Of a stretch of DNA of 64,000 bases, positions 1 to 64,000 are shown piece by piece (within the stretch, counting starts at the first letter, position 1; the number at the start of each line of letters is the position of its first letter). The DNA is taken from contig CAMVKH010000003.1 of the NCBI GenBank assembly GCA_947168065.1, positions 62,001 to 126,000 of the forward strand. Reading direction: 5' to 3'. The position numbers and the translations under genes are program-made. Source of the stretch: an uncultured Bacteroidales bacterium (GTDB lineage Bacteria; Bacteroidota; Bacteroidia; Bacteroidales; UBA932). The notes below the pieces were generated by a model that was not told the origin of the DNA, did not search any database, and saw nothing but the letters and a program-made list of their open reading frames with translations.

Positions 1-1610
1 ATGATTTTGGCGCCGATGGCGGCCTGGATGGCGATGTCGAACTGCTGGCGGGGGATGAGTTCCTTGAGCTTTTCGCAGATCTTGCGACCGAATTCGTAGG
101 CGTGGTCCTGGTGGATGAGCGTCGAGAGGGCGTCGGCGGGCTCGCCGTTGAGCAGGATGTCGAGTTTGACGAGCTTCGCGGGGCGGAAGCCGATGACGTG
201 GTAGTCGAAGGAAGCGTAGCCCTTGGAAATCGACTTGAGTTTGTCGTAGAAGTCGAACACGATCTCGGAGAGCGGCATCTCGTAGGTCAGCTCCACGCGG
301 TCGGCCGTCAGGTAGTGCTCGCTCTTGAGGATGCCGCGCTTGTCGAGGCAGAGTTTCATGATCGGGCCGTAGAACTCGCTTTTGCTGATGACCTGCGCCT
401 GGATGAACGGCTCCTCGATGTGGTCGATCAGCGTGGGGGCAGGCAAACCGGACGGGTTGTGCACATCCACGACCTGGCCTTGCGTGGTATAGACTTTATA
501 GGAGACGTTGGGGACTGTGGTCACCACGTCCATGTCGAACTCGCGGAAGAGGCGCTCCTGCACGATCTCCATGTGGAGCAGGCCCAGAAAGCCACAGCGG
601 AAGCCGAAGCCCAGGGCCAGGGAACTCTCGGGCTCGAAGACGAGCGATGCGTCGTTGAGCTGGAACTTCTCGAGCGAGGCGCGCAGGTCTTCGTACTGGT
701 CGGCCGTCACGGGGAACATACCGGCATAGAGCATGGGCTTCACGTCTTCGAAGCCGGCGATGGCCTCGGTGCAGGGTCGGGCCACGTGGGTGATGGTATC
801 GCCCACCTTTACCTCAACGGCCGTCTTAATGCCAGATATGATATAACCCACTGATCCGCAGGGGATCTCCCCTGTAGGGCAGAGTTTCATCTTGAGCGTA
901 CCCACTTCGTCGGCCGTGTATTCCTTGCCCGTGTTGACGAACTTCACTCGGTCGCCGGTGCGGATCGAGCCGTTCTCGACCTTGAAGTAGGCGATGATGC
1001 CGCGGAAGGAATTGAACACCGAGTCGAAGATCAGGGCCTGCAGCGGAGCTTCGGGATCGCCCTGGGGTGCGGGGATGCGCTCCACGATGGCATCAAGCAC
1101 CGCGTCCACCCCTTCGCCGGTGCGGGCAGAGGTCAGCAGCACATCTTCAGGGTCGCAGCCCAGGAGATCGACTACCTGGTCGCGCACGACATCTACCATG
1201 GCGGCCTCCATATCGATCTTGTTGAGCACGGGAACGATTTCCAGGTCGTGCTCGATGGCCAGGTAGAGGTTCGAGATGGTCTGGGCCTGGATGCCCTGCG
1301 TGGCATCGACCACCAGCAGGGCGCCTTCGCAGGAGGCGATGGCGCGCGAGACTTCGTAGGAGAAGTCCACGTGCCCGGGCGTGTCGATCAGGTTGAGGAT
1401 ATATTTTTCACCCTTGTACACATATTCCATCTGGATGGGGTGGCTCTTGATGGTGATGCCTTTCTCCTTCTCCAGATCCATCGAATCGAGCACCTGGTTT
1501 TCCATTTCCCGCGCCTCGAGCGTATGCGTCCGCTCGAGCATGCGGTCGGCCAGCGTGCTCTTTCCGTGGTCAATGTGTGCGATGATGCAGAAATTGCGAA
1601 TGTGCTTCAT
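1..1610 (-). CDS. lepA: Elongation factor 4 (LepA), 3' end cut off
   Basis: Translating the minus strand from the ATG at 1608-1610 gives 536 codons with no stop before the window edge; full-length LepA is about 600 residues, so roughly the last 60 (the LepA-specific C-terminal end) lie outside. Visible GTPase motifs are AHIDHGKST (G1), the switch region [18 protein letters not shown] (G3) and NKID (G4). Domain II and the EF-G-like domain with [14 protein letters not shown] follow. EF4 is a ribosome-bound translational GTPase that can back-translocate or remodel stalled ribosomes. A TATATTTG element only five bases upstream of the ATG suggests a leaderless or nearly leaderless transcript. The gene stands alone; the terminator of the neighbouring operon lies just upstream. 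Confidence 0.96.
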
Positions 1611-1614
1611 TCCG

Positions 1615-1622
1615 CAAATATA
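1615..1622 (-). promoter_or_regulatory. Promoter -7 element of lepA
   Basis: TATATTTG on the minus strand fits the Bacteroidota -7 consensus TAnnTTTG. It ends only four bases before the lepA start codon, so the expected transcription start would fall on or next to the ATG. Motif seen; use inferred. Confidence 0.5.
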
Positions 1623-1624
1623 CG

Positions 1625-1651
1625 AAAAAAGACTCGTCAGGAGTCTTTTTT
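1625..1651 (-). terminator. Hairpin terminator of the tkt-sigma-spy operon
   Basis: Arms AAAAAAGACTC and its complement surround a five-base loop, so the structure has A and T runs on both sides and could work on either strand. The TGA stop codon of the Spy-like gene lies in the loop (1637-1639), so translation of the last codons may affect folding. Confidence 0.75.
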
Positions 1652-2131
1652 CGGATAGGAGGGGCCCGGATGCTTGCGCAGGTTGTTGATCATCCGCATC
1701 TGGAAGGCTTCTTCAGCCTGGTAGAGCTTGGATACCTTTCTGATAGGCAGCACCTTCTTGAATTTGGGATACCAGTCCACGAGCACCTGGTTGGTGGCCT
1801 GGTAGGCCTGGATGTAGGCGTCAAGTTTAGCCTCGATCTCTTTTTCAGAAAGCTCCTCGCCTTTCTTGCCCCGCAGTTCACCGAAGGCATCCCGCATTTT
1901 TTTGTTCGCTTCCCGGGCTTCCTTCCAGCACTGGTTGTAAACAGGCCAGAATGCCTGCGCCTCTTCGGGCGAGAGATCGAGTTCCTGTGTGATAAAGGCG
2001 ATTTTTTCCGCCTGGATGCGCTCGAATTCCTTCTTGCGCGCGTCGTCATTCCGTTTCTGGCCCTGCTGCGGCTGGGCGAACGATACGGCCGCCATCAACA
2101 GGCAGACCGCCAGAGTAAGCATTTTTTTCAT
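1637..2131 (-). CDS. Spy/CpxP-like periplasmic protein
   Basis: 164 residues: a signal peptide (about residues 1-19, ending SFAQ) followed by a strongly charged, all-helical segment with a Gln/Lys/Arg/Glu-rich start and a region [17 protein letters not shown], the pattern of small Spy/CpxP-type or heavy-metal-resistance-like proteins placed behind ECF sigma factors in Bacteroidota. Its ATG overlaps the stop of the anti-sigma-like gene in ATGA, so the two are translationally coupled. A role as envelope chaperone or as a sensor tuning the sigma/anti-sigma pair is inferred from position; no catalytic residues are expected. The stop codon sits in the loop of the operon terminator. Confidence 0.7.
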
Positions 2132-2577
2132 TTCAGATTGGCTTGTGCGTAAATCTCAGCCAGTTGGGTGAAGGAGAGTTCACTCGCCAGATAATTCACC
2201 AGGGTCTCCTCGTCGATCTCTTCCTCGACGGGCTGAGCGTCCATTTCGTAATAATTGATGAGCGAAGCGGGGGTGATCCACTCTTCCACGGTCGTGGCGT
2301 AGCCCGGCGCTTCGGGGGTGCCGTTTCCGCGTTTGAGCGTCTGGGTAAGCGAGAGAACGCCGTAACCCATGCCGAAGATCAGCGCGAACGTGGCGGCCAG
2401 GGCGAGGGCCGGCTTGATCACGGTCCAGACCCGGCTGCGGCCCGTTTCGGGCGCTTCTTCCATCGCGATGCGGGCCATGACACGGTCCTCCAGTGCGTCG
2501 AAATAGCCTTCCGGCACCCGGAAGGGCTGTTCCGCGTCGCTGCGGCGGCTCAAAAGATCATCGATTGGTTCGTTCAT
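2128..2577 (-). CDS. Putative anti-sigma factor, single-pass membrane protein
   Basis: 149 residues. The N-terminal part (1-50) is soluble and contains FRVPEGYFDALEDRVMARI, a PEGYF-type motif frequent in Bacteroidota proteins encoded behind ECF sigma genes. One membrane segment at about residues 54-75 (ALALAATFALIFGMGYGVL) separates it from an acidic periplasmic tail. It lies 32 bases downstream of the sigma gene and overlaps the Spy-like gene by four bases. By position it should hold the sigma factor at the membrane until an envelope signal arrives; I see no classical zinc-type HxxxCxxC motif, so the assignment rests on topology and context. Confidence 0.65.
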   Translation of the reverse strand: MNEPIDDLLSRRSDAEQPFRVPEGYFDALEDRVMARIAMEEAPETGRSRVWTVIKPALALAATFALIFGMGYGVLSLTQTLKRGNGTPEAPGYATTVEEWITPASLINYYEMDAQPVEEEIDEETLVNYLASELSFTQLAEIYAQANLK

Positions 2578-2609
2578 ACGGTCTTTAGACTTGCAAGTTG
2601 CACAAAAGT

Positions 2610-3149
2610 TTAATACTTCACGTCCATTTCTTCCTTCATCCAGGCCTTTACCTTTTCATAGGCGTGATGATACGAAGCTTTCAGGGCGCCCTCGCTGGTT
2701 TCCAGCACCTGGGCGATCTGCTCGTAGGGCATTTCCTCGAAGTAACGGAGCAGGAATACGGCTTTCTGCTTGGGCGGCAGCTTGGCGATGACCCGGTGGA
2801 GGGTTGCCTGGAGCTGGTCGCCGTCGAACCAGGGGTCGGACGACAGCCGGGAGGCGGCATCCAGCTCCAGGCGGCCGCCGCGGGTCTGCTGCCGCGACAG
2901 GAATGTCAGGGCCTCATTGGTGGCGATGCGGTAGAGCCAGGTATAGAGCTGGGCATCGCCGCGGAAGCGGTCGAGCGAGGTCCACGCCTTGACGAAGGTG
3001 TTCTGCAGACAGTCGTCGGCATCGTCGTGGTCGAGCACCATCCGGCGGATGTGCCAGTAGAGCCTTTCCTTGTAGTTTTGCACAAGAAGGCGGAACGCCT
3101 CCTGGCGTCCGCCTTCACGGTACAGTTTGAGAATCTCCCGGTCGGTCAT
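2610..3149 (-). CDS. ECF-type RNA polymerase sigma factor
   Basis: 179 residues from the ATG at 3147-3149. Region 2 (about 15-85) contains DDADDCLQNTFVKAW and the RFRGDAQLYTWLYRIATNEAL stretch typical of sigma-2.3/2.4; region 4 (about 120-172) contains LPPKQKAVFLLRYFEEMPYEQIA and a helix-turn-helix with EGALKASYHHAYEKV. The start was chosen because it overlaps the transketolase stop in TGATG; the frame stays open far upstream but that part is only a shadow of the transketolase gene. It is co-transcribed with transketolase upstream and with its probable anti-sigma downstream, so carbon metabolism and an envelope response may be linked. Confidence 0.9.
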   Translation of the reverse strand: MTDREILKLYREGGRQEAFRLLVQNYKERLYWHIRRMVLDHDDADDCLQNTFVKAWTSLDRFRGDAQLYTWLYRIATNEALTFLSRQQTRGGRLELDAASRLSSDPWFDGDQLQATLHRVIAKLPPKQKAVFLLRYFEEMPYEQIAQVLETSEGALKASYHHAYEKVKAWMKEEMDVKY

Positions 3150-4090
3150 CAGAATGACAGCGCGGCCTCGACTATGTGCGCTGCGTCGAGTCCGTAGGCG
3201 GCCATCAGTTCGGCGGGCTTGCCGCTCTGACCGAACTTGTCGTCGATGGCTACGAAACGCATCGGGGTGGGGCACGCTGCGGCCAGTACACCTGCAATTT
3301 CCTCGCCAAGTCCGCCGGCGACCAGATGTTCTTCCGCAACCACGACCTTGCCGGTCTTGCGGGCAGAGGCGATGACGGCCTCCTTGTCGAGCGGCTTGAT
3401 GGTGGCGATGTCGATCAGATCGACACCGACGCCTTTCTCTTCGAGGATCCGGGCGGCCTGGATGGCTTCCCACACGAGGTGTCCCGTGGCGAAGACCGTC
3501 ACATCGGCACCGTCGTTCAGCTTGATGGCCTTGCCGATTTCGAACGTTTGGTCCGCAGGCGTGAAGTTGGGCACGCCGGGACGGCCGAAACGCAGGTACA
3601 CAGGACCGTCCCACGCCGCAGCGGCAATCGTGGCGGCTTTGGTCTGGTTGTAGTCGCAAGGATTGATGACCACCATGCCGGGGAGCATCCGCATCAATCC
3701 CATATCCTCGAGGGTCTGGTGCGTAGCGCCGTCTTCCCCCAGGGTGATGCCGGCGTGCGAGGCGGCGATCTTCACGTTGGTCTGCGAGTAGCAGACCGAC
3801 TGGCGGATCTGGTCGAGCACGCGCGCGCTCGCGAAATTGGCAAAGGTGCCGATGAAGGGAATATAGCCCGCGATGGCCATACCGGCCGCCATGCCGACCA
3901 TATTGGCCTCGGCGATACCCACTTCAAAGAAACGCTCGGGATGCTCGGCTGCGAACTGGTCCATCTTGAGCGAACCTTTCAGGTCGGCGGTCAACGCGAG
4001 GACCTTCGGATTGGTATTGCCCAGTTCGGCCAGGCCTGCGCCGAAGCCCGAACGGGTGTCTTTCTTACCGGTATCTACGAATTCTTTCAT
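3149..4090 (-). CDS. Transketolase, C-terminal subunit
   Basis: 313 residues corresponding to the pyrimidine-binding and C-terminal domains of transketolase. ITLGEDGATHQTLEDMGLMR and FFEVGIAEANMVGMAAGMA match the Pyr domain (the Glu of VGIAEAN being the cofactor-activating residue), and the last third holds the regulatory domain with GKVVVAEEHLVAGGLGE. With the N-terminal partner it should transfer two-carbon units between sugar phosphates in the non-oxidative pentose phosphate pathway. The ATG overlaps the stop of the N-terminal subunit gene (ATGA), and the stop overlaps the sigma gene start. Two-gene transketolases are common in archaea and many anaerobes. Confidence 0.93.
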   Translation of the reverse strand: MKEFVDTGKKDTRSGFGAGLAELGNTNPKVLALTADLKGSLKMDQFAAEHPERFFEVGIAEANMVGMAAGMAIAGYIPFIGTFANFASARVLDQIRQSVCYSQTNVKIAASHAGITLGEDGATHQTLEDMGLMRMLPGMVVINPCDYNQTKAATIAAAAWDGPVYLRFGRPGVPNFTPADQTFEIGKAIKLNDGADVTVFATGHLVWEAIQAARILEEKGVGVDLIDIATIKPLDKEAVIASARKTGKVVVAEEHLVAGGLGEEIAGVLAAACPTPMRFVAIDDKFGQSGKPAELMAAYGLDAAHIVEAALSF

Positions 4091-4932
4091 AAGGCAAAGT
4101 CTCCCATCGTTTCTTCGAGTTGTTTCATCGCTTCCGCACACTGGTCGGCGGAAGGGTTCTTGCCGTGCCATTTGCAGGTGCCGGCCATGAAGTCCACGCC
4201 GTGGCCCATCTCGGTGTGCCAGAGAATCATCACCGGACGGCCCAGGCCTTTGCGCCGGTTGGCCTCGGCAAAGCCCTGCTCGATGGCCGTGAAATCGTGG
4301 CCGTCGGCTTCGATGACGGTCCAGCCGAAGGCCTCCCATTTGGCCCGCAGGTCGCCCAGCCCGGCTACGTCTTCGGTCGTACCGTCGATCTGCTGGTGGT
4401 TCCAGTCGGTCATCGCAATGAGATTGTCCACTTTGTAGTGGGCCGCCGACATGGCGGCCTCCCAGATCTGGCCCTCTTCGCTTTCACCATCGCCGATCAG
4501 GACGTAAACGGTGTTCGGATCGCCGGAAAGTTTCTTGGCCAGGGCGGCGCCGATGGCGACCGAAAGCCCCTGCCCCAGCGAACCGGCGGCCTGGTTGACG
4601 CCCGGCAGGCCCTTGTCCACGGACGGATGGCCCTGGAGCCGGGAGCCGAAACGGCGGAACGTGGCCAGCTCGGCGACCGGGAAATAGCCCCGGCGGGCCA
4701 GCAGGCTGTAAAGCACGGGGGAAATGTGTCCGGCCGAGAGGAAGAACTGGTCGATGCCTTCGCCACTGCGGCACCAATTCTCCGGCGTGACATTCATTTC
4801 CTTGAAAAACAAGTAGGTAAGAACATCTGTGGCGCTCATCGAGCCACCCGGATGGCCCGAAGCGGCCGCGGTGACCATGCGCACGATGTCCCTTCTCACC
4901 TGGGATGCGATTTGAGGGAGCGTATAGTTCAT
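4087..4932 (-). CDS. Transketolase, N-terminal subunit
   Basis: 281 residues covering the pyrophosphate-binding domain. SGHPGGSMSATDVLTYLF, HISPVLYSLLARRGYF and the thiamine-diphosphate motif GDGESEEGQIWEAAMSAAHYKVDNLIAMTDWN (quoted here only as landmarks GDGESEEG and DWN) are all present. The start MNYTLPQI was chosen because it directly follows an A-rich leader and a TATATTTG promoter. First gene of the operon transketolase N / C / sigma / anti-sigma / Spy-like. A longer open frame in the opposite direction of the GH3 gene is only a shadow. Confidence 0.93.
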   Translation of the reverse strand: MNYTLPQIASQVRRDIVRMVTAAASGHPGGSMSATDVLTYLFFKEMNVTPENWCRSGEGIDQFFLSAGHISPVLYSLLARRGYFPVAELATFRRFGSRLQGHPSVDKGLPGVNQAAGSLGQGLSVAIGAALAKKLSGDPNTVYVLIGDGESEEGQIWEAAMSAAHYKVDNLIAMTDWNHQQIDGTTEDVAGLGDLRAKWEAFGWTVIEADGHDFTAIEQGFAEANRRKGLGRPVMILWHTEMGHGVDFMAGTCKWHGKNPSADQCAEAMKQLEETMGDFAL

Positions 4933-4963
4933 AAAAAGGAAACAGTTTGGAAAATGCGTACTA

Positions 4964-4971
4964 CAAATATA
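4964..4971 (-). promoter_or_regulatory. Promoter -7 element of the transketolase-sigma operon
   Basis: TATATTTG on the minus strand about 32 bases upstream of the transketolase start. The intergenic region is shared with the divergent GH3 gene, whose own -7 element lies 15 bases away, so the two promoters face away from each other and may interfere. Confidence 0.6.
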
Positions 4972-4985
4972 CGCAAAATTATTCG

Positions 4986-4993
4986 TATCTTCG
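4986..4993 (+). promoter_or_regulatory. Probable -7 element of the GH3 gene
   Basis: TATCTTCG, one base off TAnnTTTG, 27 bases before the GH3 start codon. Confidence 0.45.
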
Positions 4994-5019
4994 TACATTC
5001 TGAAAAAGACCAGACGACC

Positions 5020-7320
5020 ATGAAACGTTTTCTCGCAACCCTTGCTGCCGCCTGTCTGCTGACCGGCCTTTTCGCGCAGCCGCAACTGAACAAAGACAAC
5101 ATCGAGGAGGTGATCGCTGCCATGACCCTGCAGGAGAAAGCCTCCCTGCTCGTCGGCGGTGCCCGTGCCGCGATGGTGAACGGCGTGACCTCCGGCGTTG
5201 CCGCCGAAGTGCCCGGCGCCGCCGGCAACACCCGTCCTGTCGCCCGCCTGGGCATCCCCGCTACCGTACTGGCCGACGGCCCTGCCGGACTCCGTATCAA
5301 TCCCACCCGTGCCAAAGATAAACAGACCTATTACGCTACCGGATTCCCCGTGGGCACGCTCCTGGCCAGCTCCTGGGACACGGCGCTGGTGGAAGAAGTG
5401 ACCAAGGCCATGGGTAACGAGGTGCTGGAATACGGCGTGGACGTGCTGCTCGCCCCGGGTATGAACATCCACCGCAATCCCCTCTGCGGCCGTAACTTCG
5501 AGTATTTCTCGGAAGATCCGCTCCTGAGCGGCAAGATGGCCGCCGCCTATGTCCGCGGCATCCAGAGCAACGGTGTAGGTACTTCCATCAAGCACTACGC
5601 CGTCAACAACCAGGAGACCAACCGCAACGAAAACGACGCCCGCGTCAGTCCGCGCGCCCTCAGGGAAATCTATCTCAAGAACTTTGAGATCGCCGTCAAG
5701 GAATCCGATCCCTGGACCGTGATGTCGTCGTACAACCAGCTCAACGGCGAATACACCCAGCAGAAGAAAGACCTGCTGACGACCGTCCTCCGCGACGAGT
5801 GGGGCTTCAAGGGCATCGTGATGACCGACTGGGGCAACAAGGCCGGCACCGTGAAGTCCGCCAAGGCCGGCAACGACCTGATGGAACCGGGCAACCAGAA
5901 CGAGATCGACCGCATCATCGCCGCCGTGGAAGACGGTACCATTTCGCAGGAAGAACTCGACCGCAATGTGCGCAAGATGCTGCAATACATCGTCCGCACG
6001 CCGCACTTCCGCCACTACAAGTATTCGAACAAGCCGGATCTGAAGGCCCACGCCGCGGTGGCCCGCAAAGCTGCCGGCGAGGCCATCGTGCTCCTGCGCA
6101 ACGAAAACAAGGCCCTGCCGCTCAAGGGTGATGAGAAAGTAGCGCTCTACGGCGTCTCTTCCGTCGACTTCGTGGCCGGCGGCACGGGCTCCGGCAATGT
6201 GAACAAAGCCTATGTCGTGACGATGGACGAGGCGCTCAAAGACGCCGGCTTCCAGCTCGACGCCGCGCTCGAGAGTTTCTATCGCAAGCACAAGGAATAC
6301 GATAAGGCCACCCGTGACCTGACCGCAGGTGCTGGCTGGTCCACCTGGGGCGGCACCAAACTCGCCGAGACGGCCATCCCCGTCCAGGCTATCAACCTCG
6401 AAGCCGGCAACAACGACGTGGCTGTGGTGGTCATCGGCCGCAACGCCGGTGAAGGCGCCGACCGCAAGATGATGGACGATTTCGAACTGACCGCCGTCGA
6501 GCGCGAACTGCTGCAGAACGTCAGCACGGCCTATCATGCCCTGGGCAAGAAGGTCGTGGTGGTCCTCAACATCGGCGGTGTCATCGAGACCAATTCGTGG
6601 AAAAACCTGGTCGACGCCATCGTCCTGCCCTGGTCGCCGGGACAGGAAGGCGCCCGTGCCGTAGCCGATATCCTCACCGGCAAGGTGAACCCTTCGGGCA
6701 AGCTGCCGATGACCTTCCCGGTCAACTTCATGGACCATCCGTCCTCTGCCAACTTCCCATACAACTACACGCCGACCACAAACCGCGGCTTCGGCCGGGG
6801 TCCACGCGTGCCGCAGAAAGACGTGGACTACACCGACTATGCCGAAGGCATCTGGGTGGGCTACCGTCACTTCACGACCCGTGGCGTGGATGTCTCCTAC
6901 CCGTTCGGTTTCGGTCTGAGCTACACTACTTTCTCTTACACGAAACCGGTCGTCAAGGCTACCGCCGACGGTTTTGAAGCCTCTGTGACGGTCACCAACA
7001 CCGGCTCCGTCGCCGGTCGCGAGGCCGTCCAGCTCTACGTTTCCGCCCCGGCGGGCGGTCTGGAGAAACCGAAGTGCGAGCTCAAGGCCTTCGCCAAGAC
7101 CCGTGAGCTGAAACCCGGGGAAAGCCAGGTCCTCACGATGAAGGTATCGGCCTATGAACTGGCTTCCTTCAACGAAGCGCACAGCGCCTGGGAGACGGCC
7201 GCCGGCCCTTACACCCTCCTCTTCGGCGCCTCGGTCTCGGATATCCGCACCACTGCCATTTACAAACAAAAGACCGCACAGAGCTGGCCCGTCCACAACG
7301 TGCTCGCCCTGCAGCAATAA
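5020..7320 (+). CDS. Secreted glycoside hydrolase family 3 (beta-glycosidase)
   Basis: 766 residues with a signal peptide (1-19, cut after LFA). The GH3 N-terminal barrel holds LADGPAGLR, the KHYAVNNQE loop (Lys191-His192) and GIVMTDWG, in which Asp270 is the expected nucleophile. A GH3 C-terminal alpha/beta sandwich follows (about 350-640, with GTGSGNVN and WSPGQEGARAVADILTGK), then a fibronectin-III-like domain (VTVTNTGSVAGREAVQLYV). No PA14 insert. The frame stays open upstream through the divergent transketolase gene; the start chosen gives a good signal peptide. The enzyme probably removes terminal beta-linked glucose, xylose or related sugars in the periplasm. Placed 10 bases before rhaA, it may supply sugar from rhamnose-containing plant glycans. 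Confidence 0.9.
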   Translation: MKRFLATLAAACLLTGLFAQPQLNKDNIEEVIAAMTLQEKASLLVGGARAAMVNGVTSGVAAEVPGAAGNTRPVARLGIPATVLADGPAGLRINPTRAKDKQTYYATGFPVGTLLASSWDTALVEEVTKAMGNEVLEYGVDVLLAPGMNIHRNPLCGRNFEYFSEDPLLSGKMAAAYVRGIQSNGVGTSIKHYAVNNQETNRNENDARVSPRALREIYLKNFEIAVKESDPWTVMSSYNQLNGEYTQQKKDLLTTVLRDEWGFKGIVMTDWGNKAGTVKSAKAGNDLMEPGNQNEIDRIIAAVEDGTISQEELDRNVRKMLQYIVRTPHFRHYKYSNKPDLKAHAAVARKAAGEAIVLLRNENKALPLKGDEKVALYGVSSVDFVAGGTGSGNVNKAYVVTMDEALKDAGFQLDAALESFYRKHKEYDKATRDLTAGAGWSTWGGTKLAETAIPVQAINLEAGNNDVAVVVIGRNAGEGADRKMMDDFELTAVERELLQNVSTAYHALGKKVVVVLNIGGVIETNSWKNLVDAIVLPWSPGQEGARAVADILTGKVNPSGKLPMTFPVNFMDHPSSANFPYNYTPTTNRGFGRGPRVPQKDVDYTDYAEGIWVGYRHFTTRGVDVSYPFGFGLSYTTFSYTKPVVKATADGFEASVTVTNTGSVAGREAVQLYVSAPAGGLEKPKCELKAFAKTRELKPGESQVLTMKVSAYELASFNEAHSAWETAAGPYTLLFGASVSDIRTTAIYKQKTAQSWPVHNVLALQQ

Positions 7321-7330
7321 TCCTGAAAGC

Positions 7331-8581
7331 ATGAACGAATCCCAAATCCTGAAAGCCTATGAATATGCGCGGGAACGCTACGCCGCGCTGGGCGTGGACA
7401 CCGACAAAGCTATCGAGGTCCTGGAGAAAACGCCGATATCCCTGCATTGCTGGCAAACCGACGACGTGATCGGTTTCGAGAGCGCGGCCGGGCTCTCCGG
7501 CGGCATCCAGACCACCGGCAACTATCCCGGCCGCGCCCGCAACATCGACGAAGTGCGCGCCGACGTGCTCTTTGCCAAAAGTCTGATCGCCGGCCACCAC
7601 CGTCTCAATCTTCACGAAATCTACGGCGATTTCGGCGGGCAGTTCATAGACCGCGATCAGGTGGACGTTCGCTATTTTGAAAGCTGGATCGAGTGGGCCC
7701 GCGAAAACGGAATGAAGCTCGACTTCAATTCCACGTCGTTCGGCCATCCCAAGAGCGGCGACCTGTCGCTGGCCCACCCCGACCCGGCCATCCGGAAATT
7801 CTGGATCGAGCACACGAAGCGCTGCCGCCGCATCGCGGATGCGATGGGGCGCGCCCAGGGCGATCCCTGCATCATGAACATCTGGGTCCACGACGGGTCG
7901 AAAGACCAGACCGTGGAGCGGCTCCGCTACCGCGAGATCTTCGCCGAATCGCTCGACGAAATCCTCGCCGAGAAGCTTCCCGGTATGAAGACCTGCCTGG
8001 AAGCCAAGCTCTTCGGCATCGGGCTGGAAAGCTACACCGTAGGCTCGCACGATTTCGTGGCAGGCTACTGCGCCACCCGCAAATTGATGTACACGCTCGA
8101 CACGGGTCACTACGAAATGACGGAGAACGTGGCCGATATGGTGGCTTCGCTCCTGCTCTTCGTTCCGGAACTGATGCTGCACGTCTCGCGCCCCATCCGC
8201 TGGGACTCCGACCACGTGACCATCATGAACGATCCCACGCTCGAGCTGTTCAAGGAGATCGTCCGCGCCGACGCGCTGGACCGCAGCCACATCGGCCTCG
8301 ACTACTTCGACGCCGCCATCAACCGCATCGGAGCCTACGTCATCGGCACACGCGCCACGCAGAAGTGCCTGCTCAGCGCCCTGCTCGAACCCCTGGCCCG
8401 TCTTCGCGCATACGAAGACGCCGGCAAGGGCTTCCAGCGCCTGGCCCTCCTCGAAGAAGCCAAGACCCTCCCCTTCGGCGCCGTCTTCGATTACTTCAAC
8501 CTCAAGAACAACGTCCCCGTCGGCGAATCTTTTATCCCTGAAATCGAACGCTACGAACGGGAAGTCACCTCTAAACGATGA
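7331..8581 (+). CDS. rhaA: L-rhamnose isomerase
   Basis: 416 residues, the usual length. It converts L-rhamnose to L-rhamnulose with divalent metal. Signature segments are ISLHCWQTDDVIGFE, GGIQTTGNYPGRA, HEIYGDF, LDFNSTSFGHPKSGD, WVHDGSKD and YTLDTGHYEM, which carry the metal and substrate ligands of the RhaA barrel. The start lies 10 bases after the GH3 stop, so the two are probably co-transcribed. rhaT and rhaD follow on the same strand; rhamnulokinase (rhaB), needed between RhaA and RhaD, is not in the window. Confidence 0.95.
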   Translation: MNESQILKAYEYARERYAALGVDTDKAIEVLEKTPISLHCWQTDDVIGFESAAGLSGGIQTTGNYPGRARNIDEVRADVLFAKSLIAGHHRLNLHEIYGDFGGQFIDRDQVDVRYFESWIEWARENGMKLDFNSTSFGHPKSGDLSLAHPDPAIRKFWIEHTKRCRRIADAMGRAQGDPCIMNIWVHDGSKDQTVERLRYREIFAESLDEILAEKLPGMKTCLEAKLFGIGLESYTVGSHDFVAGYCATRKLMYTLDTGHYEMTENVADMVASLLLFVPELMLHVSRPIRWDSDHVTIMNDPTLELFKEIVRADALDRSHIGLDYFDAAINRIGAYVIGTRATQKCLLSALLEPLARLRAYEDAGKGFQRLALLEEAKTLPFGAVFDYFNLKNNVPVGESFIPEIERYEREVTSKR

Positions 8582-8718
8582 TTCCTCCTGCCGTGGCACC
8601 TATCACCCCGATATCCTGCAATTTACAACAAACCGTGTGCGTAAAATCGCGCATACGATTATCAGGAAAACTCTGTTCATCAGGATCTTAAGCGCCACGC
8701 ACCTTAAACACGAGAATT

Positions 8719-9738
8719 ATGTACATCTTCATCGGTTTGCTTATCATCGCGATCGGGGCTTTCTGCCAGAGCAGCAGTTATGTACCGATCAATAAGATAA
8801 AGGCTTGGAGCTGGGAGAGTTATTGGATTGTGCAGGGGGTCTTCGCCTGGCTTGTGTTTCCACTGTTGGGAGCGTTGCTGTCGCTTTCGGGTACGGGCGG
8901 GTCGTTCGGCGATCTGCTTGCGCTGATGCAGGCCGATCCCCGGGCTACCTGGCTGACTATCTTGTTCGGTGCCCTTTGGGGCGTCGGTGGACTGACCTTC
9001 GGCCTGAGTATGCGCTACCTGGGCGTCGCACTGGGCCAGAGTCTGGCGCTGGGTACTTGCTCAGCGCTGGGAGCCATTCTGGGGCCGGTGTTTACGGGCC
9101 ATGCGCACGACCTGACCTCGTCGGTCATTATCGGTGTGGTGGTGACGCTCATCGGTATCGCCATCATCGGTATTGCCGGCGCGATGAAGGCAGCGGGATT
9201 GCCGGAGGAGGAGCGACGGAAGGCCGTCAAGGATTTCAATTTCGGCAAGGGCATCTTCGTGGCGCTGCTGGCCGGTTTTATGAGCGCCTGCTTCAACATC
9301 GGCCTGAACTTCGGTCAAGACCTGTATCTGCCGGGGACGCGGACCATCTTCCAGTCGCTGCCGGCTACGATGCTGGTGACCTTCGGCGGATTCCTGACCA
9401 ACGCCTGCTACTGTTTCTTCCAGAACGCCAAGAACAAAACCTGGGGAGATTATCGCAAGAAGGCCCTGTGGGGCAATAATTTACTCTTCTGCTGCCTGGC
9501 GGGCCTGCTCTGGTACAGCCAGTTCTTCGGCCTGAGCCTGGGTAAAGGCTTCCTGACGGATTATCCGGTGCTGATCACCTTCAGCTGGTGCATCCTGATG
9601 GCGCTCAACGTGACTTTCAGCAACGTATGGGGTATTATCTTAAAGGAGTGGAAAGGCGCGTCGAAGAAGACCGTCACGGTTCTCCTCATCGGTTTGGCCG
9701 TCCTGATCTTCAGTACGTTCCTGCCTCAATTGATTTAG
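8719..9738 (+). CDS. rhaT: L-rhamnose/H+ symporter
   Basis: 339 residues, almost entirely hydrophobic, with about ten membrane segments beginning MYIFIGLLIIAIGAFCQSSS. SSYVPINKIKAWSWE near the N-terminus, GGLTFGLSMRYLG and GFMSACFNIGLNFG are typical of RhaT of the drug/metabolite transporter superfamily. It imports L-rhamnose across the inner membrane. Separated from rhaA by 137 bases, in which TGCG and CGCA half-sites around an AT core (about 8640-8655) could be an operator, though this is weak. rhaD starts two bases after its stop. Confidence 0.93.
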   Translation: MYIFIGLLIIAIGAFCQSSSYVPINKIKAWSWESYWIVQGVFAWLVFPLLGALLSLSGTGGSFGDLLALMQADPRATWLTILFGALWGVGGLTFGLSMRYLGVALGQSLALGTCSALGAILGPVFTGHAHDLTSSVIIGVVVTLIGIAIIGIAGAMKAAGLPEEERRKAVKDFNFGKGIFVALLAGFMSACFNIGLNFGQDLYLPGTRTIFQSLPATMLVTFGGFLTNACYCFFQNAKNKTWGDYRKKALWGNNLLFCCLAGLLWYSQFFGLSLGKGFLTDYPVLITFSWCILMALNVTFSNVWGIILKEWKGASKKTVTVLLIGLAVLIFSTFLPQLI

Positions 9739-9739
9739 T

Positions 9740-10552
9740 ATGAAAAGTATCTTGGAAAACAGACCGGCGCTCAAAGCCGAGATCGACAAAGTGGCCGAGG
9801 TGGCCGGCTATCTCTGGCAGAAAGGATGGGCCGAGCGGAACGGCGGAAACATCACGGTCAACATCACGGAATTCGTAGACGATGCGATGCGGGCGATGCC
9901 CGCCATCGAGCAGCCCCGCCCGATCGGGCGGGTGCTGCCCCTGCTGGGCGGCCGCTGGTTCTACTGCAAAGGCACCGGCCGGCGTATGCGCGACCTGGCC
10001 CGCGACCCGATGGCCAACGGATCCATCATCCGCATCTTGCCGGACTGCGCGCACTATGAAATCGTGGCCGACCAGCCTGTCGCCCCGACTTCCGAGTTGC
10101 CCTCGCACCTGGCCGTACACGACTACCTGCTGGCCAACGGCTCACCCTACCGCGCCTCGCTGCATACCCATCCCATCGAGCTGGTGGCCCTGACCCACAA
10201 CCAGAAATGGCTGGAGAAAGATGCCGCCACCAAGATGCTCTGGTCCATGATTCCCGAGACCCGGGCCTTCTGCCCGCGCGGTCTGGGCATCGTACCCTAT
10301 ATGATGCCTTCCAGCCACGAACTCGCCGAAGCCACCATCAATGTCATCGACGAAAACTACGACGTGGTGATGTGGGAAAAGCACGGCGTCTTCGCCGTCG
10401 ATACCGACATCATCAACGCCTTCGACCAGGTGGACGTCCTCAACAAAGCCGCCCAGATCTACATAGCAGCCCGCAACATGGGCTTCGTGCCGGACGGCAT
10501 GACCGCCGCCCAGATGCGCGAACTAGGCATCACTTTCGGCTTGCCGAAATAG
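9740..10552 (+). CDS. rhaD: Rhamnulose-1-phosphate aldolase
   Basis: 270 residues, class II aldolase of the RhaD/AraD/FucA fold. It cleaves L-rhamnulose 1-phosphate to dihydroxyacetone phosphate and L-lactaldehyde. GWAERNGGNITVNIT near the N-terminus is the phosphate-binding loop, SLHTHPIELVAL carries the zinc histidines, and DVVMWEKHGVFAV contributes the third. It starts two bases after rhaT, so the two are one unit. The lolD-like gene ends 16 bases away on the other strand, with no clear hairpin between them. Confidence 0.94.
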   Translation: MKSILENRPALKAEIDKVAEVAGYLWQKGWAERNGGNITVNITEFVDDAMRAMPAIEQPRPIGRVLPLLGGRWFYCKGTGRRMRDLARDPMANGSIIRILPDCAHYEIVADQPVAPTSELPSHLAVHDYLLANGSPYRASLHTHPIELVALTHNQKWLEKDAATKMLWSMIPETRAFCPRGLGIVPYMMPSSHELAEATINVIDENYDVVMWEKHGVFAVDTDIINAFDQVDVLNKAAQIYIAARNMGFVPDGMTAAQMRELGITFGLPK

Positions 10553-10568
10553 CCAGATTCCCGGTCAA

Positions 10569-11222
10569 TCAGTTCAGGATTTGGCCGTCGCGGATTTCGA
10601 CGGTGCGGTCGCTCATGGCGGCCAGGTCTTTGTCGTGGGTCACGATGACGATCGTGATGCCGAAGCGGTCGCGCAGGTCGAAGAAAAGACGGTGCAGTTC
10701 GCCCTTGGTCTTGCTATCCAAGTTGCCGGACGGCTCGTCGGCAAAGAGGACTTTGGGCTGGTTGACCAGCGCGCGGGCGATGGCGACGCGCTGCTGTTCG
10801 CCGCCGCTCAGCTCGGAAGGCTTGTGCGTAAAGCGTTCGCCCAGACCCAGAAGGGTCAGGAGCTCTTCCGCCCGCTTGCGCGCCTCGGTGCGCGGCGTAT
10901 GCGCAATCAGCGCGGGAATCATCACATTCTCCACAGCCGTGAATTCGGGGAGCAGGTGATGGAACTGGAATACGAAACCGATCTTGCGGTTGCGGAAAGC
11001 GGCCAGGGCCTTGTCGGAAAGGGAGAAGATGTCGGTCCCGTCGATCTCGACGGTTCCGGCATCGGGGCGGGACAGCGAGCCGAGGATCTGCAGCAACGTA
11101 CTTTTTCCGGCACCGGAGGCGCCGACGATACTTACCACCTCGGCAGGAGCCGCCGTAAAACAAACATCCTTCAGGACCCTGAGGGTCCCGAAGGATTTGT
11201 CGATATGGTTGGCTTTGATCAT
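10569..11222 (-). CDS. lolD: ABC transporter ATPase, LolD/MacB type
   Basis: 217 residues. Walker [11 protein letters not shown]-loop in [10 protein letters not shown], signature [15 protein letters not shown], Walker [13 protein letters not shown] and a switch His in VTHDKDL are complete. The [11 protein letters not shown] segment and short length fit LolD, the ATPase that drives release of lipoproteins from the inner membrane; a MacB-like exporter ATPase is the alternative, because no permease gene (LolC/E) is adjacent. It lies eight bases downstream of the EF-G2 gene and is very probably co-transcribed with it. Confidence 0.82.
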
Positions 11223-11230
11223 CAGGAAGC

Positions 11231-13348
11231 TTAGTCCTCTTCCTGCTGCTCGGCCTCGTAAGCCTTGAGCAACTTGTCCTGGACGTCGGCCGGCACCTGC
11301 TGGTATTCGATGAATTCCTGGGTGAAGGTCGCACGGCCGGAGGTCAGGGAGCTCAGGGTCGTCGAGTACTTGTAGAGTTCAGCCAGCGGAACGCGGGCGC
11401 GGAGGATCTGGAAGCCCTTCTCGGAGTTCATACCCTCGATCATGCCGCGGCGGTTCTGGAGGTCGCTCATCACGTCGCCCATGCAGTCGGCGGGGACCAT
11501 CACTTCCACCATGTAGATCGGCTCGAGGATCTTCGGCGCAGCGTTCTTGAAGGCCTCGCGGAAGGCGTTACGGCCGGCGATGATGAAGGCGATTTCCTTG
11601 GAGTCCACCGGGTGCATCTTACCGTCATACACGAACACGCGGATGTCGCGGGCGTAGGAACCGGTGAGCGGGCCCTCTTCGAGGCGCTGCGTGATACCCT
11701 TCTTGATGGCAGGCATGAAACTGGCGTCAATGGCGCCGCCGACCACGCAGTTGATGAATTCCCACTTGCCGCCCCACGGCAGTTCGAATTCTTCACGGCT
11801 CTTGATGTTGAGCTGGGTCTCCTTACCGTCGATCTTGAACTTGGCGGTGGTGTCCACACCTTCGACGATCGGCTCGACCACCAGGTGCACCTCACCGAAC
11901 TGGCCGGCGCCGCCGGACTGTTTCTTGTGACGGTACATCGCGTTGGCGACCTTGGTGATGGTCTCGCGGTACGGGATCTTCGGCGCGAGGAACTCGACGT
12001 CGATCTTATAGTTGTTGTTGAGGTTCCACTTGAGGATGTTGATCTGCTGCTCGCCCATGCCGTTGATGATGGTCTGCTTCAGTTCGCGGGAGTACTCGAC
12101 GCGGAGGGTCGGGTCTTCGGCGCTGGCGCGGTTGAGGGCCTCGCCCAGCTTTTCTTCGTCCTTCTCGTCCACGGCCTTGATGGCGCAGCGATACTTGAAC
12201 GGCGGGAAGGTGATCGGATCGACGACCTTGTCGTAGCCAGGGGCGTTGAGCGTCTGGTTCGTCTTGACGGCCTTCAGCTTCACGGTACAGCCCATGTCGC
12301 CGGCCACCAGCTCGGTGACGCGCTCTTTCTTCTTGCCGGCCACGGCGTAGAGCGTGGTGATGCGCTCCTTGGTTTCGCTCGACATGTTGATCACGTCCTG
12401 ACCCTCGGTGATCTTGCCCGACATCACCTTGAAGTAGGTGACGTCGCCCAGGTGCTGCTCGAGGGCGGTCTTGTAGACGAACAGCGAGGTCTGGCCGTTG
12501 ACATCCATTTCGGGAGCCGGGCAGAACTCGGTGACGAACTCCATCAGGCGGCGGACACCCACGTCTTTCTTCGCGCAGACGCAGAACACGGGATAGGTTT
12601 CGCCCTTGTCGAAGCCCACGCGCAGACCCTGGTGCATCTCTTCCTCGGTAAGTTCACCTTCGTCGAAGAATTTCATCATCAGATCCTCGTCGCCTTCGGC
12701 GGCTTTTTCCATCAGTTCGGCGTGCAGGTCCTCGGCCTTGCCTTTGAGGTCGGCCGGAATCTCGCACTCTTCGAACGCGCCGTTGTCATCCTTGAACTTG
12801 AACATCTTCATCTTCAGGACGTCGACGATGCTGTCGAAGTTCACACCCGCGTTGACCGGGAACTGGATCACGACCGGCTTGCCGCCGAATGCCTGGTGCA
12901 GGCTGTCGAGGGTGTTGTCCCAGTTGGATTTCTCCGTGTCGAGCTGGTTGACGGCCAGGACCACCGGTTTCTTGTACTGCTCGGCGTAGCGGCCGTGGAT
13001 CTCGGTGCCCACCTCGACGCCCTGTCCGGCGTTGACCAGCATGATAGCCGATTCGCACACGTTGAGGCCCAGGATGGCGCCCTCGACGAAGTCGTCGGCG
13101 CCCGGAGCGTCGATCACATTGATCTTGTGGTCTTTATACTCGGCATAGAGCGGCGTGGAATAGATGGAACGCTGGAAAATCTGTTCGACTTCCGTGTTGT
13201 CAGAAACGGTGTTCTTGCCTTCGACGGTACCGCGGCGATCGATCACTTTGCCCTCGAAGAGCATGGCTTCGGCCAAAGTGGTCTTGCCGGAACGCGTGCC
13301 TCCAAGCAGGACGACGTTTCGGATCTGTTCAGTGGTGTAATTCTTCAT
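11231..13348 (-). CDS. fusA2: EF-G paralogue (EF-G2) with altered GTPase motifs
   Basis: 705 residues, full EF-G architecture: G domain (1-280), domain II, III, IV ([11 protein letters not shown] around 505, [17 protein letters not shown] near 640) and V. The P-loop is GGTRSGKT (16-23) rather than GHVDAGKT, G3 is DAPGADDF (80-87) so the catalytic His of DTPGHVDF is Ala84, and G4 is NQLD (134-137) instead of NKxD. Bacteroides EF-G2 is known, from memory, as a translation factor that works without GTP hydrolysis and is needed under carbon starvation; this gene fits that group. Start MKNYTTEQ was preferred over an upstream in-frame ATG because a promoter and a 16-base palindrome lie between. Canonical fusA is not in the window. 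Confidence 0.88.
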
Positions 13349-13352
13349 ATTG

Positions 13353-13368
13353 ATATAAACGTTTATAT
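13353..13368. promoter_or_regulatory. Perfect 16-base palindrome in the EF-G2 leader
   Basis: ATATAAACGTTTATAT lies four bases upstream of the EF-G2 start codon and downstream of its -7 element, so it is transcribed. It could be a DNA operator for a dimeric regulator or a small RNA hairpin covering the start region. Confidence 0.5.
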
Positions 13369-13393
13369 TATTGTTTTCGTTACGAATAGCCTG

Positions 13394-13401
13394 CAAATGT
13401 A
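13394..13401 (-). promoter_or_regulatory. Promoter of the EF-G2 / lolD operon
   Basis: TACATTTG on the minus strand, preceded at 20 bases by TTG. The expected leader is about 40 bases and contains the palindrome at 13353-13368. Confidence 0.6.
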
Positions 13402-13426
13402 ACGATTCTTTTTCATTAAAACAATA

Positions 13427-14329
13427 TTACACACCACGCACAATCTGTTCGGCACAAGCTTTCATCGCATCATGGAGCGGACCGTCTTCCAGCGCGGCCG
13501 GTGCACCCTCGTCGCCGCCTTCCCGGACGCTCTGGACGAGCGGAATCTGTCCCAGGAGGGGAATGCCGTATTTGTCGGCCATCATCTGTCCGCCGTCACG
13601 GCCGAAAATGTAGTATTTGTTGTCCGGCAGTTCAGCCGGCGTGAACCACGACATATTCTCGACAATACCGAGAATAGGCTTGTTCACCTTCGGATTACGG
13701 AACATGTTGACACTCTTCTCCACGTCGGAGAGCGCCACGGCCTGCGGCGTGGTGACGACGACGGCGCCGCTGAGCGGGATGTCGTGGACCAGGGAGATGT
13801 GGATGTCGCCGGTTCCCGGGGGCAGGTCGATCAGCAGGAAGTCGAGCGCGCCCCATTTGACTTGCAGCAGCATCTGTTTGAGGGCGTTGCAGGCCATCGG
13901 GCCGCGCCAGATGAGGGCCTGCTCCGGACGGGCGAAGTAGCCGATGCTCATCCATTTGACGCCATACTTCTCGATCGGGACGATGATTTCCTTGCAGCTG
14001 TCATCGATTTCGGCATCGATCGGCAGGGGGTTGCCCATCTCGTCATAGACTTCCACTTCGGGAATCGCGTTTTCCGTCCCGGTCATCTTGGGGATGGAGG
14101 GACCGTACACGTCGGCATCGGCCAGGCCGACCTTGTAGCCCATCCGGGCCAGGGTTACGGCCAGATTCACAGCTACCGTGGACTTGCCCACGCCGCCCTT
14201 GCCGGAGGCGACGGCGATGATGTGGCCCACGTCCATCAGTTGTTCCATACCGAGTTCCAGCGGTCGTTTTTTCGGCTGGGGCTTGGGGGGATTCGGGTTA
14301 TAGGGACCCTTGATTTCGTAAGGATTCAT
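13427..14329 (-). CDS. mrp: Mrp/ApbC-type P-loop ATPase (Fe-S carrier)
   Basis: 300 residues. The deviant Walker A GKGGVGKST is near residue 40, followed by DADVYGPSIPKMTG, LLIDLPPGTGDIHISLV and TTPQAVALSDVEKSVNMF. These proteins bind and pass on 4Fe-4S clusters. Two parts of the classical form are missing: the N-terminal DUF59 domain (residues 1-35 are only a Pro/Lys-rich tail; a DUF59 domain occurs instead fused to SufE at 28 kb) and the C-terminal CxxC after GIVENMSWF, where TPAEL stands. This shorter form seems normal for Bacteroidota, but the cluster ligands are then unclear. Divergent from the glycerate kinase gene, with overlapping promoter regions. Confidence 0.88.
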   Translation of the reverse strand: MNPYEIKGPYNPNPPKPQPKKRPLELGMEQLMDVGHIIAVASGKGGVGKSTVAVNLAVTLARMGYKVGLADADVYGPSIPKMTGTENAIPEVEVYDEMGNPLPIDAEIDDSCKEIIVPIEKYGVKWMSIGYFARPEQALIWRGPMACNALKQMLLQVKWGALDFLLIDLPPGTGDIHISLVHDIPLSGAVVVTTPQAVALSDVEKSVNMFRNPKVNKPILGIVENMSWFTPAELPDNKYYIFGRDGGQMMADKYGIPLLGQIPLVQSVREGGDEGAPAALEDGPLHDAMKACAEQIVRGV

Positions 14330-14340
14330 GGATTATTTCG

Positions 14341-14348
14341 TAAATTTG
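14341..14348 (+). promoter_or_regulatory. -7 element of the glycerate kinase-RNase HII gene
   Basis: TAAATTTG, 18 bases before the ATG at 14367. It lies within the probable 5' leader of the divergent mrp transcript. Confidence 0.55.
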
Positions 14349-14366
14349 TGAAGATTGTCGTGCTTT

Positions 14367-16055
14367 ATGACAAAGATACGGAATATTCTGATAGTTCCCG
14401 ATAAATTCAAGGGTTCTCTTACGGCGGCGGAAGTGGCGGATTCGCTGGAGACGGCGGTCCGGCGACAGCTTGTAGGCGGGCCCCAGGCCCGGATTGTGAA
14501 GCTGCCGATGGCCGACGGAGGCGATGGTTCGATGGAAGTGGTCGAAGCGGCCCTGCAGGGCCGCTGCCGCCGGATGTCGGTTCCGACCGTCGATCCGCTG
14601 ATGCGCCCCATCGAAGCACCGGTCCTCCTGTTCGACGACGACCGGCAGGCCTTCATCGAAATGGCAAAGGTCTGCGGACTGGCGATGCTGGCCCCCGAAA
14701 AGCGGAATCCGGAAAGGACGACAAGCTACGGCCTGGGCATCCTGATGGCTGCCGCCCTCGACCTGGGCTGCCGGCAAATCACCGTCGGCATCGGCGGCAG
14801 CGCCACCAACGACGGCGGAGAGGGGATGCTTTGCGCGCTCGAAGAGACTTCGAAGATGCGCTGGCCTGGTGGAGCGGCAGGTTCTTTCGAACCCAAGCGC
14901 CCCCGCTGGGTTCGAAAAGGTTCTGACGCGCTGCGGTTTCTTCGAAGTCTCTTCGAGCGTGCAAAGCTCACGGTAGCGAGCGACGTCGACAATCCGCTGC
15001 TGGGGCCGAGCGGGGCGACGATGGTTTTCGGGCCGCAGAAGGGAGCGGATGCCGCCATGCTCGCACGCTTGGAGCAAAGGATGGAGCAATTTGCGGCAGA
15101 GGTCGGGCTGGACACGCTGCTGCCAGGAGGCGGAGCCGCCGGCGGAGTCGGTGCGGCGTTACATCTGCTGGGTGCCAGGATGGTTCCCGGCTGGCAGCTT
15201 TTCGGCGAAATGGCCGGCCTGGAGGAAAAGATCGCTGCGGCCGATTTCATCTTGACCGGAGAAGGCCGCTTCGACAGTCAGAGCCTGGACGGAAAACTCA
15301 TCTCGGGCATCCTGACCCTTTGCAAGAGCTACAAGAAAAAACCCATCGTGGTCTGCGGATGCTGCTCGCTTCCGGCATCGGTCTGGAAAAAGGCGGGCAT
15401 CGGCGACGTGTATGCACTCGGTGAAGTGGAATCCGATCCCAAACGGAGTATGGCCGAAGCTGCTGCGTTGCTTTCAGGCAGCCAGACGCGGGTCGCGGGC
15501 TGCGACGAGGCCGGCCGCGGCTGCCTCGCCGGGCCGGTCTTCGCCGCAGCCGTCATCCTGCCGGAAGGATTCTCCCATCCCCTGCTCAACGATTCCAAGC
15601 AACTGACGGAAGCCCAGCGCGATGAACTGCGCCCCGTCATCGAACGCGAAGCCGTCGCCTGGGCGGTGACGGCCGTCGATGCCGAAGAAATCGACCGCAT
15701 CAACATCCTCAACGCCTCGATCGAGGGCATGCGCCGCTCGCTCGACAAACTGTCGGTCAAACCCGACCTCGTCCTGATCGACGGCAATCGTTTCTCTTCC
15801 TGGAACAACACCCCGGCGCACACCGTCGTCAAGGGAGACGCCACGGTACAGGCCATCGCCGCCGCCAGCGTCCTGGCGAAGACCCATCGTGACGAATATA
15901 TGCGGAACCTGGCAAAAGAGTACCCGCAATACGGCTGGGACCGCAACGTAGCCTACCCCACGGAAGAACACCGCGCAGCCATCCGCCAATACGGCATCAC
16001 CCCCTACCACCGCCGCTCCTTCAACCTCCTGGGTTCAGACGACAGCCTTTTCTGA
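14367..16055 (+). CDS. Glycerate kinase fused in frame to RNase HII
   Basis: 562 residues in one open frame. Residues 1-365 are a GarK/GlxK-type glycerate kinase: ILIVPDKFKGSLTA, KLPMADGGDGSMEV, GIGGSATNDGGEG, ASDVDNPLLGP, GPQKGAD and LTGEGRFDSQS. Residues 370-562 are RNase HII: VAGCDEAGRGCLAGPV (catalytic Asp and Glu), LIDGN (Asp) and KTHRDEYM (Asp), so the nuclease looks intact. No stop or gap separates the domains; the kinase C-terminal helix (MAEAAALL) runs straight into the nuclease. An internal ATG at 15450 could also give a separate RNase HII. A 140-base inverted repeat (14828-14967) replaces the normal sequence between GGEGM and ASDVDNPL, so kinase activity is uncertain. True fusion, coupled expression or an assembly error are all possible. 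Confidence 0.85.
   Translation: MTKIRNILIVPDKFKGSLTAAEVADSLETAVRRQLVGGPQARIVKLPMADGGDGSMEVVEAALQGRCRRMSVPTVDPLMRPIEAPVLLFDDDRQAFIEMAKVCGLAMLAPEKRNPERTTSYGLGILMAAALDLGCRQITVGIGGSATNDGGEGMLCALEETSKMRWPGGAAGSFEPKRPRWVRKGSDALRFLRSLFERAKLTVASDVDNPLLGPSGATMVFGPQKGADAAMLARLEQRMEQFAAEVGLDTLLPGGGAAGGVGAALHLLGARMVPGWQLFGEMAGLEEKIAAADFILTGEGRFDSQSLDGKLISGILTLCKSYKKKPIVVCGCCSLPASVWKKAGIGDVYALGEVESDPKRSMAEAAALLSGSQTRVAGCDEAGRGCLAGPVFAAAVILPEGFSHPLLNDSKQLTEAQRDELRPVIEREAVAWAVTAVDAEEIDRINILNASIEGMRRSLDKLSVKPDLVLIDGNRFSSWNNTPAHTVVKGDATVQAIAAASVLAKTHRDEYMRNLAKEYPQYGWDRNVAYPTEEHRAAIRQYGITPYHRRSFNLLGSDDSLF
14371..14378 (-). promoter_or_regulatory. -7 element of mrp inside the facing gene
   Basis: TATCTTTG on the minus strand lies in codons 2-4 of the glycerate kinase gene, about 42 bases upstream of the mrp start. 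Confidence 0.55.
14828..14967. repeat. 140-base imperfect inverted repeat inside the glycerate kinase domain
   Basis: Outer arms 14828-14856 and 14939-14967 are complementary over 29 bases with one mismatch (core GCTCGAAGAGACTTCGAAGA). After a diverged stretch, inner arms TTTCGAACCCA and TGGGTTCGAAA frame the centre. The reading frame stays open. The right arm encodes LFERAK directly before the conserved ASDVDNPL and looks native; the left arm encodes EETSKM where the family is normally LGxRFLD, so the left arm looks like an inverted copy. Confidence 0.85.
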
Positions 16056-16097
16056 CACCATCCCCTTAGACGTCTATCGGCCATCCCCTGGCCTCCA

Positions 16098-16220
16098 TTT
16101 TTGCGCTGCAACGGACACAATTGACTATCAGCTTATTACGCAAACTGATCCCCCTCAAAACGAAGGGGATCAGTTTGCGTAAAGACCTGACTGACTGTTG
16201 CGTCCGTTGCAGCGGAAAAA
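16098..16220. repeat. Nested inverted repeat between convergent genes, likely bidirectional terminator
   Basis: Two stems share one axis: outer arms 16098-16116 and 16202-16220 (19 bases, one mismatch, TTTTT at the outside) and inner arms 16136-16153 and 16165-16182 (18 bases, perfect, TTACGCAAACTGATCCCC and its complement). It fills the space between the RNase HII stop (+) and the aspS stop (-). Size and perfection exceed what termination needs. Confidence 0.8.
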
Positions 16221-16257
16221 TCAGCAGGAGGAGTCAGCCGGCAGAATTTGCGAGCGA

Positions 16258-18027
<1,770 letters not shown>

Positions 18028-18043
18028 ATCTCTAGCAGTTTTA

Positions 18044-19351
18044 TCAGAATTGGACCATCATCCGGGAACCTCTCGCCAGTTCGGCGGACCAGACGAAGTA
18101 ACCGGCAGCGCTCAGGTGGATGCCGTCGGTCGTATAGTTGGCATCGAGATCGCCTTTGTCGTCGCTGAGTTTCGAGGCGATGTCGATGTAGAAATATTCG
18201 TAACGCTCTTTGCCGGCCTCGATCAGCTTGTTGATCTCGCTCACGCGGCTGTTGAACCCTTCATAGAACTTGCTCATGGGATTGATCGGCAGCATGCTCT
18301 GGACATAGAGTGCCGTGCCGGGCAGCTGGTCGCGGATTTCCTTGATGAGCTTCTCATACCGGTTCCAGGCCTCGACGGCGGGCAGTTCCGGTTCGTTGAC
18401 CAGGTCGTTGGTACCGGTGATCAGGAAGATTTTCGAAGGACGGTCAGGGATGATTTCGTCGAGACGCTGGCGGACACCGTCAATCACGTCGCCGCTGATG
18501 CCGCGGTTCACGACATAGCCCAGCGGGAAGAGCTCGGTCCACGGCGCGTTGTTGTTCAGGCTGTTGCCCAGCATGATGATCTTGAATTCCGTCTCGGGGA
18601 GCGAGCGGAACATCGACACGCGATGCTTGTAGTAGTCCGATACTTCGAGGGGATACTCCCGGTCGTTGGCATGGTTGAGATGCGGCTTGCCGATCTGGCG
18701 CTCGATGGCCTGGGCCAATACTTCATAACCCGCGCCGTTGAGATATTTGCCGTTATCCCAGGAATACTTGCCTTCCTCAATCCCTTCGCGGAGCACCGCA
18801 TCGATGTCGATGACCTCGAATCCACCCTTGCCAGCCATATCCGCAACCTGCTCGTTGACAGCCTCCAGGCATTCTTCCTGGGCTTCCGTAAGGTCTTTCG
18901 TACCCACGATGTTGAGCCAGTAGCACTTGGTCTTGGGGGAAGCCTTGTGGATGATCTTGAAGATCTGGTCGATGTTGCGCACGATTTCATCGGCAGGCGT
19001 GCCGTGCAGCACGTCGTTCCAGCCGACGCTCACGAAAATCTTCCAGGGTTTCTGGGCGGCGATGCGGCCGATGCGATAGAGCACGTGCGGCGTGGCGTCG
19101 TAGGTGATGCCGCGGTTCTTGATGGTGGTATCGGCATAGAACTCGCTCCAGATGCCGCGGTCGATGTAGTCGTCGCCGACCATCACGATGTTCGACGGAT
19201 AGACGGGCAGCTCCTCATACATGCCGTTCTTTTCGGTGAAATAGGCTTTATTGGTAAACCATTCAGGCTCGGAGACGGGGGCCACACGGTTTCCGGTGCA
19301 ACCGGCAGCCAGGGCGGCCGCCAAGGTCAAGACAAAAAGGATTCTTCTCAT
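18044..19351 (-). CDS. Lipoprotein with two SGNH (GDSL-like) hydrolase domains, the first degenerate
   Basis: 435 residues; lipobox LAAGC puts the lipid-bearing Cys at residue 18. Domain 1 (about 50-220) begins [13 protein letters not shown], so the serine of GDS is replaced by Asp61, and its last block has [11 protein letters not shown] with no catalytic His. Domain 2 (about 250-430) is complete: LGNSLNNN (Ser264), GTNDL (Asn315) and [10 protein letters not shown] (Asp409, His412). It should be a membrane-anchored esterase or acetyl-hydrolase acting on glycans, with the first domain binding rather than cutting; the substrate is unknown. The family is often annotated as sialate O-acetylesterase-like. 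Co-directional between ychF and aspS. Confidence 0.82.
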
Positions 19352-19370
19352 TATCAGTTTGTTTTACTTA

Positions 19371-20474
19371 TTATACATTGAACAGGAAGTGCATGATGTC
19401 GCCATCCTGCACGACATACTCCTTGCCCTCGCTGGCGAGCTTCCCCGCCGCGCGGCAGGCCGCCTCGCTGCGGAGCGCCACGAAATCTTCGTACTTGATG
19501 ACTTCGGCGCGGATGAAGCCCTTCTCGAAATCGGTATGGATCACGCCCGCGGCCTGCGGGGCCTTGTCGCCCTTGTGGATGGTCCAGGCCCGGCATTCGT
19601 CGGCTCCGGCCGTGAAGAAGGTCTGCAGGTTGAGCAGTGCGTAGGCCGACTGGATGAGCCGCACCACGCCCGACTCTTCGAGCCCGATCTCGCCCAGGAA
19701 CATCGCGCGCTCCTCGGAATCCTCCAGCTCGGCGATCTCCGACTCGATCTTGGCCGAGATGACCAGGATCTGCGCGTTCTCCCCTTCCACGGCGCGGCGC
19801 ACCGCCTCCACATAAGCGTTGCCGGCCGCCGCGGCACCTTCATCCACGTTGCACACGTACAGCACGGGCTTATTGGTCAGCAGGCAGAACTCGCGGGCGA
19901 TCTTGCGGTCCTCCGCATTGTCGAGCTCCACTTCGCGTGCGTTGCGGCCCTGTTCGAGGACCTCCTTGTAGCGGAGCAGCACGTCCACGGCCTTTTTCGC
20001 CTGCTTGTCGCCGCCCGTCTGGGCCTGCTTCTGCAGCTTGGAAAGGCGGTTGGTCACCGTTTCGAGGTCTTTGATCTGCAGTTCCACGTCGATGATCTCC
20101 TTGTCCCGGACCGGATCGACCGTGCCGTCCACGTGCGTCACGTTCGGATCGTCGAAGCAGCGCAGCACGTGGAGGATGGCATCGGTTTCACGGATGTTGG
20201 CAAGGAACTGGTTTCCAAGACCTTCTCCCCTGCTCGCACCTTTGACCAGGCCCGCGATGTCCACGATCTCGACCGTGGCGGGGATGGTCCGTTTCGGGTG
20301 GCAGATGTCTGTCAGGACGCCCAGGCGAGCATCAGGCACCGTAGTGGAGCCGACGTTCGGTTCGATGGTGCAGAAGGGAAAGTTCGCCGCCTGCGCCTTC
20401 GAGGAGCTGATGCAGTTGAAGAGGGTCGATTTGCCGACGTTGGGCAATCCCACGATTCCGCATTTCAAAGCCAT
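19371..20474 (-). CDS. ychF: Redox-regulated ATPase YchF (Obg family)
   Basis: 367 residues. GLPNVGKSTLFN (G1), DIAGLVKGASRGEGLGN (G3) and the NKPVLYVCNVDE segment in place of the GTP-specific NKxD explain why YchF prefers ATP. A coiled-coil domain (about 130-200) and a C-terminal TGS domain, ending EGKEYVVQDGDIMHFLFNV, follow. YchF binds ribosomes and modulates the translation and stress response. It is transcribed divergently from the C69 peptidase gene and heads the ychF / SGNH / aspS unit. Confidence 0.96.
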   Translation of the reverse strand: MALKCGIVGLPNVGKSTLFNCISSSKAQAANFPFCTIEPNVGSTTVPDARLGVLTDICHPKRTIPATVEIVDIAGLVKGASRGEGLGNQFLANIRETDAILHVLRCFDDPNVTHVDGTVDPVRDKEIIDVELQIKDLETVTNRLSKLQKQAQTGGDKQAKKAVDVLLRYKEVLEQGRNAREVELDNAEDRKIAREFCLLTNKPVLYVCNVDEGAAAAGNAYVEAVRRAVEGENAQILVISAKIESEIAELEDSEERAMFLGEIGLEESGVVRLIQSAYALLNLQTFFTAGADECRAWTIHKGDKAPQAAGVIHTDFEKGFIRAEVIKYEDFVALRSEAACRAAGKLASEGKEYVVQDGDIMHFLFNV

Positions 20475-20500
20475 TTTTCTCTCTTAAATTTTATAACCCG

Positions 20501-20508
20501 CAAAGATA
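20501..20508 (-). promoter_or_regulatory. -7 element of ychF
   Basis: TATCTTTG on the minus strand, 26 bases before the ychF start codon. Confidence 0.6.
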
Positions 20509-20532
20509 CAAAAATGTAATTGAAATTTTTAC

Positions 20533-20540
20533 TAACTTTG
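20533..20540 (+). promoter_or_regulatory. -7 element of the C69 peptidase gene
   Basis: TAACTTTG ends six bases before the ATG at 20546, so the leader is very short or absent. Confidence 0.55.
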
Positions 20541-20545
20541 GCATC

Positions 20546-21790
20546 ATGAAAAAGATCCTTACCACCCTCGCCCTCCTGCTGGGCTGCCTGGGACTCTCCG
20601 CAGCGCAGGATTACAATTGTTTTTCCGTCATCGCCGGACGCGACGCCACCGTCGACGGCTCGGTCCTGATGGCCCACAACGAAGATGACAGCGGCGAACA
20701 GATGCTCAACATCTATGTCGTGCCCGGCGGCGAGCGCAACCTCCGCTACATCTGGTGCGAATTCCCCGGCATGGAAGTGTCCGACGTGCTGATGAACCAG
20801 TTCGGCGTCTCCATCGCCTCCAACGGCTGTCCTTCCCGCGAAGACAAGGGTGAATTCACGGGTGAAGGCGTTCTCTACGAAGTCCGCTTGGCCGTAGCCA
20901 AATACGCCCGTACCGCCCGCGAAGCGGTCTCGGTCATCGGCTCGATGGTCGAAACCTTCGGCTACAAGGGCAGCGGCCGCTCCTACATCGTGGCCGACCC
21001 GTCGGAAGGCTGGGTCGTTTCGGTGGTCAAGGGCAAGCACTGGGTCGCCCAGCGCGTTCCCGACGACAAGGTGATGACCATCCCCAACTACTACGTCATC
21101 CAGGACGTCGATCTGGACGATGAGGAGAACTTCGCCGGCAGCGAAGACATCATCGAATACGCCATCTCCCGCGGCTGGTACGATCCGGCAAAGGACGGCG
21201 CCTTCTCCTTCGCCAAGGCATACGCCTCCGAAGCGTCCGTCTCCTCCCTGAACAACAGGAGCCGCCACCACGAAGCCTGGACCTATTTCTTCGGACAGGA
21301 CCGTCCCGGCGAATTCGCCGCCGTCCCCCGCAAGAAAGTCTCGCTCCGCGACATGATGAACGTCCTCGCTCTCCACGAGACGGTCGGTGCCGACGGCAAG
21401 CTCGAGAACAGTATCTGCAACGACCACACCGTCCTCTCCTCGATCTTCCAGCTCCGACCCAATCTGGGATTCGACACGGGCTGCGTGATGTGGAACGCGA
21501 TGGGCCACCCCTGCTGCCAGACCTTCGTCCCCTGGTACGCCGGCATGACGGAAGCCCCCAAGGGCTTCGGCCGTTTCAAAACCGCTGCAGAAGCGGAAAA
21601 GAAGCACATGAGCGACGCCAAGGACAAGCGTAAGAAATACCCCAATCACTTCTACTGGAACTACGCCGACAACTGGAACGTCCTGGACGACCCCTCCGAA
21701 CAGCAGCGAGAAATCTTCCGCGCCCGCAACAAATTCGAAAAGGAGAAAACCAAGAACTACAACGCCTTCGTCGCCAGCTTCTACAAATAG
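20546..21790 (+). CDS. Secreted C69-family dipeptidase (Ntn hydrolase)
   Basis: 414 residues with a signal peptide ending LSAAQ. Directly after it comes DYNCFSVIAGRDATVDGSVLMAHNEDD; Cys25 would be the N-terminal nucleophile exposed by processing, as in peptidase family C69/U34, and AHNEDD is the family hallmark. The rest (SYIVADPSEGWVVSVV, CNDHTVLSSIFQ, GFDTGCVMWNAMGHPCCQTF) supports a full-length enzyme. Probable role: periplasmic cleavage of dipeptides. A related Ntn enzyme of another family is at 56.3 kb. Confidence 0.85.
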   Translation: MKKILTTLALLLGCLGLSAAQDYNCFSVIAGRDATVDGSVLMAHNEDDSGEQMLNIYVVPGGERNLRYIWCEFPGMEVSDVLMNQFGVSIASNGCPSREDKGEFTGEGVLYEVRLAVAKYARTAREAVSVIGSMVETFGYKGSGRSYIVADPSEGWVVSVVKGKHWVAQRVPDDKVMTIPNYYVIQDVDLDDEENFAGSEDIIEYAISRGWYDPAKDGAFSFAKAYASEASVSSLNNRSRHHEAWTYFFGQDRPGEFAAVPRKKVSLRDMMNVLALHETVGADGKLENSICNDHTVLSSIFQLRPNLGFDTGCVMWNAMGHPCCQTFVPWYAGMTEAPKGFGRFKTAAEAEKKHMSDAKDKRKKYPNHFYWNYADNWNVLDDPSEQQREIFRARNKFEKEKTKNYNAFVASFYK

Positions 21791-21808
21791 CTTTGTATCT
21801 CGACTGTT

Positions 21809-22001
21809 GACGAAAAGCTGTCAAAGTCTTGCAGTTATCGGTCAAAAACCTTCCGCAATAAAGCGGCATCAGCCGCTAGCGGAGGCCGTTGTGTGAGTTT
21901 GTGTGATAGCAGGCCGTAGCGGCAGGTCTGGGCAGAGCCCAGTAGACACAGATGTCTATGGGTTTTTGACTCGATAACTGACGCGACAACAGCTTTTCGT
22001 C
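21809..22001. repeat. Broken inverted repeat enclosing a structured repeat copy
   Basis: GACGAAAAGCTG (21809-21820), GTTATCG (21834-21840) and TCAAAAACC (21842-21850) are matched in reverse by GGTTTTTGA (21961-21969), CGATAAC (21972-21978) and CAGCTTTTCGTC (21990-22001). This looks like a convergent-gene terminator for the C69 gene and the 22012 gene, with repeat copy A lying in its loop. Confidence 0.75.
21861..21944 (+). repeat. Structured interspersed repeat, copy A
   Basis: Begins with hairpin AGCGGC-ATCA-GCCGCT, continues with the central stem GGAGGCC / GGCCGTAG closing on the conserved motif TGTGTGATAGC, and ends with hairpin TGGGC-AGA-GCCCA followed by GTA. Intergenic, in the loop of the 21809-22001 inverted repeat. 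Confidence 0.9.
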
Positions 22002-22011
22002 TGCAAGCAGA

Positions 22012-22518
22012 TTACCGCAATCGTTTTACGTACGTGCTCAGGGTGATGACGTGGTCGTTTTTGGCGGCGTAGAAGCCGGTTTTCGGCTTTTTCTCAAGAC
22101 CTTCGACAATGGTGGTCAGCGGTGTGGAGCCGAGGACGTCGTTATAGGCACGGATCTGGTCGAGGTCATAGGTGTTGACGGCGTCCCAGAGACCTGCCAG
22201 GGCGGGAATCTTTTCCATCTCGTCGCGATTCCAGCGATTGTGCGCCGCCAGATATTCCACACCTTGTGCGATGTCTGTCTTGGAGGGTTTCGGGGTCTTT
22301 TCGGGCTCCGGCTCCGCGGGAACGGCTACGGTATCGACAAGAGCCACGACGAGCGTGTCGACCGGATCGACGGCGCCTTCCGGGCCGGCCGGTTCCGGCC
22401 GGTTCCGGTCGCCGAACTGCAGGCCCAGCACGAAGCCGATCAGCACGGCAACGACCAGCCCTGCAATGCTCAGCAGGTGCTTGAACAGCCCCGGATTCTT
22501 ATGTACATCGTCGGTCAT
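22012..22518 (-). CDS. Single-pass membrane protein of unknown function
   Basis: 168 residues. A short cytoplasmic start is followed by one membrane segment (about 15-34, LLSIAGLVVAVLIGFVLGL). The outer part is Pro/Glu/Val-rich up to residue 80 and then a compact domain with VEYLAAHNRWNRDEMEKIP, LAGLWDAVNTYDLDQIRAYNDVLGS and a C-terminal KNDHVITLSTYVKRLR. I do not recognise a family; it is reminiscent of small peptidoglycan- or envelope-associated proteins but has no SPOR or LysM signature I can defend. Transcribed alone, divergent from tRNA-Ser. Confidence 0.75.
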   Translation of the reverse strand: MTDDVHKNPGLFKHLLSIAGLVVAVLIGFVLGLQFGDRNRPEPAGPEGAVDPVDTLVVALVDTVAVPAEPEPEKTPKPSKTDIAQGVEYLAAHNRWNRDEMEKIPALAGLWDAVNTYDLDQIRAYNDVLGSTPLTTIVEGLEKKPKTGFYAAKNDHVITLSTYVKRLR

Positions 22519-22540
22519 AGCCGCAAATGTACAAATAAAT

Positions 22541-22571
22541 TTGGCAATTCTCAGAAATCAACCTATCTTTG
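22541..22571 (+). promoter_or_regulatory. Promoter upstream of repeat copy B and tRNA-Ser
   Basis: TTGG (22541-22544), 19 bases, then TATCTTTG (22564-22571): a textbook Bacteroidota promoter. The expected start near 22578 places repeat copy B in the 5' leader of the tRNA precursor. Confidence 0.75.
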
Positions 22572-22586
22572 CATTCCCCCGTCAGC

Positions 22587-22677
22587 AAGCGGCATAAGCC
22601 GCTAGCGGAGACCGAGCAGGGCTAGCCCTGTGTGATAGCAAGGTCGTAGCGAGGGGTCTGGAGCCAAGGCCCCAGTA
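22587..22677 (+). repeat. Structured interspersed repeat, copy B (tRNA leader)
   Basis: Hairpin AGCGGC-ATAA-GCCGCT, central stem GAGACC / GGTCGTAG (a compensatory change from GGCC / GGCC), the motif TGTGTGATAGC, and a modified 3' hairpin TGGAGCC-AA-GGCCCCA then GTA. It ends five bases before tRNA-Ser. Confidence 0.88.
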
Positions 22678-22682
22678 AATAC

Positions 22683-22770
22683 GGTGAGGTGGGTGAGTGG
22701 CTTAAACCACCAGTTTGCTAAACTGACGTACGGGATTACCGTACCGGGGGTTCGAATCCCCCCCTCACCG
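22683..22770 (+). tRNA. tRNA-Ser (GCT)
   Basis: Acceptor GGTGAGG pairs with CCTCACC, discriminator G; anticodon loop TTGCTAA gives GCT; the long variable arm GTACGG / CCGTAC marks a class II tRNA; T-loop GTTCGAATC. The 3' CCA is not encoded. It has its own promoter and terminator, so it is a single-gene unit. Confidence 0.95.
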
Positions 22771-22783
22771 CAAACATTGATAC

Positions 22784-22815
22784 ACAGCTGGTTGCAAAGC
22801 GACCAGCTGTTTTTG
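22784..22815 (+). terminator. Terminator of tRNA-Ser
   Basis: ACAGCTGGT and ACCAGCTGT form a nine-base stem with a nine-base loop, followed by TTTTTG. Confidence 0.85.
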
Positions 22816-22860
22816 TTATGCCCCCGTCGAGAGCTTGCTCCCGTAAGGGCGTGTACACCG

Positions 22861-22891
22861 TTGGATTATTGTAAACAATTCTTTAACTTTG
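22861..22891 (+). promoter_or_regulatory. Promoter of the TPR-CHAT gene
   Basis: TTGG (22861-22864), 19 bases, TAACTTTG (22884-22891), 23 bases before the ATG. Confidence 0.7.
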
Positions 22892-22914
22892 ATTCACGGC
22901 TAAATACTCAAAAT

Positions 22915-25905
22915 ATGTCTCTCTACCGTTTTTTCCGTGCCTGCTGGGTTGCCCTTCTCTTTTGCCTGGCCTTGCAGGCTCATGCACAGCCCCTCGATAC
23001 CCTTGCCCTCCGCGCCAAGGCAGATTCGTTGAATCAGGCCGGTGCCGAACACTATGCGAATGGTGACCCCGTGGCTGCGGTGGCTGCTTTCCAGGAAGCC
23101 ATCCAGATCCGGGAGACACTCCTGCAGGAGCGGAACGCCGCCCTTGTGAGCAGTTACAACGGCTTGGGTGTCAATCTCCTGTTTATGGGAGACTACGAAA
23201 GCGCCATCGTGCCGATCTCACGGGCGAAAGATCTCGCCCGGGAATTCCTCGGCGAGCAGCATCCGCTCTATGCGAACTGCCTCAACAACATAGGTCTCTG
23301 TTACTTGCGATTCTGCGACTACAACAAAGCGCTCGATTACATTACCCAGGCGGCGGAGATCCGTCGGGCCTTGGGCGAACAGACGCTGGAATATACGGCC
23401 TCCCTCGTCAATTTCGGCAACTGCTACCACGAACTGGGCGACTACAACAAGGCGATCGCGTACTTTACGGAAGCTGCCGACAGATATCGGAATACCGTAG
23501 GCGAGTTGTCGCAACAATTTGCCGGTACGACCAACAACATCGGCAACGCTTATTTTGATGAAGGAGAGTATGCCAAGGCTATCGAATACCTGACCCGCGC
23601 ATTGGATATCTACGAGCAGCTCGTGGGCGTGGAGCATCCGTTTTACGGGAATGCCGTCAACAATCTGGGCCGCTGCTATTCCGACCTTGGCGACTATGTC
23701 AAGTCGAGCGAATATTTCGCAAAAGCTACCGAAATCTATCGGAATGCTTTCGGCGAACAGAGTCCGTACTATGCGTTGGGCCTGGGCAATCTCGGAAACA
23801 CATATTACGAGATGGGTGAATTCGACAAGGCCATTGCGTATTTCAACGATGCCCTGGCGATTTATCGCGCCACGGTGGGCGAGAAGAATATGTATTGTGC
23901 CGGCTTTTACTCAGGACTCGGCATCACATATACGCTTCTCGGCGACTTTGGGCAATCGTATCCGTATTATCAGCAAGCGCTGGATATCACGCGGGAAATC
24001 GTCGGCGACAAGCATCCCGATTATGCGAGGTATCTCAACAATCTCGGAACCTACTACCACAATGTGGGCGACGATGCCAAGGCAATCCCGTGTTTTCAAG
24101 AAGCCTTGAACGTCTATCGCGAACAGTTCGGCGACCGTTATCAGGAAAACATCACGAGCCTCTTCTATCTCGGCAGTGCCTATGCAGCGCAAGGCGACCG
24201 GGATGCCTCGTCCTCCTGTTACCGCGACTATCTTTCCCTTGTTTCCGGAACCGTGCTGGAAGCTTTCACCTATCTCTCGCAGAACCAGCGGAGCTTGTTC
24301 TGGGACAAGTATAAAAACGATTTTGCGAAAGAGATCGCACAGCAGACACGCATCCTCTCTGACGACAAGCCCTTCCTGTGCGCCTCCTACGACGCCGCAT
24401 TGTTCTCGAAGGGACTGTTGCTGAATGCGGAGACGGAAATGCGCCGGCTTATCCTTGAGAGTGGCGACGAAGCAGCGCTGTCGCTGTACGACCGGCTCCA
24501 CATGGAACGCCTGCAACTGGACAGAGTCCTCGAGTTGCCCATTGCGGAGCGCCAGATGCCGGCCGACTCGCTTGCCCGAGTCTGCGAGACGCTCGAGCAG
24601 GAGCTCCAGCAGAAAAGCAAAACGTTCGGCGACTATACGAGGAACCTGTCGATCAATTGGAAAGACGTGCAGTCCGCTCTGGGGAAAAACGACATCGCCA
24701 TTGAATTCCTGGAGGTTCCGGTGTCCGAAGATACGACCGTGTACTGCGCCCTCACGGTTAAGCCGGGTTACGATGCGCCGCATTTCGTCGAACTGTTCGA
24801 CTTGAAGGACCTCAAAGCGCTGAAAGCGAAATACGAAGGACGAAGGAATTCCAATGGGCTGATTTACAGCGATAAGGAGTTGTACAACCTGGTTTGGAAA
24901 CCCCTTGCGTCGGAACTGAAGGGCGTTAGGAACATTTACTTCGGCCCTTCTGGCGAACTGTACCAGACCGCCATCGAGTATGCCGATCAGGGAAAGGGAC
25001 CCTTCAACAACCAGAAGAATCTCTATCGCCTGTCCTCGACCCGGCAATTAGTCGTCGATCGCGGAGAGGCGGAACACAGCCGCTCAGCCGTCTTCGGCGG
25101 CCTGAAGTACGGTGCTTCAGAAGAAGTGCTCTTGGCCGACAGCCGGAAATACGCGCAGCGCAGCATTTCGGATGACCTGTTCTTCAACGTTGATTCGCTC
25201 GACATCCGCGGTGCCGGCGGCAGCCTGATGGTCGCCGATCTGCCCGGCACGGAATCCGAGGCCCGGGAAATCGATGCGATGCTCCGCCAATCCGGCCTGG
25301 ACAACACGCTCCGTATGGGAGAGGAAGGCACCGAAGCCTCGTTCAAGGATCTCTCGGGAAGGCGCGAGAACATCATCCACATCGCCACACACGGTTTCTA
25401 TTGGAATGGCCGGCAGGCCCGTTCCATCGGCGAACGCCTCGGTCGTATTGTCGAAGACGGCGGTGTGCACGAAGATGTGTCGATGACACGGTCCGGTCTG
25501 TTGTTCGCCGGCGCCAACAACACCCTGCGCGGCCGCGAAAAGCAGGAAGGGGTGGAAGACGGCATCCTGACAGCCAAGGAAATCGCCCATCTCGACCTCC
25601 GCGGAACGGATCTGCTGGTCCTCTCGGCCTGCCAGACAGGCCTGGGCGAAGTAAGCGGCGAAGGCGTCTTCGGTCTGCAGCGCGGCTTCAAGAAGGCCGG
25701 CGTCAATACCATCCTGATGAGCCTCTGGGAAGTCGATGACGATGCCACCCGTCTGCTGATGACCGCCTTCTACAAGCAACTGGCGAAGGGTCTTTCAAAA
25801 ACCGACGCCCTGAAGGCTGCCCAGAAAGCGGTCAAGAACTACAAGGGCAAAGATTTCTCGTCACCCTACTATTGGGCCGCTTTCATCTTGCTCGACGGAA
25901 AATAG
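22915..25905 (+). CDS. Secreted TPR-CHAT protein (caspase-like protease)
   Basis: 996 residues: signal peptide (1-24, ending QAHAQ), about nine tetratricopeptide units of the kinesin-light-chain spacing between residues 40 and 430 (recurring LGDYxKAIxYFxxALxIY), a helical spacer, and a C-terminal CHAT domain (about 680-996). The CHAT catalytic pair is present: IATHGFYW with His826 and SACQTGLGE with Cys906; the domain ends SPYYWAAFILLDGK. CHAT enzymes are C14-like cysteine proteases; TPR regions bind the trigger or substrate. A signal peptide puts this one in the envelope, unlike the cytoplasmic CRISPR-linked TPR-CHAT. The frame is open upstream through the tRNA; the promoter at 22861-22891 decides the start. 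Single-gene unit with its own terminator. Confidence 0.9.
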   Translation: MSLYRFFRACWVALLFCLALQAHAQPLDTLALRAKADSLNQAGAEHYANGDPVAAVAAFQEAIQIRETLLQERNAALVSSYNGLGVNLLFMGDYESAIVPISRAKDLAREFLGEQHPLYANCLNNIGLCYLRFCDYNKALDYITQAAEIRRALGEQTLEYTASLVNFGNCYHELGDYNKAIAYFTEAADRYRNTVGELSQQFAGTTNNIGNAYFDEGEYAKAIEYLTRALDIYEQLVGVEHPFYGNAVNNLGRCYSDLGDYVKSSEYFAKATEIYRNAFGEQSPYYALGLGNLGNTYYEMGEFDKAIAYFNDALAIYRATVGEKNMYCAGFYSGLGITYTLLGDFGQSYPYYQQALDITREIVGDKHPDYARYLNNLGTYYHNVGDDAKAIPCFQEALNVYREQFGDRYQENITSLFYLGSAYAAQGDRDASSSCYRDYLSLVSGTVLEAFTYLSQNQRSLFWDKYKNDFAKEIAQQTRILSDDKPFLCASYDAALFSKGLLLNAETEMRRLILESGDEAALSLYDRLHMERLQLDRVLELPIAERQMPADSLARVCETLEQELQQKSKTFGDYTRNLSINWKDVQSALGKNDIAIEFLEVPVSEDTTVYCALTVKPGYDAPHFVELFDLKDLKALKAKYEGRRNSNGLIYSDKELYNLVWKPLASELKGVRNIYFGPSGELYQTAIEYADQGKGPFNNQKNLYRLSSTRQLVVDRGEAEHSRSAVFGGLKYGASEEVLLADSRKYAQRSISDDLFFNVDSLDIRGAGGSLMVADLPGTESEAREIDAMLRQSGLDNTLRMGEEGTEASFKDLSGRRENIIHIATHGFYWNGRQARSIGERLGRIVEDGGVHEDVSMTRSGLLFAGANNTLRGREKQEGVEDGILTAKEIAHLDLRGTDLLVLSACQTGLGEVSGEGVFGLQRGFKKAGVNTILMSLWEVDDDATRLLMTAFYKQLAKGLSKTDALKAAQKAVKNYKGKDFSSPYYWAAFILLDGK

Positions 25906-25912
25906 ATGGAGA

Positions 25913-25950
25913 AAAAAACAGCGCCAAGCATGCTTGAGCGCTGTTTTTTT
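25913..25950 (+). terminator. Terminator of the TPR-CHAT gene
   Basis: AAAAAACAGCGC and GCGCTGTTTTTT flank an inner palindrome CAAGCATGCTTG, giving one long stem with a T run. Confidence 0.9.
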
Positions 25951-25954
25951 TAGC

Positions 25955-25962
25955 TATCTTTG
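25955..25962 (+). promoter_or_regulatory. -7 element of tRNA-Pro
   Basis: TATCTTTG eight bases before the tRNA, placing the transcription start almost on the mature 5' end. Confidence 0.65.
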
Positions 25963-25970
25963 CAGCCTAT

Positions 25971-26043
25971 CGGGATGTGGCGCAGTTGGTAGCGCACTTG
26001 GTTTGGGACCAAGATGTCGCACGTTCGAGTCGTGTCATCCCGA
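25971..26043 (+). tRNA. tRNA-Pro (TGG)
   Basis: Acceptor CGGGATG pairs with CATCCCG, discriminator A; anticodon stem CTTGG / CCAAG with loop TTTGGGA gives TGG; T-loop GTTCGAGTC. The 3' CCA is not encoded. Confidence 0.95.
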
Positions 26044-26045
26044 CG

Positions 26046-26075
26046 GAGAGCGCCGTAAAGGCGCTCTCTTCTTTG
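26046..26075 (+). terminator. Hairpin between tRNA-Pro and glyS
   Basis: GAGAGCGCC and GGCGCTCTC with a five-base loop, followed by a T-rich tail; serves the convergent tRNA-Pro and probably glyS. Confidence 0.8.
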
Positions 26076-27623
26076 TTAGACCTTGTGGATCTGTTTGAAA
26101 AGGGGTTTCATGCTCACTTTCTCGGAAACGATCTCGCGCAGGCGGGCGATGGGGATGCGTTCCTGGGCCATGGTATCGCGGTCGCGGAGCGTTACGCAGC
26201 CGTCTTCCAGCGTGTCGTGGTCGATCGTGATGCAGTAGGGCGTACCGATGGCGTCCTGGCGGCGGTAGCGCTTGCCGATGGAGTCCTTCTCATCGTACTG
26301 GCAGTTGAATTCGAAACGCAGGTCGTCCATGATCTCGCGGGCCTTCTCGGGCAGACCGTCCTTCTTGACGAGCGGCAGCACGGCCAGCTTGACCGGCGCG
26401 ATGCAGGCCGGCAGGCGCAGCACGACGCGCTCCTCACCGTTTTCAAGCTTTTCTTCCGTATAGGCCGAGGACAGGATGGCCAGGAAGGTACGGTCGAGGC
26501 CGATCGAGGTCTCGATGACATACGGCGTGTAGCTCTCGTTGGTCTCGGGATCGAAATACTGGATCTTGCGGCCGGAGAACTTCTGGTGCTGCGACAGGTC
26601 GAAGTCGGTGCGGCTGTGGATGCCTTCGAGCTCCTTGAAGCCGAACGGGAATTCGAACTCGATGTCCGTGGCGGCGTTGGCGTAGTGCGCCAGCTTCTCG
26701 TGGTCGTGGAAGCGGTACTTCTCGTCGCCCAGGCCGAGGGCCTTGTGCCAGGCCAGACGCGTCTGTTTCCACTGGTTGAACCATTTCATCTCCTCGCCGG
26801 GACGGACGAAGAACTGCATCTCCATCTGCTCGAACTCACGCATGCGGAAGATGAACTGCCGGGCCACGATCTCGTTGCGGAAAGCCTTGCCGATCTGCGC
26901 GATGCCGAAAGGCACCTTCATGCGTCCGGTCTTCTGCACGTTGAGGAAATTGACGAAGATGCCCTGGGCTGTCTCGGGACGCAGGTAGATGGTGCCCACG
27001 CCGCCGTCCACGTTGCCCAGCTGCGTACTGAACATCAGGTTGAACTGACGCACGTCGGTCCAGTTCTTGGTGCCGGAGATCGGGCAGGCGATCTCACAGT
27101 CCACGATGATCTGGCGGAGTTCCTTCAAATCATTGTCGTTGAGCGCCTTGGTCATACGGGCGTGGACTTCGTCGTATTTGGTCTTGCTGCGCAGGACGTT
27201 GGGATTGGTGGCGCGGAACTGCTCTTCGTTGAACGCCTCGCCCCACTTGCGGCGGCCTTTCTCGACCTCTTTGTCCATCTTCTCCTCGAGCTTGGCCAGA
27301 TAATCCTCGATCAGCACGTCGGCGCGGTAGCGCTTCTTGGAATCCTTGTTGTCGATCAGCGGGTCGTTGAACGCGCCCACGTGGCCCGAAGCTTCCCAGA
27401 TGCGGGGATGCATGAAGATGGCTGAGTCGATGCCCACGATGTTGTCGTTGAGATAGACCATCGCCTCCCACCAGTATTTCTTGATGTTGTTCTTCATCTC
27501 GACGCCCATCTGGCCGTAGTCGTAAACGGCGCTCAGACCGTCGTAGATCTCGCTGGACTGAAAAATGAAACCGTACTCCTTGGCGTGCGCCACGAGCGTC
27601 TTGAATACTTCTTCCTGTGTCAT
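26076..27623 (-). CDS. glyS: Glycyl-tRNA synthetase (class II, single-chain dimeric type)
   Basis: 515 residues. YGFIFQSSEIYDGLSAVYDYG at the start, motif 2 FRNEIVARQFIFRMREFEQME and motif 3 ETSIGLDRTFLAIL are typical of the alpha2-type GlyRS shared with eukaryotes and many Bacteroidota. The C-terminal anticodon-binding domain contains SIGKRYRRQDAIGTPYCITID. The ATG overlaps the folK stop (ATGA), which decides the start although the frame is open for 15 more codons. Last gene of sufS / sufE-DUF59 / folK / glyS. Confidence 0.96.
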   Translation of the reverse strand: MTQEEVFKTLVAHAKEYGFIFQSSEIYDGLSAVYDYGQMGVEMKNNIKKYWWEAMVYLNDNIVGIDSAIFMHPRIWEASGHVGAFNDPLIDNKDSKKRYRADVLIEDYLAKLEEKMDKEVEKGRRKWGEAFNEEQFRATNPNVLRSKTKYDEVHARMTKALNDNDLKELRQIIVDCEIACPISGTKNWTDVRQFNLMFSTQLGNVDGGVGTIYLRPETAQGIFVNFLNVQKTGRMKVPFGIAQIGKAFRNEIVARQFIFRMREFEQMEMQFFVRPGEEMKWFNQWKQTRLAWHKALGLGDEKYRFHDHEKLAHYANAATDIEFEFPFGFKELEGIHSRTDFDLSQHQKFSGRKIQYFDPETNESYTPYVIETSIGLDRTFLAILSSAYTEEKLENGEERVVLRLPACIAPVKLAVLPLVKKDGLPEKAREIMDDLRFEFNCQYDEKDSIGKRYRRQDAIGTPYCITIDHDTLEDGCVTLRDRDTMAQERIPIARLREIVSEKVSMKPLFKQIHKV

Positions 27624-28039
27624 ATCGTAATGTCGTTTAATAATTCTTGTACGTAAGTACGCTCCCAAATCTGTCGGTGGGGGATGTCCAACCTATCAGT
27701 ATGGATTTCTAAGTCGTTGAATTTCAATATATCTATATCTATCGTCCTATCATTGTACACCCGTTGGCCGGTCTCAGGATCGAAAACAGCCTCGTGACGC
27801 GGGCGGCCCAGCCGTACCTCGATGTCCTGGCAAAAGTCGAGCAGTGCTTCGGGCTCGATGTCGCTCTCGAAACAGACGGCCTGGTTGAGGAAGGCGGGAC
27901 CGTCGAAGCCTACCGCCTCGGTTTCGAGGATCTGCGAACAGAGCATGTCGGTCTTGAGCGCTTCCGCCAGCATGGCCTTGGCCTGCTCGAGATACCACTC
28001 CCGGTCGCCCAGATTCGATCCCAGTGCAAGATAGATCAT
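27620..28039 (-). CDS. folK: HPPK, 6-hydroxymethyl-dihydropterin pyrophosphokinase
   Basis: 139 residues, short for the family (about 160). MIYLALGSNLGDREWYLEQA at the start and RVYNDRTIDIDILKF, the HPPK signature with the magnesium-binding DxD, leave little doubt. It transfers pyrophosphate from ATP to 6-hydroxymethyl-7,8-dihydropterin in folate synthesis. Overlaps the upstream SufE fusion gene and the downstream glyS by four bases each (ATGA), so the operon is tightly coupled. Confidence 0.93.
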   Translation of the reverse strand: MIYLALGSNLGDREWYLEQAKAMLAEALKTDMLCSQILETEAVGFDGPAFLNQAVCFESDIEPEALLDFCQDIEVRLGRPRHEAVFDPETGQRVYNDRTIDIDILKFNDLEIHTDRLDIPHRQIWERTYVQELLNDITI

Positions 28040-28788
28040 AGCATTCCCAGTTCCAGTTTGGCTTCCTCGCTCATCCGGTCGGTGGTCCATTCCGGTTCGA
28101 AGACCAGTTCGACCTCGACGTCTTTCACGCCCGGTACATCAGCCACGGCTTCGCGCACCTGCGCCACCACGTCGTCGGCAATGGGGCAGTTGGGCGCCGT
28201 GAGCGTCATTTTGATGAAAACCTGCCCGTCGGCATCGACCTGCACGTCGTAGATCAGGCCCAGGTCATAGACATTGACCGGAATCTCCGGGTCATAGACC
28301 TGCCTCAGCGCGAGCACGATATCGTCTTCCAGGCCGCCCTTCCCGGCAGCCGGCGCAGCCGGAGCGGCGGGCGCCTCGCGGAACGAAGCAGCATAGGCCT
28401 TGATGGTGGCGATCATCGACACGAGGCCGTTCGCACGGGTCGGCGAAAGGTTTTCCTTCAGGCCGATCTGCTCGATGAAGGCTTCGTCGGAAGCGAGGAT
28501 ATCGGCGGGCGTCTGACCATCGTAAACCCTGAGCAGCAGGGAAATGATGCCCTTGGTGATGATGGCGTCGCTGTCGGCGGCAAAGCGCAGCCGGCCGTCT
28601 TCGGCCCGGCACGAAAGCCATACCCGCGACTGGCAGCCGCGGATGAGCTTGTCTTCGGTCTTGTCTTTTTCGTCGATGAGGGGCATCTCCTTGCCCAGTT
28701 CGATCAGATATTCGTATTTGTCCATCCAGTCGGTCAGGGCGGCGAAGTCCTGAACAATGTCGGCTTGTATTTCCTGTATCGTTTTCAT
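28036..28788 (-). CDS. sufE: SufE fused to a DUF59 (MIP18/SufT-like) domain
   Basis: 250 residues. Residues 1-137 are SufE: LIRGCQSRVWL carries Cys52, which accepts sulfur from SufS. An Ala/Pro linker (138-150) leads to a DUF59 domain (about 153-235) with VYDPEIPVNVYDLGLIYDV and LTAPNCPIADDV (Cys201 is the conserved cysteine). SufE passes sulfane sulfur into cluster assembly; DUF59 proteins assist maturation of Fe-S proteins. Usually these are two neighbouring genes, so the fusion is noteworthy, especially as the Mrp protein at 13.4 kb lacks its own DUF59 domain. Starts three bases after sufS stops. SufBCD are not in the window. Confidence 0.93.
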   Translation of the reverse strand: MKTIQEIQADIVQDFAALTDWMDKYEYLIELGKEMPLIDEKDKTEDKLIRGCQSRVWLSCRAEDGRLRFAADSDAIITKGIISLLLRVYDGQTPADILASDEAFIEQIGLKENLSPTRANGLVSMIATIKAYAASFREAPAAPAAPAAGKGGLEDDIVLALRQVYDPEIPVNVYDLGLIYDVQVDADGQVFIKMTLTAPNCPIADDVVAQVREAVADVPGVKDVEVELVFEPEWTTDRMSEEAKLELGML

Positions 28789-28791
28789 CGT

Positions 28792-30018
28792 TTATCGCAG
28801 CATATCGACGGCCCGGCGAAGCGATTTGACGAACGTTTCGCATTCGGCCATCGTATTGTAAGGGGCCAGCGAGGCCCGCAGCATCGAAGTTTGTCCATAG
28901 CGGCGCAGGAGCGGCTCGGCGCACATATGGCCCGAGCGCAGGGCGATGCCCATCTTGTCGAGGATCTGCGCCAGATCGGACGGGAAGGCGCCTTCCACGG
29001 TGAAGGAAAGGAGCGGAATCTTGTGCGCTGCCTCGTGCGGCGTTCCGTAGATCCGCAAGCCTTCGATCCGGCCGAGTTCTTCGAGGAGATAGTCCTGCAT
29101 GGCGTCCAGATTCGCCTGCAGGGCAGCATCTTCCGCCATTTGGCGCGCCATTTCCAGGGCCGGCGCCATGCACGCGGCCGCCACGTAGTTCTGCGTACCG
29201 GCCTCGAACTTGAGCGGCAGCGGGGCATAGGTGGTCTTTTCGAAGGTCACCTGGTCGATCATCTCGCCCCCTCCCATATAGGGCGGCATCTCGTTCAGAT
29301 AGCGCGTCTTGCCGTAGAGCACGCCGATACCCGTAGGGGCGTAGACCTTGTGCCCGGAAAAAGCATAGAAGTCGCAGTCAAGGGCCTGTACGTCAACCGG
29401 TTCGTGGACGATACCCTGTGCGCCGTCGAGGAGCACCGGCACGCCGTGCCGATGGGCGGTCGCCACGATCTCCTCAACGGGATTGACGATGCCCAGCACA
29501 TTGGAAATGTGGGTGACGGCCACCAGTTTGATCCGGCCCTCTGCGGCGGCCAGACGCGCTTCCAGCGCAGCGACTGAGAGCTCCCCTGCCTCATCGACCG
29601 GCAGCACTTCCAGCTTTGCGCCCGCCCGTTCACAGGCAAGCTGCCAGGGGACAAGATTGCTGTGGTGCTCGGCTTCGGAGATGAGGATGCGGTCGCCCGG
29701 CGCCACGTAACGCGCCGTGAAGCACGTTGCTACCAGGTTGATGGCAGCGGTGGTGCCGCTGGTGAAGATCACGTTTTCGCGGCCAGGTGCGTTGAGGTAG
29801 CGACGCACGGCTTCCCGGCCGGCTTCGTAGAAGTCGGTGGCATCGGCGCTGAGCTTGTGGACGGCACGATGGATATTGCCGTTCGCTTCCACGCACAGGC
29901 GCTGCTGCAGGGCCAGAACGGTATCGGGGCGCTGCGCCGTAGCGGCGTTGTCGAAATAGATCAGCGGCTTGCCGTAAACCTGCCGGTCCAGAGCCGGAAA
30001 ATGTGTCCTCACATCCAT
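28792..30018 (-). CDS. sufS: Cysteine desulfurase SufS
   Basis: 408 residues, class V aminotransferase fold. YFDNAATAQRP at the start, SEAEHHSNLVPWQ, the PLP lysine in FSGHKVYAPTG (Lys224) and RSGHMCAEPLL with the catalytic Cys366 mark a group II desulfurase. It removes sulfur from cysteine and hands it to SufE, encoded directly downstream. Divergent from ruvA; a TAATTTTG element at 30028-30035 lies ten bases before the start. Confidence 0.95.
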   Translation of the reverse strand: MDVRTHFPALDRQVYGKPLIYFDNAATAQRPDTVLALQQRLCVEANGNIHRAVHKLSADATDFYEAGREAVRRYLNAPGRENVIFTSGTTAAINLVATCFTARYVAPGDRILISEAEHHSNLVPWQLACERAGAKLEVLPVDEAGELSVAALEARLAAAEGRIKLVAVTHISNVLGIVNPVEEIVATAHRHGVPVLLDGAQGIVHEPVDVQALDCDFYAFSGHKVYAPTGIGVLYGKTRYLNEMPPYMGGGEMIDQVTFEKTTYAPLPLKFEAGTQNYVAAACMAPALEMARQMAEDAALQANLDAMQDYLLEELGRIEGLRIYGTPHEAAHKIPLLSFTVEGAFPSDLAQILDKMGIALRSGHMCAEPLLRRYGQTSMLRASLAPYNTMAECETFVKSLRRAVDMLR

Positions 30019-30027
30019 AAATTAGCG

Positions 30028-30035
30028 CAAAATTA
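30028..30035 (-). promoter_or_regulatory. -7 element of the sufS operon
   Basis: TAATTTTG on the minus strand, nine bases between it and the sufS ATG, so the leader is very short. Confidence 0.5.
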
Positions 30036-30069
30036 CTATTTTTACAAGAAAATTCAAGAAAGAAACGCC

Positions 30070-30660
30070 ATGTACGAATATATCACCGGCCGGCTCGAAG
30101 AAGTCTCCCCCACCGACGCCATCGTCGAAGCCGCCGGCGTGGGTTACGACCTGCTCATCTCGCTGAGCACTTTTTCCAAAATCCAGGGCATGCAGGGCCA
30201 GACCGTCAAACTCTACACCAGCCACCTAGTCCGGGAAGACGACGAAATGCTCTACGGCTTCGCCGACCGCGGTGAACGGAGCGTCTTCCTCCACCTGATT
30301 TCTGTCAGCGGCGTCGGCCCCGGTTCGGCCCGGATGATCCTCTCGGCCATGACCGCCGACGAAGTCCGGCAAGCCGTACTCACGGGCGACGTGAATCGTT
30401 TCAAATCGGTCAAAGGCATCGGCCTGAAGACCGCCCAGCGCATCATCGTCGACCTCAAGGACAAGATCGGCAAGGGCGGCGAAGAATTCTCGCTCGCCAC
30501 GGCGCCGTCCTCTTCGCCCGTCCGCGAAGAAGCCATGGGCGCCCTGACAATGCTCGGCTTCTCGAAGCCGGCCGTCGAAAAGACGCTCGACAAACTCCTC
30601 AAGGAAAACCCCGACTGTTCCCTCGAAGACCTTATCAAGAAGGCACTTAAGCTGATGTAG
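30070..30660 (+). CDS. ruvA: Holliday junction helicase subunit RuvA
   Basis: 196 residues. MYEYITGRLEEVSPTDAIVEAAGVGY is the OB-fold N-terminus; LISVSGVGPGSARMIL and SVKGIGLKTAQRIIVDLKDK are the two helix-hairpin-helix motifs; a flexible linker precedes domain III (EEAMGALTMLGFSKPAVEKTL), which contacts RuvB. ruvB is at 55.3 kb, not adjacent. The last 14 bases overlap the 3' end of the DegT aminotransferase gene on the other strand. The frame is open upstream, but the ATG at 30070 gives the standard N-terminus. Confidence 0.96.
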   Translation: MYEYITGRLEEVSPTDAIVEAAGVGYDLLISLSTFSKIQGMQGQTVKLYTSHLVREDDEMLYGFADRGERSVFLHLISVSGVGPGSARMILSAMTADEVRQAVLTGDVNRFKSVKGIGLKTAQRIIVDLKDKIGKGGEEFSLATAPSSSPVREEAMGALTMLGFSKPAVEKTLDKLLKENPDCSLEDLIKKALKLM

Positions 30661-31762
30661 CCAGCGCCTGGCGTACCAGCGCGCAGATCCGCTCTCCCTG
30701 TTCCGGCTCCAAATCGGCCGACAGCGGGAGCGTAAGCACTTGCGCCGCCATCCGGGCTGCAACCGGTGTCGCTGAAGGGTCGGCCCAAGGGCAACCCTTG
30801 TACGCCTCAACCGCCGAAGTCAGCGGCCAGAAATACTTGCGGGAGCCGATGCCTTCGGCCGCCAGTGCCTCTTTCACTCGGTCGCGAACCCCTTCGCCTT
30901 CGAAAAGAACCGGAAAATAAGCATAGTTCGGCGTGACGCCGGGCCTCGGAAACAGCATCCGCAGGCCGGGAACATCGGCCAGCAGGGCCCGATATTGCAC
31001 ATCCACCGCCTTTCGGCGCGCCAACTCAGCTTCCAGCAGCCGCAGGTTGCAAAGGCCCATCGCCGCCTGGAATTCGCTCATCTTCGCGTTGCCGCCCGCA
31101 GCCACGCAGGTCTCTTCGTCCCGGATGCCGTAGTTCCGCTCATCGGCCAGGCGCCGCGCCAGGGCGGCGTCGCTGCAGCACACGGCCCCGCCCTCGATGG
31201 TCGAAAAGACCTTCGTGGCGTGGAAACTCAGCATCACGGCCTCGCCCAGCTGGGCCACAGGCACGCCGCGATAGCGGACGCCGAAGGCGTGTGCGGCATC
31301 GTAAAGCACTTTCAGCCCATGGCGTTCCGCCACGGCGCCGATCGCATCCACGTCACAGACATGGCCGTACACGTGTACCGGAAGGATGGCGACGGTCCGT
31401 TCGTTGATAAGCGGCTCAATCTTCGCCGCATCCATCGTGCCGTCTTCCGGGCAGACGTCGCAGAAGACGGGGGTCAGGCCGCAGCGCACAAGGGCGTGCG
31501 TCGTAGAGACGAAGGTCAGGGGCGTAGTGATGACCTCCCCGCCTTGCGGCAAGCCGAGTGTCCGGAGCGCCGCTTCCAGCGCCAGATGTCCGTTGGTGAA
31601 AAGCACCACATGCGGCACACCCAGATACTGCTGCAGGGCATCCCGGAGAGCATCGTGCTCCACACCCATATTGGTCAGGATATGGCTGTCCCAAAGCTTT
31701 CGGATTTCCTCGCAGTAATCTTCGAACGGAGGGAGAGAAGTGCGTGTAACGTTGATTTTCAT
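30647..31762 (-). CDS. DegT/DnrJ/EryC1/StrS-type sugar aminotransferase
   Basis: 371 residues, fold type I PLP enzyme. FTNGHLALEAALRTLGL, VYGHVCDVDAI, LYDAAHAFGV and the Schiff-base segment SFHATKVFSTIEGG (Lys184) are all there, plus NAKMSEFQAAMG. Enzymes of this group aminate keto-sugar nucleotides or, in some pathways, other ketones. It is the last gene of a five-gene operon (radical SAM, ATP-grasp-like, WbqC-like, GT2, this), and overlaps the GT2 gene by four bases. The substrate is not evident. Its stop overlaps ruvA from the opposite strand. Confidence 0.9.
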   Translation of the reverse strand: MKINVTRTSLPPFEDYCEEIRKLWDSHILTNMGVEHDALRDALQQYLGVPHVVLFTNGHLALEAALRTLGLPQGGEVITTPLTFVSTTHALVRCGLTPVFCDVCPEDGTMDAAKIEPLINERTVAILPVHVYGHVCDVDAIGAVAERHGLKVLYDAAHAFGVRYRGVPVAQLGEAVMLSFHATKVFSTIEGGAVCCSDAALARRLADERNYGIRDEETCVAAGGNAKMSEFQAAMGLCNLRLLEAELARRKAVDVQYRALLADVPGLRMLFPRPGVTPNYAYFPVLFEGEGVRDRVKEALAAEGIGSRKYFWPLTSAVEAYKGCPWADPSATPVAARMAAQVLTLPLSADLEPEQGERICALVRQALATSA

Positions 31763-32676
31763 GACTTTAAAATCGATAAGAGGAACGAGCGGACCACGCG
31801 GCCCAAGGAACGGCGGATCTGGAGGAAAGTGATACGGAGCTGCCGTGGGGCGATCATCGCCACCCAGCGCCGCTGCGAAACGAAGTCGTCGGAATCGTAC
31901 AGCTCCTGCCGCAGCGTTACGGCGCGGTGGAAGCGTCCTTCCGAATAGCAGTCAAACGCCTGGAGCATCGCCCGGTTCGTGCCGCGGGCAGCCTGACGGC
32001 GTCCACTGTGGCGGGCGTTCCACGAGCCCGGCACACCGACCCGATAGACCGACATGCAGTCGGCCAGATAGTACAGTCCTCCCCGCATCGCTCCTTGCAG
32101 TTGAAGGACATAATCGCTCACCAAAACGTCGCGCATCGGCGTCCAGCGGCAGAAAACTTCCGCCCGGCAGAGCAAGGAGGCGGTCGCCACATAGCGGCTC
32201 CCGCCGCCGACAATCACCTTTTCCGCCGGAATCAGTCCGCTGCGCAGGCGCGGCGCCACGAAGCCCGCCCGCTTTCCATCGCGCATCTTCAGAGCCGCAT
32301 GCGCCGCCATATCCACTTCCGGCCGGGCTTCCAGCGCCGCCACCTGTTTCGCCAGCTTGAAAGGATCGGTCCAGTAATCATCTCCTTCACAAAGCGCCAC
32401 ATACCGGCCCCTGACTAGCGGCGCGACAAAGCGCTGCATCACCGGCTCGCCGCGCGAATACTGGTTTTCACGCTGGAAAACCGGCACAATCAGGTCGGGA
32501 TACCGAGCCTGATAGTCGCGGATGATCTCCGCCGTTCCATCGGTCGAAGCATCGTCGTGGACCAGCACCTCGAAACGGAACGGTGCCCGCTGCGTCACGA
32601 TGCCTTCCAGCGCATCGCGGATCCAGGCTTCGTGGTTGTAGGCCATGCAGATGACCGATACGACAATCTCATCCAT
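31759..32676 (-). CDS. Family 2 glycosyltransferase
   Basis: 305 residues. The GT-A fold shows VSVICMAYNHEAWIRDALEGI, VLVHDDASTDGTAEII and CEGDDYWTDPFKL (the acidic DD following the DxD-type region). No membrane segment, so a soluble or peripheral enzyme using a nucleotide sugar. GT2 members with this CEGDDYW motif are common in capsule and O-antigen clusters. It overlaps the WbqC-like gene by eight bases at its start and the aminotransferase by four at its end. Confidence 0.88.
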   Translation of the reverse strand: MDEIVVSVICMAYNHEAWIRDALEGIVTQRAPFRFEVLVHDDASTDGTAEIIRDYQARYPDLIVPVFQRENQYSRGEPVMQRFVAPLVRGRYVALCEGDDYWTDPFKLAKQVAALEARPEVDMAAHAALKMRDGKRAGFVAPRLRSGLIPAEKVIVGGGSRYVATASLLCRAEVFCRWTPMRDVLVSDYVLQLQGAMRGGLYYLADCMSVYRVGVPGSWNARHSGRRQAARGTNRAMLQAFDCYSEGRFHRAVTLRQELYDSDDFVSQRRWVAMIAPRQLRITFLQIRRSLGRVVRSFLLSILKS

Positions 32677-33367
32677 CGATCAGCGTATATTCGTCGAGCA
32701 TCTCGTGCAGACGCTCGCGCGGATTGAACATGATGGCATCGAGCACGGAAAGATTCGCGTGGAACGGCCCGTCGAACTGCGGGTAGGGCGAAAGCCTGGC
32801 CTTGAGGAACTTCAGCCGGATCCCCTCCCGGGCGAAAGCATCCGGATGATAAAGCGCCGTACCGCCTATGGCGTTGATATACGTGTCGGCACCCGTTCGG
32901 TGACACAAGTCATACACGCGAGCCTCCCGCTTGAGCAAGTTATTACCCTGTATATCAGACGTCCGCCCGATCGGAGTCGTAATTCCCAGATACCCGCAGA
33001 CCTCCCGGATCGCATACTCCAGGAAGAGCGCGAGATTGCGCTCGGGATTGCGCACGATCCGCTGCGCCAGCTCGAATCCCGCCGCAAAACAAGGAGCCCT
33101 GTGATAGGCCATCTCCAGCGTTTTGAGCTTGTCCTCAACAGGCAGGGGCGCCAGGCGCGTTTCGCTGATCAGACGGTTGCAGCTCCTATGGTCGATTTCC
33201 ATCCGGAAAAAGGTCGGACGTCCCTGCACCAGGATCCGGTTGCGCGGAATCCAGCTTCCTATCTTATAGGCGAAGTCATCGCCGATGAGGAACAGGTCTG
33301 CCGCGTGGATCAACTGCCAGTAAGGCAGATACGGGAGAAAATAAGGCTGGTTCGAGGCAAGGATCAT
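32669..33367 (-). CDS. WbqC-like protein
   Basis: 232 residues. MILASNQPYFLPYLPYWQLIHAAD, IGDDFAYKIGSWIPRNRI and GIRLKFLKARLSPYPQF match the WbqC-like family, found in surface-polysaccharide clusters and next to sugar aminotransferases; its reaction is not established, though an acyl- or aminoacyl-transfer role on amino sugars has been suggested. The start is set by the ATGA overlap with the ATP-grasp-like gene; an in-frame ATG four codons further up is less likely. Confidence 0.85.
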   Translation of the reverse strand: MILASNQPYFLPYLPYWQLIHAADLFLIGDDFAYKIGSWIPRNRILVQGRPTFFRMEIDHRSCNRLISETRLAPLPVEDKLKTLEMAYHRAPCFAAGFELAQRIVRNPERNLALFLEYAIREVCGYLGITTPIGRTSDIQGNNLLKREARVYDLCHRTGADTYINAIGGTALYHPDAFAREGIRLKFLKARLSPYPQFDGPFHANLSVLDAIMFNPRERLHEMLDEYTLIDG

Positions 33368-34539
33368 AGCACGTCGCAATGGCGCAGGAGCGCAGGGTCA
33401 TCGGTATGCAGCGGCGCAGCCTTTCGGTCGTCGACCAGGTTGGTCACGGGACAGCTGGAGGTACGGAACAAGCCCGAATCGAAGAAACGGTCGTCCACGC
33501 AGAGCATCATGCCGCAGAGATAATCGTCATACACCTGGCCTTCCCACAGCGTCGGGAAGGTACGCTGGCGCAGGAAGGGCTGCAGGACCATGGTTTCAGC
33601 ACCGTACTCCCACAGGCCCTGCCACTGCCCCTCGTCGGTCAAAGGGCCTGCATGGACATTCTCACTTTTGCCCAAGTCCCAGGGCTTGAGGATGTAAGCA
33701 TCTTTGTTACGGATTGCGTCTTCCACCACGGGACCCCCTTCCCGGCAGATATAGGTCGGAATAGCGTGGGCGCGGAGGATGGCCGCCTCTTCGTCCGTCA
33801 GGCAATCTTTCGTAAAAGCGTCTTCGAACCACAGGCGCATAAAGCGCTTGTCGTGAAGCAGGAAGATATTGCGCAGGTCGCTGATCATCCCCTCTTCCAG
33901 CATTACGTGCAGGGTCTCATCGTCCAGTGCCATCAGGTCGCGCTGGTTGAGGGCGCTCAAGAGCAGCGCATCGTGCGACCAGTCGCGGCGCCGTGCCGCC
34001 ACCTGATCCTGCTCCAGCACCGTCACTTCGCAGCCCTGCGCCTCGTAGAAGCGCTTGTAAAGCCGGATCTCATTGGTACGGTCCGCGCTCTTGAAGACGA
34101 AGATGCGCTTTTTCCCGCCCGGCAGCTGCCGCATATACGCCAGCAGTTCGCCGTAACGCGATTCCTGCCGGGCGCCGGGAAAACGCTGCAGAAAGCGCTC
34201 TGCGGCTTGATACGCGAACCAGCTCATGAAGATGCCGTGCCCGAAGAAGCGTGAGGTGATCTCGCAGAGTTTCAGCGCTCCTTCTTCCGTAATCAGATAG
34301 TCCGGACGCCAGGTGCCGGCCCGAAACGGATAGGCTTTCTGCCAATCGAGCAGTTGCAGCGCCCTGTCACTGAGCGGCATCCAGCGCGGTACATACGCCT
34401 CGTAGTGCAGGGCGAAGTGCTCCGCGCACTTGTAGAGCACGGCGTGGAGCCTGCGCAACTCTTCGCGGCGCGGCGTCGTGATGGCCACGGGCCGGTCGTG
34501 AAACCAGCGCAAATAATAGTCTGACAGATCACTGAACAT
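33364..34539 (-). CDS. ATP-grasp-like ligase (glutathionylspermidine-synthase type)
   Basis: 391 residues. WRPDYLITEEGALKLCEITSRFF resembles the RPD-EIN region of circularly permuted ATP-grasp enzymes, and the C-terminal half has LLHDKRFM, AYILKPWDLGKSENVHAG and TMVLQPFLRQ, which look like the ATP-binding lysine strand, the glycine-rich loop and the acidic/Gln strand. Such enzymes form amide bonds between a carboxylate and an amine. The assignment is by motif only. The gene overlaps the radical SAM gene by 11 bases and the WbqC-like gene by four, so it belongs to the same pathway. Confidence 0.65.
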   Translation of the reverse strand: MFSDLSDYYLRWFHDRPVAITTPRREELRRLHAVLYKCAEHFALHYEAYVPRWMPLSDRALQLLDWQKAYPFRAGTWRPDYLITEEGALKLCEITSRFFGHGIFMSWFAYQAAERFLQRFPGARQESRYGELLAYMRQLPGGKKRIFVFKSADRTNEIRLYKRFYEAQGCEVTVLEQDQVAARRRDWSHDALLLSALNQRDLMALDDETLHVMLEEGMISDLRNIFLLHDKRFMRLWFEDAFTKDCLTDEEAAILRAHAIPTYICREGGPVVEDAIRNKDAYILKPWDLGKSENVHAGPLTDEGQWQGLWEYGAETMVLQPFLRQRTFPTLWEGQVYDDYLCGMMLCVDDRFFDSGLFRTSSCPVTNLVDDRKAAPLHTDDPALLRHCDVL

Positions 34540-35764
34540 GGTCGAACAGACGGGATTGATAGCCCAGGCACTGGAAACCGTTCGCATTGATCAGCGGAAT
34601 CTGCGCTTCCGTGATGCCGAGTTGCTTGCGCACCCAGTAGCAGATGCTCACAGTCAGTCCGAGCGCATCGGAATGCCGTTTCATCCGCTCGAGCAGCGCT
34701 ACGCTCAACGCCCGGTCGGGCGCCGTACGGCCGCGCTGCTTGCGATGGTCGGCGTTCGTGGGCGGGAGATAATCTTCGTAAAGCTGCCGCTCCATCGCTT
34801 TGTCGAAGCGGCCCAGCAGCGGCCCGATCAGGGCCAGGTTTTCCATGCAGACGGTCAGGAATTCGGGCTTGTAGTTGCGGATACCTGCTTGACGGAGCGT
34901 CTCGAAGAAGTTCCGGATCCGCTCGTCCGACAGGAAAGGCGGGAAGATGGGCTGCACGAGCGCCGATTCGGCCAGAATCCCGCGTTCCCGGCACAGCCGC
35001 ACAGCTTCCAGCCGCTCCTCGATAGGTGCCGCATACGGTTCGAGAATCTGCCGCAGGGCGGGCGGCATCATCGACACGCTGGTATTGAACTGCATACGTC
35101 CCTTCAGCTGTTCGAACAGTTCGAGCACCGAAACGCCGTCCGCCTTCACCTGCAGATGCCGTGCGCCTGCCTTCGACGCGATGAAAAGCCGCGCCTGCGA
35201 AGCAGGAAAACGCTTGAAATGCGCAATGAATGTCCGCAGGATGCCGTGTGCGATGCCAGTCTGCAGCGTAGCCTCCTGCAGTGCCTCGGTTTTCGGAGAA
35301 AAGTAATAGTAATGCCTGTCATTCGGACTGTCCGGACCATTTTCCCGCTCCAGCAGGCGGGCCACATACTCCGGATAATTCTCCAGCGCCACAAGCGGTT
35401 GCTCGTGCACGCCGTCTGTCACCAGACAATACTGGCAGCCGATGCCGCATCCGCGGACAGGATTGAGCTCGTAGGTAAGGGTCGGGCAACGGCCCGTATA
35501 GTTGTGGATTTCTGTCTCAACCGTCTCCGGATCGATGGATCCCAGACGACACCGCTGTACCGGAAAGAGGGTCTTGCCCTTGAGACGGGCACGGAACCAG
35601 GCCGAGCCGCGCGAGAGGGCTTCGAGCGTTTCGTCCGAAGGTTCGACACGGACGCCAAGCGACTGGAGATAAGCGCGATCCACGACAGGCGGCGTAAAAT
35701 CCTGCAAGTCGCGAAGGCTGTCGGAAACGGGATAACAAGGCGTCAAATCGAGGGTACCAACCAT
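34529..35764 (-). CDS. Radical SAM enzyme, spore-photoproduct-lyase-like
   Basis: 411 residues. NPVRGCGIGCQYCLVTDGVH holds the 4Fe-4S ligands in CxxxCxxC; the barrel continues with FIASKAGARHLQ, MQFNTSVSMMPP and ALVQPIFPPFL, a pattern like SplB-type or uncharacterised SPL-family proteins. The first 110 residues form an extra domain (TLDLTPCYPVSDSLRDLQDF). DNA repair is possible, but its place as first gene of a biosynthetic-looking operon suggests chemistry on a metabolite. A TAATTTTG promoter lies 20 bases upstream, divergent from gcvH. Confidence 0.8.
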   Translation of the reverse strand: MVGTLDLTPCYPVSDSLRDLQDFTPPVVDRAYLQSLGVRVEPSDETLEALSRGSAWFRARLKGKTLFPVQRCRLGSIDPETVETEIHNYTGRCPTLTYELNPVRGCGIGCQYCLVTDGVHEQPLVALENYPEYVARLLERENGPDSPNDRHYYYFSPKTEALQEATLQTGIAHGILRTFIAHFKRFPASQARLFIASKAGARHLQVKADGVSVLELFEQLKGRMQFNTSVSMMPPALRQILEPYAAPIEERLEAVRLCRERGILAESALVQPIFPPFLSDERIRNFFETLRQAGIRNYKPEFLTVCMENLALIGPLLGRFDKAMERQLYEDYLPPTNADHRKQRGRTAPDRALSVALLERMKRHSDALGLTVSICYWVRKQLGITEAQIPLINANGFQCLGYQSRLFDHVQ

Positions 35765-35783
35765 GTATTTTCGTTTTGGATTG

Positions 35784-35791
35784 CAAAATTA
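35784..35791 (-). promoter_or_regulatory. -7 element of the radical SAM operon
   Basis: TAATTTTG on the minus strand, 20 bases upstream of the first gene of the five-gene operon. Confidence 0.6.
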
Positions 35792-35844
35792 TACAATAAG
35801 ATGCAGATTCTCGGAAAAATATTGCGTCATCCAAAATAATTTAT

Positions 35845-35852
35845 TATATTTG
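35845..35852 (+). promoter_or_regulatory. -7 element of gcvH
   Basis: TATATTTG, 28 bases before the gcvH start. Confidence 0.65.
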
Positions 35853-35880
35853 CACGCTGGAAGTTTTATATAGCAAAACT

Positions 35881-36255
35881 ATGAATACACCTGCTGAACT
35901 CAAATACACAAAAGATCACGAATGGGTACGCCTCGAAGGCGACGTAGCCATTGTCGGTATCACCGATTTCGCCCAGAGCGAATTGGGTGACATCGTTTTT
36001 GTAGACATCCAGACCGAAGGCGAAACCCTCGCCAAGGAAGAGGTGTTCGGAACCATCGAGGCCGTCAAGACGGTCGCCGACGCTTTCATGCCGGTCTCCG
36101 GCGAAGTGTGCGAGGTCAACCCCGCCCTCGAAGGCGCTCCCGAACTGGTGAACTCCGATCCCTACGGTGAAGGATGGATGATCAAGATCAAATACTCCGA
36201 TCCCTCGGAATTTGATACGCTCCTTTCTGCTGCGCAGTATGAGGAAATAATCTGA
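35881..36255 (+). CDS. gcvH: Glycine cleavage system H protein
   Basis: 124 residues, standard length. [20 protein letters not shown] begins the lipoyl domain; [14 protein letters not shown] contains the lipoate-bearing Lys63; [16 protein letters not shown] is the conserved C-terminal strand. It shuttles the aminomethyl group between the P and T proteins and may also serve lipoate relay. gcvP, gcvT and lpd are not in the window; the gene has its own promoter and a strong terminator, so it is a single-gene unit. Confidence 0.96.
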
Positions 36256-36283
36256 TTTGTAAAAATCAAAAATGTGATGTGTT

Positions 36284-36318
36284 CAAGGGGAGTCCCAACC
36301 GGGATTCCCCTTGGTTAT
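36284..36318 (+). terminator. Terminator of gcvH
   Basis: CAAGGGGA-G-TCCC and GGGA-T-TCCCCTTG form a stem with one internal mismatch and a four-base loop, followed by GGTTATT. Repeat copy C starts eight bases further on. Confidence 0.8.
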
Positions 36319-36325
36319 TCGTGTT

Positions 36326-36418
36326 TACTGGGCTCTGCCCAGACCTGCCGCTACGGCCTGCTATCACACAGGCTCACACAACGGCCTCCGCTAGCGGCTG
36401 ATGCCGCTGTACCCAATC
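36326..36418 (-). repeat. Structured interspersed repeat, copy C
   Basis: Reading the minus strand: AGCGGC-ATCA-GCCGCT, then GGAGGCC, TGTGTGATAGC, GGCCGTAG and the TGGGC-AGA-GCCCA hairpin with GTA. Nearly identical to copy A in its 3' half. It lies directly behind the gcvH terminator. Confidence 0.9.
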
Positions 36419-36669
36419 GTTGTTTCGCCGCGAAAACACTGTGAGAGGCTTCAGGTTGTCGTCGCGGACCCAAAACAGCCAAAACCGCCGAAAAACACGC
36501 CGCGAAAACAACGTAGGCTCATCCAGAATGTCGTCACGGCAGATTTTCGTTAACGAGACGTCTCGCCAAACAGCCGCAAGATTATTAACACCAACTCGTT
36601 GAGAATCAACCCCTCTTGTTCTTCGAGCCTGACGCCTACGGCTTATTTCGGCCTGTGGCGCAACAAGAA
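36419..36669. other. Gene-free stretch with an imperfect direct repeat
   Basis: Two blocks, at about 36427-36468 and 36497-36541, share CGCCGCGAAAACA, AGGCT and TGTCGTC-CGG in the same order. Both strands show short open frames here (60-100 codons) with matching internal repeats (such as RDDILDEPTLFSRR and RDDNLKPLTVFSRR on the minus strand), but no start or promoter supports a gene. I see nothing else in this stretch. Confidence 0.5.
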
Positions 36670-36696
36670 GGGCTCCATATGCGTTTATGGAGCCCA
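36670..36696 (-). terminator. Terminator of the secreted paralogue pair
   Basis: GGGCTCCAT and ATGGAGCCC form a nine-base stem with an eight-base loop, 33 bases after the stop of the 36728 gene; a TTCTTGTT tail follows on the minus strand. Confidence 0.7.
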
Positions 36697-36727
36697 TGAT
36701 CTTGCGCCTGTTTGGCGATTCCTTCGA

Positions 36728-37978
36728 TTATTTCCAGTCGGTGATCGTGCGGGTTTCGGTGCCGATGCCGCGGAATTGCCAGTCGCCGAAGGAGCCGCCG
36801 CCCGTGGCGGGCTGCTTGAAGGACATGTCCTTCATCATGATCTTGCCGTTGTAGGAGTAGATCAGATAGGCTCCCTTGTAGCGGGCCGTAATGACGCCCA
36901 GTTCGTTGCGGTCGTAGTTCCAGCCGGCGTCGCGGATGATGACCTTCTTGATGTCCACACCCTGCGACAGCGCCTGGGACTTCATGGCGAGCGCCTTGAA
37001 CTTGGCCTCAAGCGAAGCATCGCTCATACCGGCCTTCGGAATGTCGGCCATCTTCATCTGGCCGGCCGCTTCCTTGGCTTTCGCGCCATTTTCCCTGTAT
37101 AAATCAAGGCTCTTGATATCCATGTCAGCGAGACGGTTCCTGTGCTTTTGCAGGAGAGCCTTGTACTGTTGTGCATTGGCGTCGCCGCTGTTCAGTTCGA
37201 GACTGCCTTCCATCAGGCTGACCAGCTCCCGGTATTCCCAGAAATAGAACAGGATGAACGTGCCTTTGGCAATCTGCTTCTCGTAGCGGGCATAGATGTC
37301 TTCCGCCATAAAATCGAGCAGGCCGAACGGAGCGTTTTCCACAAGCTTGCGGTGCGCCGCCGACCGCATCCGACGATTACGGGCCAAACGGTCAACATCG
37401 CTCTCAACCAGCTTGATCGTGCTGCCGTCATCATTGGGGATATCGCGCATCGTCGCTGAAGCGCCGGAGGAAGCAGACGCTTCTGTCGAATAGTTCAGGA
37501 TCGAGCAGGCGTGCAAGTAATGGCTGAGCGGCCAGGTATTGCCCTGATCTGCCATGGCTTCCGCAAAACCAGCGTGCATCGCATGCTCGCCATAAGGAAC
37601 CACGCGGTCGCCCTGGCCGGGAATGTTGTTGACGAAAGACGCGATGGGCTTGATCCGCACACCGTATTCCTCCTGTGCCTTCATCATATAGCCGAAGTAG
37701 CTGTTATCCAGATAGTTCTTCGTCTCATCGTCCACATAGTAGAAATACTTGTTTTCGCCTACATAATAAGGGCGGTAGATGAAGAGCGACGGATCCAGGT
37801 TCTCATAGACAGCCCGTATCTCCGAAGCGGGCTTGCTATACCCGTTCGGGACAGAATTGTCAGAAGCCTTGGGGTCGGCGGCAAGGGCCGCTGCGGAAGG
37901 CTTCAGGCCCTGGGCGCTGGCGGGAAGGGCCAGCAGCAATGCGCACAGAGACAGCATTGCGATGGTAATCCGTTTCAT
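36728..37978 (-). CDS. Secreted protein of unknown function
   Basis: 416 residues with a signal peptide (1-22, ALPASAQ). I do not recognise the family. The middle contains long charged helices (residues 200-320) and the last 120 residues look like a beta-rich module ending SFGDWQFRGIGTETRTI. The stretch IPKAGMSDASLEAKFKALA and this end resemble PKAGAMNASMKDKVLPLE and GGSYGPLHCYGVGG in the gene just upstream, so the two are probably diverged paralogues. The gap between them is 33 bases. Location periplasm or surface; function unknown. Confidence 0.75.
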   Translation of the reverse strand: MKRITIAMLSLCALLLALPASAQGLKPSAAALAADPKASDNSVPNGYSKPASEIRAVYENLDPSLFIYRPYYVGENKYFYYVDDETKNYLDNSYFGYMMKAQEEYGVRIKPIASFVNNIPGQGDRVVPYGEHAMHAGFAEAMADQGNTWPLSHYLHACSILNYSTEASASSGASATMRDIPNDDGSTIKLVESDVDRLARNRRMRSAAHRKLVENAPFGLLDFMAEDIYARYEKQIAKGTFILFYFWEYRELVSLMEGSLELNSGDANAQQYKALLQKHRNRLADMDIKSLDLYRENGAKAKEAAGQMKMADIPKAGMSDASLEAKFKALAMKSQALSQGVDIKKVIIRDAGWNYDRNELGVITARYKGAYLIYSYNGKIMMKDMSFKQPATGGGSFGDWQFRGIGTETRTITDWK

Positions 37979-38011
37979 ATTCGTTATTCTTTATAAAAAT
38001 GTGAGTGTCAA

Positions 38012-39088
38012 TTATTTCACATAGAACTTGCTTCCGCCGACACCGTAGCAGTGAAGCGGGCCGTAGGAGCCGCCCTGGTAGTCTTCCGCCCAGGACACGC
38101 GCACAGCTTGTTTGCCGCGTTTGGTCTGGACGAAGGAGTAACCGTAGATGACTCTCCGGATGGGCGTGCCGGTTGCATCTTTCTGCACTTCCCAAACATC
38201 GGAAGTAACGACACAGTCCACCACCGAACTGGTTACGGCTTTTTCCAGCGGGAGCACCTTGTCTTTCATCGAAGCATTCATCGCACCGGCTTTCGGCATC
38301 GGCTGGTATTTGATCTCGACCTTGTCGTTGTTCTCGATAGCCTTATTCACGGAATCCAGATAAAGCAGACAAGTCTGGTACGTGCGTTCAAATTGCTCCT
38401 GATCGTTCGGATACCACTCTTTCAGGATCGCCAAAGCACCCGACTCATAGATAATGCCGATGTTGCGCATCAAGACAAAGGAAACTTGCGCAAGATAGAT
38501 TTCGTCATCGTCTGCAACAACGGGAATGATCCCGCCGCCGAACGGCATTTCACAGAAATAATACTTATAATCTACCATGCAGACAGTGTATCCCAATACA
38601 TCGTCTTTTTTCTTTGCCGCAGGGACTTTCGTCGTCCATCTGGAGGTGTAAAACTCCGGCGTCGGGGTTACCGGATAGGTCCAATCCCCTTTAGCGGTCT
38701 TTGTCATCTTGACATTGGTATGCTGTCCGGCAATAATGCCCAATTCAAGCATAAACGACACAAAATTCTTCCGTTCATCGATCAGACGCTGAGCAAAAGC
38801 TTCATCTTCGGGCCTTTGTCCATTGATCATTTCATCGATAATCTGTTTGTCCCATTTCGCTCTGGCGCAAAGCTTGGCTGCAAACGCTTTTACCTCGTCA
38901 GGCTTCATGAAGACGAGTTCATATCCTGTTCTTTCTAGATACAGTCCGGTCTCGTCGTCCCATCTCTCCATCGGTTTAAGGCTCATCAGTTCAGGCAATT
39001 CCGGACCCTGCGGAAGCGTCTGTCCTGCGGCAGAGGCGGTGATCAGCAATGCGCTGAGCAATGCGAAGAAGAAGCGGCTCGTTTTCAT
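38012..39088 (-). CDS. Secreted protein of unknown function, paralogue of the 36728 gene
   Basis: 358 residues with a signal peptide (1-22, ITASAAGQ). The N-terminal two thirds are mixed (RWDDETGLYLERTGYEL, VDYKYYFCEMPFGGGIIPV); the last 110 residues share their layout with the downstream gene. Eighteen bases separate it from the acyl-CoA synthetase gene upstream, so it may be co-transcribed. No catalytic motif seen. Confidence 0.75.
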   Translation of the reverse strand: MKTSRFFFALLSALLITASAAGQTLPQGPELPELMSLKPMERWDDETGLYLERTGYELVFMKPDEVKAFAAKLCARAKWDKQIIDEMINGQRPEDEAFAQRLIDERKNFVSFMLELGIIAGQHTNVKMTKTAKGDWTYPVTPTPEFYTSRWTTKVPAAKKKDDVLGYTVCMVDYKYYFCEMPFGGGIIPVVADDDEIYLAQVSFVLMRNIGIIYESGALAILKEWYPNDQEQFERTYQTCLLYLDSVNKAIENNDKVEIKYQPMPKAGAMNASMKDKVLPLEKAVTSSVVDCVVTSDVWEVQKDATGTPIRRVIYGYSFVQTKRGKQAVRVSWAEDYQGGSYGPLHCYGVGGSKFYVK

Positions 39089-39106
39089 GATAGAAGGTAT
39101 TTGAGA

Positions 39107-40873
39107 TTATTTATACGTATCCGCGATGGTCTGTTCGTAGCGCTTGAGCAGGTTGCGGCGTTTCGGCTTGAGGGTCTGGGAAAGCATCTCGTTGTCGGGG
39201 GTCCATTCGTCGAATACGAAGTGCGCCTTCTTGATGTTCTCATGGGCGGCGAGTTTCGCGTTGACGGCGGCCACTTCCGCATTCAGGAGCTCCATGACAC
39301 CCTTGTTTTGCAGCAGCTGCTCTTTCTTTTCAACTTTGTCGCCACGCGACTCGGCGTATTCCTTCACCTTGGCGTAGGCCGGGATGATGATGGCCGAAGC
39401 AAATTTCTCGTTGGCACCAAATACGAAAGCGTTTTCAATGTACGGACTCTCGCGCAGCAGCGTCTCGATGACCTGCGGAGCGATGTATTTACCCGACGAG
39501 AGTTTGAAGATCTCTTTCTTGCGGTCGGTGATCTTGAGGAATTTACCGTCCTTCAGGAAACCGATGTCGCCCGTGTGGAGCCAGCCGTCCTCGTCGATCA
39601 TCTCTTTCGTAGCTTCGGGATTCTTGTAGTAACCCAGCATCACGTGCGGGCCGCGAGTGAGGATCTCTCCGTCTTCAGCAAACGAGAGTTCCGTGCCGTC
39701 CATGGCCTTGCCCACCGTGCCGATTACATTGTACTTGTCGGCCGGCGAGTTGACGGCGATGACAGGCGAAGTCTCGGTAAGACCGTATCCCTCAAAGATA
39801 TAGAGCTTGGCTGCGTTAAAGCAGCGCACAATCTTGGCCTGGATCGAGGAGCCACCGCTCACGACCAGCATCTCGTGACCACCCAGGTTCTCGCGCCACT
39901 TGCTATAGACCAGTTTGTCGAAGAGTTTCTGTTTCTGGAGATACAGCCAGCTCGTGTTTTCGTTGTCGAAATTGTTGGCGTAATCCCAGGCAGCATCGTA
40001 GATCTTTTTCTTGAAGCCCGTGAGCTTCTTGCCGGCTTCCTCGAGCTTGCCGTACATCATCTCCAGCACGCGCGGGACGGCGCAGAAACCGTCGGCGTGG
40101 CAATCCTTGAGGTCGGAAGCTATGGTGGCCAAGCCCTCCGCATAATAGATGCTGATGGCAAGTTCCTGATACTCATAGTTCATCGTGCGCTCGTACATAT
40201 GGCAGAGCGGCAGGAAGCTGAGCATCTTGTGGCTGTAGTTCTTGGTCTGGCGGATAGCGTGGCCGTGCGAGTTGAACATCATATTGCGGTGCGAGAGCAT
40301 GACGCCTTTCGGCAGGCCGGTCGTACCCGAAGTATAGACGATGCTGGCGCATTCGTCGGGGCTGATGGTTTTCTTGTTCTCTTCCACAACGGGAGCAAAA
40401 CGCTCCTTATTCTCCCGTCCGAGTTCATAAAGTTTCGCCAGCGACATGACCTCGTCGTTGTCGTCCATCATCAGGAATTTGATGTCGCGGTCGATTTCAG
40501 CGGCGATCGGCGCAACTTTCTTATACAGCGCCGGCGTGCCGACCACGATGAGCTCCACGTCGGAATGGGTGAAGATATGCAGATAGTCGTCCTTGCTGAG
40601 CGTGCTGTAAACCGGAATATGTATCATGTGAGCGAGGTTGATGCCCATATCCATGAAGTTCCACTCCGGCCGGTTGTTGGTGATGGTGATGATCTTTGCA
40701 CCCGGCTTGTAACCCAGGGCCAGCAGGCCGTATGCGACCGCGTGTGCGATTTCATAATACTGGTCAATACTGTACTTGATCCATTTTCCGCGGGTACGGC
40801 GGGCCAGAATGTCCTCTTTGGGAGGATACGTCTTCAGGTTCTCGAGCAGGTCGAATGTGCGAAGGATTTCCAT
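39107..40873 (-). CDS. fadD: Long-chain acyl-CoA synthetase (AMP-binding)
   Basis: 588 residues, ANL superfamily. The P-loop IVYTSGTTGLPKGVMLSH, YGLTETSPVIAV, WLHTGDIGFL and ITDRKKEIFKLSSGKYIAP cover the adenylation and hinge motifs, and the C-terminal lysine lies in KPKRRNLLKRY. It activates fatty acids with ATP and CoA at the inner face of the membrane, probably for phospholipid synthesis from exogenous fatty acids. A promoter with both elements lies just upstream. The two secreted genes downstream follow at 18 and 33 base spacing. Confidence 0.93.
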   Translation of the reverse strand: MEILRTFDLLENLKTYPPKEDILARRTRGKWIKYSIDQYYEIAHAVAYGLLALGYKPGAKIITITNNRPEWNFMDMGINLAHMIHIPVYSTLSKDDYLHIFTHSDVELIVVGTPALYKKVAPIAAEIDRDIKFLMMDDNDEVMSLAKLYELGRENKERFAPVVEENKKTISPDECASIVYTSGTTGLPKGVMLSHRNMMFNSHGHAIRQTKNYSHKMLSFLPLCHMYERTMNYEYQELAISIYYAEGLATIASDLKDCHADGFCAVPRVLEMMYGKLEEAGKKLTGFKKKIYDAAWDYANNFDNENTSWLYLQKQKLFDKLVYSKWRENLGGHEMLVVSGGSSIQAKIVRCFNAAKLYIFEGYGLTETSPVIAVNSPADKYNVIGTVGKAMDGTELSFAEDGEILTRGPHVMLGYYKNPEATKEMIDEDGWLHTGDIGFLKDGKFLKITDRKKEIFKLSSGKYIAPQVIETLLRESPYIENAFVFGANEKFASAIIIPAYAKVKEYAESRGDKVEKKEQLLQNKGVMELLNAEVAAVNAKLAAHENIKKAHFVFDEWTPDNEMLSQTLKPKRRNLLKRYEQTIADTYK

Positions 40874-40889
40874 GACAAATGATGTTATA

Positions 40890-40920
40890 GCAAAATTAAA
40901 CGTTATCTAAGTGCTAACAA
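40890..40920 (-). promoter_or_regulatory. Promoter of the acyl-CoA synthetase unit
   Basis: On the minus strand TTTG (40917-40920), 19 bases, TAATTTTG (40890-40897), then 16 bases to the ATG. The rest of the 303-base gap up to mnmG holds only repeat copies (41021-41164). Confidence 0.7.
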
Positions 40921-41020
40921 AACATAAAGATACGCAAAAAACACGTAGTACGTATGAATTACGGGAATCTTTTTGACGCAGCCAGTTTACTCCCAAGGGT
41001 CGTGCTCTCGCCTACAGCTC

Positions 41021-41042
41021 GGGTGGGGCAGAGCCCCAGTAA
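41021..41042 (+). repeat. Lone 3' tail of the structured repeat
   Basis: TGGGGC-AGA-GCCCCA followed by GTA is the 3' hairpin of the family without a recognisable 5' part; it abuts copy D, as the lone tail in mnmG abuts the first full unit there. Confidence 0.7.
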
Positions 41043-41164
41043 GTCCGCATCAGCGGACCGCCGGAGGCCGGTACTTTGCTAAACACAGCTCATGAACGCA
41101 GAATTCTCAGCATTAGCAAAGTACTAAGGCCGAGAGGCGCGGGGTTTGGGGCAGAGCCCCAGTA
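41043..41164 (+). repeat. Structured interspersed repeat, copy D (extended)
   Basis: Hairpin GTCCGC-ATCA-GCGGAC (all stem bases re-paired compared with the other copies), central stem CGCC-GGA-GGCC / GGCC-GAGA-GGCG lengthened by TACTTTGCTAA / TTAGCAAAGTA, then TTGGGGC-AGA-GCCCCA and GTA. Lies 12 bases downstream of the mnmG stop. Confidence 0.85.
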
Positions 41165-41176
41165 ACAAAGACACAA

Positions 41177-43429
41177 TCAGCGGCCGAAATAGACGAGCAG
41201 TACGGAAATATCGGCCGGCGAGACGCCAGAGATGCGGGAGGCTTGGGCGATAGTACGGGGACGGTAGCGATCTAATTTGATACGGCACTCCATCGAAAGC
41301 GCGGTCAGCTTCTGGAAATCGAAGTTCTCGGGAATCTCGAGATTTTCCAAACGGAGAATCTTTTCAGCCAGCCGCTTCTCCCGCTCAATATAACCGGCAT
41401 ACTTGATTCGGATCTCCGTCGCATCGAGCACTTCGCGCTCTTCCCGCAAGATCTCAGCCGGCCTCTCTCGCCCCGCCCAAGGAATCCGCAAAGCAATATC
41501 AGCAGCCGAACGGTCGCCCAGCGAGCCAGGGGTTTGGGGCAGCGCCCCAGTATGGCAAGCGGCATCAGCCGCTAGCGGAGGCCGTGAGGGGGAGCCTTGT
41601 GCAATAGCGGGCCGGAGCGGCGGGGTTTGGGGCAGCGCCCCAGTATGGCAAGCGGCATCAGCCGCTAGCGGAGGCCGTGAGGGGGAGCCTTGTGCAATAG
41701 CGGGCCGGAGCGGCGGGGTTTGGGGCAGCGCCCCAGTATGGCAAGCGGCATCAGCCGCTAGCGGAGGCCGTGAGGGGGAGCCTTGTGCAATAGCGGGCCG
41801 GAGCGGCGGGGTTTGGGGCAGCGCCCCAGTATAGAAGGTTCTACGTGGAACATTTTGCAGGAGACCTTCCAGTGTCACGAATGGACGGACGAGAAGATCG
41901 GAAGCTCTCTTGGAGGTTTCTATCGGAGCTTCACCGACCTGCGTAAGATACGTGTTGATCTCGTCGGGTTTGACCGGGCGCTCTTCCAGCCAGTGGGCAA
42001 GATCCTCGATGGAAGCTTTCTTCTCTTGAAAGATTTTCCAACGGAAATCATCGACCAGCCCGATGCTGCGGCCGATTGGCGTAAGCCGTTCGTCGGCGTT
42101 GTCCTGACGAAGCAGGATACGGTATTCGGCACGGGAAGTAAACATCCGGTACGGCTCATCCACGCCTTTGGTCACCAGGTCGTCGATCAGCACACCGATA
42201 TAAGCTTGGTCGCGCTTAAGAATTAGAGGCTCCTTGCCGGCCAGCTTGAGATGCGCATTGATGCCGGCCATCAAGCCCTGCGCGGCAGCTTCTTCGTAAC
42301 CGGTCGTTCCGTTGACCTGTCCGGCCAGATAGAGGCCGGGGATGACGCGCGATTCCAGCGTGGACTGCAGCTGTGTCGGATCGAAGAAATCGTATTCCAC
42401 GGCATAGGCCGGGCGGAAGATCCGGACCTGCTCCAGCCCTTCGATGGCGTGCAGGGCGTCGATCTGTGTCTCGAGCGGAAGCGATGAGGAAAATCCCTGC
42501 AAATAGTATTCAAAGGTATTCCAGCCTTCCGGCTCGAGAAAGAGTTGATGCGAATCCTTGTCTGCAAAGGTGCGGAGCTTGTCTTCGATCGACGGACAGT
42601 AGCGCGGGCCAATGCCATGGATCTTTCCCGTGAAGAGCGGCGAGCGGTCGAAGCCCGTGCGAAGAATCTCGTGGACTCGCTCGTTCGTCCGAACGATGTA
42701 GCAGCACTTCTGCGACCGGCCCTGCTGGATGGCGGTCGGTACGGGAAGGAAAGAAAAGCGTTCAGGCGCACCGTCACCTTCCTGCATCTCCAAGCGGGAA
42801 AGATTGATCGACCGGACGTCGATGCGGGGCGGCGTGCCGGTCTTCATCCGGCCGACCGTCAGGCCGGCTTCTCCCAAAATCCGGGAAAGACCTTTCGACG
42901 GAAGTTCGCCCATCCGGCCGCCTTCCGCCATCTCGGTTCCGACAAAGAGCCGGCCTTCGAGGAAAGTTCCGGCCGTCAGAATCACCGATTTGGCCTGGAA
43001 TTCTGCGCCCATCCCCAGTCGGACACCGTAAATATGCGATTCTCGGAGCGTTATCTCGCTCACAGAATCTTGCCAAATATCTAAGCCACAGGTATTTTCA
43101 AGCACGAAGCGCCAGTTCATGGAAAAGCCGCGTTTATCGCACTGCGCACGGGGGCTCCACATCGCGGGCCCCTTCGAGCGGTTGAGCATCCGGAACTGGA
43201 GTGTCGAGGCGTCGGTCACGATACCGGAGTAGCCGCCAAGCGCGTCGATCTCCCGGACCAGCTGTCCTTTGGCGATACCCCCCATCGCGGGGTTGCACGA
43301 CATCTGGGCGATCTTGTTCATATCCTGGGTCACCAGGAGCACACGCGATCCCAGGCGCGCCGCCGCGACGGCCGCCTCGCAGCCGGCATGGCCGGCGCCC
43401 ACTACGATGATGTCGTACGAAGCGACCAT
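41177..43429 (-). CDS. mnmG: tRNA uridine-34 modification enzyme MnmG with a repeat-derived insert
   Basis: 750 residues; the family is usually about 620-630. The FAD site [17 protein letters not shown] (10-26), [51 protein letters not shown] and the C-terminal [21 protein letters not shown] are intact. With MnmE it puts a (carboxymethyl)aminomethyl group on U34 of several tRNAs. Residues of about 532-634 are an insert formed by a lone repeat tail plus three identical 31-residue units ([19 protein letters not shown] and [12 protein letters not shown]), placed in the linker before the C-terminal helical domain that binds MnmE. The insert keeps the frame. Four bases downstream of ybeY. Confidence 0.95.
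41529..41831 (+). repeat. Tandem array of structured repeat inside mnmG (tail plus three units)
   Basis: A lone 3' tail (41529-41556) is followed by units at 41557, 41650 and 41743, each 93 bases (31 codons), differing at no base I can find. Each unit has AGCGGC-ATCA-GCCGCT, GGAGGCC / GGCCGGAG, TTGTGCAATAGC and TTGGGGC-AGC-GCCCCA then GTA. The antisense frame is free of stops, which is why mnmG stays open. Confidence 0.95.
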
Positions 43430-43433
43430 CCGC

Positions 43434-43883
43434 TTAAGCTTCCTTCATCTGGTCGAGTTCTGCCAGCGCCCGGTTCTCGGCCGCACGCATCCGGCTGCGA
43501 TGCCAGTCGTCGCAATCGTCGTAGCCGATCAGGTGCAGAAGACCGTGGACGATGACCCGGTGTATCTCACGGTCGAATCCTTCTCCATAGGCCTTGCCGT
43601 TGATCCGCACGGTATCGACGCTGATGTAGATGTCGGCGCTCACACCCTTGCGGCCGGTCTCGAGCAGATAGTCTTCGGAATTGTCGAAGGTGATGATGTC
43701 GGTCTCGTAGTCGTGGCCGAGGAACTGCCGGTTTATGGCCAGCAGATACGGATCGGAGCAGAAAATGTAGTTGAGTTCGCCGATTTCAAAGCCCCGATTT
43801 TCGGCAACTTCGCGCAACCATTTGCTAACCAGACGTTTTCCTTTCAAGGTAAAAGTCGTATCTTCTGTGAAATACCGAATCAT
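43434..43883 (-). CDS. ybeY: Endoribonuclease YbeY
   Basis: 149 residues. The metal site [20 protein letters not shown] shows the first two zinc histidines; the third, usually His in GYDH, is Asp here, with a His four residues later, as in other Bacteroidota forms. [26 protein letters not shown] is the conserved centre. It processes the 3' end of 16S rRNA and takes part in ribosome quality control. Four bases before mnmG, so the two translation-related genes form one unit. Confidence 0.93.
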
Positions 43884-43892
43884 AAAAATTTA

Positions 43893-43900
43893 TACCTTTG
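43893..43900 (+). promoter_or_regulatory. -7 element of mdh
   Basis: TACCTTTG, 50 bases before the mdh start, in the gap to the divergent ybeY. Confidence 0.55.
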
Positions 43901-43950
43901 CAGATTAATGCAACAAAAATACATAAAATAAACTCAAACAAATAATCATT

Positions 43951-44898
43951 ATGTCCAAAGTTACAGTCATCGGCGCCGGCAACGTGGGCGCTACCTGTGC
44001 AAACGCCATTGCACACATGAAGATCTGCTCGGAACTCGTTCTTCTCGACATCAAGGAAGGTCTCTCCGAGGGTAAGGCTATCGATATGATGCAGACCGCC
44101 AAAATGTATGGTTTCGACACCCGCATCAAGGGCGTGACCAACGACTATGCGGCTACCCGCAATTCCGACGTGATCATCATCACCTCGGGCATTCCCCGCA
44201 AACCGGGTATGACCCGCGAGGAACTGATCGGCGTGAACGCAGGCATCGTCAACGGTGTGGTCGGCAACGCGCTCAAATATTCCCCGAAAGCCATCTTCAT
44301 CATCATCTCCAACCCGATGGATACGATGACCTATCTGACGCTCAAGGCCACCGGCCTGCCGAAGAACCGCGTCATCGGCATGGGCGGACAGCTCGACAGC
44401 AACCGCTTCTGCTTCTACCTGAGCCAGGCCCTCAAGGCCGCTCCGAGCGATGTGGAAGGCATCGTCATCGGCGGACACGGCGACACCACCATGATCCCGC
44501 TCATCAGCAAGGCTACCTGCAAGAGCATGCCTGTGACCAAGCTGCTCCGCAAGGCCGTGGCTGAAAAGGTCGTGGCCGACACCATGGTCGGCGGCGCCAC
44601 CCTGACCAAACTCCTCGGCACCTCCGCCTGGTACGCTCCGGGCGCTTCCTGCGCTGCCATGGTCAAGTCCATCCTCCTCGATGAGAAGAAGGTGTTCCCT
44701 TGCTGCTGCTACCTCGAAGGCGAGTACGGCCAGGACGACCTCTGCATCGGCGTTCCCGCCGTCATCGGCAAGCGCGGCTGTGAGAAGATCCTCAAGTACG
44801 ATCTGAACAAGGAAGAGCAGGCCGCTTTCGCAAAGAGCGCCGCTGCTGTGAAGAATGTTAATAACGTCCTTTACGAGAGCAAGATTTTAACTCGCTAA
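43951..44898 (+). CDS. mdh: Malate dehydrogenase (LDH-like type)
   Basis: 315 residues. NAD site VTVIGAGNVGATCANAI with LLDIKEG (the acidic residue selecting NAD over NADP), ITSGIPRKPGMTREEL with substrate arginines, SNPMDTMTYL and the catalytic GGHGDTTMIPL (His). It links malate and oxaloacetate; together with frdAB at 52 kb it belongs to the reductive branch to succinate that Bacteroidales use in fermentation. Own promoter and terminator. Confidence 0.96.
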   Translation: MSKVTVIGAGNVGATCANAIAHMKICSELVLLDIKEGLSEGKAIDMMQTAKMYGFDTRIKGVTNDYAATRNSDVIIITSGIPRKPGMTREELIGVNAGIVNGVVGNALKYSPKAIFIIISNPMDTMTYLTLKATGLPKNRVIGMGGQLDSNRFCFYLSQALKAAPSDVEGIVIGGHGDTTMIPLISKATCKSMPVTKLLRKAVAEKVVADTMVGGATLTKLLGTSAWYAPGASCAAMVKSILLDEKKVFPCCCYLEGEYGQDDLCIGVPAVIGKRGCEKILKYDLNKEEQAAFAKSAAAVKNVNNVLYESKILTR

Positions 44899-44922
44899 TC
44901 CCTAACTATTTAGCGGTTTTTT
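44893..44922 (+). terminator. Terminator of mdh
   Basis: CGCTAA and TTAGCG with an 11-base loop followed by GGTTTTTTC; the stop codon TAA is part of the left arm. Confidence 0.75.
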
Positions 44923-44956
44923 CGGAAAAGTTGTCAACAATTTTTTTGAAGAAAAA

Positions 44957-44988
44957 TTGGATTAAATGATTTTTTCTTCTTAATTTTG
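44957..44988 (+). promoter_or_regulatory. Promoter of the tonB-like gene
   Basis: TTGG (44957-44960), 20 bases, TAATTTTG (44981-44988); the leader is about 55 bases. Confidence 0.7.
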
Positions 44989-45049
44989 GGTACTAGTGCG
45001 TACAAAACGGCGCGATAGTTGATATTGAAACAACAAAAAACGTAACGAT

Positions 45050-45742
45050 ATGGAAAGCAAAATCACTCCCAAAGCTGACCTTCAGAAGAAGAACGCACTG
45101 TTCCTCGAGATAGGTTTGATCGTGGCCCTCGGCCTCTGCCTGCTCGCTTTCGAATGGTCTTCTACCGACAAGGTCGAAACGATGGACCTCACGGCCCAGA
45201 CCGTAGCCGTCGAAGAAGAAGAGATCATCAACACCCAGGAACAACAGGAAGTCCCTCCGGAGATGCCTAAGATTCCGGTACTTTCCGACATCATCGACAT
45301 TGTCGACGACGACATCCAGGTCAACGACGACCTGTTCATCGACACCGAGGACAACGCAAACCTCGGCGTGGAAATCATGGATTACCACGCAGCTGTCGAA
45401 GAAGAAGTAGTCGAAGAAGAAGCGATTCCGTTCGCCCTCGTGGAGGAGAAACCCAAATTCCAGGGCGGCGACGCGAACACTTTCTCCGCCTGGGTCAACA
45501 AGAACCTCCAGTATCCTGAGATCGCCAAGGAAAACGGTGTCCAGGGCCGCGTGACGCTGCAGTTCACGGTCAACACCGATGGTTCCGTCAGCGACGTGAA
45601 GGTGCTGCGTGGTGTCGACTCCTCGCTGGACAAAGAGGCTGTCCGTATCGTCTCGATGTCTCCGAAGTGGACGCCTGGCAAACAGAGAGAGCGTCCGGTG
45701 AAAGTGGTTTACAACTTCCCGGTCGTGTTCCAGCTCCGCTAA
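45050..45742 (+). CDS. tonB: TonB-type energy transducer
   Basis: 230 residues. One membrane anchor (about 19-36, LEIGLIVALGLCLLAF) and a C-terminal TonB domain (about 140-230: FQGGDANTFSAWVNKNLQYPEIA, GRVTLQFTVNTDGSVSDVKV, PVKVVYNFPVVFQLR). The linker (45-130) is acidic, rich in Glu/Asp/Val/Ile, instead of the usual Pro/Lys-rich spacer. It should pass proton-motive energy to outer-membrane TonB-dependent transporters such as SusC types. No exbB/exbD next to it. Own promoter and terminator. Confidence 0.9.
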   Translation: MESKITPKADLQKKNALFLEIGLIVALGLCLLAFEWSSTDKVETMDLTAQTVAVEEEEIINTQEQQEVPPEMPKIPVLSDIIDIVDDDIQVNDDLFIDTEDNANLGVEIMDYHAAVEEEVVEEEAIPFALVEEKPKFQGGDANTFSAWVNKNLQYPEIAKENGVQGRVTLQFTVNTDGSVSDVKVLRGVDSSLDKEAVRIVSMSPKWTPGKQRERPVKVVYNFPVVFQLR

Positions 45743-45762
45743 AAAAGGCTTTTTTACACACG

Positions 45763-45794
45763 AAGCGGCTACCTGAAAAGGCAGCCGCTTTTTT
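45763..45794 (+). terminator. Terminator of the tonB-like gene
   Basis: AAGCGGCT and AGCCGCTT with a 12-base loop, followed by TTTT. Confidence 0.85.
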
Positions 45795-45803
45795 GTTGTT
45801 ACT

Positions 45804-45997
45804 GGGGCAGATATTCTCTTGAAAAACCATGGCCATGCGCCTTCAGGCGCTAGCGGAAACCGTGTGGGAGGGTTTGTGTAATAGCAGGTTGTAGCGGCGG
45901 GGTTTGGGGCAGCGCCCCAGTAACTCTTATATGGGAGGGGCCCAGCGAAGCTGGGAGGGATGAGCGAAGCGAAGGTTTAAAAGAGAATATCTGCCCC
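45804..45997. repeat. Inverted repeat enclosing repeat copy F
   Basis: GGGGCAGATATTCTCTT (45804-45820) is perfectly complementary to 45981-45997. The enclosed 160 bases hold copy F and a small hairpin CCCAGC-GAA-GCTGGG (about 45941-45955). The whole lies between the convergent tonB-like and P1 peptidase genes. Confidence 0.8.
45837..45922 (+). repeat. Structured interspersed repeat, copy F
   Basis: Hairpin GCGCC-TTCA-GGCGC, central stem GGAAACC / GGTTGTAG (both variable pairs changed in a compensatory way), motif TTGTGTAATAGC, 3' hairpin TTGGGGC-AGC-GCCCCA then GTA. Confidence 0.9.
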
Positions 45998-46022
45998 CGG
46001 TCCCTAAACAAAAAAGCAATCT

Positions 46023-47168
46023 TTATTTCAAGATCGGCTGGCGCATGGCTTGAAGCACGGATTCGATGGGGAGGGCGGGGACGAAGTTGCCGTCGCGGCC
46101 TTTGGTGTCGGTGGCCATGAAGAGGGAATTCCAGAGGGCTTCAGCCGTGGCTTCGATGGTTGCCTCGAAGAGCGGGCTCATGTCGTCGTTGTGGAGCAGG
46201 GTCGGATAGTAGCGCTCCGTGCTCTCGTCGATCAGGTTCTCCGGATTGACGCTCACGGCAATCACGTAGTCGCCGCTGCCATTGGAGGCGATGCCGCCCG
46301 TCTTGGCGATGCCCATCATGGCACGCTTGGCCAGACGTTCGAGATTGCGGGCGTCCAGCGGAGCGTCGGTAAAGACCACCATCATGCAAGAACCGTCGGG
46401 ATTCATCAGATAATCAGGATTTTCCACACTGCTCTTGAAACTGTATTGTCCCAGGCGCCGGCCTACGGGCACGCCGTCGATTTCCAGGATGCCGCCATAA
46501 TTGGTCTGGACCAGGACGCCCACGGTGTAGCCGCCCAGGTCTTTCGGAAGAACGCGCGAAGACGTGCCGATGCCGCCTTTCCAGCCAAAGCAGACCGTGC
46601 CGACACCGGCGCCGACGCAACCTTCTTCCACGGGACCGCTTTTCGCGCTCACGATAGCCTTGACCACGTCGTCGGCCTTCACGTGCCGGCCGCGGATGTC
46701 GTTGAGATAAGAATCGTTCGTCTCACCCACCACCGCGTTGACGCTGCGTACCGATTCATTGCCGATCTGGCTCAGGGTATAGGATAGCACTCCTTCGATG
46801 CCCTGTGCCACGGAAAGCGTGTTGGTCAGCACGATAGGCGTCTCGATGTTGCCGAGTTCGCGGACCTGCGTCACGCCGGCCAGTTTGCCGAAACCGTTGC
46901 CCACATAAATGGCGGCGGGGCATTTCTTGCGGAACACGTTGCCGTCGTGCGGTACGATGGCTGTCACGCCGGTGCGGATATTGTCACCTTCTATAATGGA
47001 AACCTGTCCGACCCTGACACCCGGAACGTCCGTAATGGCATTATAGGTACCTGTCTTGAAAACGCCCGGTTCAATGCCGAAATCGCGGATGCGCCCGCGT
47101 CCGGCAGGCTGCGAAAAAGCGGTGAAACAAACGACCAGAAGCACGAAGGAAAGGCAAAATCTCTTCAT
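46023..47168 (-). CDS. Secreted P1-family (DmpA/S58) aminopeptidase
   Basis: 381 residues with a signal peptide (1-19, TAFSQ). TYNAITDVPGVRVGQ at the start and NPDGSCMMVVFTDAPLD are family hallmarks; Gly259-Ser260 is the expected self-cleavage site that frees the N-terminal serine nucleophile, as in DmpA L-aminopeptidase/D-esterase. GIASNGSGDYVIAVSVNPEN is the conserved late segment. Acts on short or beta-amino peptides in the periplasm. The chosen start gives a clean signal peptide; the frame is open further upstream into hflX. Confidence 0.9.
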   Translation of the reverse strand: MKRFCLSFVLLVVCFTAFSQPAGRGRIRDFGIEPGVFKTGTYNAITDVPGVRVGQVSIIEGDNIRTGVTAIVPHDGNVFRKKCPAAIYVGNGFGKLAGVTQVRELGNIETPIVLTNTLSVAQGIEGVLSYTLSQIGNESVRSVNAVVGETNDSYLNDIRGRHVKADDVVKAIVSAKSGPVEEGCVGAGVGTVCFGWKGGIGTSSRVLPKDLGGYTVGVLVQTNYGGILEIDGVPVGRRLGQYSFKSSVENPDYLMNPDGSCMMVVFTDAPLDARNLERLAKRAMMGIAKTGGIASNGSGDYVIAVSVNPENLIDESTERYYPTLLHNDDMSPLFEATIEATAEALWNSLFMATDTKGRDGNFVPALPIESVLQAMRQPILK

Positions 47169-47185
47169 AGGACTACATTTTTTTA

Positions 47186-47205
47186 CAAATATAATCGTAT
47201 TTTTG
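47186..47205. promoter_or_regulatory. Divergent -7 elements of the P1 peptidase and hflX
   Basis: TATATTTG on the minus strand (47186-47193) and TATTTTTG on the plus strand (47198-47205) lie four bases apart, so the two promoters must compete for polymerase. Confidence 0.6.
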
Positions 47206-47243
47206 CAAACTGAGTCCCCGGATATTGCCGGGAGCGCCATTCC

Positions 47244-48461
47244 ATGTACGAAACCGTTGATACACGCATACCCTCTGCCGTCTTCGTGGCGCTGATCACG
47301 CGCCAGCAGGACGAGACGCAGGTCAAGGAATATCTCGACGAACTGCAGTTCCTGGCCATGACGGCCGGGGTGGAAGGGGAACAGCGCTTCACCCAGCGCC
47401 TCGACCATCCCGACTCGCGCACCTATATCGGGTCAGGCAAACTGCAGGAAATCAAGAGTTTCGTCCGGGAGCACGAGATTGATTACGTGCTCTTTGACGA
47501 CGAACTTACGCCTTCGCAGATGCGCAATGTGGAGCGCGAGATCAACGAGCACTGGCCCGACCACCACTGCAGCGTCGTGGACCGCACAGGCTTGATCCTC
47601 GACATTTTCGCCGACCGGGCGCAGACCGCGTACGCGAAGACCCAGGTCGAGCTCGCGCAATACCAGTATCTCTACCCGCGCCTGACGGGTATGTGGACGC
47701 ACCTCGAGCGGCAGCGTGGTGGCAAAGGGGGTCTCAACATGCGTGGTCCGGGTGAAAGTCAGTTGGAGACCGACCGCCGCATCGTCCTCGACAAGATCAC
47801 CCGGCTCAAGGACCAGCTCCGCAAGATCGACCGTCAGATGGCCTCGCAGCGATCGAACCGCGGCCAGATGGTGCGCATCTCGCTGGTAGGTTACACCAAT
47901 GTGGGCAAAAGCACGATCATGAACCTGCTCTCCAAGAGCGACGTCTTTGCCGAAAACAAGCTTTTCGCGACGCTCGACACCACGGTCCGCAAGGTCGTGA
48001 TCGAGAACGTACCGTTCCTGCTCAGCGATACGGTAGGTTTCATCCGCAAGCTCCCCACGCAGCTCGTGGAATCGTTCAAGAGCACGCTCGACGAGGTGCG
48101 CGAAGCCGACATCCTGATGCACGTCGTGGACATCTCGCATCCCAATTTCGAAGATCAGATCCGGGTCGTAAGCCAGACGCTCAAGGACATCGGGGCGCAG
48201 GACAAGCCCGTGTACATGGTGTTCAACAAGATTGACGCCTACCGCTACGAGCCCTACGACGAGTTCTCGCTGCAGGAGAAAACAGAAAAGAATTACACGT
48301 TGGAAGAGCTCAAAAACAGCTGGATTTCCAAGGAACACACGCCGTGCATCTTCCTCTCCGCCAAGGAGAAAATCGGTGTCGACAAGCTTCGCAACGACCT
48401 CTACAAGATGGTCGCCGAAATCCACGCCGGCCGCTACCCGTTCAACAATTTCCTCTGGTAA
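47244..48461 (+). CDS. hflX: Ribosome-associated GTPase HflX
   Basis: 405 residues. The N-terminal HflX domain has HPDSRTYIGSGKLQEI and FDDELTPSQMRNVE; the RGGKGGLNMRGPGESQLETDRR stretch (landmarks GGKG and GPGESQLE) precedes the G domain with GYTNVGKST, DTVGFIRKLP and FNKID. HflX splits stalled or hibernating ribosomes. The stop codon lies in the left arm of a 39-base inverted repeat. Confidence 0.96.
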   Translation: MYETVDTRIPSAVFVALITRQQDETQVKEYLDELQFLAMTAGVEGEQRFTQRLDHPDSRTYIGSGKLQEIKSFVREHEIDYVLFDDELTPSQMRNVEREINEHWPDHHCSVVDRTGLILDIFADRAQTAYAKTQVELAQYQYLYPRLTGMWTHLERQRGGKGGLNMRGPGESQLETDRRIVLDKITRLKDQLRKIDRQMASQRSNRGQMVRISLVGYTNVGKSTIMNLLSKSDVFAENKLFATLDTTVRKVVIENVPFLLSDTVGFIRKLPTQLVESFKSTLDEVREADILMHVVDISHPNFEDQIRVVSQTLKDIGAQDKPVYMVFNKIDAYRYEPYDEFSLQEKTEKNYTLEELKNSWISKEHTPCIFLSAKEKIGVDKLRNDLYKMVAEIHAGRYPFNNFLW

Positions 48462-48565
48462 CAGCCCATAGCAAAAGCATATTCTGTTTTTAAGACCTGT
48501 CGCTTTGCGACCCTGTCCGGGTGAATGGTCTTAAAAACAGAATATGCTTTTGCTATAAGCTGTTA
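48459..48565. repeat. Long inverted repeat joining two convergent stop codons
   Basis: Arms 48459-48497 and 48527-48565 pair over 39 positions with two mismatches; 30 of them (48468-48497 with 48527-48556) are perfect. The 29-base loop has its own hairpin GTCGC-TTT-GCGAC. Each arm contains the stop codon of one gene (hflX and the hydrolase), and the A/T runs lie within the stem, so it can end both transcripts. Confidence 0.9.
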
Positions 48566-49411
48566 CGCAATAAATGCAGTCATTGCCTCGACGACGGCGT
48601 CCTGGCGTTCGATGAAGGCGTTGTGGCCGGTGTCGGGGATGAGTTGGTAGGAGACTTTCGGGAAGAGGGTTTTGAGCTTTTCAACCATTTCCAGCGGCTG
48701 GAAGTTGTCGTGGTCGCCGTGGATCAGGAGCAGGGGGACGGGCGGCTGCTGCATCACGGGCTGCAGGTCGGGGCGGGTACGGAGGCCTTCAATCGAGCTG
48801 ATGATGCCTTCCGGGTCGTGGGTTTCGCAGAGTTCGATCGTTTCACGGATCTTTTCGTCGCAGGCGCGAAGATTCTCTTCGTGGTACATCCGGGGAATGG
48901 ACAGGGCGGCCAAGGTCGAAAGTTTTCCGGCTGCGATGCATTTCTTTTCCTCGGCACGATCCGCGGCCTTTTCCGGTGCATCGGGGAAGGGATGCGACGA
49001 GAGCAGGATGGCCTTTTCGACCAGCTGCGGATAATCGTGGAGGAACTGCAGCGTCACGTAGCCGCCCATCGAATGACCGGCCAGGATGACTTTCTCCACG
49101 CCGCATTTGGCCATGACGCCGGCAACGACGGAAGCGCAGAAAGCCAGCGAGTTAACCCGCTGTCCGGAAGCGTCCGCAGGAGCCGAATCGGTCAGGCCGT
49201 GGCCGGGCATGTCGATTACGATCACGCGGTAGCGCGTCTTGAGGGCATCCACAAGCTCATTGAAAACATACATCGTCTCCAGATACCCATGCAATAGAAA
49301 CACACAGGGTCTGACTGGCGGCAAAGCGGCATCAGCCGCTTGCAGCGCCCCAGTATTACCGGTATCCCAAGTATGGACAGAAATACCGGCGGCGGTGGTA
49401 AAGAATTCCAT
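48563..49411 (-). CDS. Alpha/beta hydrolase with a repeat-derived N-terminal insert
   Basis: 282 residues. FLLHGYLETMYVF (oxyanion hole HG), DMPGHGLTD and the nucleophile elbow AGHSMGGYV with Ser114; Asp and His of the triad lie in LLIHGDHDNFQP and IPDTGHNAF. Probably a soluble esterase or lipase-like hydrolase of unknown substrate. Residues of about 19-32 (TGALQAADAALPP) are encoded by a shortened copy of the structured repeat. It starts two bases after GH20 and ends in a long inverted repeat. Confidence 0.88.
   Translation of the reverse strand: MEFFTTAAGISVHTWDTGNTGALQAADAALPPVRPCVFLLHGYLETMYVFNELVDALKTRYRVIVIDMPGHGLTDSAPADASGQRVNSLAFCASVVAGVMAKCGVEKVILAGHSMGGYVTLQFLHDYPQLVEKAILLSSHPFPDAPEKAADRAEEKKCIAAGKLSTLAALSIPRMYHEENLRACDEKIRETIELCETHDPEGIISSIEGLRTRPDLQPVMQQPPVPLLLIHGDHDNFQPLEMVEKLKTLFPKVSYQLIPDTGHNAFIERQDAVVEAMTAFIA
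49323..49355 (+). repeat. Structured interspersed repeat, copy G (internal deletion, in coding sequence)
   Basis: Hairpin AGCGGC-ATCA-GCCGCT is joined directly to the 3' end CAGCGCCCCAGTA; the central part is missing. It lies in frame in the N-terminal coding region of the hydrolase and yields TGALQAADAA, close to TGALP and AADAACH in mnmG. Confidence 0.8.
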
Positions 49412-49413
49412 AG

Positions 49414-51609
49414 CTATTCGATCTTCAGGGCCTGGATGGACAACATCTTGCCTTCGCAGGGCCCGTCGACGACGATCTTGACCGCTTTGACGGGCTGTGC
49501 GGGCGACTCGATCACCACCCGGTTGTACATATCAAACGTGCCGGCATTTCGGAAGGAGGTCCCGTCGAACGAGACTTCCACGTGACCTTGCGTCACGCCG
49601 AAGAAATTGTTCACCGGATCGGCAGTCTGGACCGTAATCCGTTTGCAGGAAACGGGCTCTTCGAAGGTATAGAGCACGTAATCGCCCTTCTTGGGCAGGG
49701 AAGACGAGCGGAAGTTCTTGCCCGGCTCGTAATTCTCCAGAACCGCAAGGCTGTATCCGCGGGCCGGTTCCAGCGAAGAGCTGACGTGTGTCGCGGGCTT
49801 GAGATAGCGTGTGGTGCCCGGTACGCTGACCGTGATACTCTTGATGTCGTTATAGAAGGTTGCGAAGCGGAGCTTTTCCGGTTGGTCGGTGACGATCCGG
49901 CCCGTGACGACGGGCGAACTGACCGTGGGTTCCGAGCCGTCGAAGGTGTAGCGCACCACCATATTGGGATAAGGACTGCGCACGTTGCACTGCGCATCCA
50001 CTTCTGGAGCCGGGATGCGGAACTTGATACCCATGTTCCACATGCGCTCGAAGTGCGCGCGGGTCATACGCGCGTCGAAGTCGGCATAGTCGCGCTGGTC
50101 CTGCGGCGTCCAGCCCACTTCCGCCAGGGCACAGAGCCGCGGGAAGATTTGATATTCAGAGAAATGCGGCGGGTAGAAGAGGAGCTCTGTCCAGAGACCG
50201 CCCTGGAGGCCCTTCACGAGCTTTTCTTTCTCGGGCGTCAGTTCGAGGCCCTGGAGCGGATCGAAGGCATACACCTTCTCGACCGGGATGATCGAGGCCC
50301 AGGTGTGGCCACGCTCTGCAGCCGACTGCTTCATGTCGAAGTACAGGTAGTAGCAGTTCTGCGTAACGGCCGGGAAACCGGCGTCGATGGCTTTCTGGAG
50401 CAGGTTCTGATTGTGCCAGACCAGCACCAGGTCGTTGCGCGAGAGTTCGTCGCCGTCGATGATGTCTTCCCAGCCTTCGAGCGTCTTGCCGTATTTGGCC
50501 AGTATCTTCTCCATCCGCCCGGTAAAATAGCCCAGGAGCTGCTTTTCATCGGTGTAACCGAGCTTCTTCATCAGCTTCTGGCAGTCGGGGCAGTGCTTCC
50601 AGGATTCCGTAACGACCTCTTCCACACCCACATGGAAGTATTTGGAGGGGAAGATGGCGGCCAGCTCCTTGATGATGTTTTCGAGCATCACGTAGTTCTT
50701 CTCGCGGCCCACGCAGATGACGTTGTGCGTCTCGCCCTGCACGCTGCGGAGTTCCTCGTCGTGCTTGCACACCACTTCGGGATAGGACACGGCCAGGGCT
50801 TTGGAGTGGCCCGGAAGGTCGAATTCGGGAATGATCTCGATGTTGCGTTCGGCGGCATAAGCCACGATCTCCTTGAGATCCTGCTGGGTATAATAGCCGC
50901 CATAACGCTCTTCGCCTGAATTGTAAGCCGGCATCAGGGCCTCATCGGGGCCGCGCCAGGCGCCGACCTCCGTCAGGCGGGGATACTTCTTGATTTCGAC
51001 CCGCCAGCCGTTGTCGTCGGTCAGGTGCCAGTGGAACTTGTTGATCTTGTGATAGGCCAGGAAATCGATGTGGCGCAGGATGTATTCCTTGTCGAAGAAG
51101 GAGCGGGAGACGTCGAGCATGCTGCCGCGCCAGGAGAAGCGGGGCTGGTCGACAATGCTCACGCAAGGAAGCGTGCATTGGCGGATCAGCATGGCGTCAG
51201 GACCCGTGGCGCGGCGATATACCTGTGCCGGAAGCATCTGCAGCAGGGTCTGGATGGCATAGAACTCACCAGCCTTGTCGGTAGCTGTGATAATGATGGA
51301 TTCCGGATGCACGTCGAGGGAATAGCCTTCCGCAGGGAAGCTTTTCACGCGGACGAACGAGATACTCGTCTTGCCCTGCGTCGGGTTCCAGCTGTCGCCC
51401 ATCGGGTCGAACACGCGGGCCAGATGTTCCTTCAAATACTTGACATTGAAGGCATCACCGCCTTCGATGCGTACGTTTTTGTCGAGAATGAACGAACCTT
51501 CCTTATACTGCACGCTGACGGGGCGCGGTACGAAATCGACCGTCGCCGCCGCGGCAGCGACACTCAGGGTCAGAGACATCATCAAAAGAGCGAATCTACT
51601 TTTCTTCAT
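49414..51609 (-). CDS. Secreted GH20 beta-N-acetylhexosaminidase with altered catalytic pair
   Basis: 731 residues. Signal peptide (1-22); GH20 N-terminal domain (25-150); catalytic barrel (155-500) with RGSMLDVSRSFF, FHWHLTDDNGWR and IPEFDLPGHSKA; a chitobiase-type C-terminal beta domain (VRYTFDGSEPTVSSP); and a last F5/8-type C-like domain (590-731). In the active-site strand the usual HxGGDE reads HVGVEE (326-331): the acid Glu331 stays, but the Asp that orients the substrate acetamido group is Glu330 and the second Gly is Val329. It should cut terminal GlcNAc/GalNAc from host or dietary glycans; activity may be changed. Its start overlaps the DUF4251 gene by 14 bases. Confidence 0.9.
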   Translation of the reverse strand: MKKSRFALLMMSLTLSVAAAAATVDFVPRPVSVQYKEGSFILDKNVRIEGGDAFNVKYLKEHLARVFDPMGDSWNPTQGKTSISFVRVKSFPAEGYSLDVHPESIIITATDKAGEFYAIQTLLQMLPAQVYRRATGPDAMLIRQCTLPCVSIVDQPRFSWRGSMLDVSRSFFDKEYILRHIDFLAYHKINKFHWHLTDDNGWRVEIKKYPRLTEVGAWRGPDEALMPAYNSGEERYGGYYTQQDLKEIVAYAAERNIEIIPEFDLPGHSKALAVSYPEVVCKHDEELRSVQGETHNVICVGREKNYVMLENIIKELAAIFPSKYFHVGVEEVVTESWKHCPDCQKLMKKLGYTDEKQLLGYFTGRMEKILAKYGKTLEGWEDIIDGDELSRNDLVLVWHNQNLLQKAIDAGFPAVTQNCYYLYFDMKQSAAERGHTWASIIPVEKVYAFDPLQGLELTPEKEKLVKGLQGGLWTELLFYPPHFSEYQIFPRLCALAEVGWTPQDQRDYADFDARMTRAHFERMWNMGIKFRIPAPEVDAQCNVRSPYPNMVVRYTFDGSEPTVSSPVVTGRIVTDQPEKLRFATFYNDIKSITVSVPGTTRYLKPATHVSSSLEPARGYSLAVLENYEPGKNFRSSSLPKKGDYVLYTFEEPVSCKRITVQTADPVNNFFGVTQGHVEVSFDGTSFRNAGTFDMYNRVVIESPAQPVKAVKIVVDGPCEGKMLSIQALKIE

Positions 51610-52129
51610 TGTCTTGAGGAATTACCATTTCTGCAAAGAAGCTCATATACTTGCCACCGGTCGTCGTACAGACGATATTGGCGGTTCCGTTGTCATAGAT
51701 CTGGAGTGTGACCGTCCATTTGTCCTTGCTCTTGCCGCCGGTAAAACGGTAGAAATACTCGCCTTTCGCACGGTTGGAAAAGTCGGTCTGCAGCGCGACT
51801 TTCTCTTTTTCGAAGACGATCGAGATCTCGTCGACACCGCCGTACGTAGCCTCGTGCGAGACGCCGATGAACGGCAGGCGGGTATCTACCACGTCGCCCT
51901 TGAGGCGCAGCATGTATTCACCCGTAGAAACCCTGGACGGGAAACCCCGCGGGATGATGCGGGTTATATCCAGTTTGAAATCAGGCTTTTCCAGCGCAGC
52001 GACCATAGCAGCGCGTTCGGCCTCTTTGGCAGCGGCACGCTCAGCGCGGGATGCCTGGGACGCGGCACCGCAGGAAGCGAGTGCAGCCACTGACAAAACC
52101 AAAACAAGGAGCTTGAGGATGTTTTTCAT
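51596..52129 (-). CDS. DUF4251-type lipoprotein
   Basis: 177 residues; lipobox ALASC places the lipid-bearing Cys at residue 20. A helical, Ala/Glu/Arg-rich spacer (22-50) is followed by a beta-rich domain (GFPSRVSTGEYMLRLKGD, LPFIGVSHEATYGG, IYDNGTANIVCTTTGGKYMSF) that fits the DUF4251 family seen throughout Bacteroidales; the function of the family is unknown. First gene of DUF4251 / GH20 / hydrolase, divergent from frdA. Confidence 0.8.
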   Translation of the reverse strand: MKNILKLLVLVLSVAALASCGAASQASRAERAAAKEAERAAMVAALEKPDFKLDITRIIPRGFPSRVSTGEYMLRLKGDVVDTRLPFIGVSHEATYGGVDEISIVFEKEKVALQTDFSNRAKGEYFYRFTGGKSKDKWTVTLQIYDNGTANIVCTTTGGKYMSFFAEMVIPQDNEEK

Positions 52130-52231
52130 GATAATCTCCGTAAAAAATTGTCAGTAAAGATACAAATAATTGCAAATATCTCTGATTTTTGCGACATTTG
52201 TATGTTTTTGAAACACTTAAATTAGCTCTAT

Positions 52232-54175
52232 ATGACTGAATTGATTTCTAAGGTTCCGGAAGGACCGCTCGAACTGAAATGGTCGAAGCACAAAGCCGAC
52301 ATCAAAGTCGTGAGTCCTGCCAATAAGCGTAAAATGGAGATCATCGTGATCGGCACCGGTCTCGGTGGCGCTTCCGCAGCCGCCTCGCTGGGTGAGCTGG
52401 GCTACAACGTCAAAGTGTTCTGCATCAGCGACTCCCCGCGCCGCGCCCACTCCATCGCCGCGCAGGGTGGTATCAACGCCGCCAAGAACTACCAGAACGA
52501 CAACGACTCCATCTACCGTCTGTTCTACGACACCATCAAGGGCGGTGACTACCGCAGCCGCGAGGCCAACGTGTACCGTCTGGCCGAAGTGAGCAACAAC
52601 ATCATCGACCAGTGCGTGGCCCAGGGCGTTCCCTTCGCCCGCGACTATGGCGGACTGCTCGACAACCGTTCGTTCGGCGGCGCGCAGGTCTCCCGTACCT
52701 TCTATGCCCGCGGCCAGACCGGCCAGCAGCTCCTCCTCGGTGCCTACGCGGCCCTGAACCGCGCCATCGCCAACGGTCACGTGAAATCATATCCCCGTCA
52801 CGAGATGCTCGACCTGGTGCTCATCAACGGCCAGGCCAAAGGCATCATCGCCCGCAACCTGACCAACGGCAAGATCGAGCGCTTCGGCGCCCACGCCGTG
52901 GTCCTGGCCTCCGGCGGTTATGGCAACACCTACTTCCTGAGCACCAACGCCATGAACTCCAACGGCTCCGCCGCATGGCAGTGCTACAAGAGAGGTGCTT
53001 TCTTCGCCAACCCCTGCTTCGCGCAGATCCACCCGACATGCATTCCGATCCACGGCGACCAGCAGTCCAAGCTGACCCTGATGTCCGAATCGCTGCGTAA
53101 CGACGGCCGAATCTGGGTTCCCAAGAAACTGGAAGACGCCAAGAAACTGCAGGAAGGCAAGATCAAGGGTTCGCAGATTCCCGAAGAAGACCGCGACTAC
53201 TACCTCGAGCGCCGCTACCCTGCCTTCGGCAACCTCGTTCCGCGTGACGTGGCTTCCCGTGCCGCCAAGGAGCGCTGCGACGCCGGCTACGGTGTGAACA
53301 ACACCGGCAAGGCCGTGTTCCTCGACTTCCAGGATGCCTTCAAGCGCCTCGGCCGCGAGGTCGTCGACGCCCGCTACGGCAACCTCTTCGACATGTACAA
53401 GGAAATCACCGACGTCGACCCGCACGAAGAGCCGATGATGATCTATCCGGCCATCCACTACACGATGGGCGGCCTCTGGGTGGACTACAACCTGATGACC
53501 ACCATCCCGGGCCTGTACGCCATCGGCGAAGCCAACTTCTCCGACCACGGCGGCAACCGCCTCGGCGCTTCGGCCCTGATGCAGGGTCTGGCCGACGGCT
53601 ACTTCATCCTGCCGTACACCATCGGCGACTACCTGGCCAGCAAGTTCAAGGAGCCCAAGACCGACACCAACGCCCCCGAATTCGAAGCCGCCGAGAAAGC
53701 CGTCCAGGCCAAAATCGACCGTCTGATGAACATCAAGGGCAAACGCACCGTCGACTCCATCCACAAGGAACTGGGCCACATCATGTGGGAATATGTGGGC
53801 ATGGCCCGCAACAAGGCCGGTCTGGAAAAAGCCATCGGCCTGATCCAGGACCTCAAGAAGGAATTCTGGTCCAACGTTTACGTGGCCGGCGAAACAGGTG
53901 TCTTCAACCAGGAACTTGAAAAAGCCCTCCGCGTGGCCGACTTCCTCGAAATCGGTGAACTGATGGCCCGCGACGCCCTCAACCGCAACGAATCCTGCGG
54001 CGGACACTTCCGCGAGGAAATGCAGACCGAAGAAGGCGAAACCAAACGCGACGACGAGAACTACATGTACGTCTCCGCCTGGGAGTACAAGGGCGACGAT
54101 GTCAAACCCGAACTCCACAAGGAACCGCTCAAGTTCGAATTCGCCCACGTGGCCACCCGTAACTACAAAGACTAA
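52232..54175 (+). CDS. frdA: Fumarate reductase / succinate dehydrogenase flavoprotein subunit
   Basis: 647 residues, the Bacteroidota-type (class B/E-like) subunit. FAD site [39 protein letters not shown] with the FAD-linking His, and the catalytic arginine region [12 protein letters not shown] and [17 protein letters not shown] are all present. It reduces fumarate to succinate on the inner face of the membrane, the last step of the reductive pathway that also uses mdh. The cytochrome b subunit (frdC), normally directly upstream in Bacteroides, is not here: the neighbour is a divergent DUF4251 gene 102 bases away. Confidence 0.95.
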
Positions 54176-54193
54176 TCTTAAGAAAGAAGTGAT

Positions 54194-54979
54194 ATGAATT
54201 TTACGTTAAAAGTCTGGCGTCAGAGAGACGCGAAAAGCAAAGGACACTTTGAGACCTATCAGGTGAAGGACATCTCGGAAGGCACTTCTTTCCTGGAGAT
54301 GATGGACATCCTCAACGAGCAGCTGATCGGCGAAAAGATCGACCCGGTCGCCTTCGATGCAGGTTGTCACGGCAAACAGAGCGGCCCCGTGTCGTTCGAC
54401 CACGACTGCCGCGAAGGTATCTGCGGCGCCTGCTCGCTCTATATCAACGGTCGTGCACACGGCCCGGAAAGCGGCGTTACCACCTGCCAGCTCTATATGC
54501 GCAAATTCAAGGATGGAAGCACCATCACCATCGAGCCCTGGCGCAGCCGCGGCTTCCCGGTGATCAAAGACCTGGTGGTCGACCGTGGTGCTTACGACAA
54601 GATCCTGCAGGCAGGCGGCTTTATCAGCGTGAATACGGGTGGTGTTCCCGATGCCAACGCGATTCCCATTCCGAAGAAAAATGCGGATGAGAGCATGGAC
54701 GCTGCTTCCTGCGTAGGATGCGGCGCTTGCGCGGCAACCTGCAAGAACGGTTCCGCCATGCTGTTCGTCGCAGCGCGCGTCAGCTCGCTCGCCCTGCTCC
54801 CGCAGGGTAAGATCGAGGGTGCCCGCCGTGCCAAGGCCATGGTCGCAAAAATGGACGAACTGGGCTTCGGCGCCTGCACCAACACCCGTGCCTGCGAGAT
54901 GGAATGCCCGAAACATATTACGGTGAGCCACATCGCCCGCCTGAACCGGGAATTCCTCAAGGCGAAGTTCAAAGACTAG
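54194..54979 (+). CDS. frdB: Fumarate reductase / succinate dehydrogenase iron-sulfur subunit
   Basis: 261 residues. The 2Fe-2S ligands are in [16 protein letters not shown] with CQLYM, the 4Fe-4S ligands in [14 protein letters not shown] and the 3Fe-4S region in [15 protein letters not shown]. It wires FrdA to the quinol-oxidising cytochrome b. Eighteen bases after frdA, hence one unit. The gene is followed by a terminator that lies inside a candidate replication origin. Confidence 0.95.
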
Positions 54980-55111
54980 TTGAAAACGGCGCGCTCTTGT
55001 TGAAAAATATTCCGACTGTTGATAAGCATCCGTTTATTCCGATCTTATCCTTCGCTTTTCAACAATCCGCCTTTCAACAGTCCGTCTTCGGATGACTTAT
55101 CCACAAAACGG

Positions 55112-55150
55112 CACCCATTTCGGCCGAGGCTTGAAATGGGTGTTTGTTTT
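55112..55150 (+). terminator. Terminator of frdAB
   Basis: CACCCATTTC and GAAATGGGTG form a ten-base stem with an 11-base loop, followed by TTTGTTTT. Confidence 0.85.
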
Positions 55151-55250
55151 CTGTTGAAATCTTCCTTGATAACTTGTCGCGGATGTTTTTTCAACAAAAT
55201 CAACAGGCTAAGAAATACCGGGAAAAACGTTTTTTAAATTGATTATTTAT

Positions 55251-55258
55251 TAATTTTG
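55251..55258 (+). promoter_or_regulatory. -7 element of the ruvB operon
   Basis: TAATTTTG, 24 bases before the ruvB start. Confidence 0.55.
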
Positions 55259-55282
55259 TGTTGTTGACAAAGTTTGTGAAGG

Positions 55283-56305
55283 ATGGCTGACGCATTCAAT
55301 CCCCGTACGGAACAAAGCTACAAGGAAAGCGATTTCGACAAGGTGATCCGGCCGCAGCGTTTTGAAGAGTTCTCCGGGCAGGACAAGGTGCTCGAGAATC
55401 TCAAGATCTTTGTCAAGGCTGCGATGCTGCGTGGCGAGGCCCTCGACCACGTGCTCTTTCACGGCCCTCCCGGTCTGGGAAAAACCACGCTGGCGCATAT
55501 CGTCGCTTCGGAACTCGGTGTGAATCTGAAAATTACATCCGGTCCTATTCTCGACAAACCTGGCGACCTGGCCGGTCTGCTGACTTCCCTGGAAGAGGGG
55601 GATGTCCTTTTTATCGATGAAATCCATCGCCTGAGTCCTGTCGTGGAGGAGTATCTGTATTCCGCGATGGAGGACTATCGCATCGATATCATGATCGATA
55701 AAGGACCTGGCGCCCGCAGCGTGCAGATTTCTCTAAATCCTTTCACCTTGATTGGCGCTACGACGCGAAGCGGCTTGCTCACTTCGCCGCTCCGTGCCCG
55801 CTTCGGCATCCAGTGCCATTTGGAGTATTACGACGCCAGCGTGCTTTTCAACATCATCCGCCGCAGCGCCGGTATCCTGGATATCGAGATTGAAGATGAA
55901 GCTGCGCGCGAAATCGCGCTTCGCAGCCGCGGTACGCCGCGTATCGCCAATTCCCTGCTGCGCCGTGTCCGTGACTTCGCACAAGTGCGGGGTAACGGTG
56001 TCATTGATTTGGAAATCACGCGTTTCGCGCTCAATGCCCTGAACATCGATACGCGTGGTCTCGATGCCATCGACAATAAAATACTGCTGACCATCATCGA
56101 AAAGTTCGGCGGCGGTCCGGTCGGCGCCGGAACCATTGCCACAGCCATCAGTGAAGATGTAGGTACGCTGGAAGAAGTATATGAACCTTTCCTGATCAAG
56201 GAAGGATTCCTTACGCGCACACCGCGCGGTCGCGTCGTCACAGACCTGGCCTATCGTCACCTTGGAAAAACAAATCTGTCCTATGAAAAAGATCTTTTCT
56301 CTTAG
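55283..56305 (+). CDS. ruvB: Holliday junction helicase motor subunit RuvB
   Basis: 340 residues. AAA+ motifs: Walker [12 protein letters not shown] (about residue 60), Walker [12 protein letters not shown], sensor 1 [11 protein letters not shown], arginine finger region SPLRARFG, and a C-terminal winged helix ([24 protein letters not shown], landmarks GGGPVG and EDVGTLE). It drives branch migration with RuvA (30 kb) and RuvC. First gene of ruvB / Ntn hydrolase / mfd, with overlaps of 23 and 4 bases, so recombination and repair genes are co-expressed. Confidence 0.97.
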
Positions 56306-57476
56306 CCTCGTACTGGCACTTGCCCTTTTGAGCACTTTCCCCACGGATGCCTGCACTTCTGCTATATTTACTGGAAAAGCAACGCCCGACGGTCGTCCGT
56401 TACTCTGGAAACATCGTGATACAGGTGAGTTGAACAACCGCATCGAATTCTTCCCTTCCGGCAACGGCCGCAAATACGGTTTCCTCGGACTGGTCAACAG
56501 CCCGGTGCAGGATGGAGAAGTCTGGTATGGTACCAATGAAGTCGGTTTTTCCATCATGAATACGGCTTCTTACAATCTGCAGAGTGAAAATGCGGATTTC
56601 GAAGACCAGGAAGGTGTCGTGATGTATCAGGCACTGGGTTCCTGCAAGACCCTGCAGGACTTCGAAAAGATGCTCGACAAGATGAAAAAGCCCCGTGGCG
56701 TTGAGGCCAACTTCGGTGTCATCGACGCGGAAGGTGGCGCTGCCTATTATGAAGTCAACAATACGGAGTGGCGTAAAATCGATGTCAACGATCCGAAGAT
56801 TGCGCCGGAAGGCTTTTTGATTTACACGAATCACTCTTATACGGGCCGCAAAGACAAAGGTATGGGCTATGTGCGCTATAACACGGCCAATGAAATCTTC
56901 CACAAAGCCTGGATCCGTGGTGTGAACGTGACGCCGCAGTGGATTTTCAACAATCTTTCGCGCAGCTACTACAACTCCCTGCTGGGCATCGACCTGAACC
57001 AGAATCCGGAACTTGCGCCGGACGGTTGGTTTGTGGACCAGGATTTCATTCCGCGCCGCAGCACGAGTGCCTCGATCGTGGTCAAGGGTGTGCGCAAAGG
57101 AGAGAATCCGAACCTGACGGTGATGTGGACGGTGCTGGGTTATCCGCCGTGCGGTATCGCCATTCCGCTGTTCGTCGCGGCTGGAAAGGATCAGCCGGCT
57201 TATATGCTTAAATCGGATGGTTACGACAACTGCGTGATGTGCGACGAAACCCTGGCACGCCGTGCCAGCATTTTCCCGCTTTCCCGTGGCAACGGCCGCA
57301 ACTATTTCAACGTAGGGATGGCCCAGTACTTCATGCACATGCTTTTCCCACTGGAAGACAATAACTTCATGGTGACGGAAAAGATGATGGAGGAGCAGTA
57401 CAAGAAAGGATCGATCGACAAGGCTGTCATCATCAAGCTCTACGGTGATATCCAGGCGACGGTTCCCCAGATATGA
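56283..57476 (+). CDS. Secreted Ntn hydrolase (acyltransferase/amidase-like)
   Basis: 397 residues with a signal peptide ending TDA; directly after it [23 protein letters not shown] puts the probable nucleophile at Cys24. [33 protein letters not shown] and IYTNHSY are typical of the C45/choloylglycine-hydrolase-like Ntn group (acyl-CoA:6-aminopenicillanate acyltransferase-like). The substrate could be an N-acyl amino acid or a bile-salt-like amide; nothing here decides it. The start is inside ruvB (23 bases), chosen because it gives the signal peptide; the mfd ATG overlaps its stop (ATGA). Confidence 0.75.
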
Positions 57477-60400
57477 TCATTTCTTCCCAAGCCGTTTACA
57501 TAGCCAATGCGGTGAAGCGCGCCCCAACCGGTGCGCTTCACGTCGTGATTGCCGACACCAAGAAGCAGGCCTATTACCTGGCCTCCGACCTCGACAATTT
57601 CTTCCTGCAGGACAATCTGTTCTATTTTCCGACCACCACGGAAAAATCGGAATACAAACAGAACACCGCCCTCCTGCAACGAACCGCAGCCCTTTCCGCC
57701 ATCACCCGCTGGACCGAGATTCCCGAATCTACTTCCGTCATTCCCGGCTTGACCGGGAATCTCAACGGCAGTTACGAAATCACCCCGCAACTCTATAAAA
57801 AAGAGCTCGTTCCATCGACCCTCGTCGTCACTTATACCGAAGCGGTGCAGGAGCGCGTGCTGCGTTCCAAAAAGATCAGGGATTCGATCCTTACGCTGCG
57901 AAAGGGTGAATCGCTGTCCCACGCTGTGATCAGCGACGTGCTCTTCGAGGAAGGGTTCCGGAAAGTGGATTTCGTGACGCAGCCGGGAGAGTTTGCGCTG
58001 CGTGGGAGTCTGGTGGATATCTATTCCTTTGCGGACGAGAAGCCGCTCCGTATCGATTTCTTCGGCGATGAGATAGAGACGATCCGGCACTTCAATCCGG
58101 ACAATCAGCTTTCGATGGGTGAAGCGCTCCGGGAAGTATCGATCTATCCGAATCTCGACAGTATCGGACAGGATGCGGAATATGTGGGCTTTATGGATGT
58201 GCTTCCGAAAGGCACGCAGATTTGGGACCTGCGCAAGGATATCCTGGAGAAAGAAGAAGGGAACATCTTGCCGCAGCCGGCTTTCGCCAAGAATTTCGAA
58301 CTGCTCGCCGATGACATCGTCAAGAAGCAGATAGAGGGCTATACCGTCACGATCCTTTCGCCCAATGAGAGCCAGACGCGCCGTCTGAAAGAGATCCTGC
58401 GCAATGTCAAGCCGCTCTTCCTGCCGCTTTCCCTCCACGAAGGGTATATCGACAAAGCCTCGAGGAATTGCTATTATACAGACCATCAGATCTTTGAGCG
58501 CTATCATAAACTGAGCATCCGGCGCCAGGTGGAAAAGGCCGAGCAGATGACCATCAGCGACCTGAATGCGCTGCGCATGGGCGATTATGTGGTGCATATC
58601 GACCACGGCGTCGGGCAATACGGCGGTCTGGTGAAAACCCACGTGGGCGGCCGGACGCAAGAAGCGGTCAAACTCATCTACAAGGACGGCGACGTGGTGT
58701 TCGTCTCCATCCATTCGCTCCATCGCATCTCGAAATTCAAGTCGCGCGACGGCGAGCCGCCCAAGATCTACAAACTCGGCAGCAAGGCCTGGGAGAATCT
58801 CAAGCGCTCCACTAAGTCGAAGGTCAAGGATATCGCCGAAGACCTGATCAAGTTGTACAGTGAACGGCAGCAGGCGCGCGGATTCGCGTTCTCGAATGAT
58901 ACGTTCATGCAGCAGGAACTCGAATCCTCGTTCATGTTCGAGGATACACCCGACCAGGCCGCCGCAACCGAGGCCGTGAAGGCCGATATGGAGAGTCTGC
59001 ACCCCATGGACCGCCTGGTCTGCGGCGATGTGGGCTTCGGTAAGACCGAAGTAGCCATCCGTGCCGCTTTCAAAGCCGTGTGCGACAGCAAGCAAGTGGC
59101 TGTGCTGGTTCCTACCACGATTCTCGCGTTGCAGCACTACCAGACTTTTCAGGCCCGTCTCAAAGATTTTCCGGTTCGGGTCGATTACATCAGCCGTCTG
59201 CGCACTGCCAAGGAAATCAAACAGATCGGCGAAGATATCGCCAGCGGACGGACCGATATCCTGATCGGAACGCATCGGATTTTGAACAGCAGCCTGAAAT
59301 TCAAGGATTTGGGTTTGCTCGTCATCGACGAGGAACAGAAGTTCGGCGTCACGGCCAAGGAAAAGATCCGTCAGATGAAGACCTCGGTCGATACGTTGAC
59401 CCTCACCGCCACGCCGATTCCGCGCACGTTGCAGTTCTCCCTGCTGGGTGCGCGCGACCTCTCGATCATCAATACCCCGCCGCCCAACCGTATCCCCGTC
59501 ACCACGGAAGTCATCCGTTTCGACGAAGAGTACCTGGCCGATATCATCACCCGAGAAATCGAGCGCGGCGGACAGGTGTATTTCGTGCACAACAGGGTCG
59601 ATGACATCTTCGCGGTACGCGATACCCTGCACCGCATCTGTCCGAAGGCGGAAATCTGTGTGGCGCACGGCCAGATGGAAGCCAAGGAACTGGAATCCAA
59701 GATCCTGCAGTTCATCAACGGGGACTATGACATCCTGCTTTCCACGACCATCATCGAAAACGGCATCGACATTCCGAATGCCAACACGATGATCGTGGAC
59801 CGGGCGCAGCGTTTCGGTCTGAGCGACCTGCACCAGCTTCGCGGACGCGTGGGCCGCAGCAATGTCAAGGCCTACTGCTACTTGATCGTACCGGAAGAGG
59901 AGCGGCTTACCGACGATGCGCGTCGCCGCATTCGCGCTCTCGAAGCTTTCAGCGACCTTGGGAGCGGCTTCAACATCGCGATGCAGGACCTCGACATCCG
60001 GGGTGCCGGCAATCTGCTGGGCGCCGAACAGTCGGGTTTCATGGCCGAAATGGGTTTCGAGACGTATATGCGCATCCTCAAGGAAGCCATGAACGAGCTG
60101 GCCCTCACCCGCACGGACGATGCCGAAGCGATACCGAACCTTACGTACGAATTGGATACCCAGGTCGATACCGACCTCGAAATGATGATTCCCGATTCGT
60201 ATGTCAACGTGCCTTCCGAAAAGATCCGGCTCTACAAGGAACTCGACGGTATCAAATCGGAAGACCTGCTCAAGCGCTTCACGGCTAACCTGGCCGACCG
60301 TTTCGGATCGCCGATTCCCACGCCGGTGCTCGAACTGATCGACGTCGTGCGCCTGAGAATGATGGCCAGCAAGATGGGTATCGAACGCATCGTGCTGAAA

Positions 60401-60604
60401 AACAACGTGATGCTGGCTTATTTCATCGCCGACCGCAACCATCCTTTCTTCCAGTCGGCCGCCTTCGACGCCATCCTGCAGCAGATGGCTGCCCGGCGCG
60501 CCGGTATCAGTTTGTTGGAAAACAACGGGAAACTCTACTTCAAGGTACCCGATATCCGCTCGGTGAAGGCTGCCGCTCAGGTTCTCGTGCCCTTTTTGGT
60601 ATAA
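57473..60604 (+). CDS. mfd: Transcription-repair coupling factor Mfd
   Basis: 1043 residues, about 100 fewer than in E. coli; the UvrB-like N-terminal module is reduced. The RNA-polymerase-binding domain (LRMGDYVVHIDHGVGQYGG) is near 370; the translocase has Walker A GDVGFGKTEVA (about 520), DEEQ box VIDEEQKFG, TATPIPRTL, and the TRG region with RGRVGRSNVKAYCYLIV; a C-terminal D7 domain closes it. It removes stalled polymerase and recruits UvrA. Residues of about 82-97 (SVIPGLTGNLNG) come from a small palindromic repeat in the gene. Confidence 0.95.
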   Translation: MIISSQAVYIANAVKRAPTGALHVVIADTKKQAYYLASDLDNFFLQDNLFYFPTTTEKSEYKQNTALLQRTAALSAITRWTEIPESTSVIPGLTGNLNGSYEITPQLYKKELVPSTLVVTYTEAVQERVLRSKKIRDSILTLRKGESLSHAVISDVLFEEGFRKVDFVTQPGEFALRGSLVDIYSFADEKPLRIDFFGDEIETIRHFNPDNQLSMGEALREVSIYPNLDSIGQDAEYVGFMDVLPKGTQIWDLRKDILEKEEGNILPQPAFAKNFELLADDIVKKQIEGYTVTILSPNESQTRRLKEILRNVKPLFLPLSLHEGYIDKASRNCYYTDHQIFERYHKLSIRRQVEKAEQMTISDLNALRMGDYVVHIDHGVGQYGGLVKTHVGGRTQEAVKLIYKDGDVVFVSIHSLHRISKFKSRDGEPPKIYKLGSKAWENLKRSTKSKVKDIAEDLIKLYSERQQARGFAFSNDTFMQQELESSFMFEDTPDQAAATEAVKADMESLHPMDRLVCGDVGFGKTEVAIRAAFKAVCDSKQVAVLVPTTILALQHYQTFQARLKDFPVRVDYISRLRTAKEIKQIGEDIASGRTDILIGTHRILNSSLKFKDLGLLVIDEEQKFGVTAKEKIRQMKTSVDTLTLTATPIPRTLQFSLLGARDLSIINTPPPNRIPVTTEVIRFDEEYLADIITREIERGGQVYFVHNRVDDIFAVRDTLHRICPKAEICVAHGQMEAKELESKILQFINGDYDILLSTTIIENGIDIPNANTMIVDRAQRFGLSDLHQLRGRVGRSNVKAYCYLIVPEEERLTDDARRRIRALEAFSDLGSGFNIAMQDLDIRGAGNLLGAEQSGFMAEMGFETYMRILKEAMNELALTRTDDAEAIPNLTYELDTQVDTDLEMMIPDSYVNVPSEKIRLYKELDGIKSEDLLKRFTANLADRFGSPIPTPVLELIDVVRLRMMASKMGIERIVLKNNVMLAYFIADRNHPFFQSAAFDAILQQMAARRAGISLLENNGKLYFKVPDIRSVKAAAQVLVPFLV
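57716..57763. repeat. Small palindromic repeat inside mfd
   Basis: GAGATTCCCG (57716-57725) is the complement of CGGGAATCTC (57754-57763), and between them GTCATTCCCGGCTTGACCGG (57737-57756) contains a second palindrome, ATTCCC-9-GGGAAT. This resembles widely scattered ATTCCC...GGGAAT repeats that encode IPGLTGNL when inserted in genes. The frame is kept. Confidence 0.75.
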
Positions 60605-60618
60605 TGTTTGATTTTTAT

Positions 60619-60626
60619 TACATTTG
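60619..60626 (+). promoter_or_regulatory. -7 element of the barrel / TPR / lptC unit
   Basis: TACATTTG lies downstream of the first in-frame ATG (60604), which excludes that ATG as start and supports GTG at 60655. Confidence 0.6.
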
Positions 60627-60654
60627 CAGTTCACACGCGAAAGCAAACGCAAAG

Positions 60655-61971
60655 GTGAGAAAGATTCAGACATTGTTGGTCGCGCTCGGCCTCCTGCTTC
60701 TGGCCCCGGTTCAGAACGTCCTGGCACAGGACGACGATCCGCTGGCCGGCAGCGCCTATTCGCCCTACTCCCTTTTCGGATTCGGCGACATGCTGCGCCT
60801 GGGCACCTCCTACAACCAGTCGATGGGCGGCATCGGCATCGCCGACCGCAACGTACGTTACATCAACATCCTGAACCCCGCCGCCGTCACGGCGCGCGAG
60901 CAGAAGTCCTTCATGATGGACTTCGGGCTGGAGAACCGCAACACGCTCTATCAGAGCGGCACCGCCCGTTCCGCCAACAACACCTTCAACATGCACCACA
61001 TCGTGGCGACCTTTCCCATCGCCACGCATTCGGCCTTCAAGGTGGGCGTGATGCCCATCAGCAGCGTGGCGTATGACTTCCAGTCCAAAGAGAATTCCGA
61101 CGCACTCCTCTCCGAGGTGGGCGACATCAAGTACGAGCGCACAGGACGTGGCGGCATCTACCAGGCCTTCCTGGGCGCCGGCGTGACGCTGTGGCACCGC
61201 TTGAGCCTGGGTGCGGAAGCCCAGTACTATTTCGGCAAGATCAACCGCGGCAGCAACGCCGACTTCCTGAGCAGCGCCTCGTACCGCACGCTCCTCACCG
61301 GCTGGGACTACAACATCAGCTGTTTTGGCGGAAAGGTGGGTCTGCAGTACACGCAGCCCCTGACCAACGCGCTGAGCGCCGTGGTGGGCGTCACCTATGA
61401 CATCGCCACGCCCCTGCGCGGGCACGAGACGCGCTACGCGATCGGCGAAGGCAGCTCCAAAAAAGACACAGTGGTTTTCAACAAGAAATCGCTCTCGGAC
61501 TACCGCATCCCCGCCGAACTGGGCGCCGGCATCACGCTGCGCTACGCCGACCAGTGGATGGTCGGTTTCGACTACACGCGCCAGGACTGGAGAGGCATCG
61601 ACTTTGGCGGCTATCCGGGCGTCGATTTCACGACAGGTGTCGCGCAGAACTTCCGCGCCGGCTTGGAATTCACCCCCAACCGCTACGATGTCCGCAGCGG
61701 CTTCGGCCATTTCCTGCGTCGTCTCACCTACCGGGGCGGTGCCTACCGGGAAAGATCCTACCTGATGCTGAGCGGCGTACCCGTGGCTTCAACAGGCGTG
61801 ACGTTGGGTGTCGGCATCCCCGTTTTCCGCTATTACAACAGTATCAATTTCGGTGTGGAATTCGGCCAGCGGGGCACCCTGAAGGGCAATCAGATCCGGG
61901 AAAGGTATTTTTTATTCAACATTTCCTTCAATTTGCACGATATTTGGTTCATCAAGCCATTGTATAACTAA
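60655..61971 (+). CDS. Outer-membrane beta-barrel protein
   Basis: 438 residues from a GTG start that follows the promoter; the signal peptide is VRKIQTLLVALGLLLLAPV to LAQ. The mature part alternates amphipathic strands and turns and ends in HDIWFIKPLYN, consistent with a C-terminal strand. SPYSLFGFGDM, SMGGIGIADRN and NPAAVTAREQKSF resemble FadL/OmpP1-type or PorV-like barrels in Bacteroidota, but the family is not certain. It begins a block (barrel / TPR / lptC) that is conserved in many Bacteroidales, suggesting a role in envelope building. Confidence 0.8.
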   Translation: MRKIQTLLVALGLLLLAPVQNVLAQDDDPLAGSAYSPYSLFGFGDMLRLGTSYNQSMGGIGIADRNVRYINILNPAAVTAREQKSFMMDFGLENRNTLYQSGTARSANNTFNMHHIVATFPIATHSAFKVGVMPISSVAYDFQSKENSDALLSEVGDIKYERTGRGGIYQAFLGAGVTLWHRLSLGAEAQYYFGKINRGSNADFLSSASYRTLLTGWDYNISCFGGKVGLQYTQPLTNALSAVVGVTYDIATPLRGHETRYAIGEGSSKKDTVVFNKKSLSDYRIPAELGAGITLRYADQWMVGFDYTRQDWRGIDFGGYPGVDFTTGVAQNFRAGLEFTPNRYDVRSGFGHFLRRLTYRGGAYRERSYLMLSGVPVASTGVTLGVGIPVFRYYNSINFGVEFGQRGTLKGNQIRERYFLFNISFNLHDIWFIKPLYN

Positions 61972-62003
61972 ACGCTAAACGGACAACTCAACAAAGCACG
62001 AAT

Positions 62004-63317
62004 ATGAAAAAGTTTGCCATCATTCTCCTGACCCTGCTGCTCGCAGTACCCGGATTCGCGCAGGGACGTTATGGAAAGGACAGCGCGGAATGCGTGAAGT
62101 ATCTTTCCTACTATTCCGAGCTCGTGAAGCAGAACAACCTCAAGGATGCCGCTCCTTTCTGGCGCCAGGCCTTCAGCCTCTGCCCGCCGACCGCGAACCA
62201 GAACATGCTCATCAACGGTCAGCGGATCATGCGCTATGAGATTCCGCAGAACAAGAAGGATCCCGCCCGCTACAAGGAACTCGTGGACACCCTGCTCATG
62301 CTGAGCGACGTTCGTGCCCAGTACTATCCCAAGTACAGAGTAAAGAGCCTCGACAACAAGGCCATCGACGTGATCAACTACTTCGATTCCGACTACGAGA
62401 CCCAGTACAAGCTCCTGACCGAGGTCCTCACCGAGATCAAGTCCGAGGCCAGCCCGGCCGTCTTCGTCAACCAGATGCAGTCAGCTGTCGCCATGTACCG
62501 TAACGAGAAACTCTCTCCGGAAGACGTGATGAACAACTACACCACCATCTCCGGCTACCTCGACGACAAGATCGACTCGAGCAACGATCCGGAATACCGC
62601 GGTGCCAAGCAGAGCGTCGAATCGATCCTGATCGACAGTGGCGTTGCTTCCTGCGACAACCTGGTGAGCCTCTACACCCCCCGCTTCGAAGCCAATCCGA
62701 ACGACGAGGCGCTCCTGACCAACATGGTCAAGATGCTCTCCAAGAGCGAGTGTATGAACACCGACCTGTTCCTCCGCTCGATCGTGGCCCTCAACGAAAT
62801 CAACCCGACCGCCAGCTCGGTCTACGGCCTTTACCGCCTCTACTCCTCGCGTGACGAGAACACGAAGGCCGCCGAAGCCCTCGAGCGCGCCATCAGCCTC
62901 CTCAATCCGGAAGATGTGCAGACCAAGGCCGACTATACCTTCGAACTGGCTACCTACTACTTCAAGAAGTGCGGCAAAGCCGCCTCTGCCGTAGCCAAGG
63001 CAAAGGAAGCCGCCGAGATTGACGAGTCGTATCGCGGCAAGTCCTATCTTCTGATCGGAACCATCTGGGGTGCACAGAAATGTGGTGGCGACGAAGTCAG
63101 CAGCCGCGCCCACTTCTGGGTGGCCGTCGACTACCTGCAGCGCGCCGCTTCGGCCGACGCTTCGGTCGCTGAAGAAGCCAACAGCCTGGCCGCTCAGTAC
63201 CGCCGCTACTTCCCGAAGACGGAAGACGCCTTCTTCCTCGACATCACCGACGGCAGCCGCTACACGGTTTCCTGCGCCGGCATGACCGAAAGCACGACGG
63301 TCCGTACCAACAAATAG
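62004..63317 (+). CDS. Secreted tetratricopeptide-repeat protein
   Basis: 437 residues with a signal peptide (1-19, VPGFAQ). The rest is helical, with TPR-like pairs most evident at 30-60 (YYSELVKQNNLKDAAPFWRQAF) and 280-400 (NTKAAEALERAISLLN, YYFKKCGKAASAVAKAKEAAEID). It is a probable periplasmic scaffold. Position between the barrel gene and lptC matches the layout in other Bacteroidales; 32 bases separate it from the barrel gene. Confidence 0.85.
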   Translation: MKKFAIILLTLLLAVPGFAQGRYGKDSAECVKYLSYYSELVKQNNLKDAAPFWRQAFSLCPPTANQNMLINGQRIMRYEIPQNKKDPARYKELVDTLLMLSDVRAQYYPKYRVKSLDNKAIDVINYFDSDYETQYKLLTEVLTEIKSEASPAVFVNQMQSAVAMYRNEKLSPEDVMNNYTTISGYLDDKIDSSNDPEYRGAKQSVESILIDSGVASCDNLVSLYTPRFEANPNDEALLTNMVKMLSKSECMNTDLFLRSIVALNEINPTASSVYGLYRLYSSRDENTKAAEALERAISLLNPEDVQTKADYTFELATYYFKKCGKAASAVAKAKEAAEIDESYRGKSYLLIGTIWGAQKCGGDEVSSRAHFWVAVDYLQRAASADASVAEEANSLAAQYRRYFPKTEDAFFLDITDGSRYTVSCAGMTESTTVRTNK

Positions 63318-63947
63318 TTGAGAAGGTCCCTTCACTACAGACACTGCACGATGGCTGCTGCACTCGCGGCGGCCATCGTGTCGTTGTTTTCCTGCGGCGA
63401 ACCTGAGTCGCCGGATTTCGATTTCGAGCAGACCCCTGTCCAGGTGGTCCGCGACATGAGCATCCTGCAGACCGACAAGGGTGAAGCCACGATGCGCATG
63501 CACGCGCCGCTGATGCAGCGCTTCAATTTCTTCAAGGATTCGCTCCAGCAATCCTATGAACTCTACTCCGACGGCTTTTTCGTCGATGCCTATACCGAAA
63601 ACGGCCAGCTCGAGACGACCATCACCGCAGAGCAGGCCAAACACGTGACCACGCAGGGCCGCGAATCCTGGAGCGCCTTCGGCAATGTCGTGGTAATCAA
63701 CCATATAAAGGGTGAGAAAATGGAGACCGACACCCTTTACTGGAACCAAGCCGAAAAGCAGATATACACCGACTGCTATGTGCGCCTGACCTCCGACAGC
63801 GGCATGCTCCAGGGCTACGGGATGACCTCCGACGAGCGAGCACGCAATTCGGTCATTTTGCGTCCCTTCGACTGGTACGCCGTGGAGCGCGATTCCACGT
63901 ATTCCTACATCGATACCCTCAATCAGATGGGTCCGAGGAGAAAATAA
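63318..63947 (+). CDS. lptC: LPS export protein LptC (lipoprotein form)
   Basis: 209 residues from a TTG that directly follows the TAG stop of the TPR gene; a later ATG (63351) would give a signal peptide without positive charge, so TTG is preferred. Lipobox SLFSC (Cys26). The LptC/YrbK beta-jellyroll is visible as repeated strands: GEATMRMHAPLMQRF, YPxGFFV-like DGFFVDAYTENGQLE, TTITAEQAKHV, GNVVVINHIKGEKMETDTLYW. It forms part of the periplasmic bridge for lipopolysaccharide. The gene ends 53 bases before the window edge; that end shows nothing further. Confidence 0.85.
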   Translation: MRRSLHYRHCTMAAALAAAIVSLFSCGEPESPDFDFEQTPVQVVRDMSILQTDKGEATMRMHAPLMQRFNFFKDSLQQSYELYSDGFFVDAYTENGQLETTITAEQAKHVTTQGRESWSAFGNVVVINHIKGEKMETDTLYWNQAEKQIYTDCYVRLTSDSGMLQGYGMTSDERARNSVILRPFDWYAVERDSTYSYIDTLNQMGPRRK

Positions 63948-64000
63948 TCCGTTTTTCTGCATTTTTTCTCATTTTCCGACTCAACGTTTTACCGCCTTTT

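Follow-up and report, generated by a model that had tools for sequence, protein, structure and literature searches.

BOX and ERIC are modular structured repeats of about 100 nt that lie in intergenic DNA. REP and REPIN sequences, with their RAYT enzymes, are dispersed, non-autonomous palindromes that prefer gene ends and occasionally occur within genes, and Rickettsia palindromic elements are units that lie within the open frames of protein genes unrelated to one another. For the CGTC repeats we know of no dedicated transposase. PMC3733652 places CGTC repeats in Bacteroidetes and describes REPs within genes for replication, repair and tRNA modification, and PMC6006769 describes Bacteroidetes TnpA-Y1 genes of subclass 2.6 flanked by atypical secondary structures, with copies elsewhere in the genome.

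Here we describe a repeat family in a 64,000-nt stretch of DNA (the window) from an uncultured Bacteroidales bacterium. It has the above features of BOX and ERIC (likened by description), of REP/REPIN sequences and of Rickettsia palindromic elements, and, like the subclass 2.6 structures of PMC6006769, it is a structured repeat of Bacteroidetes that also has copies in other parts of the genome. However, no Rfam family matched the element, which sets it apart from BOX and ERIC. In contrast to REPs, it comprises three different hairpins in fixed order, with no GTAG/GGAG foot and no copy beside the 45 Y1 genes examined; unlike the structures at the subclass 2.6 genes of PMC6006769, it flanks none of these genes, whatever their subclass. 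Its sequence, fold and strong link to tRNA ends distinguish it from Rickettsia palindromic elements, and it ends roughly in GTNA with no CGTC end tag, unlike the CGTC repeats of PMC3733652. The terminal inverted repeats of a MITE are absent, P1 and P3 being different hairpins, and no target duplication is seen at the tRNA-Asp site. Our best reading is that this is probably a genus-limited, non-autonomous REP/RPE-like DNA repeat acting as a folded single strand.

The unit consists of hairpin P1, a central stem P2 bearing a GGA/GNA internal loop, and hairpin P3, followed by roughly GTNA, in agreement with the three-element layout of the preliminary description. Two size classes occur, class I of ~88 nt and class II of ~124 nt, and no gene of its own is discernible in the repeat. 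The copies that the preliminary description had placed in the window were all read directly at their positions: eight are scored by covariance model R1 (all E<=3.7e-6), and the others are a partial copy at 49323 and lone tails at 41021 and 41529. Full class I copies lie on the plus strand at 21861..21945, between convergent genes and at the apex of a long inverted repeat (arms about 21809-21851 and 21960-22001, read by eye), and at 45835..45923, within an inverted repeat with arms at about 45803-45826 and 45974-45997. A third (22587..22678, plus strand) is 92 nt long with an apical stem, has a TATCTTTG box upstream and ends 4 nt 5' of tRNA-Ser(gct) (22683..22771, plus strand), which adjoins its P3 end. 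A fourth is on the minus strand at 36325..36409. The class II copy (41042..41165, plus strand, 124 nt) has a 12-bp P2 extension; ahead of it, at 40989..41042 on the plus strand, stands a secondary module of about 40 nt (TTTACTCCC...CTCGGGT) and then a lone P3 hairpin (41021-41042). Modules are seen to mix.

Folding of the unit is conserved. Alignment A1 was built from blastn matches, except for the window copy at 45835: twin array copies L019 and L020 and tail L027 among the 25 matches stayed unaligned, two window copies were added, and 20 of the 24 aligned rows were kept, leaving out partial L028, module-bearing L007, the class II copy at 41043 and twin L014. In A1, 97.7% of cells are paired, falling to 30-52% when the partner is slid by 1-3 columns. 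Compensatory cells number 20 against 4.9 in shuffles, and 21 against 6.6 in class II, values reached in 0 of 500 shuffles in each case; shared ancestry remains in these controls, the shuffles and slid partners. The compensatory changes claimed in the preliminary description are thus borne out and, with the same ancestry component, support its proposal of a kept folded strand. The number of further pair types is no higher than in shuffles, 476 of 500 (A1) and 375 of 500 (class II) being at least as high. Several unpaired positions of A1 are invariant.

Single pairs were counted in the 101 distinct copies of 84-96 nt among a set of 126. Pair 6-13 is G-C in 65, C-G in 36 and never anything else, and pair 25-55 is G-C in 67, A-U in 33 and otherwise in 1; copies from GTDB genome stretches are biased at certain columns because the search pattern fixed part of P1 and P2. 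The 126-copy set includes weak or chimeric matches (L098 4913, L114 2912 and L138 2073) and omits the copy on contig 6 of the window's own genome (L348). In short hairpins, compensatory changes can also come from template switching without selection.

Within the order as sampled, the family was seen in one genus. A covariance model built from 20 copies detected 31 copies in the window's own genome (E<1e-4) and matched 27 of 37 genomes of the genus, the other 10 having none, whereas it matched none of the 24 genomes searched from the order's other genera; in this genus of gut Bacteroidales, copy number reaches tens per genome. An exact pattern matched 81 GTDB genome stretches, of which 80 were listed and searched (L167 was left out), and all 80 with listed titles are Bacteroidales or Bacteroidia; loci L357 and L358 stand outside the analysis. 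The pattern had 0 matches in viral contigs, and blastn of the repeat against phages gave no match. At the Rfam gathering cut-off, the window contains matches to tRNAs only and the element is unmatched. At E<=1, no family covers the element at three loci (L096, L348 and L350), where the non-tRNA matches fall on tRNAs, on the duplicated part of these or on the terminator further along; a single such match (E=0.54) overlaps the final bases of the L350 copy. Integron attC sites and group II introns were dropped by inspection alone.

The copies are placed asymmetrically with respect to tRNA genes. A tRNA gene lies no more than 16 nt from the P3 end in 38 of the 126 copies (no more than 6 nt in 37 of these), whereas a single copy of the 126 has one within 20 nt of its P1 end. 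Among the 38, 25 share the strand of the tRNA and precede its 5' end by 0-6 nt, and 13 are antisense on the tRNA 3' side. At the tRNA-Ser(gct) site, relatives are occupied, eroded or empty, and presence follows clades, as expected from inheritance alone. At tRNA-Asp, the unit is present in G000 and missing in G027; a few neighbouring bases differ.

This arrangement bears on the structured regulatory RNA that the preliminary description had offered as an alternative. The repeat would then be a cis-acting module of pre-tRNA 5' leaders and 3' trailers and of mRNA 3' ends, affecting processing or stability, with dispersed copies retained for that role. The tRNA leaders speak for it above all, with their 25 same-strand copies, and the pre-tRNA leader role is a serious rival. 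The TATCTTTG box found upstream at both tRNA-Ser and tRNA-Asp, the P3 hairpin retained in eroded tRNA copies of G015, G023 and G024, and the invariant unpaired positions point the same way. On the other hand, the 13 antisense copies, the relatives lacking the repeat at the same tRNA and the 10 repeat-free genomes of the genus argue against it, and copies in coding frames and arrays fit no single RNA role; we consider this explanation unlikely for the family. The placement also evokes a tRNA-seeking bacterial mobile element, whose P3 end would attach at an almost constant spacing from either tRNA end, on either strand, and also beside parS-like sites. Its machinery would read folded DNA or be guided by tRNA- or parS-bound proteins, making it a bacterial counterpart of eukaryotic tRNA-targeting retroelements; we regard this as a rather doubtful extension.

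Most copies lie at gene ends, and convergent ends are favoured. The 100 copies with two called neighbours comprise 40 convergent, 53 same-direction and 7 divergent contexts, compared with 52, 118 and 67 among 237 background spacers (chi-square P=1e-5). Right flanks could be parsed for 115 of 126 copies, 68 of which were kept as non-redundant. A set of 54 non-redundant non-tRNA copies served to test a rule that insertion generally takes place on the 5' side of a hairpin: hairpin-proneness is 7.67 against 6.63 in shuffles for the right flank (P=6e-6) and 7.39 against 6.76 for the left (P=0.018), but the right flank is not above the left (P=0.27), and the rule is therefore unsupported for the P3 end. 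The GTNA at this end is partly conserved and, at L033, partly target-derived. Replication-strand bias gave no signal (40 of 86 on the G-rich strand), a test that is uninformative because the loci show almost no skew.

The earlier claim that open reading frames are absent from the repeat needs amending: three copies fall within the frame of mnmG (41177..43429, minus strand, 750 aa) and one in that of a hydrolase. Within mnmG, a lone P3 hairpin (41529..41552) opens an array of three full class I units, all on the plus strand: 41557..41646, antisense in the open frame, 41650..41739, and 41743..41832, whose 3' end adjoins a parS-like palindrome (41838-41851). The hydrolase copy (49323..49356, plus strand) has P1 joined to the P3 end with the middle missing, near the N-terminus of an alpha/beta-hydrolase gene (48563..49411, minus strand; family assigned on the version of the gene in the near relative G036). 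Altogether, the unit is crossed by an open antisense frame in proteins matching seven families (MnmG, hydrolase, FAD oxidoreductase, DnaX, LptA/OstA-like, methyltransferase and HHH), and one further copy is in sense; MnmG alone was compared with uninterrupted homologues.

Comparison of occupied and empty sites among relatives reveals differences at mnmG, tRNA-Asp, 36325 and tRNA-Ser(gct). The mnmG array consists of 93-nt tandem units with duplicated flanks, three here and one in G036, where the open frame is 693 aa compared with 755 aa with three units. At 49323, G036 has a full copy (L107 6564-6653), and at 36325 it has only a P3 remnant, compatible with a deletion bounded by two AGCGGC repeats. 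Among the compared sites, none shows a bare unit cleanly inserted where the sequence is otherwise the same, and part of the turnover may reflect replacement of whole intergenic regions, since most of these sites differ in their flanks too. Some copies lie within a longer inverted-repeat element, and by reading, the long inverted repeats round some copies are complementary though their sequences differ.

The array with its duplicated flanks, the internal deletions, the mixing of modules and these divergent yet complementary inverted repeats would all suit palindromes with no dedicated mobility, whose spread and continued pairing come from template switching during replication, from tandem duplication and from intergenic exchange, with ancestry explaining the distribution. 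We judge this improbable in view of near-identical units at unrelated sites of one genome (21861 and 36325, 96.6% identical over 88 nt) and the tRNA side bias of 38 to 1. Spread through a reverse-transcribed RNA copy would leave copies that are cut short on the 5' side and share a constant 3' end. Lone P3 tails (18 pattern matches, about half of which are distinct and real after removal of chance matches and of repeated matches to a single site) and eroded tRNA copies that retain the 3' end resemble such products, but copies retaining the 5' part alone exist and the G036 tail at 36325 fits a deletion. A reverse transcriptase link is unsupported, RVT_1 occurring in 8 of the 27 genomes with the repeat, in 2 of the 10 lacking it and nowhere in the own draft genome; this route is very unlikely.

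No mobilising enzyme was found near the copies; Y1 and RVT_1 were the candidates compared with repeat presence. The preliminary description had envisaged a REP-like element moved by a Y1/RAYT-type enzyme. Its dispersed, REP-like character agrees with the covariation, the genome-wide copies and the differing sites, but the enzyme part is unsupported. The genome does encode three Y1 genes, and Y1 genes occur in 23 of the 27 genomes with the repeat and in 3 of the 10 without it (Fisher P=0.0026; the counts have a rank correlation of 0.58), an association confounded because repeat-free genomes fall in few clades. The NCBIfam REP-transposase model gives a weak match to one Y1 protein (37.7 bits, below the cut-off of 80), and the hairpins at both ends and lack of a visible target duplication would also suit a Y1 (RAYT-like) transposase encoded elsewhere in the genome. 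However, 0 of the 45 Y1 neighbourhoods examined (210,224 nt; 41 from repeat-bearing genomes; the other 19 of 64 genus matches lie outside the set) contain a copy, the best match having E=0.56; the P3 motif is absent from them, with one chance P1-like decamer. Four repeat-bearing drafts have no Y1 match, and neither GTAG nor GGAG stands at a hairpin foot, GNAG with a variable second base sitting in the P2 3' strand. Movement by a Y1 enzyme, a special case of our best explanation, is a minor possibility, and a non-autonomous relative of IS200/IS605 is unsupported, no copy sitting at any of the 45 Y1 genes examined.

We thus favour a REP/RPE-like DNA repeat, whose three-hairpin unit would behave like REP and Rickettsia palindromic elements. 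A putative trans-acting enzyme would recognise the folded single strand, with P3 as the joining end, and copy number may change through tandem duplication and internal deletion. The repeat would persist where harm is small, at gene 3' ends, tRNA flanks and apparently tolerant protein stretches. Through their open-frame copies, such repeats extend core proteins (MnmG, DnaX) by added peptides in a lineage distant from Rickettsia, and the bias of their P3 side towards tRNA ends is a specific clue to site choice by gene-less repeats. As a genus-limited system, the family allows a structured repeat to be compared in fold, placement and copy number across dozens of related genomes.

The repeat folds into three successive stems, P1, P2 and P3, as derived from 20 copies aligned without structure. 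P1 is a hairpin of the form GCGGC-ATCA-GCCGC, with variants. P2 comprises GC, an internal loop GGA/GNA, four pairs GRCC/GGYC and a variable apex with GATAGC at its end, while P3 is a GGGGC-AGN-GCCCC hairpin followed by roughly GTNA. Class I copies measure ~88 nt; class II copies (124 nt) carry a P2 that is longer by a 12-bp extension. As the preliminary description anticipated, further copies occur genome-wide. In the own genome, a 2.02 Mb draft that is 76.9% complete, blastn with one copy as query gave 25 matches, and a covariance model built from the 20 copies gave 39 at E ≤ 1 and 31 at E < 1e-4 (27 class I and 4 class II). Contig 3, of which the window is positions 62001-126000, accounts for 13% of the assembly yet for 13 of these 31 copies (P = 5e-5 with each tandem copy counted on its own); this copy-rich contig, also home of mnmG, is possibly origin-proximal. 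A module of ~40 nt (TTTACTCCCnnnGGTCGTGCTCTCGCCTnCGGCTCGGGT) is inserted at one fixed point before P3 at window 40989-41027 and at loci L055, L092, L094, L126, L128 and L152, and is present outside copies at L061 and L068.

The proposed co-variation of the stems is borne out by compensatory changes in three sets, with shared ancestry left in by both the shuffle and the slide controls. In the alignment of 20 class I copies, 97.7% of cells are paired, pairing is destroyed when the partner column is slid, and 20 cells are compensatory, compared with 4.9 ± 1.7 after shuffling (0 of 500 shuffles reach 20). The corresponding figures are 104 against 35.7 ± 7.2 for 101 distinct class I copies (maximum of 200 shuffles, 51) and 21 against 6.6 for nine class II copies (0/500 reaching 21), where both sides have changed in 10 of 32 pairs. 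The count of further pair types is not above shuffles, 476 of 500 (20-copy alignment) and 375 of 500 (class II) being at least as high. Template-switch correction of palindromes could mimic a selection signal in P1 and P3, and less easily in P2.

The statement that the repeat has no open reading frame needs amending. The antisense strand of the unit encodes a 29-residue peptide, or relatives of it, within open frames of proteins matching the MnmG, alpha/beta hydrolase, FAD oxidoreductase, DnaX, LptA/OstA-like, methyltransferase and helix-hairpin-helix families; comparison with homologues lacking the unit was confined to MnmG. The hydrolase occurs with a full and a shortened unit, differing by 57 nt with the frame kept in both, and MnmG of genome G011 has a related insertion at the same place. 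One further copy lies in sense orientation in an open frame, which we take to be RsmE. The DnaX-containing frame (L359 2364-5702, and L360) spans ~1113 aa, with ~500 open codons preceding the DnaX match.

Using stricter filters, at which weak matches are lost, we searched 61 genomes and found matches at E ≤ 0.01 in 27, all among the 37 of the genus (own included); none of the 24 genomes from other genera, each a different family of the order, has a match at this threshold. The highest copy number is 47, in the near relative G036, which identical loci suggest is the genome titled UBA3290. An MnmG tree covering 30 members of the genus includes seven repeat-free genomes: six cluster (support 0.67) and G002 lies apart. 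All 80 titles examined of GTDB genomes with the repeat read Bacteroidales or Bacteroidia bacterium, and the animals named are goat, sheep, water buffalo, red deer or horse. The genus may be Cryptobacteroides, known from the rumen. Viral contigs gave no match to the exact pattern and phages no blastn match. Among the titles listed in searches of open-licence papers, none concerned this repeat.

Occupied and empty sites can be compared between relatives, the unit being full, remnant or absent depending on the genome. At tRNA-Asp, it lies between AATCG and the tRNA in the own genome and is absent in G027, with no duplication, although a few bases differ. At 36325, the full copy of the own genome is matched in G036 by a P3 end, a state that a deletion between two AGCGGC repeats could explain; at 49323, the own genome carries the deletion and G036 the full unit. 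mnmG (41177-43429, minus strand) holds three 93-nt units compared with one in G036, which has a further array just downstream of the gene. Reading the flanks of 17 pairs against G036, we find the unit shared at six (L033, L038, L050, L051, L053, L055), absent at six (L029, L031, L034, L039, L048, L056) and a remnant at one (36325); four remain without a call. At L029, L031, L048 and L056 the surrounding intergenic sequence differs as well as the unit, so these are not clean insertions.

Position was analyzed for 126 copies (104 plus 22 own-genome copies outside the window). A tRNA gene lies no more than 20 nt from the P3 end in 38 copies and from the P1 end in one, which sits between two tRNAs. 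This bias has a binomial P of 1.5e-10 if copies are independent, and the 38 are not all so, since different species have copies at the same tRNA genes. Twenty-five share the strand of the tRNA (Met, Gln-ctg, Gln-ttg, Asp, Ser-gct, Arg-cct) and 13 are opposite (Leu-tag, Gly-ccc, Arg-ccg). Of the 30 own-genome copies examined (out of 31), seven adjoin as many different tRNA genes, against an estimated 0.03-0.26 expected for 31 copies (50 tRNA genes and 12% intergenic sequence assumed). By reading, tRNA-Ser(gct) is accompanied by a full copy in G000 (the own genome), G036, G007, G003, G001, G004, G011 and G034, and by a P3 or P1-P3 remnant in G015, G023 and G024 as well as in G018, where it lies at a contig start. 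The tRNA has no copy immediately before it in G027, G028 and G029, or in the repeat-bearing G010, G013, G016, G021, G022, G030 and G032, which fall mostly in another part of the MnmG tree. The pattern is compatible with one ancestral insertion followed by decay. Counter to the side rule, at L350 857-1165 of G036 a class II copy follows a full tRNA-Met with its P1 side facing the tRNA, and behind the copy comes a ~35 nt duplicate of the same tRNA's 3' part.

Away from tRNAs, copies sit at the ends of genes. With neighbors called by a home-made gene finder, 40 of the 126 copies lie in convergent, 32 + 21 in same-direction and 7 in divergent spacers; 10 lie inside called genes and 16 lack a called neighbor on one side. 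Background spacers of at least 30 nt, copy-holding ones included, number 52, 118 and 67, respectively. Thirteen copies end at -3 to +1 nt from the facing gene's stop codon; for some of them, the facing gene is the same from one species to another. At L033 the stop-codon TCA is also found in the relative without the unit, so GTNA can derive in part from the target. A few copies also end beside parS-like palindromes (L105 5448, L166 5654 and the mnmG arrays). The palindrome inside mnmG, adjoined by copies (window 41838-41851, GTTCTACGTGGAAC; L119, GTTCCACGTGGAAC), encodes VPR(R/G)T, and VPRGT occurs in 26 of 30 aligned genus MnmG sequences.

The suggestion that a Y1 (RAYT-like/IS200-IS605) transposase moves the repeat is not supported. 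The own genome has three Y1 genes, and Y1 matches occur in 23/27 repeat-bearing compared with 3/10 repeat-free genus genomes, but the 45 Y1 neighborhoods examined (of 64; 210 kb) contain no copy, where the copy density of the own genome would predict ~3. Reverse transcriptase (RVT_1) matches occur in 8/27 and 2/10, respectively, with none in the 76.9% complete own draft.

A second dispersed family (GACGACA...CTCACANTGTTTTCGCGGCG; window 36426-36467 and 36498-36539; L031; L349) resembles the CGTC-tagged repeats described in PMC3733652. Window 21809-22001 and 45803-45997 and loci L031, L055, L138 and L349 contain a longer element; it has imperfect inverted repeats, and its ends read approximately TCAAAAACC...GGTTTTTGA. 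At its tip it has either the P1-P2-P3 unit or a core of GGGAGGGGCCCAGCGAAGCTGGGAGGG, and its arms vary in sequence between copies with complementarity kept; the core seems to have opposite orientations in the window and in L107.

The repeat is real, well-structured and genus-limited, and its behavior is like that of REP and the Rickettsia palindromic element (RPE), although it fails the sequence tests for both.
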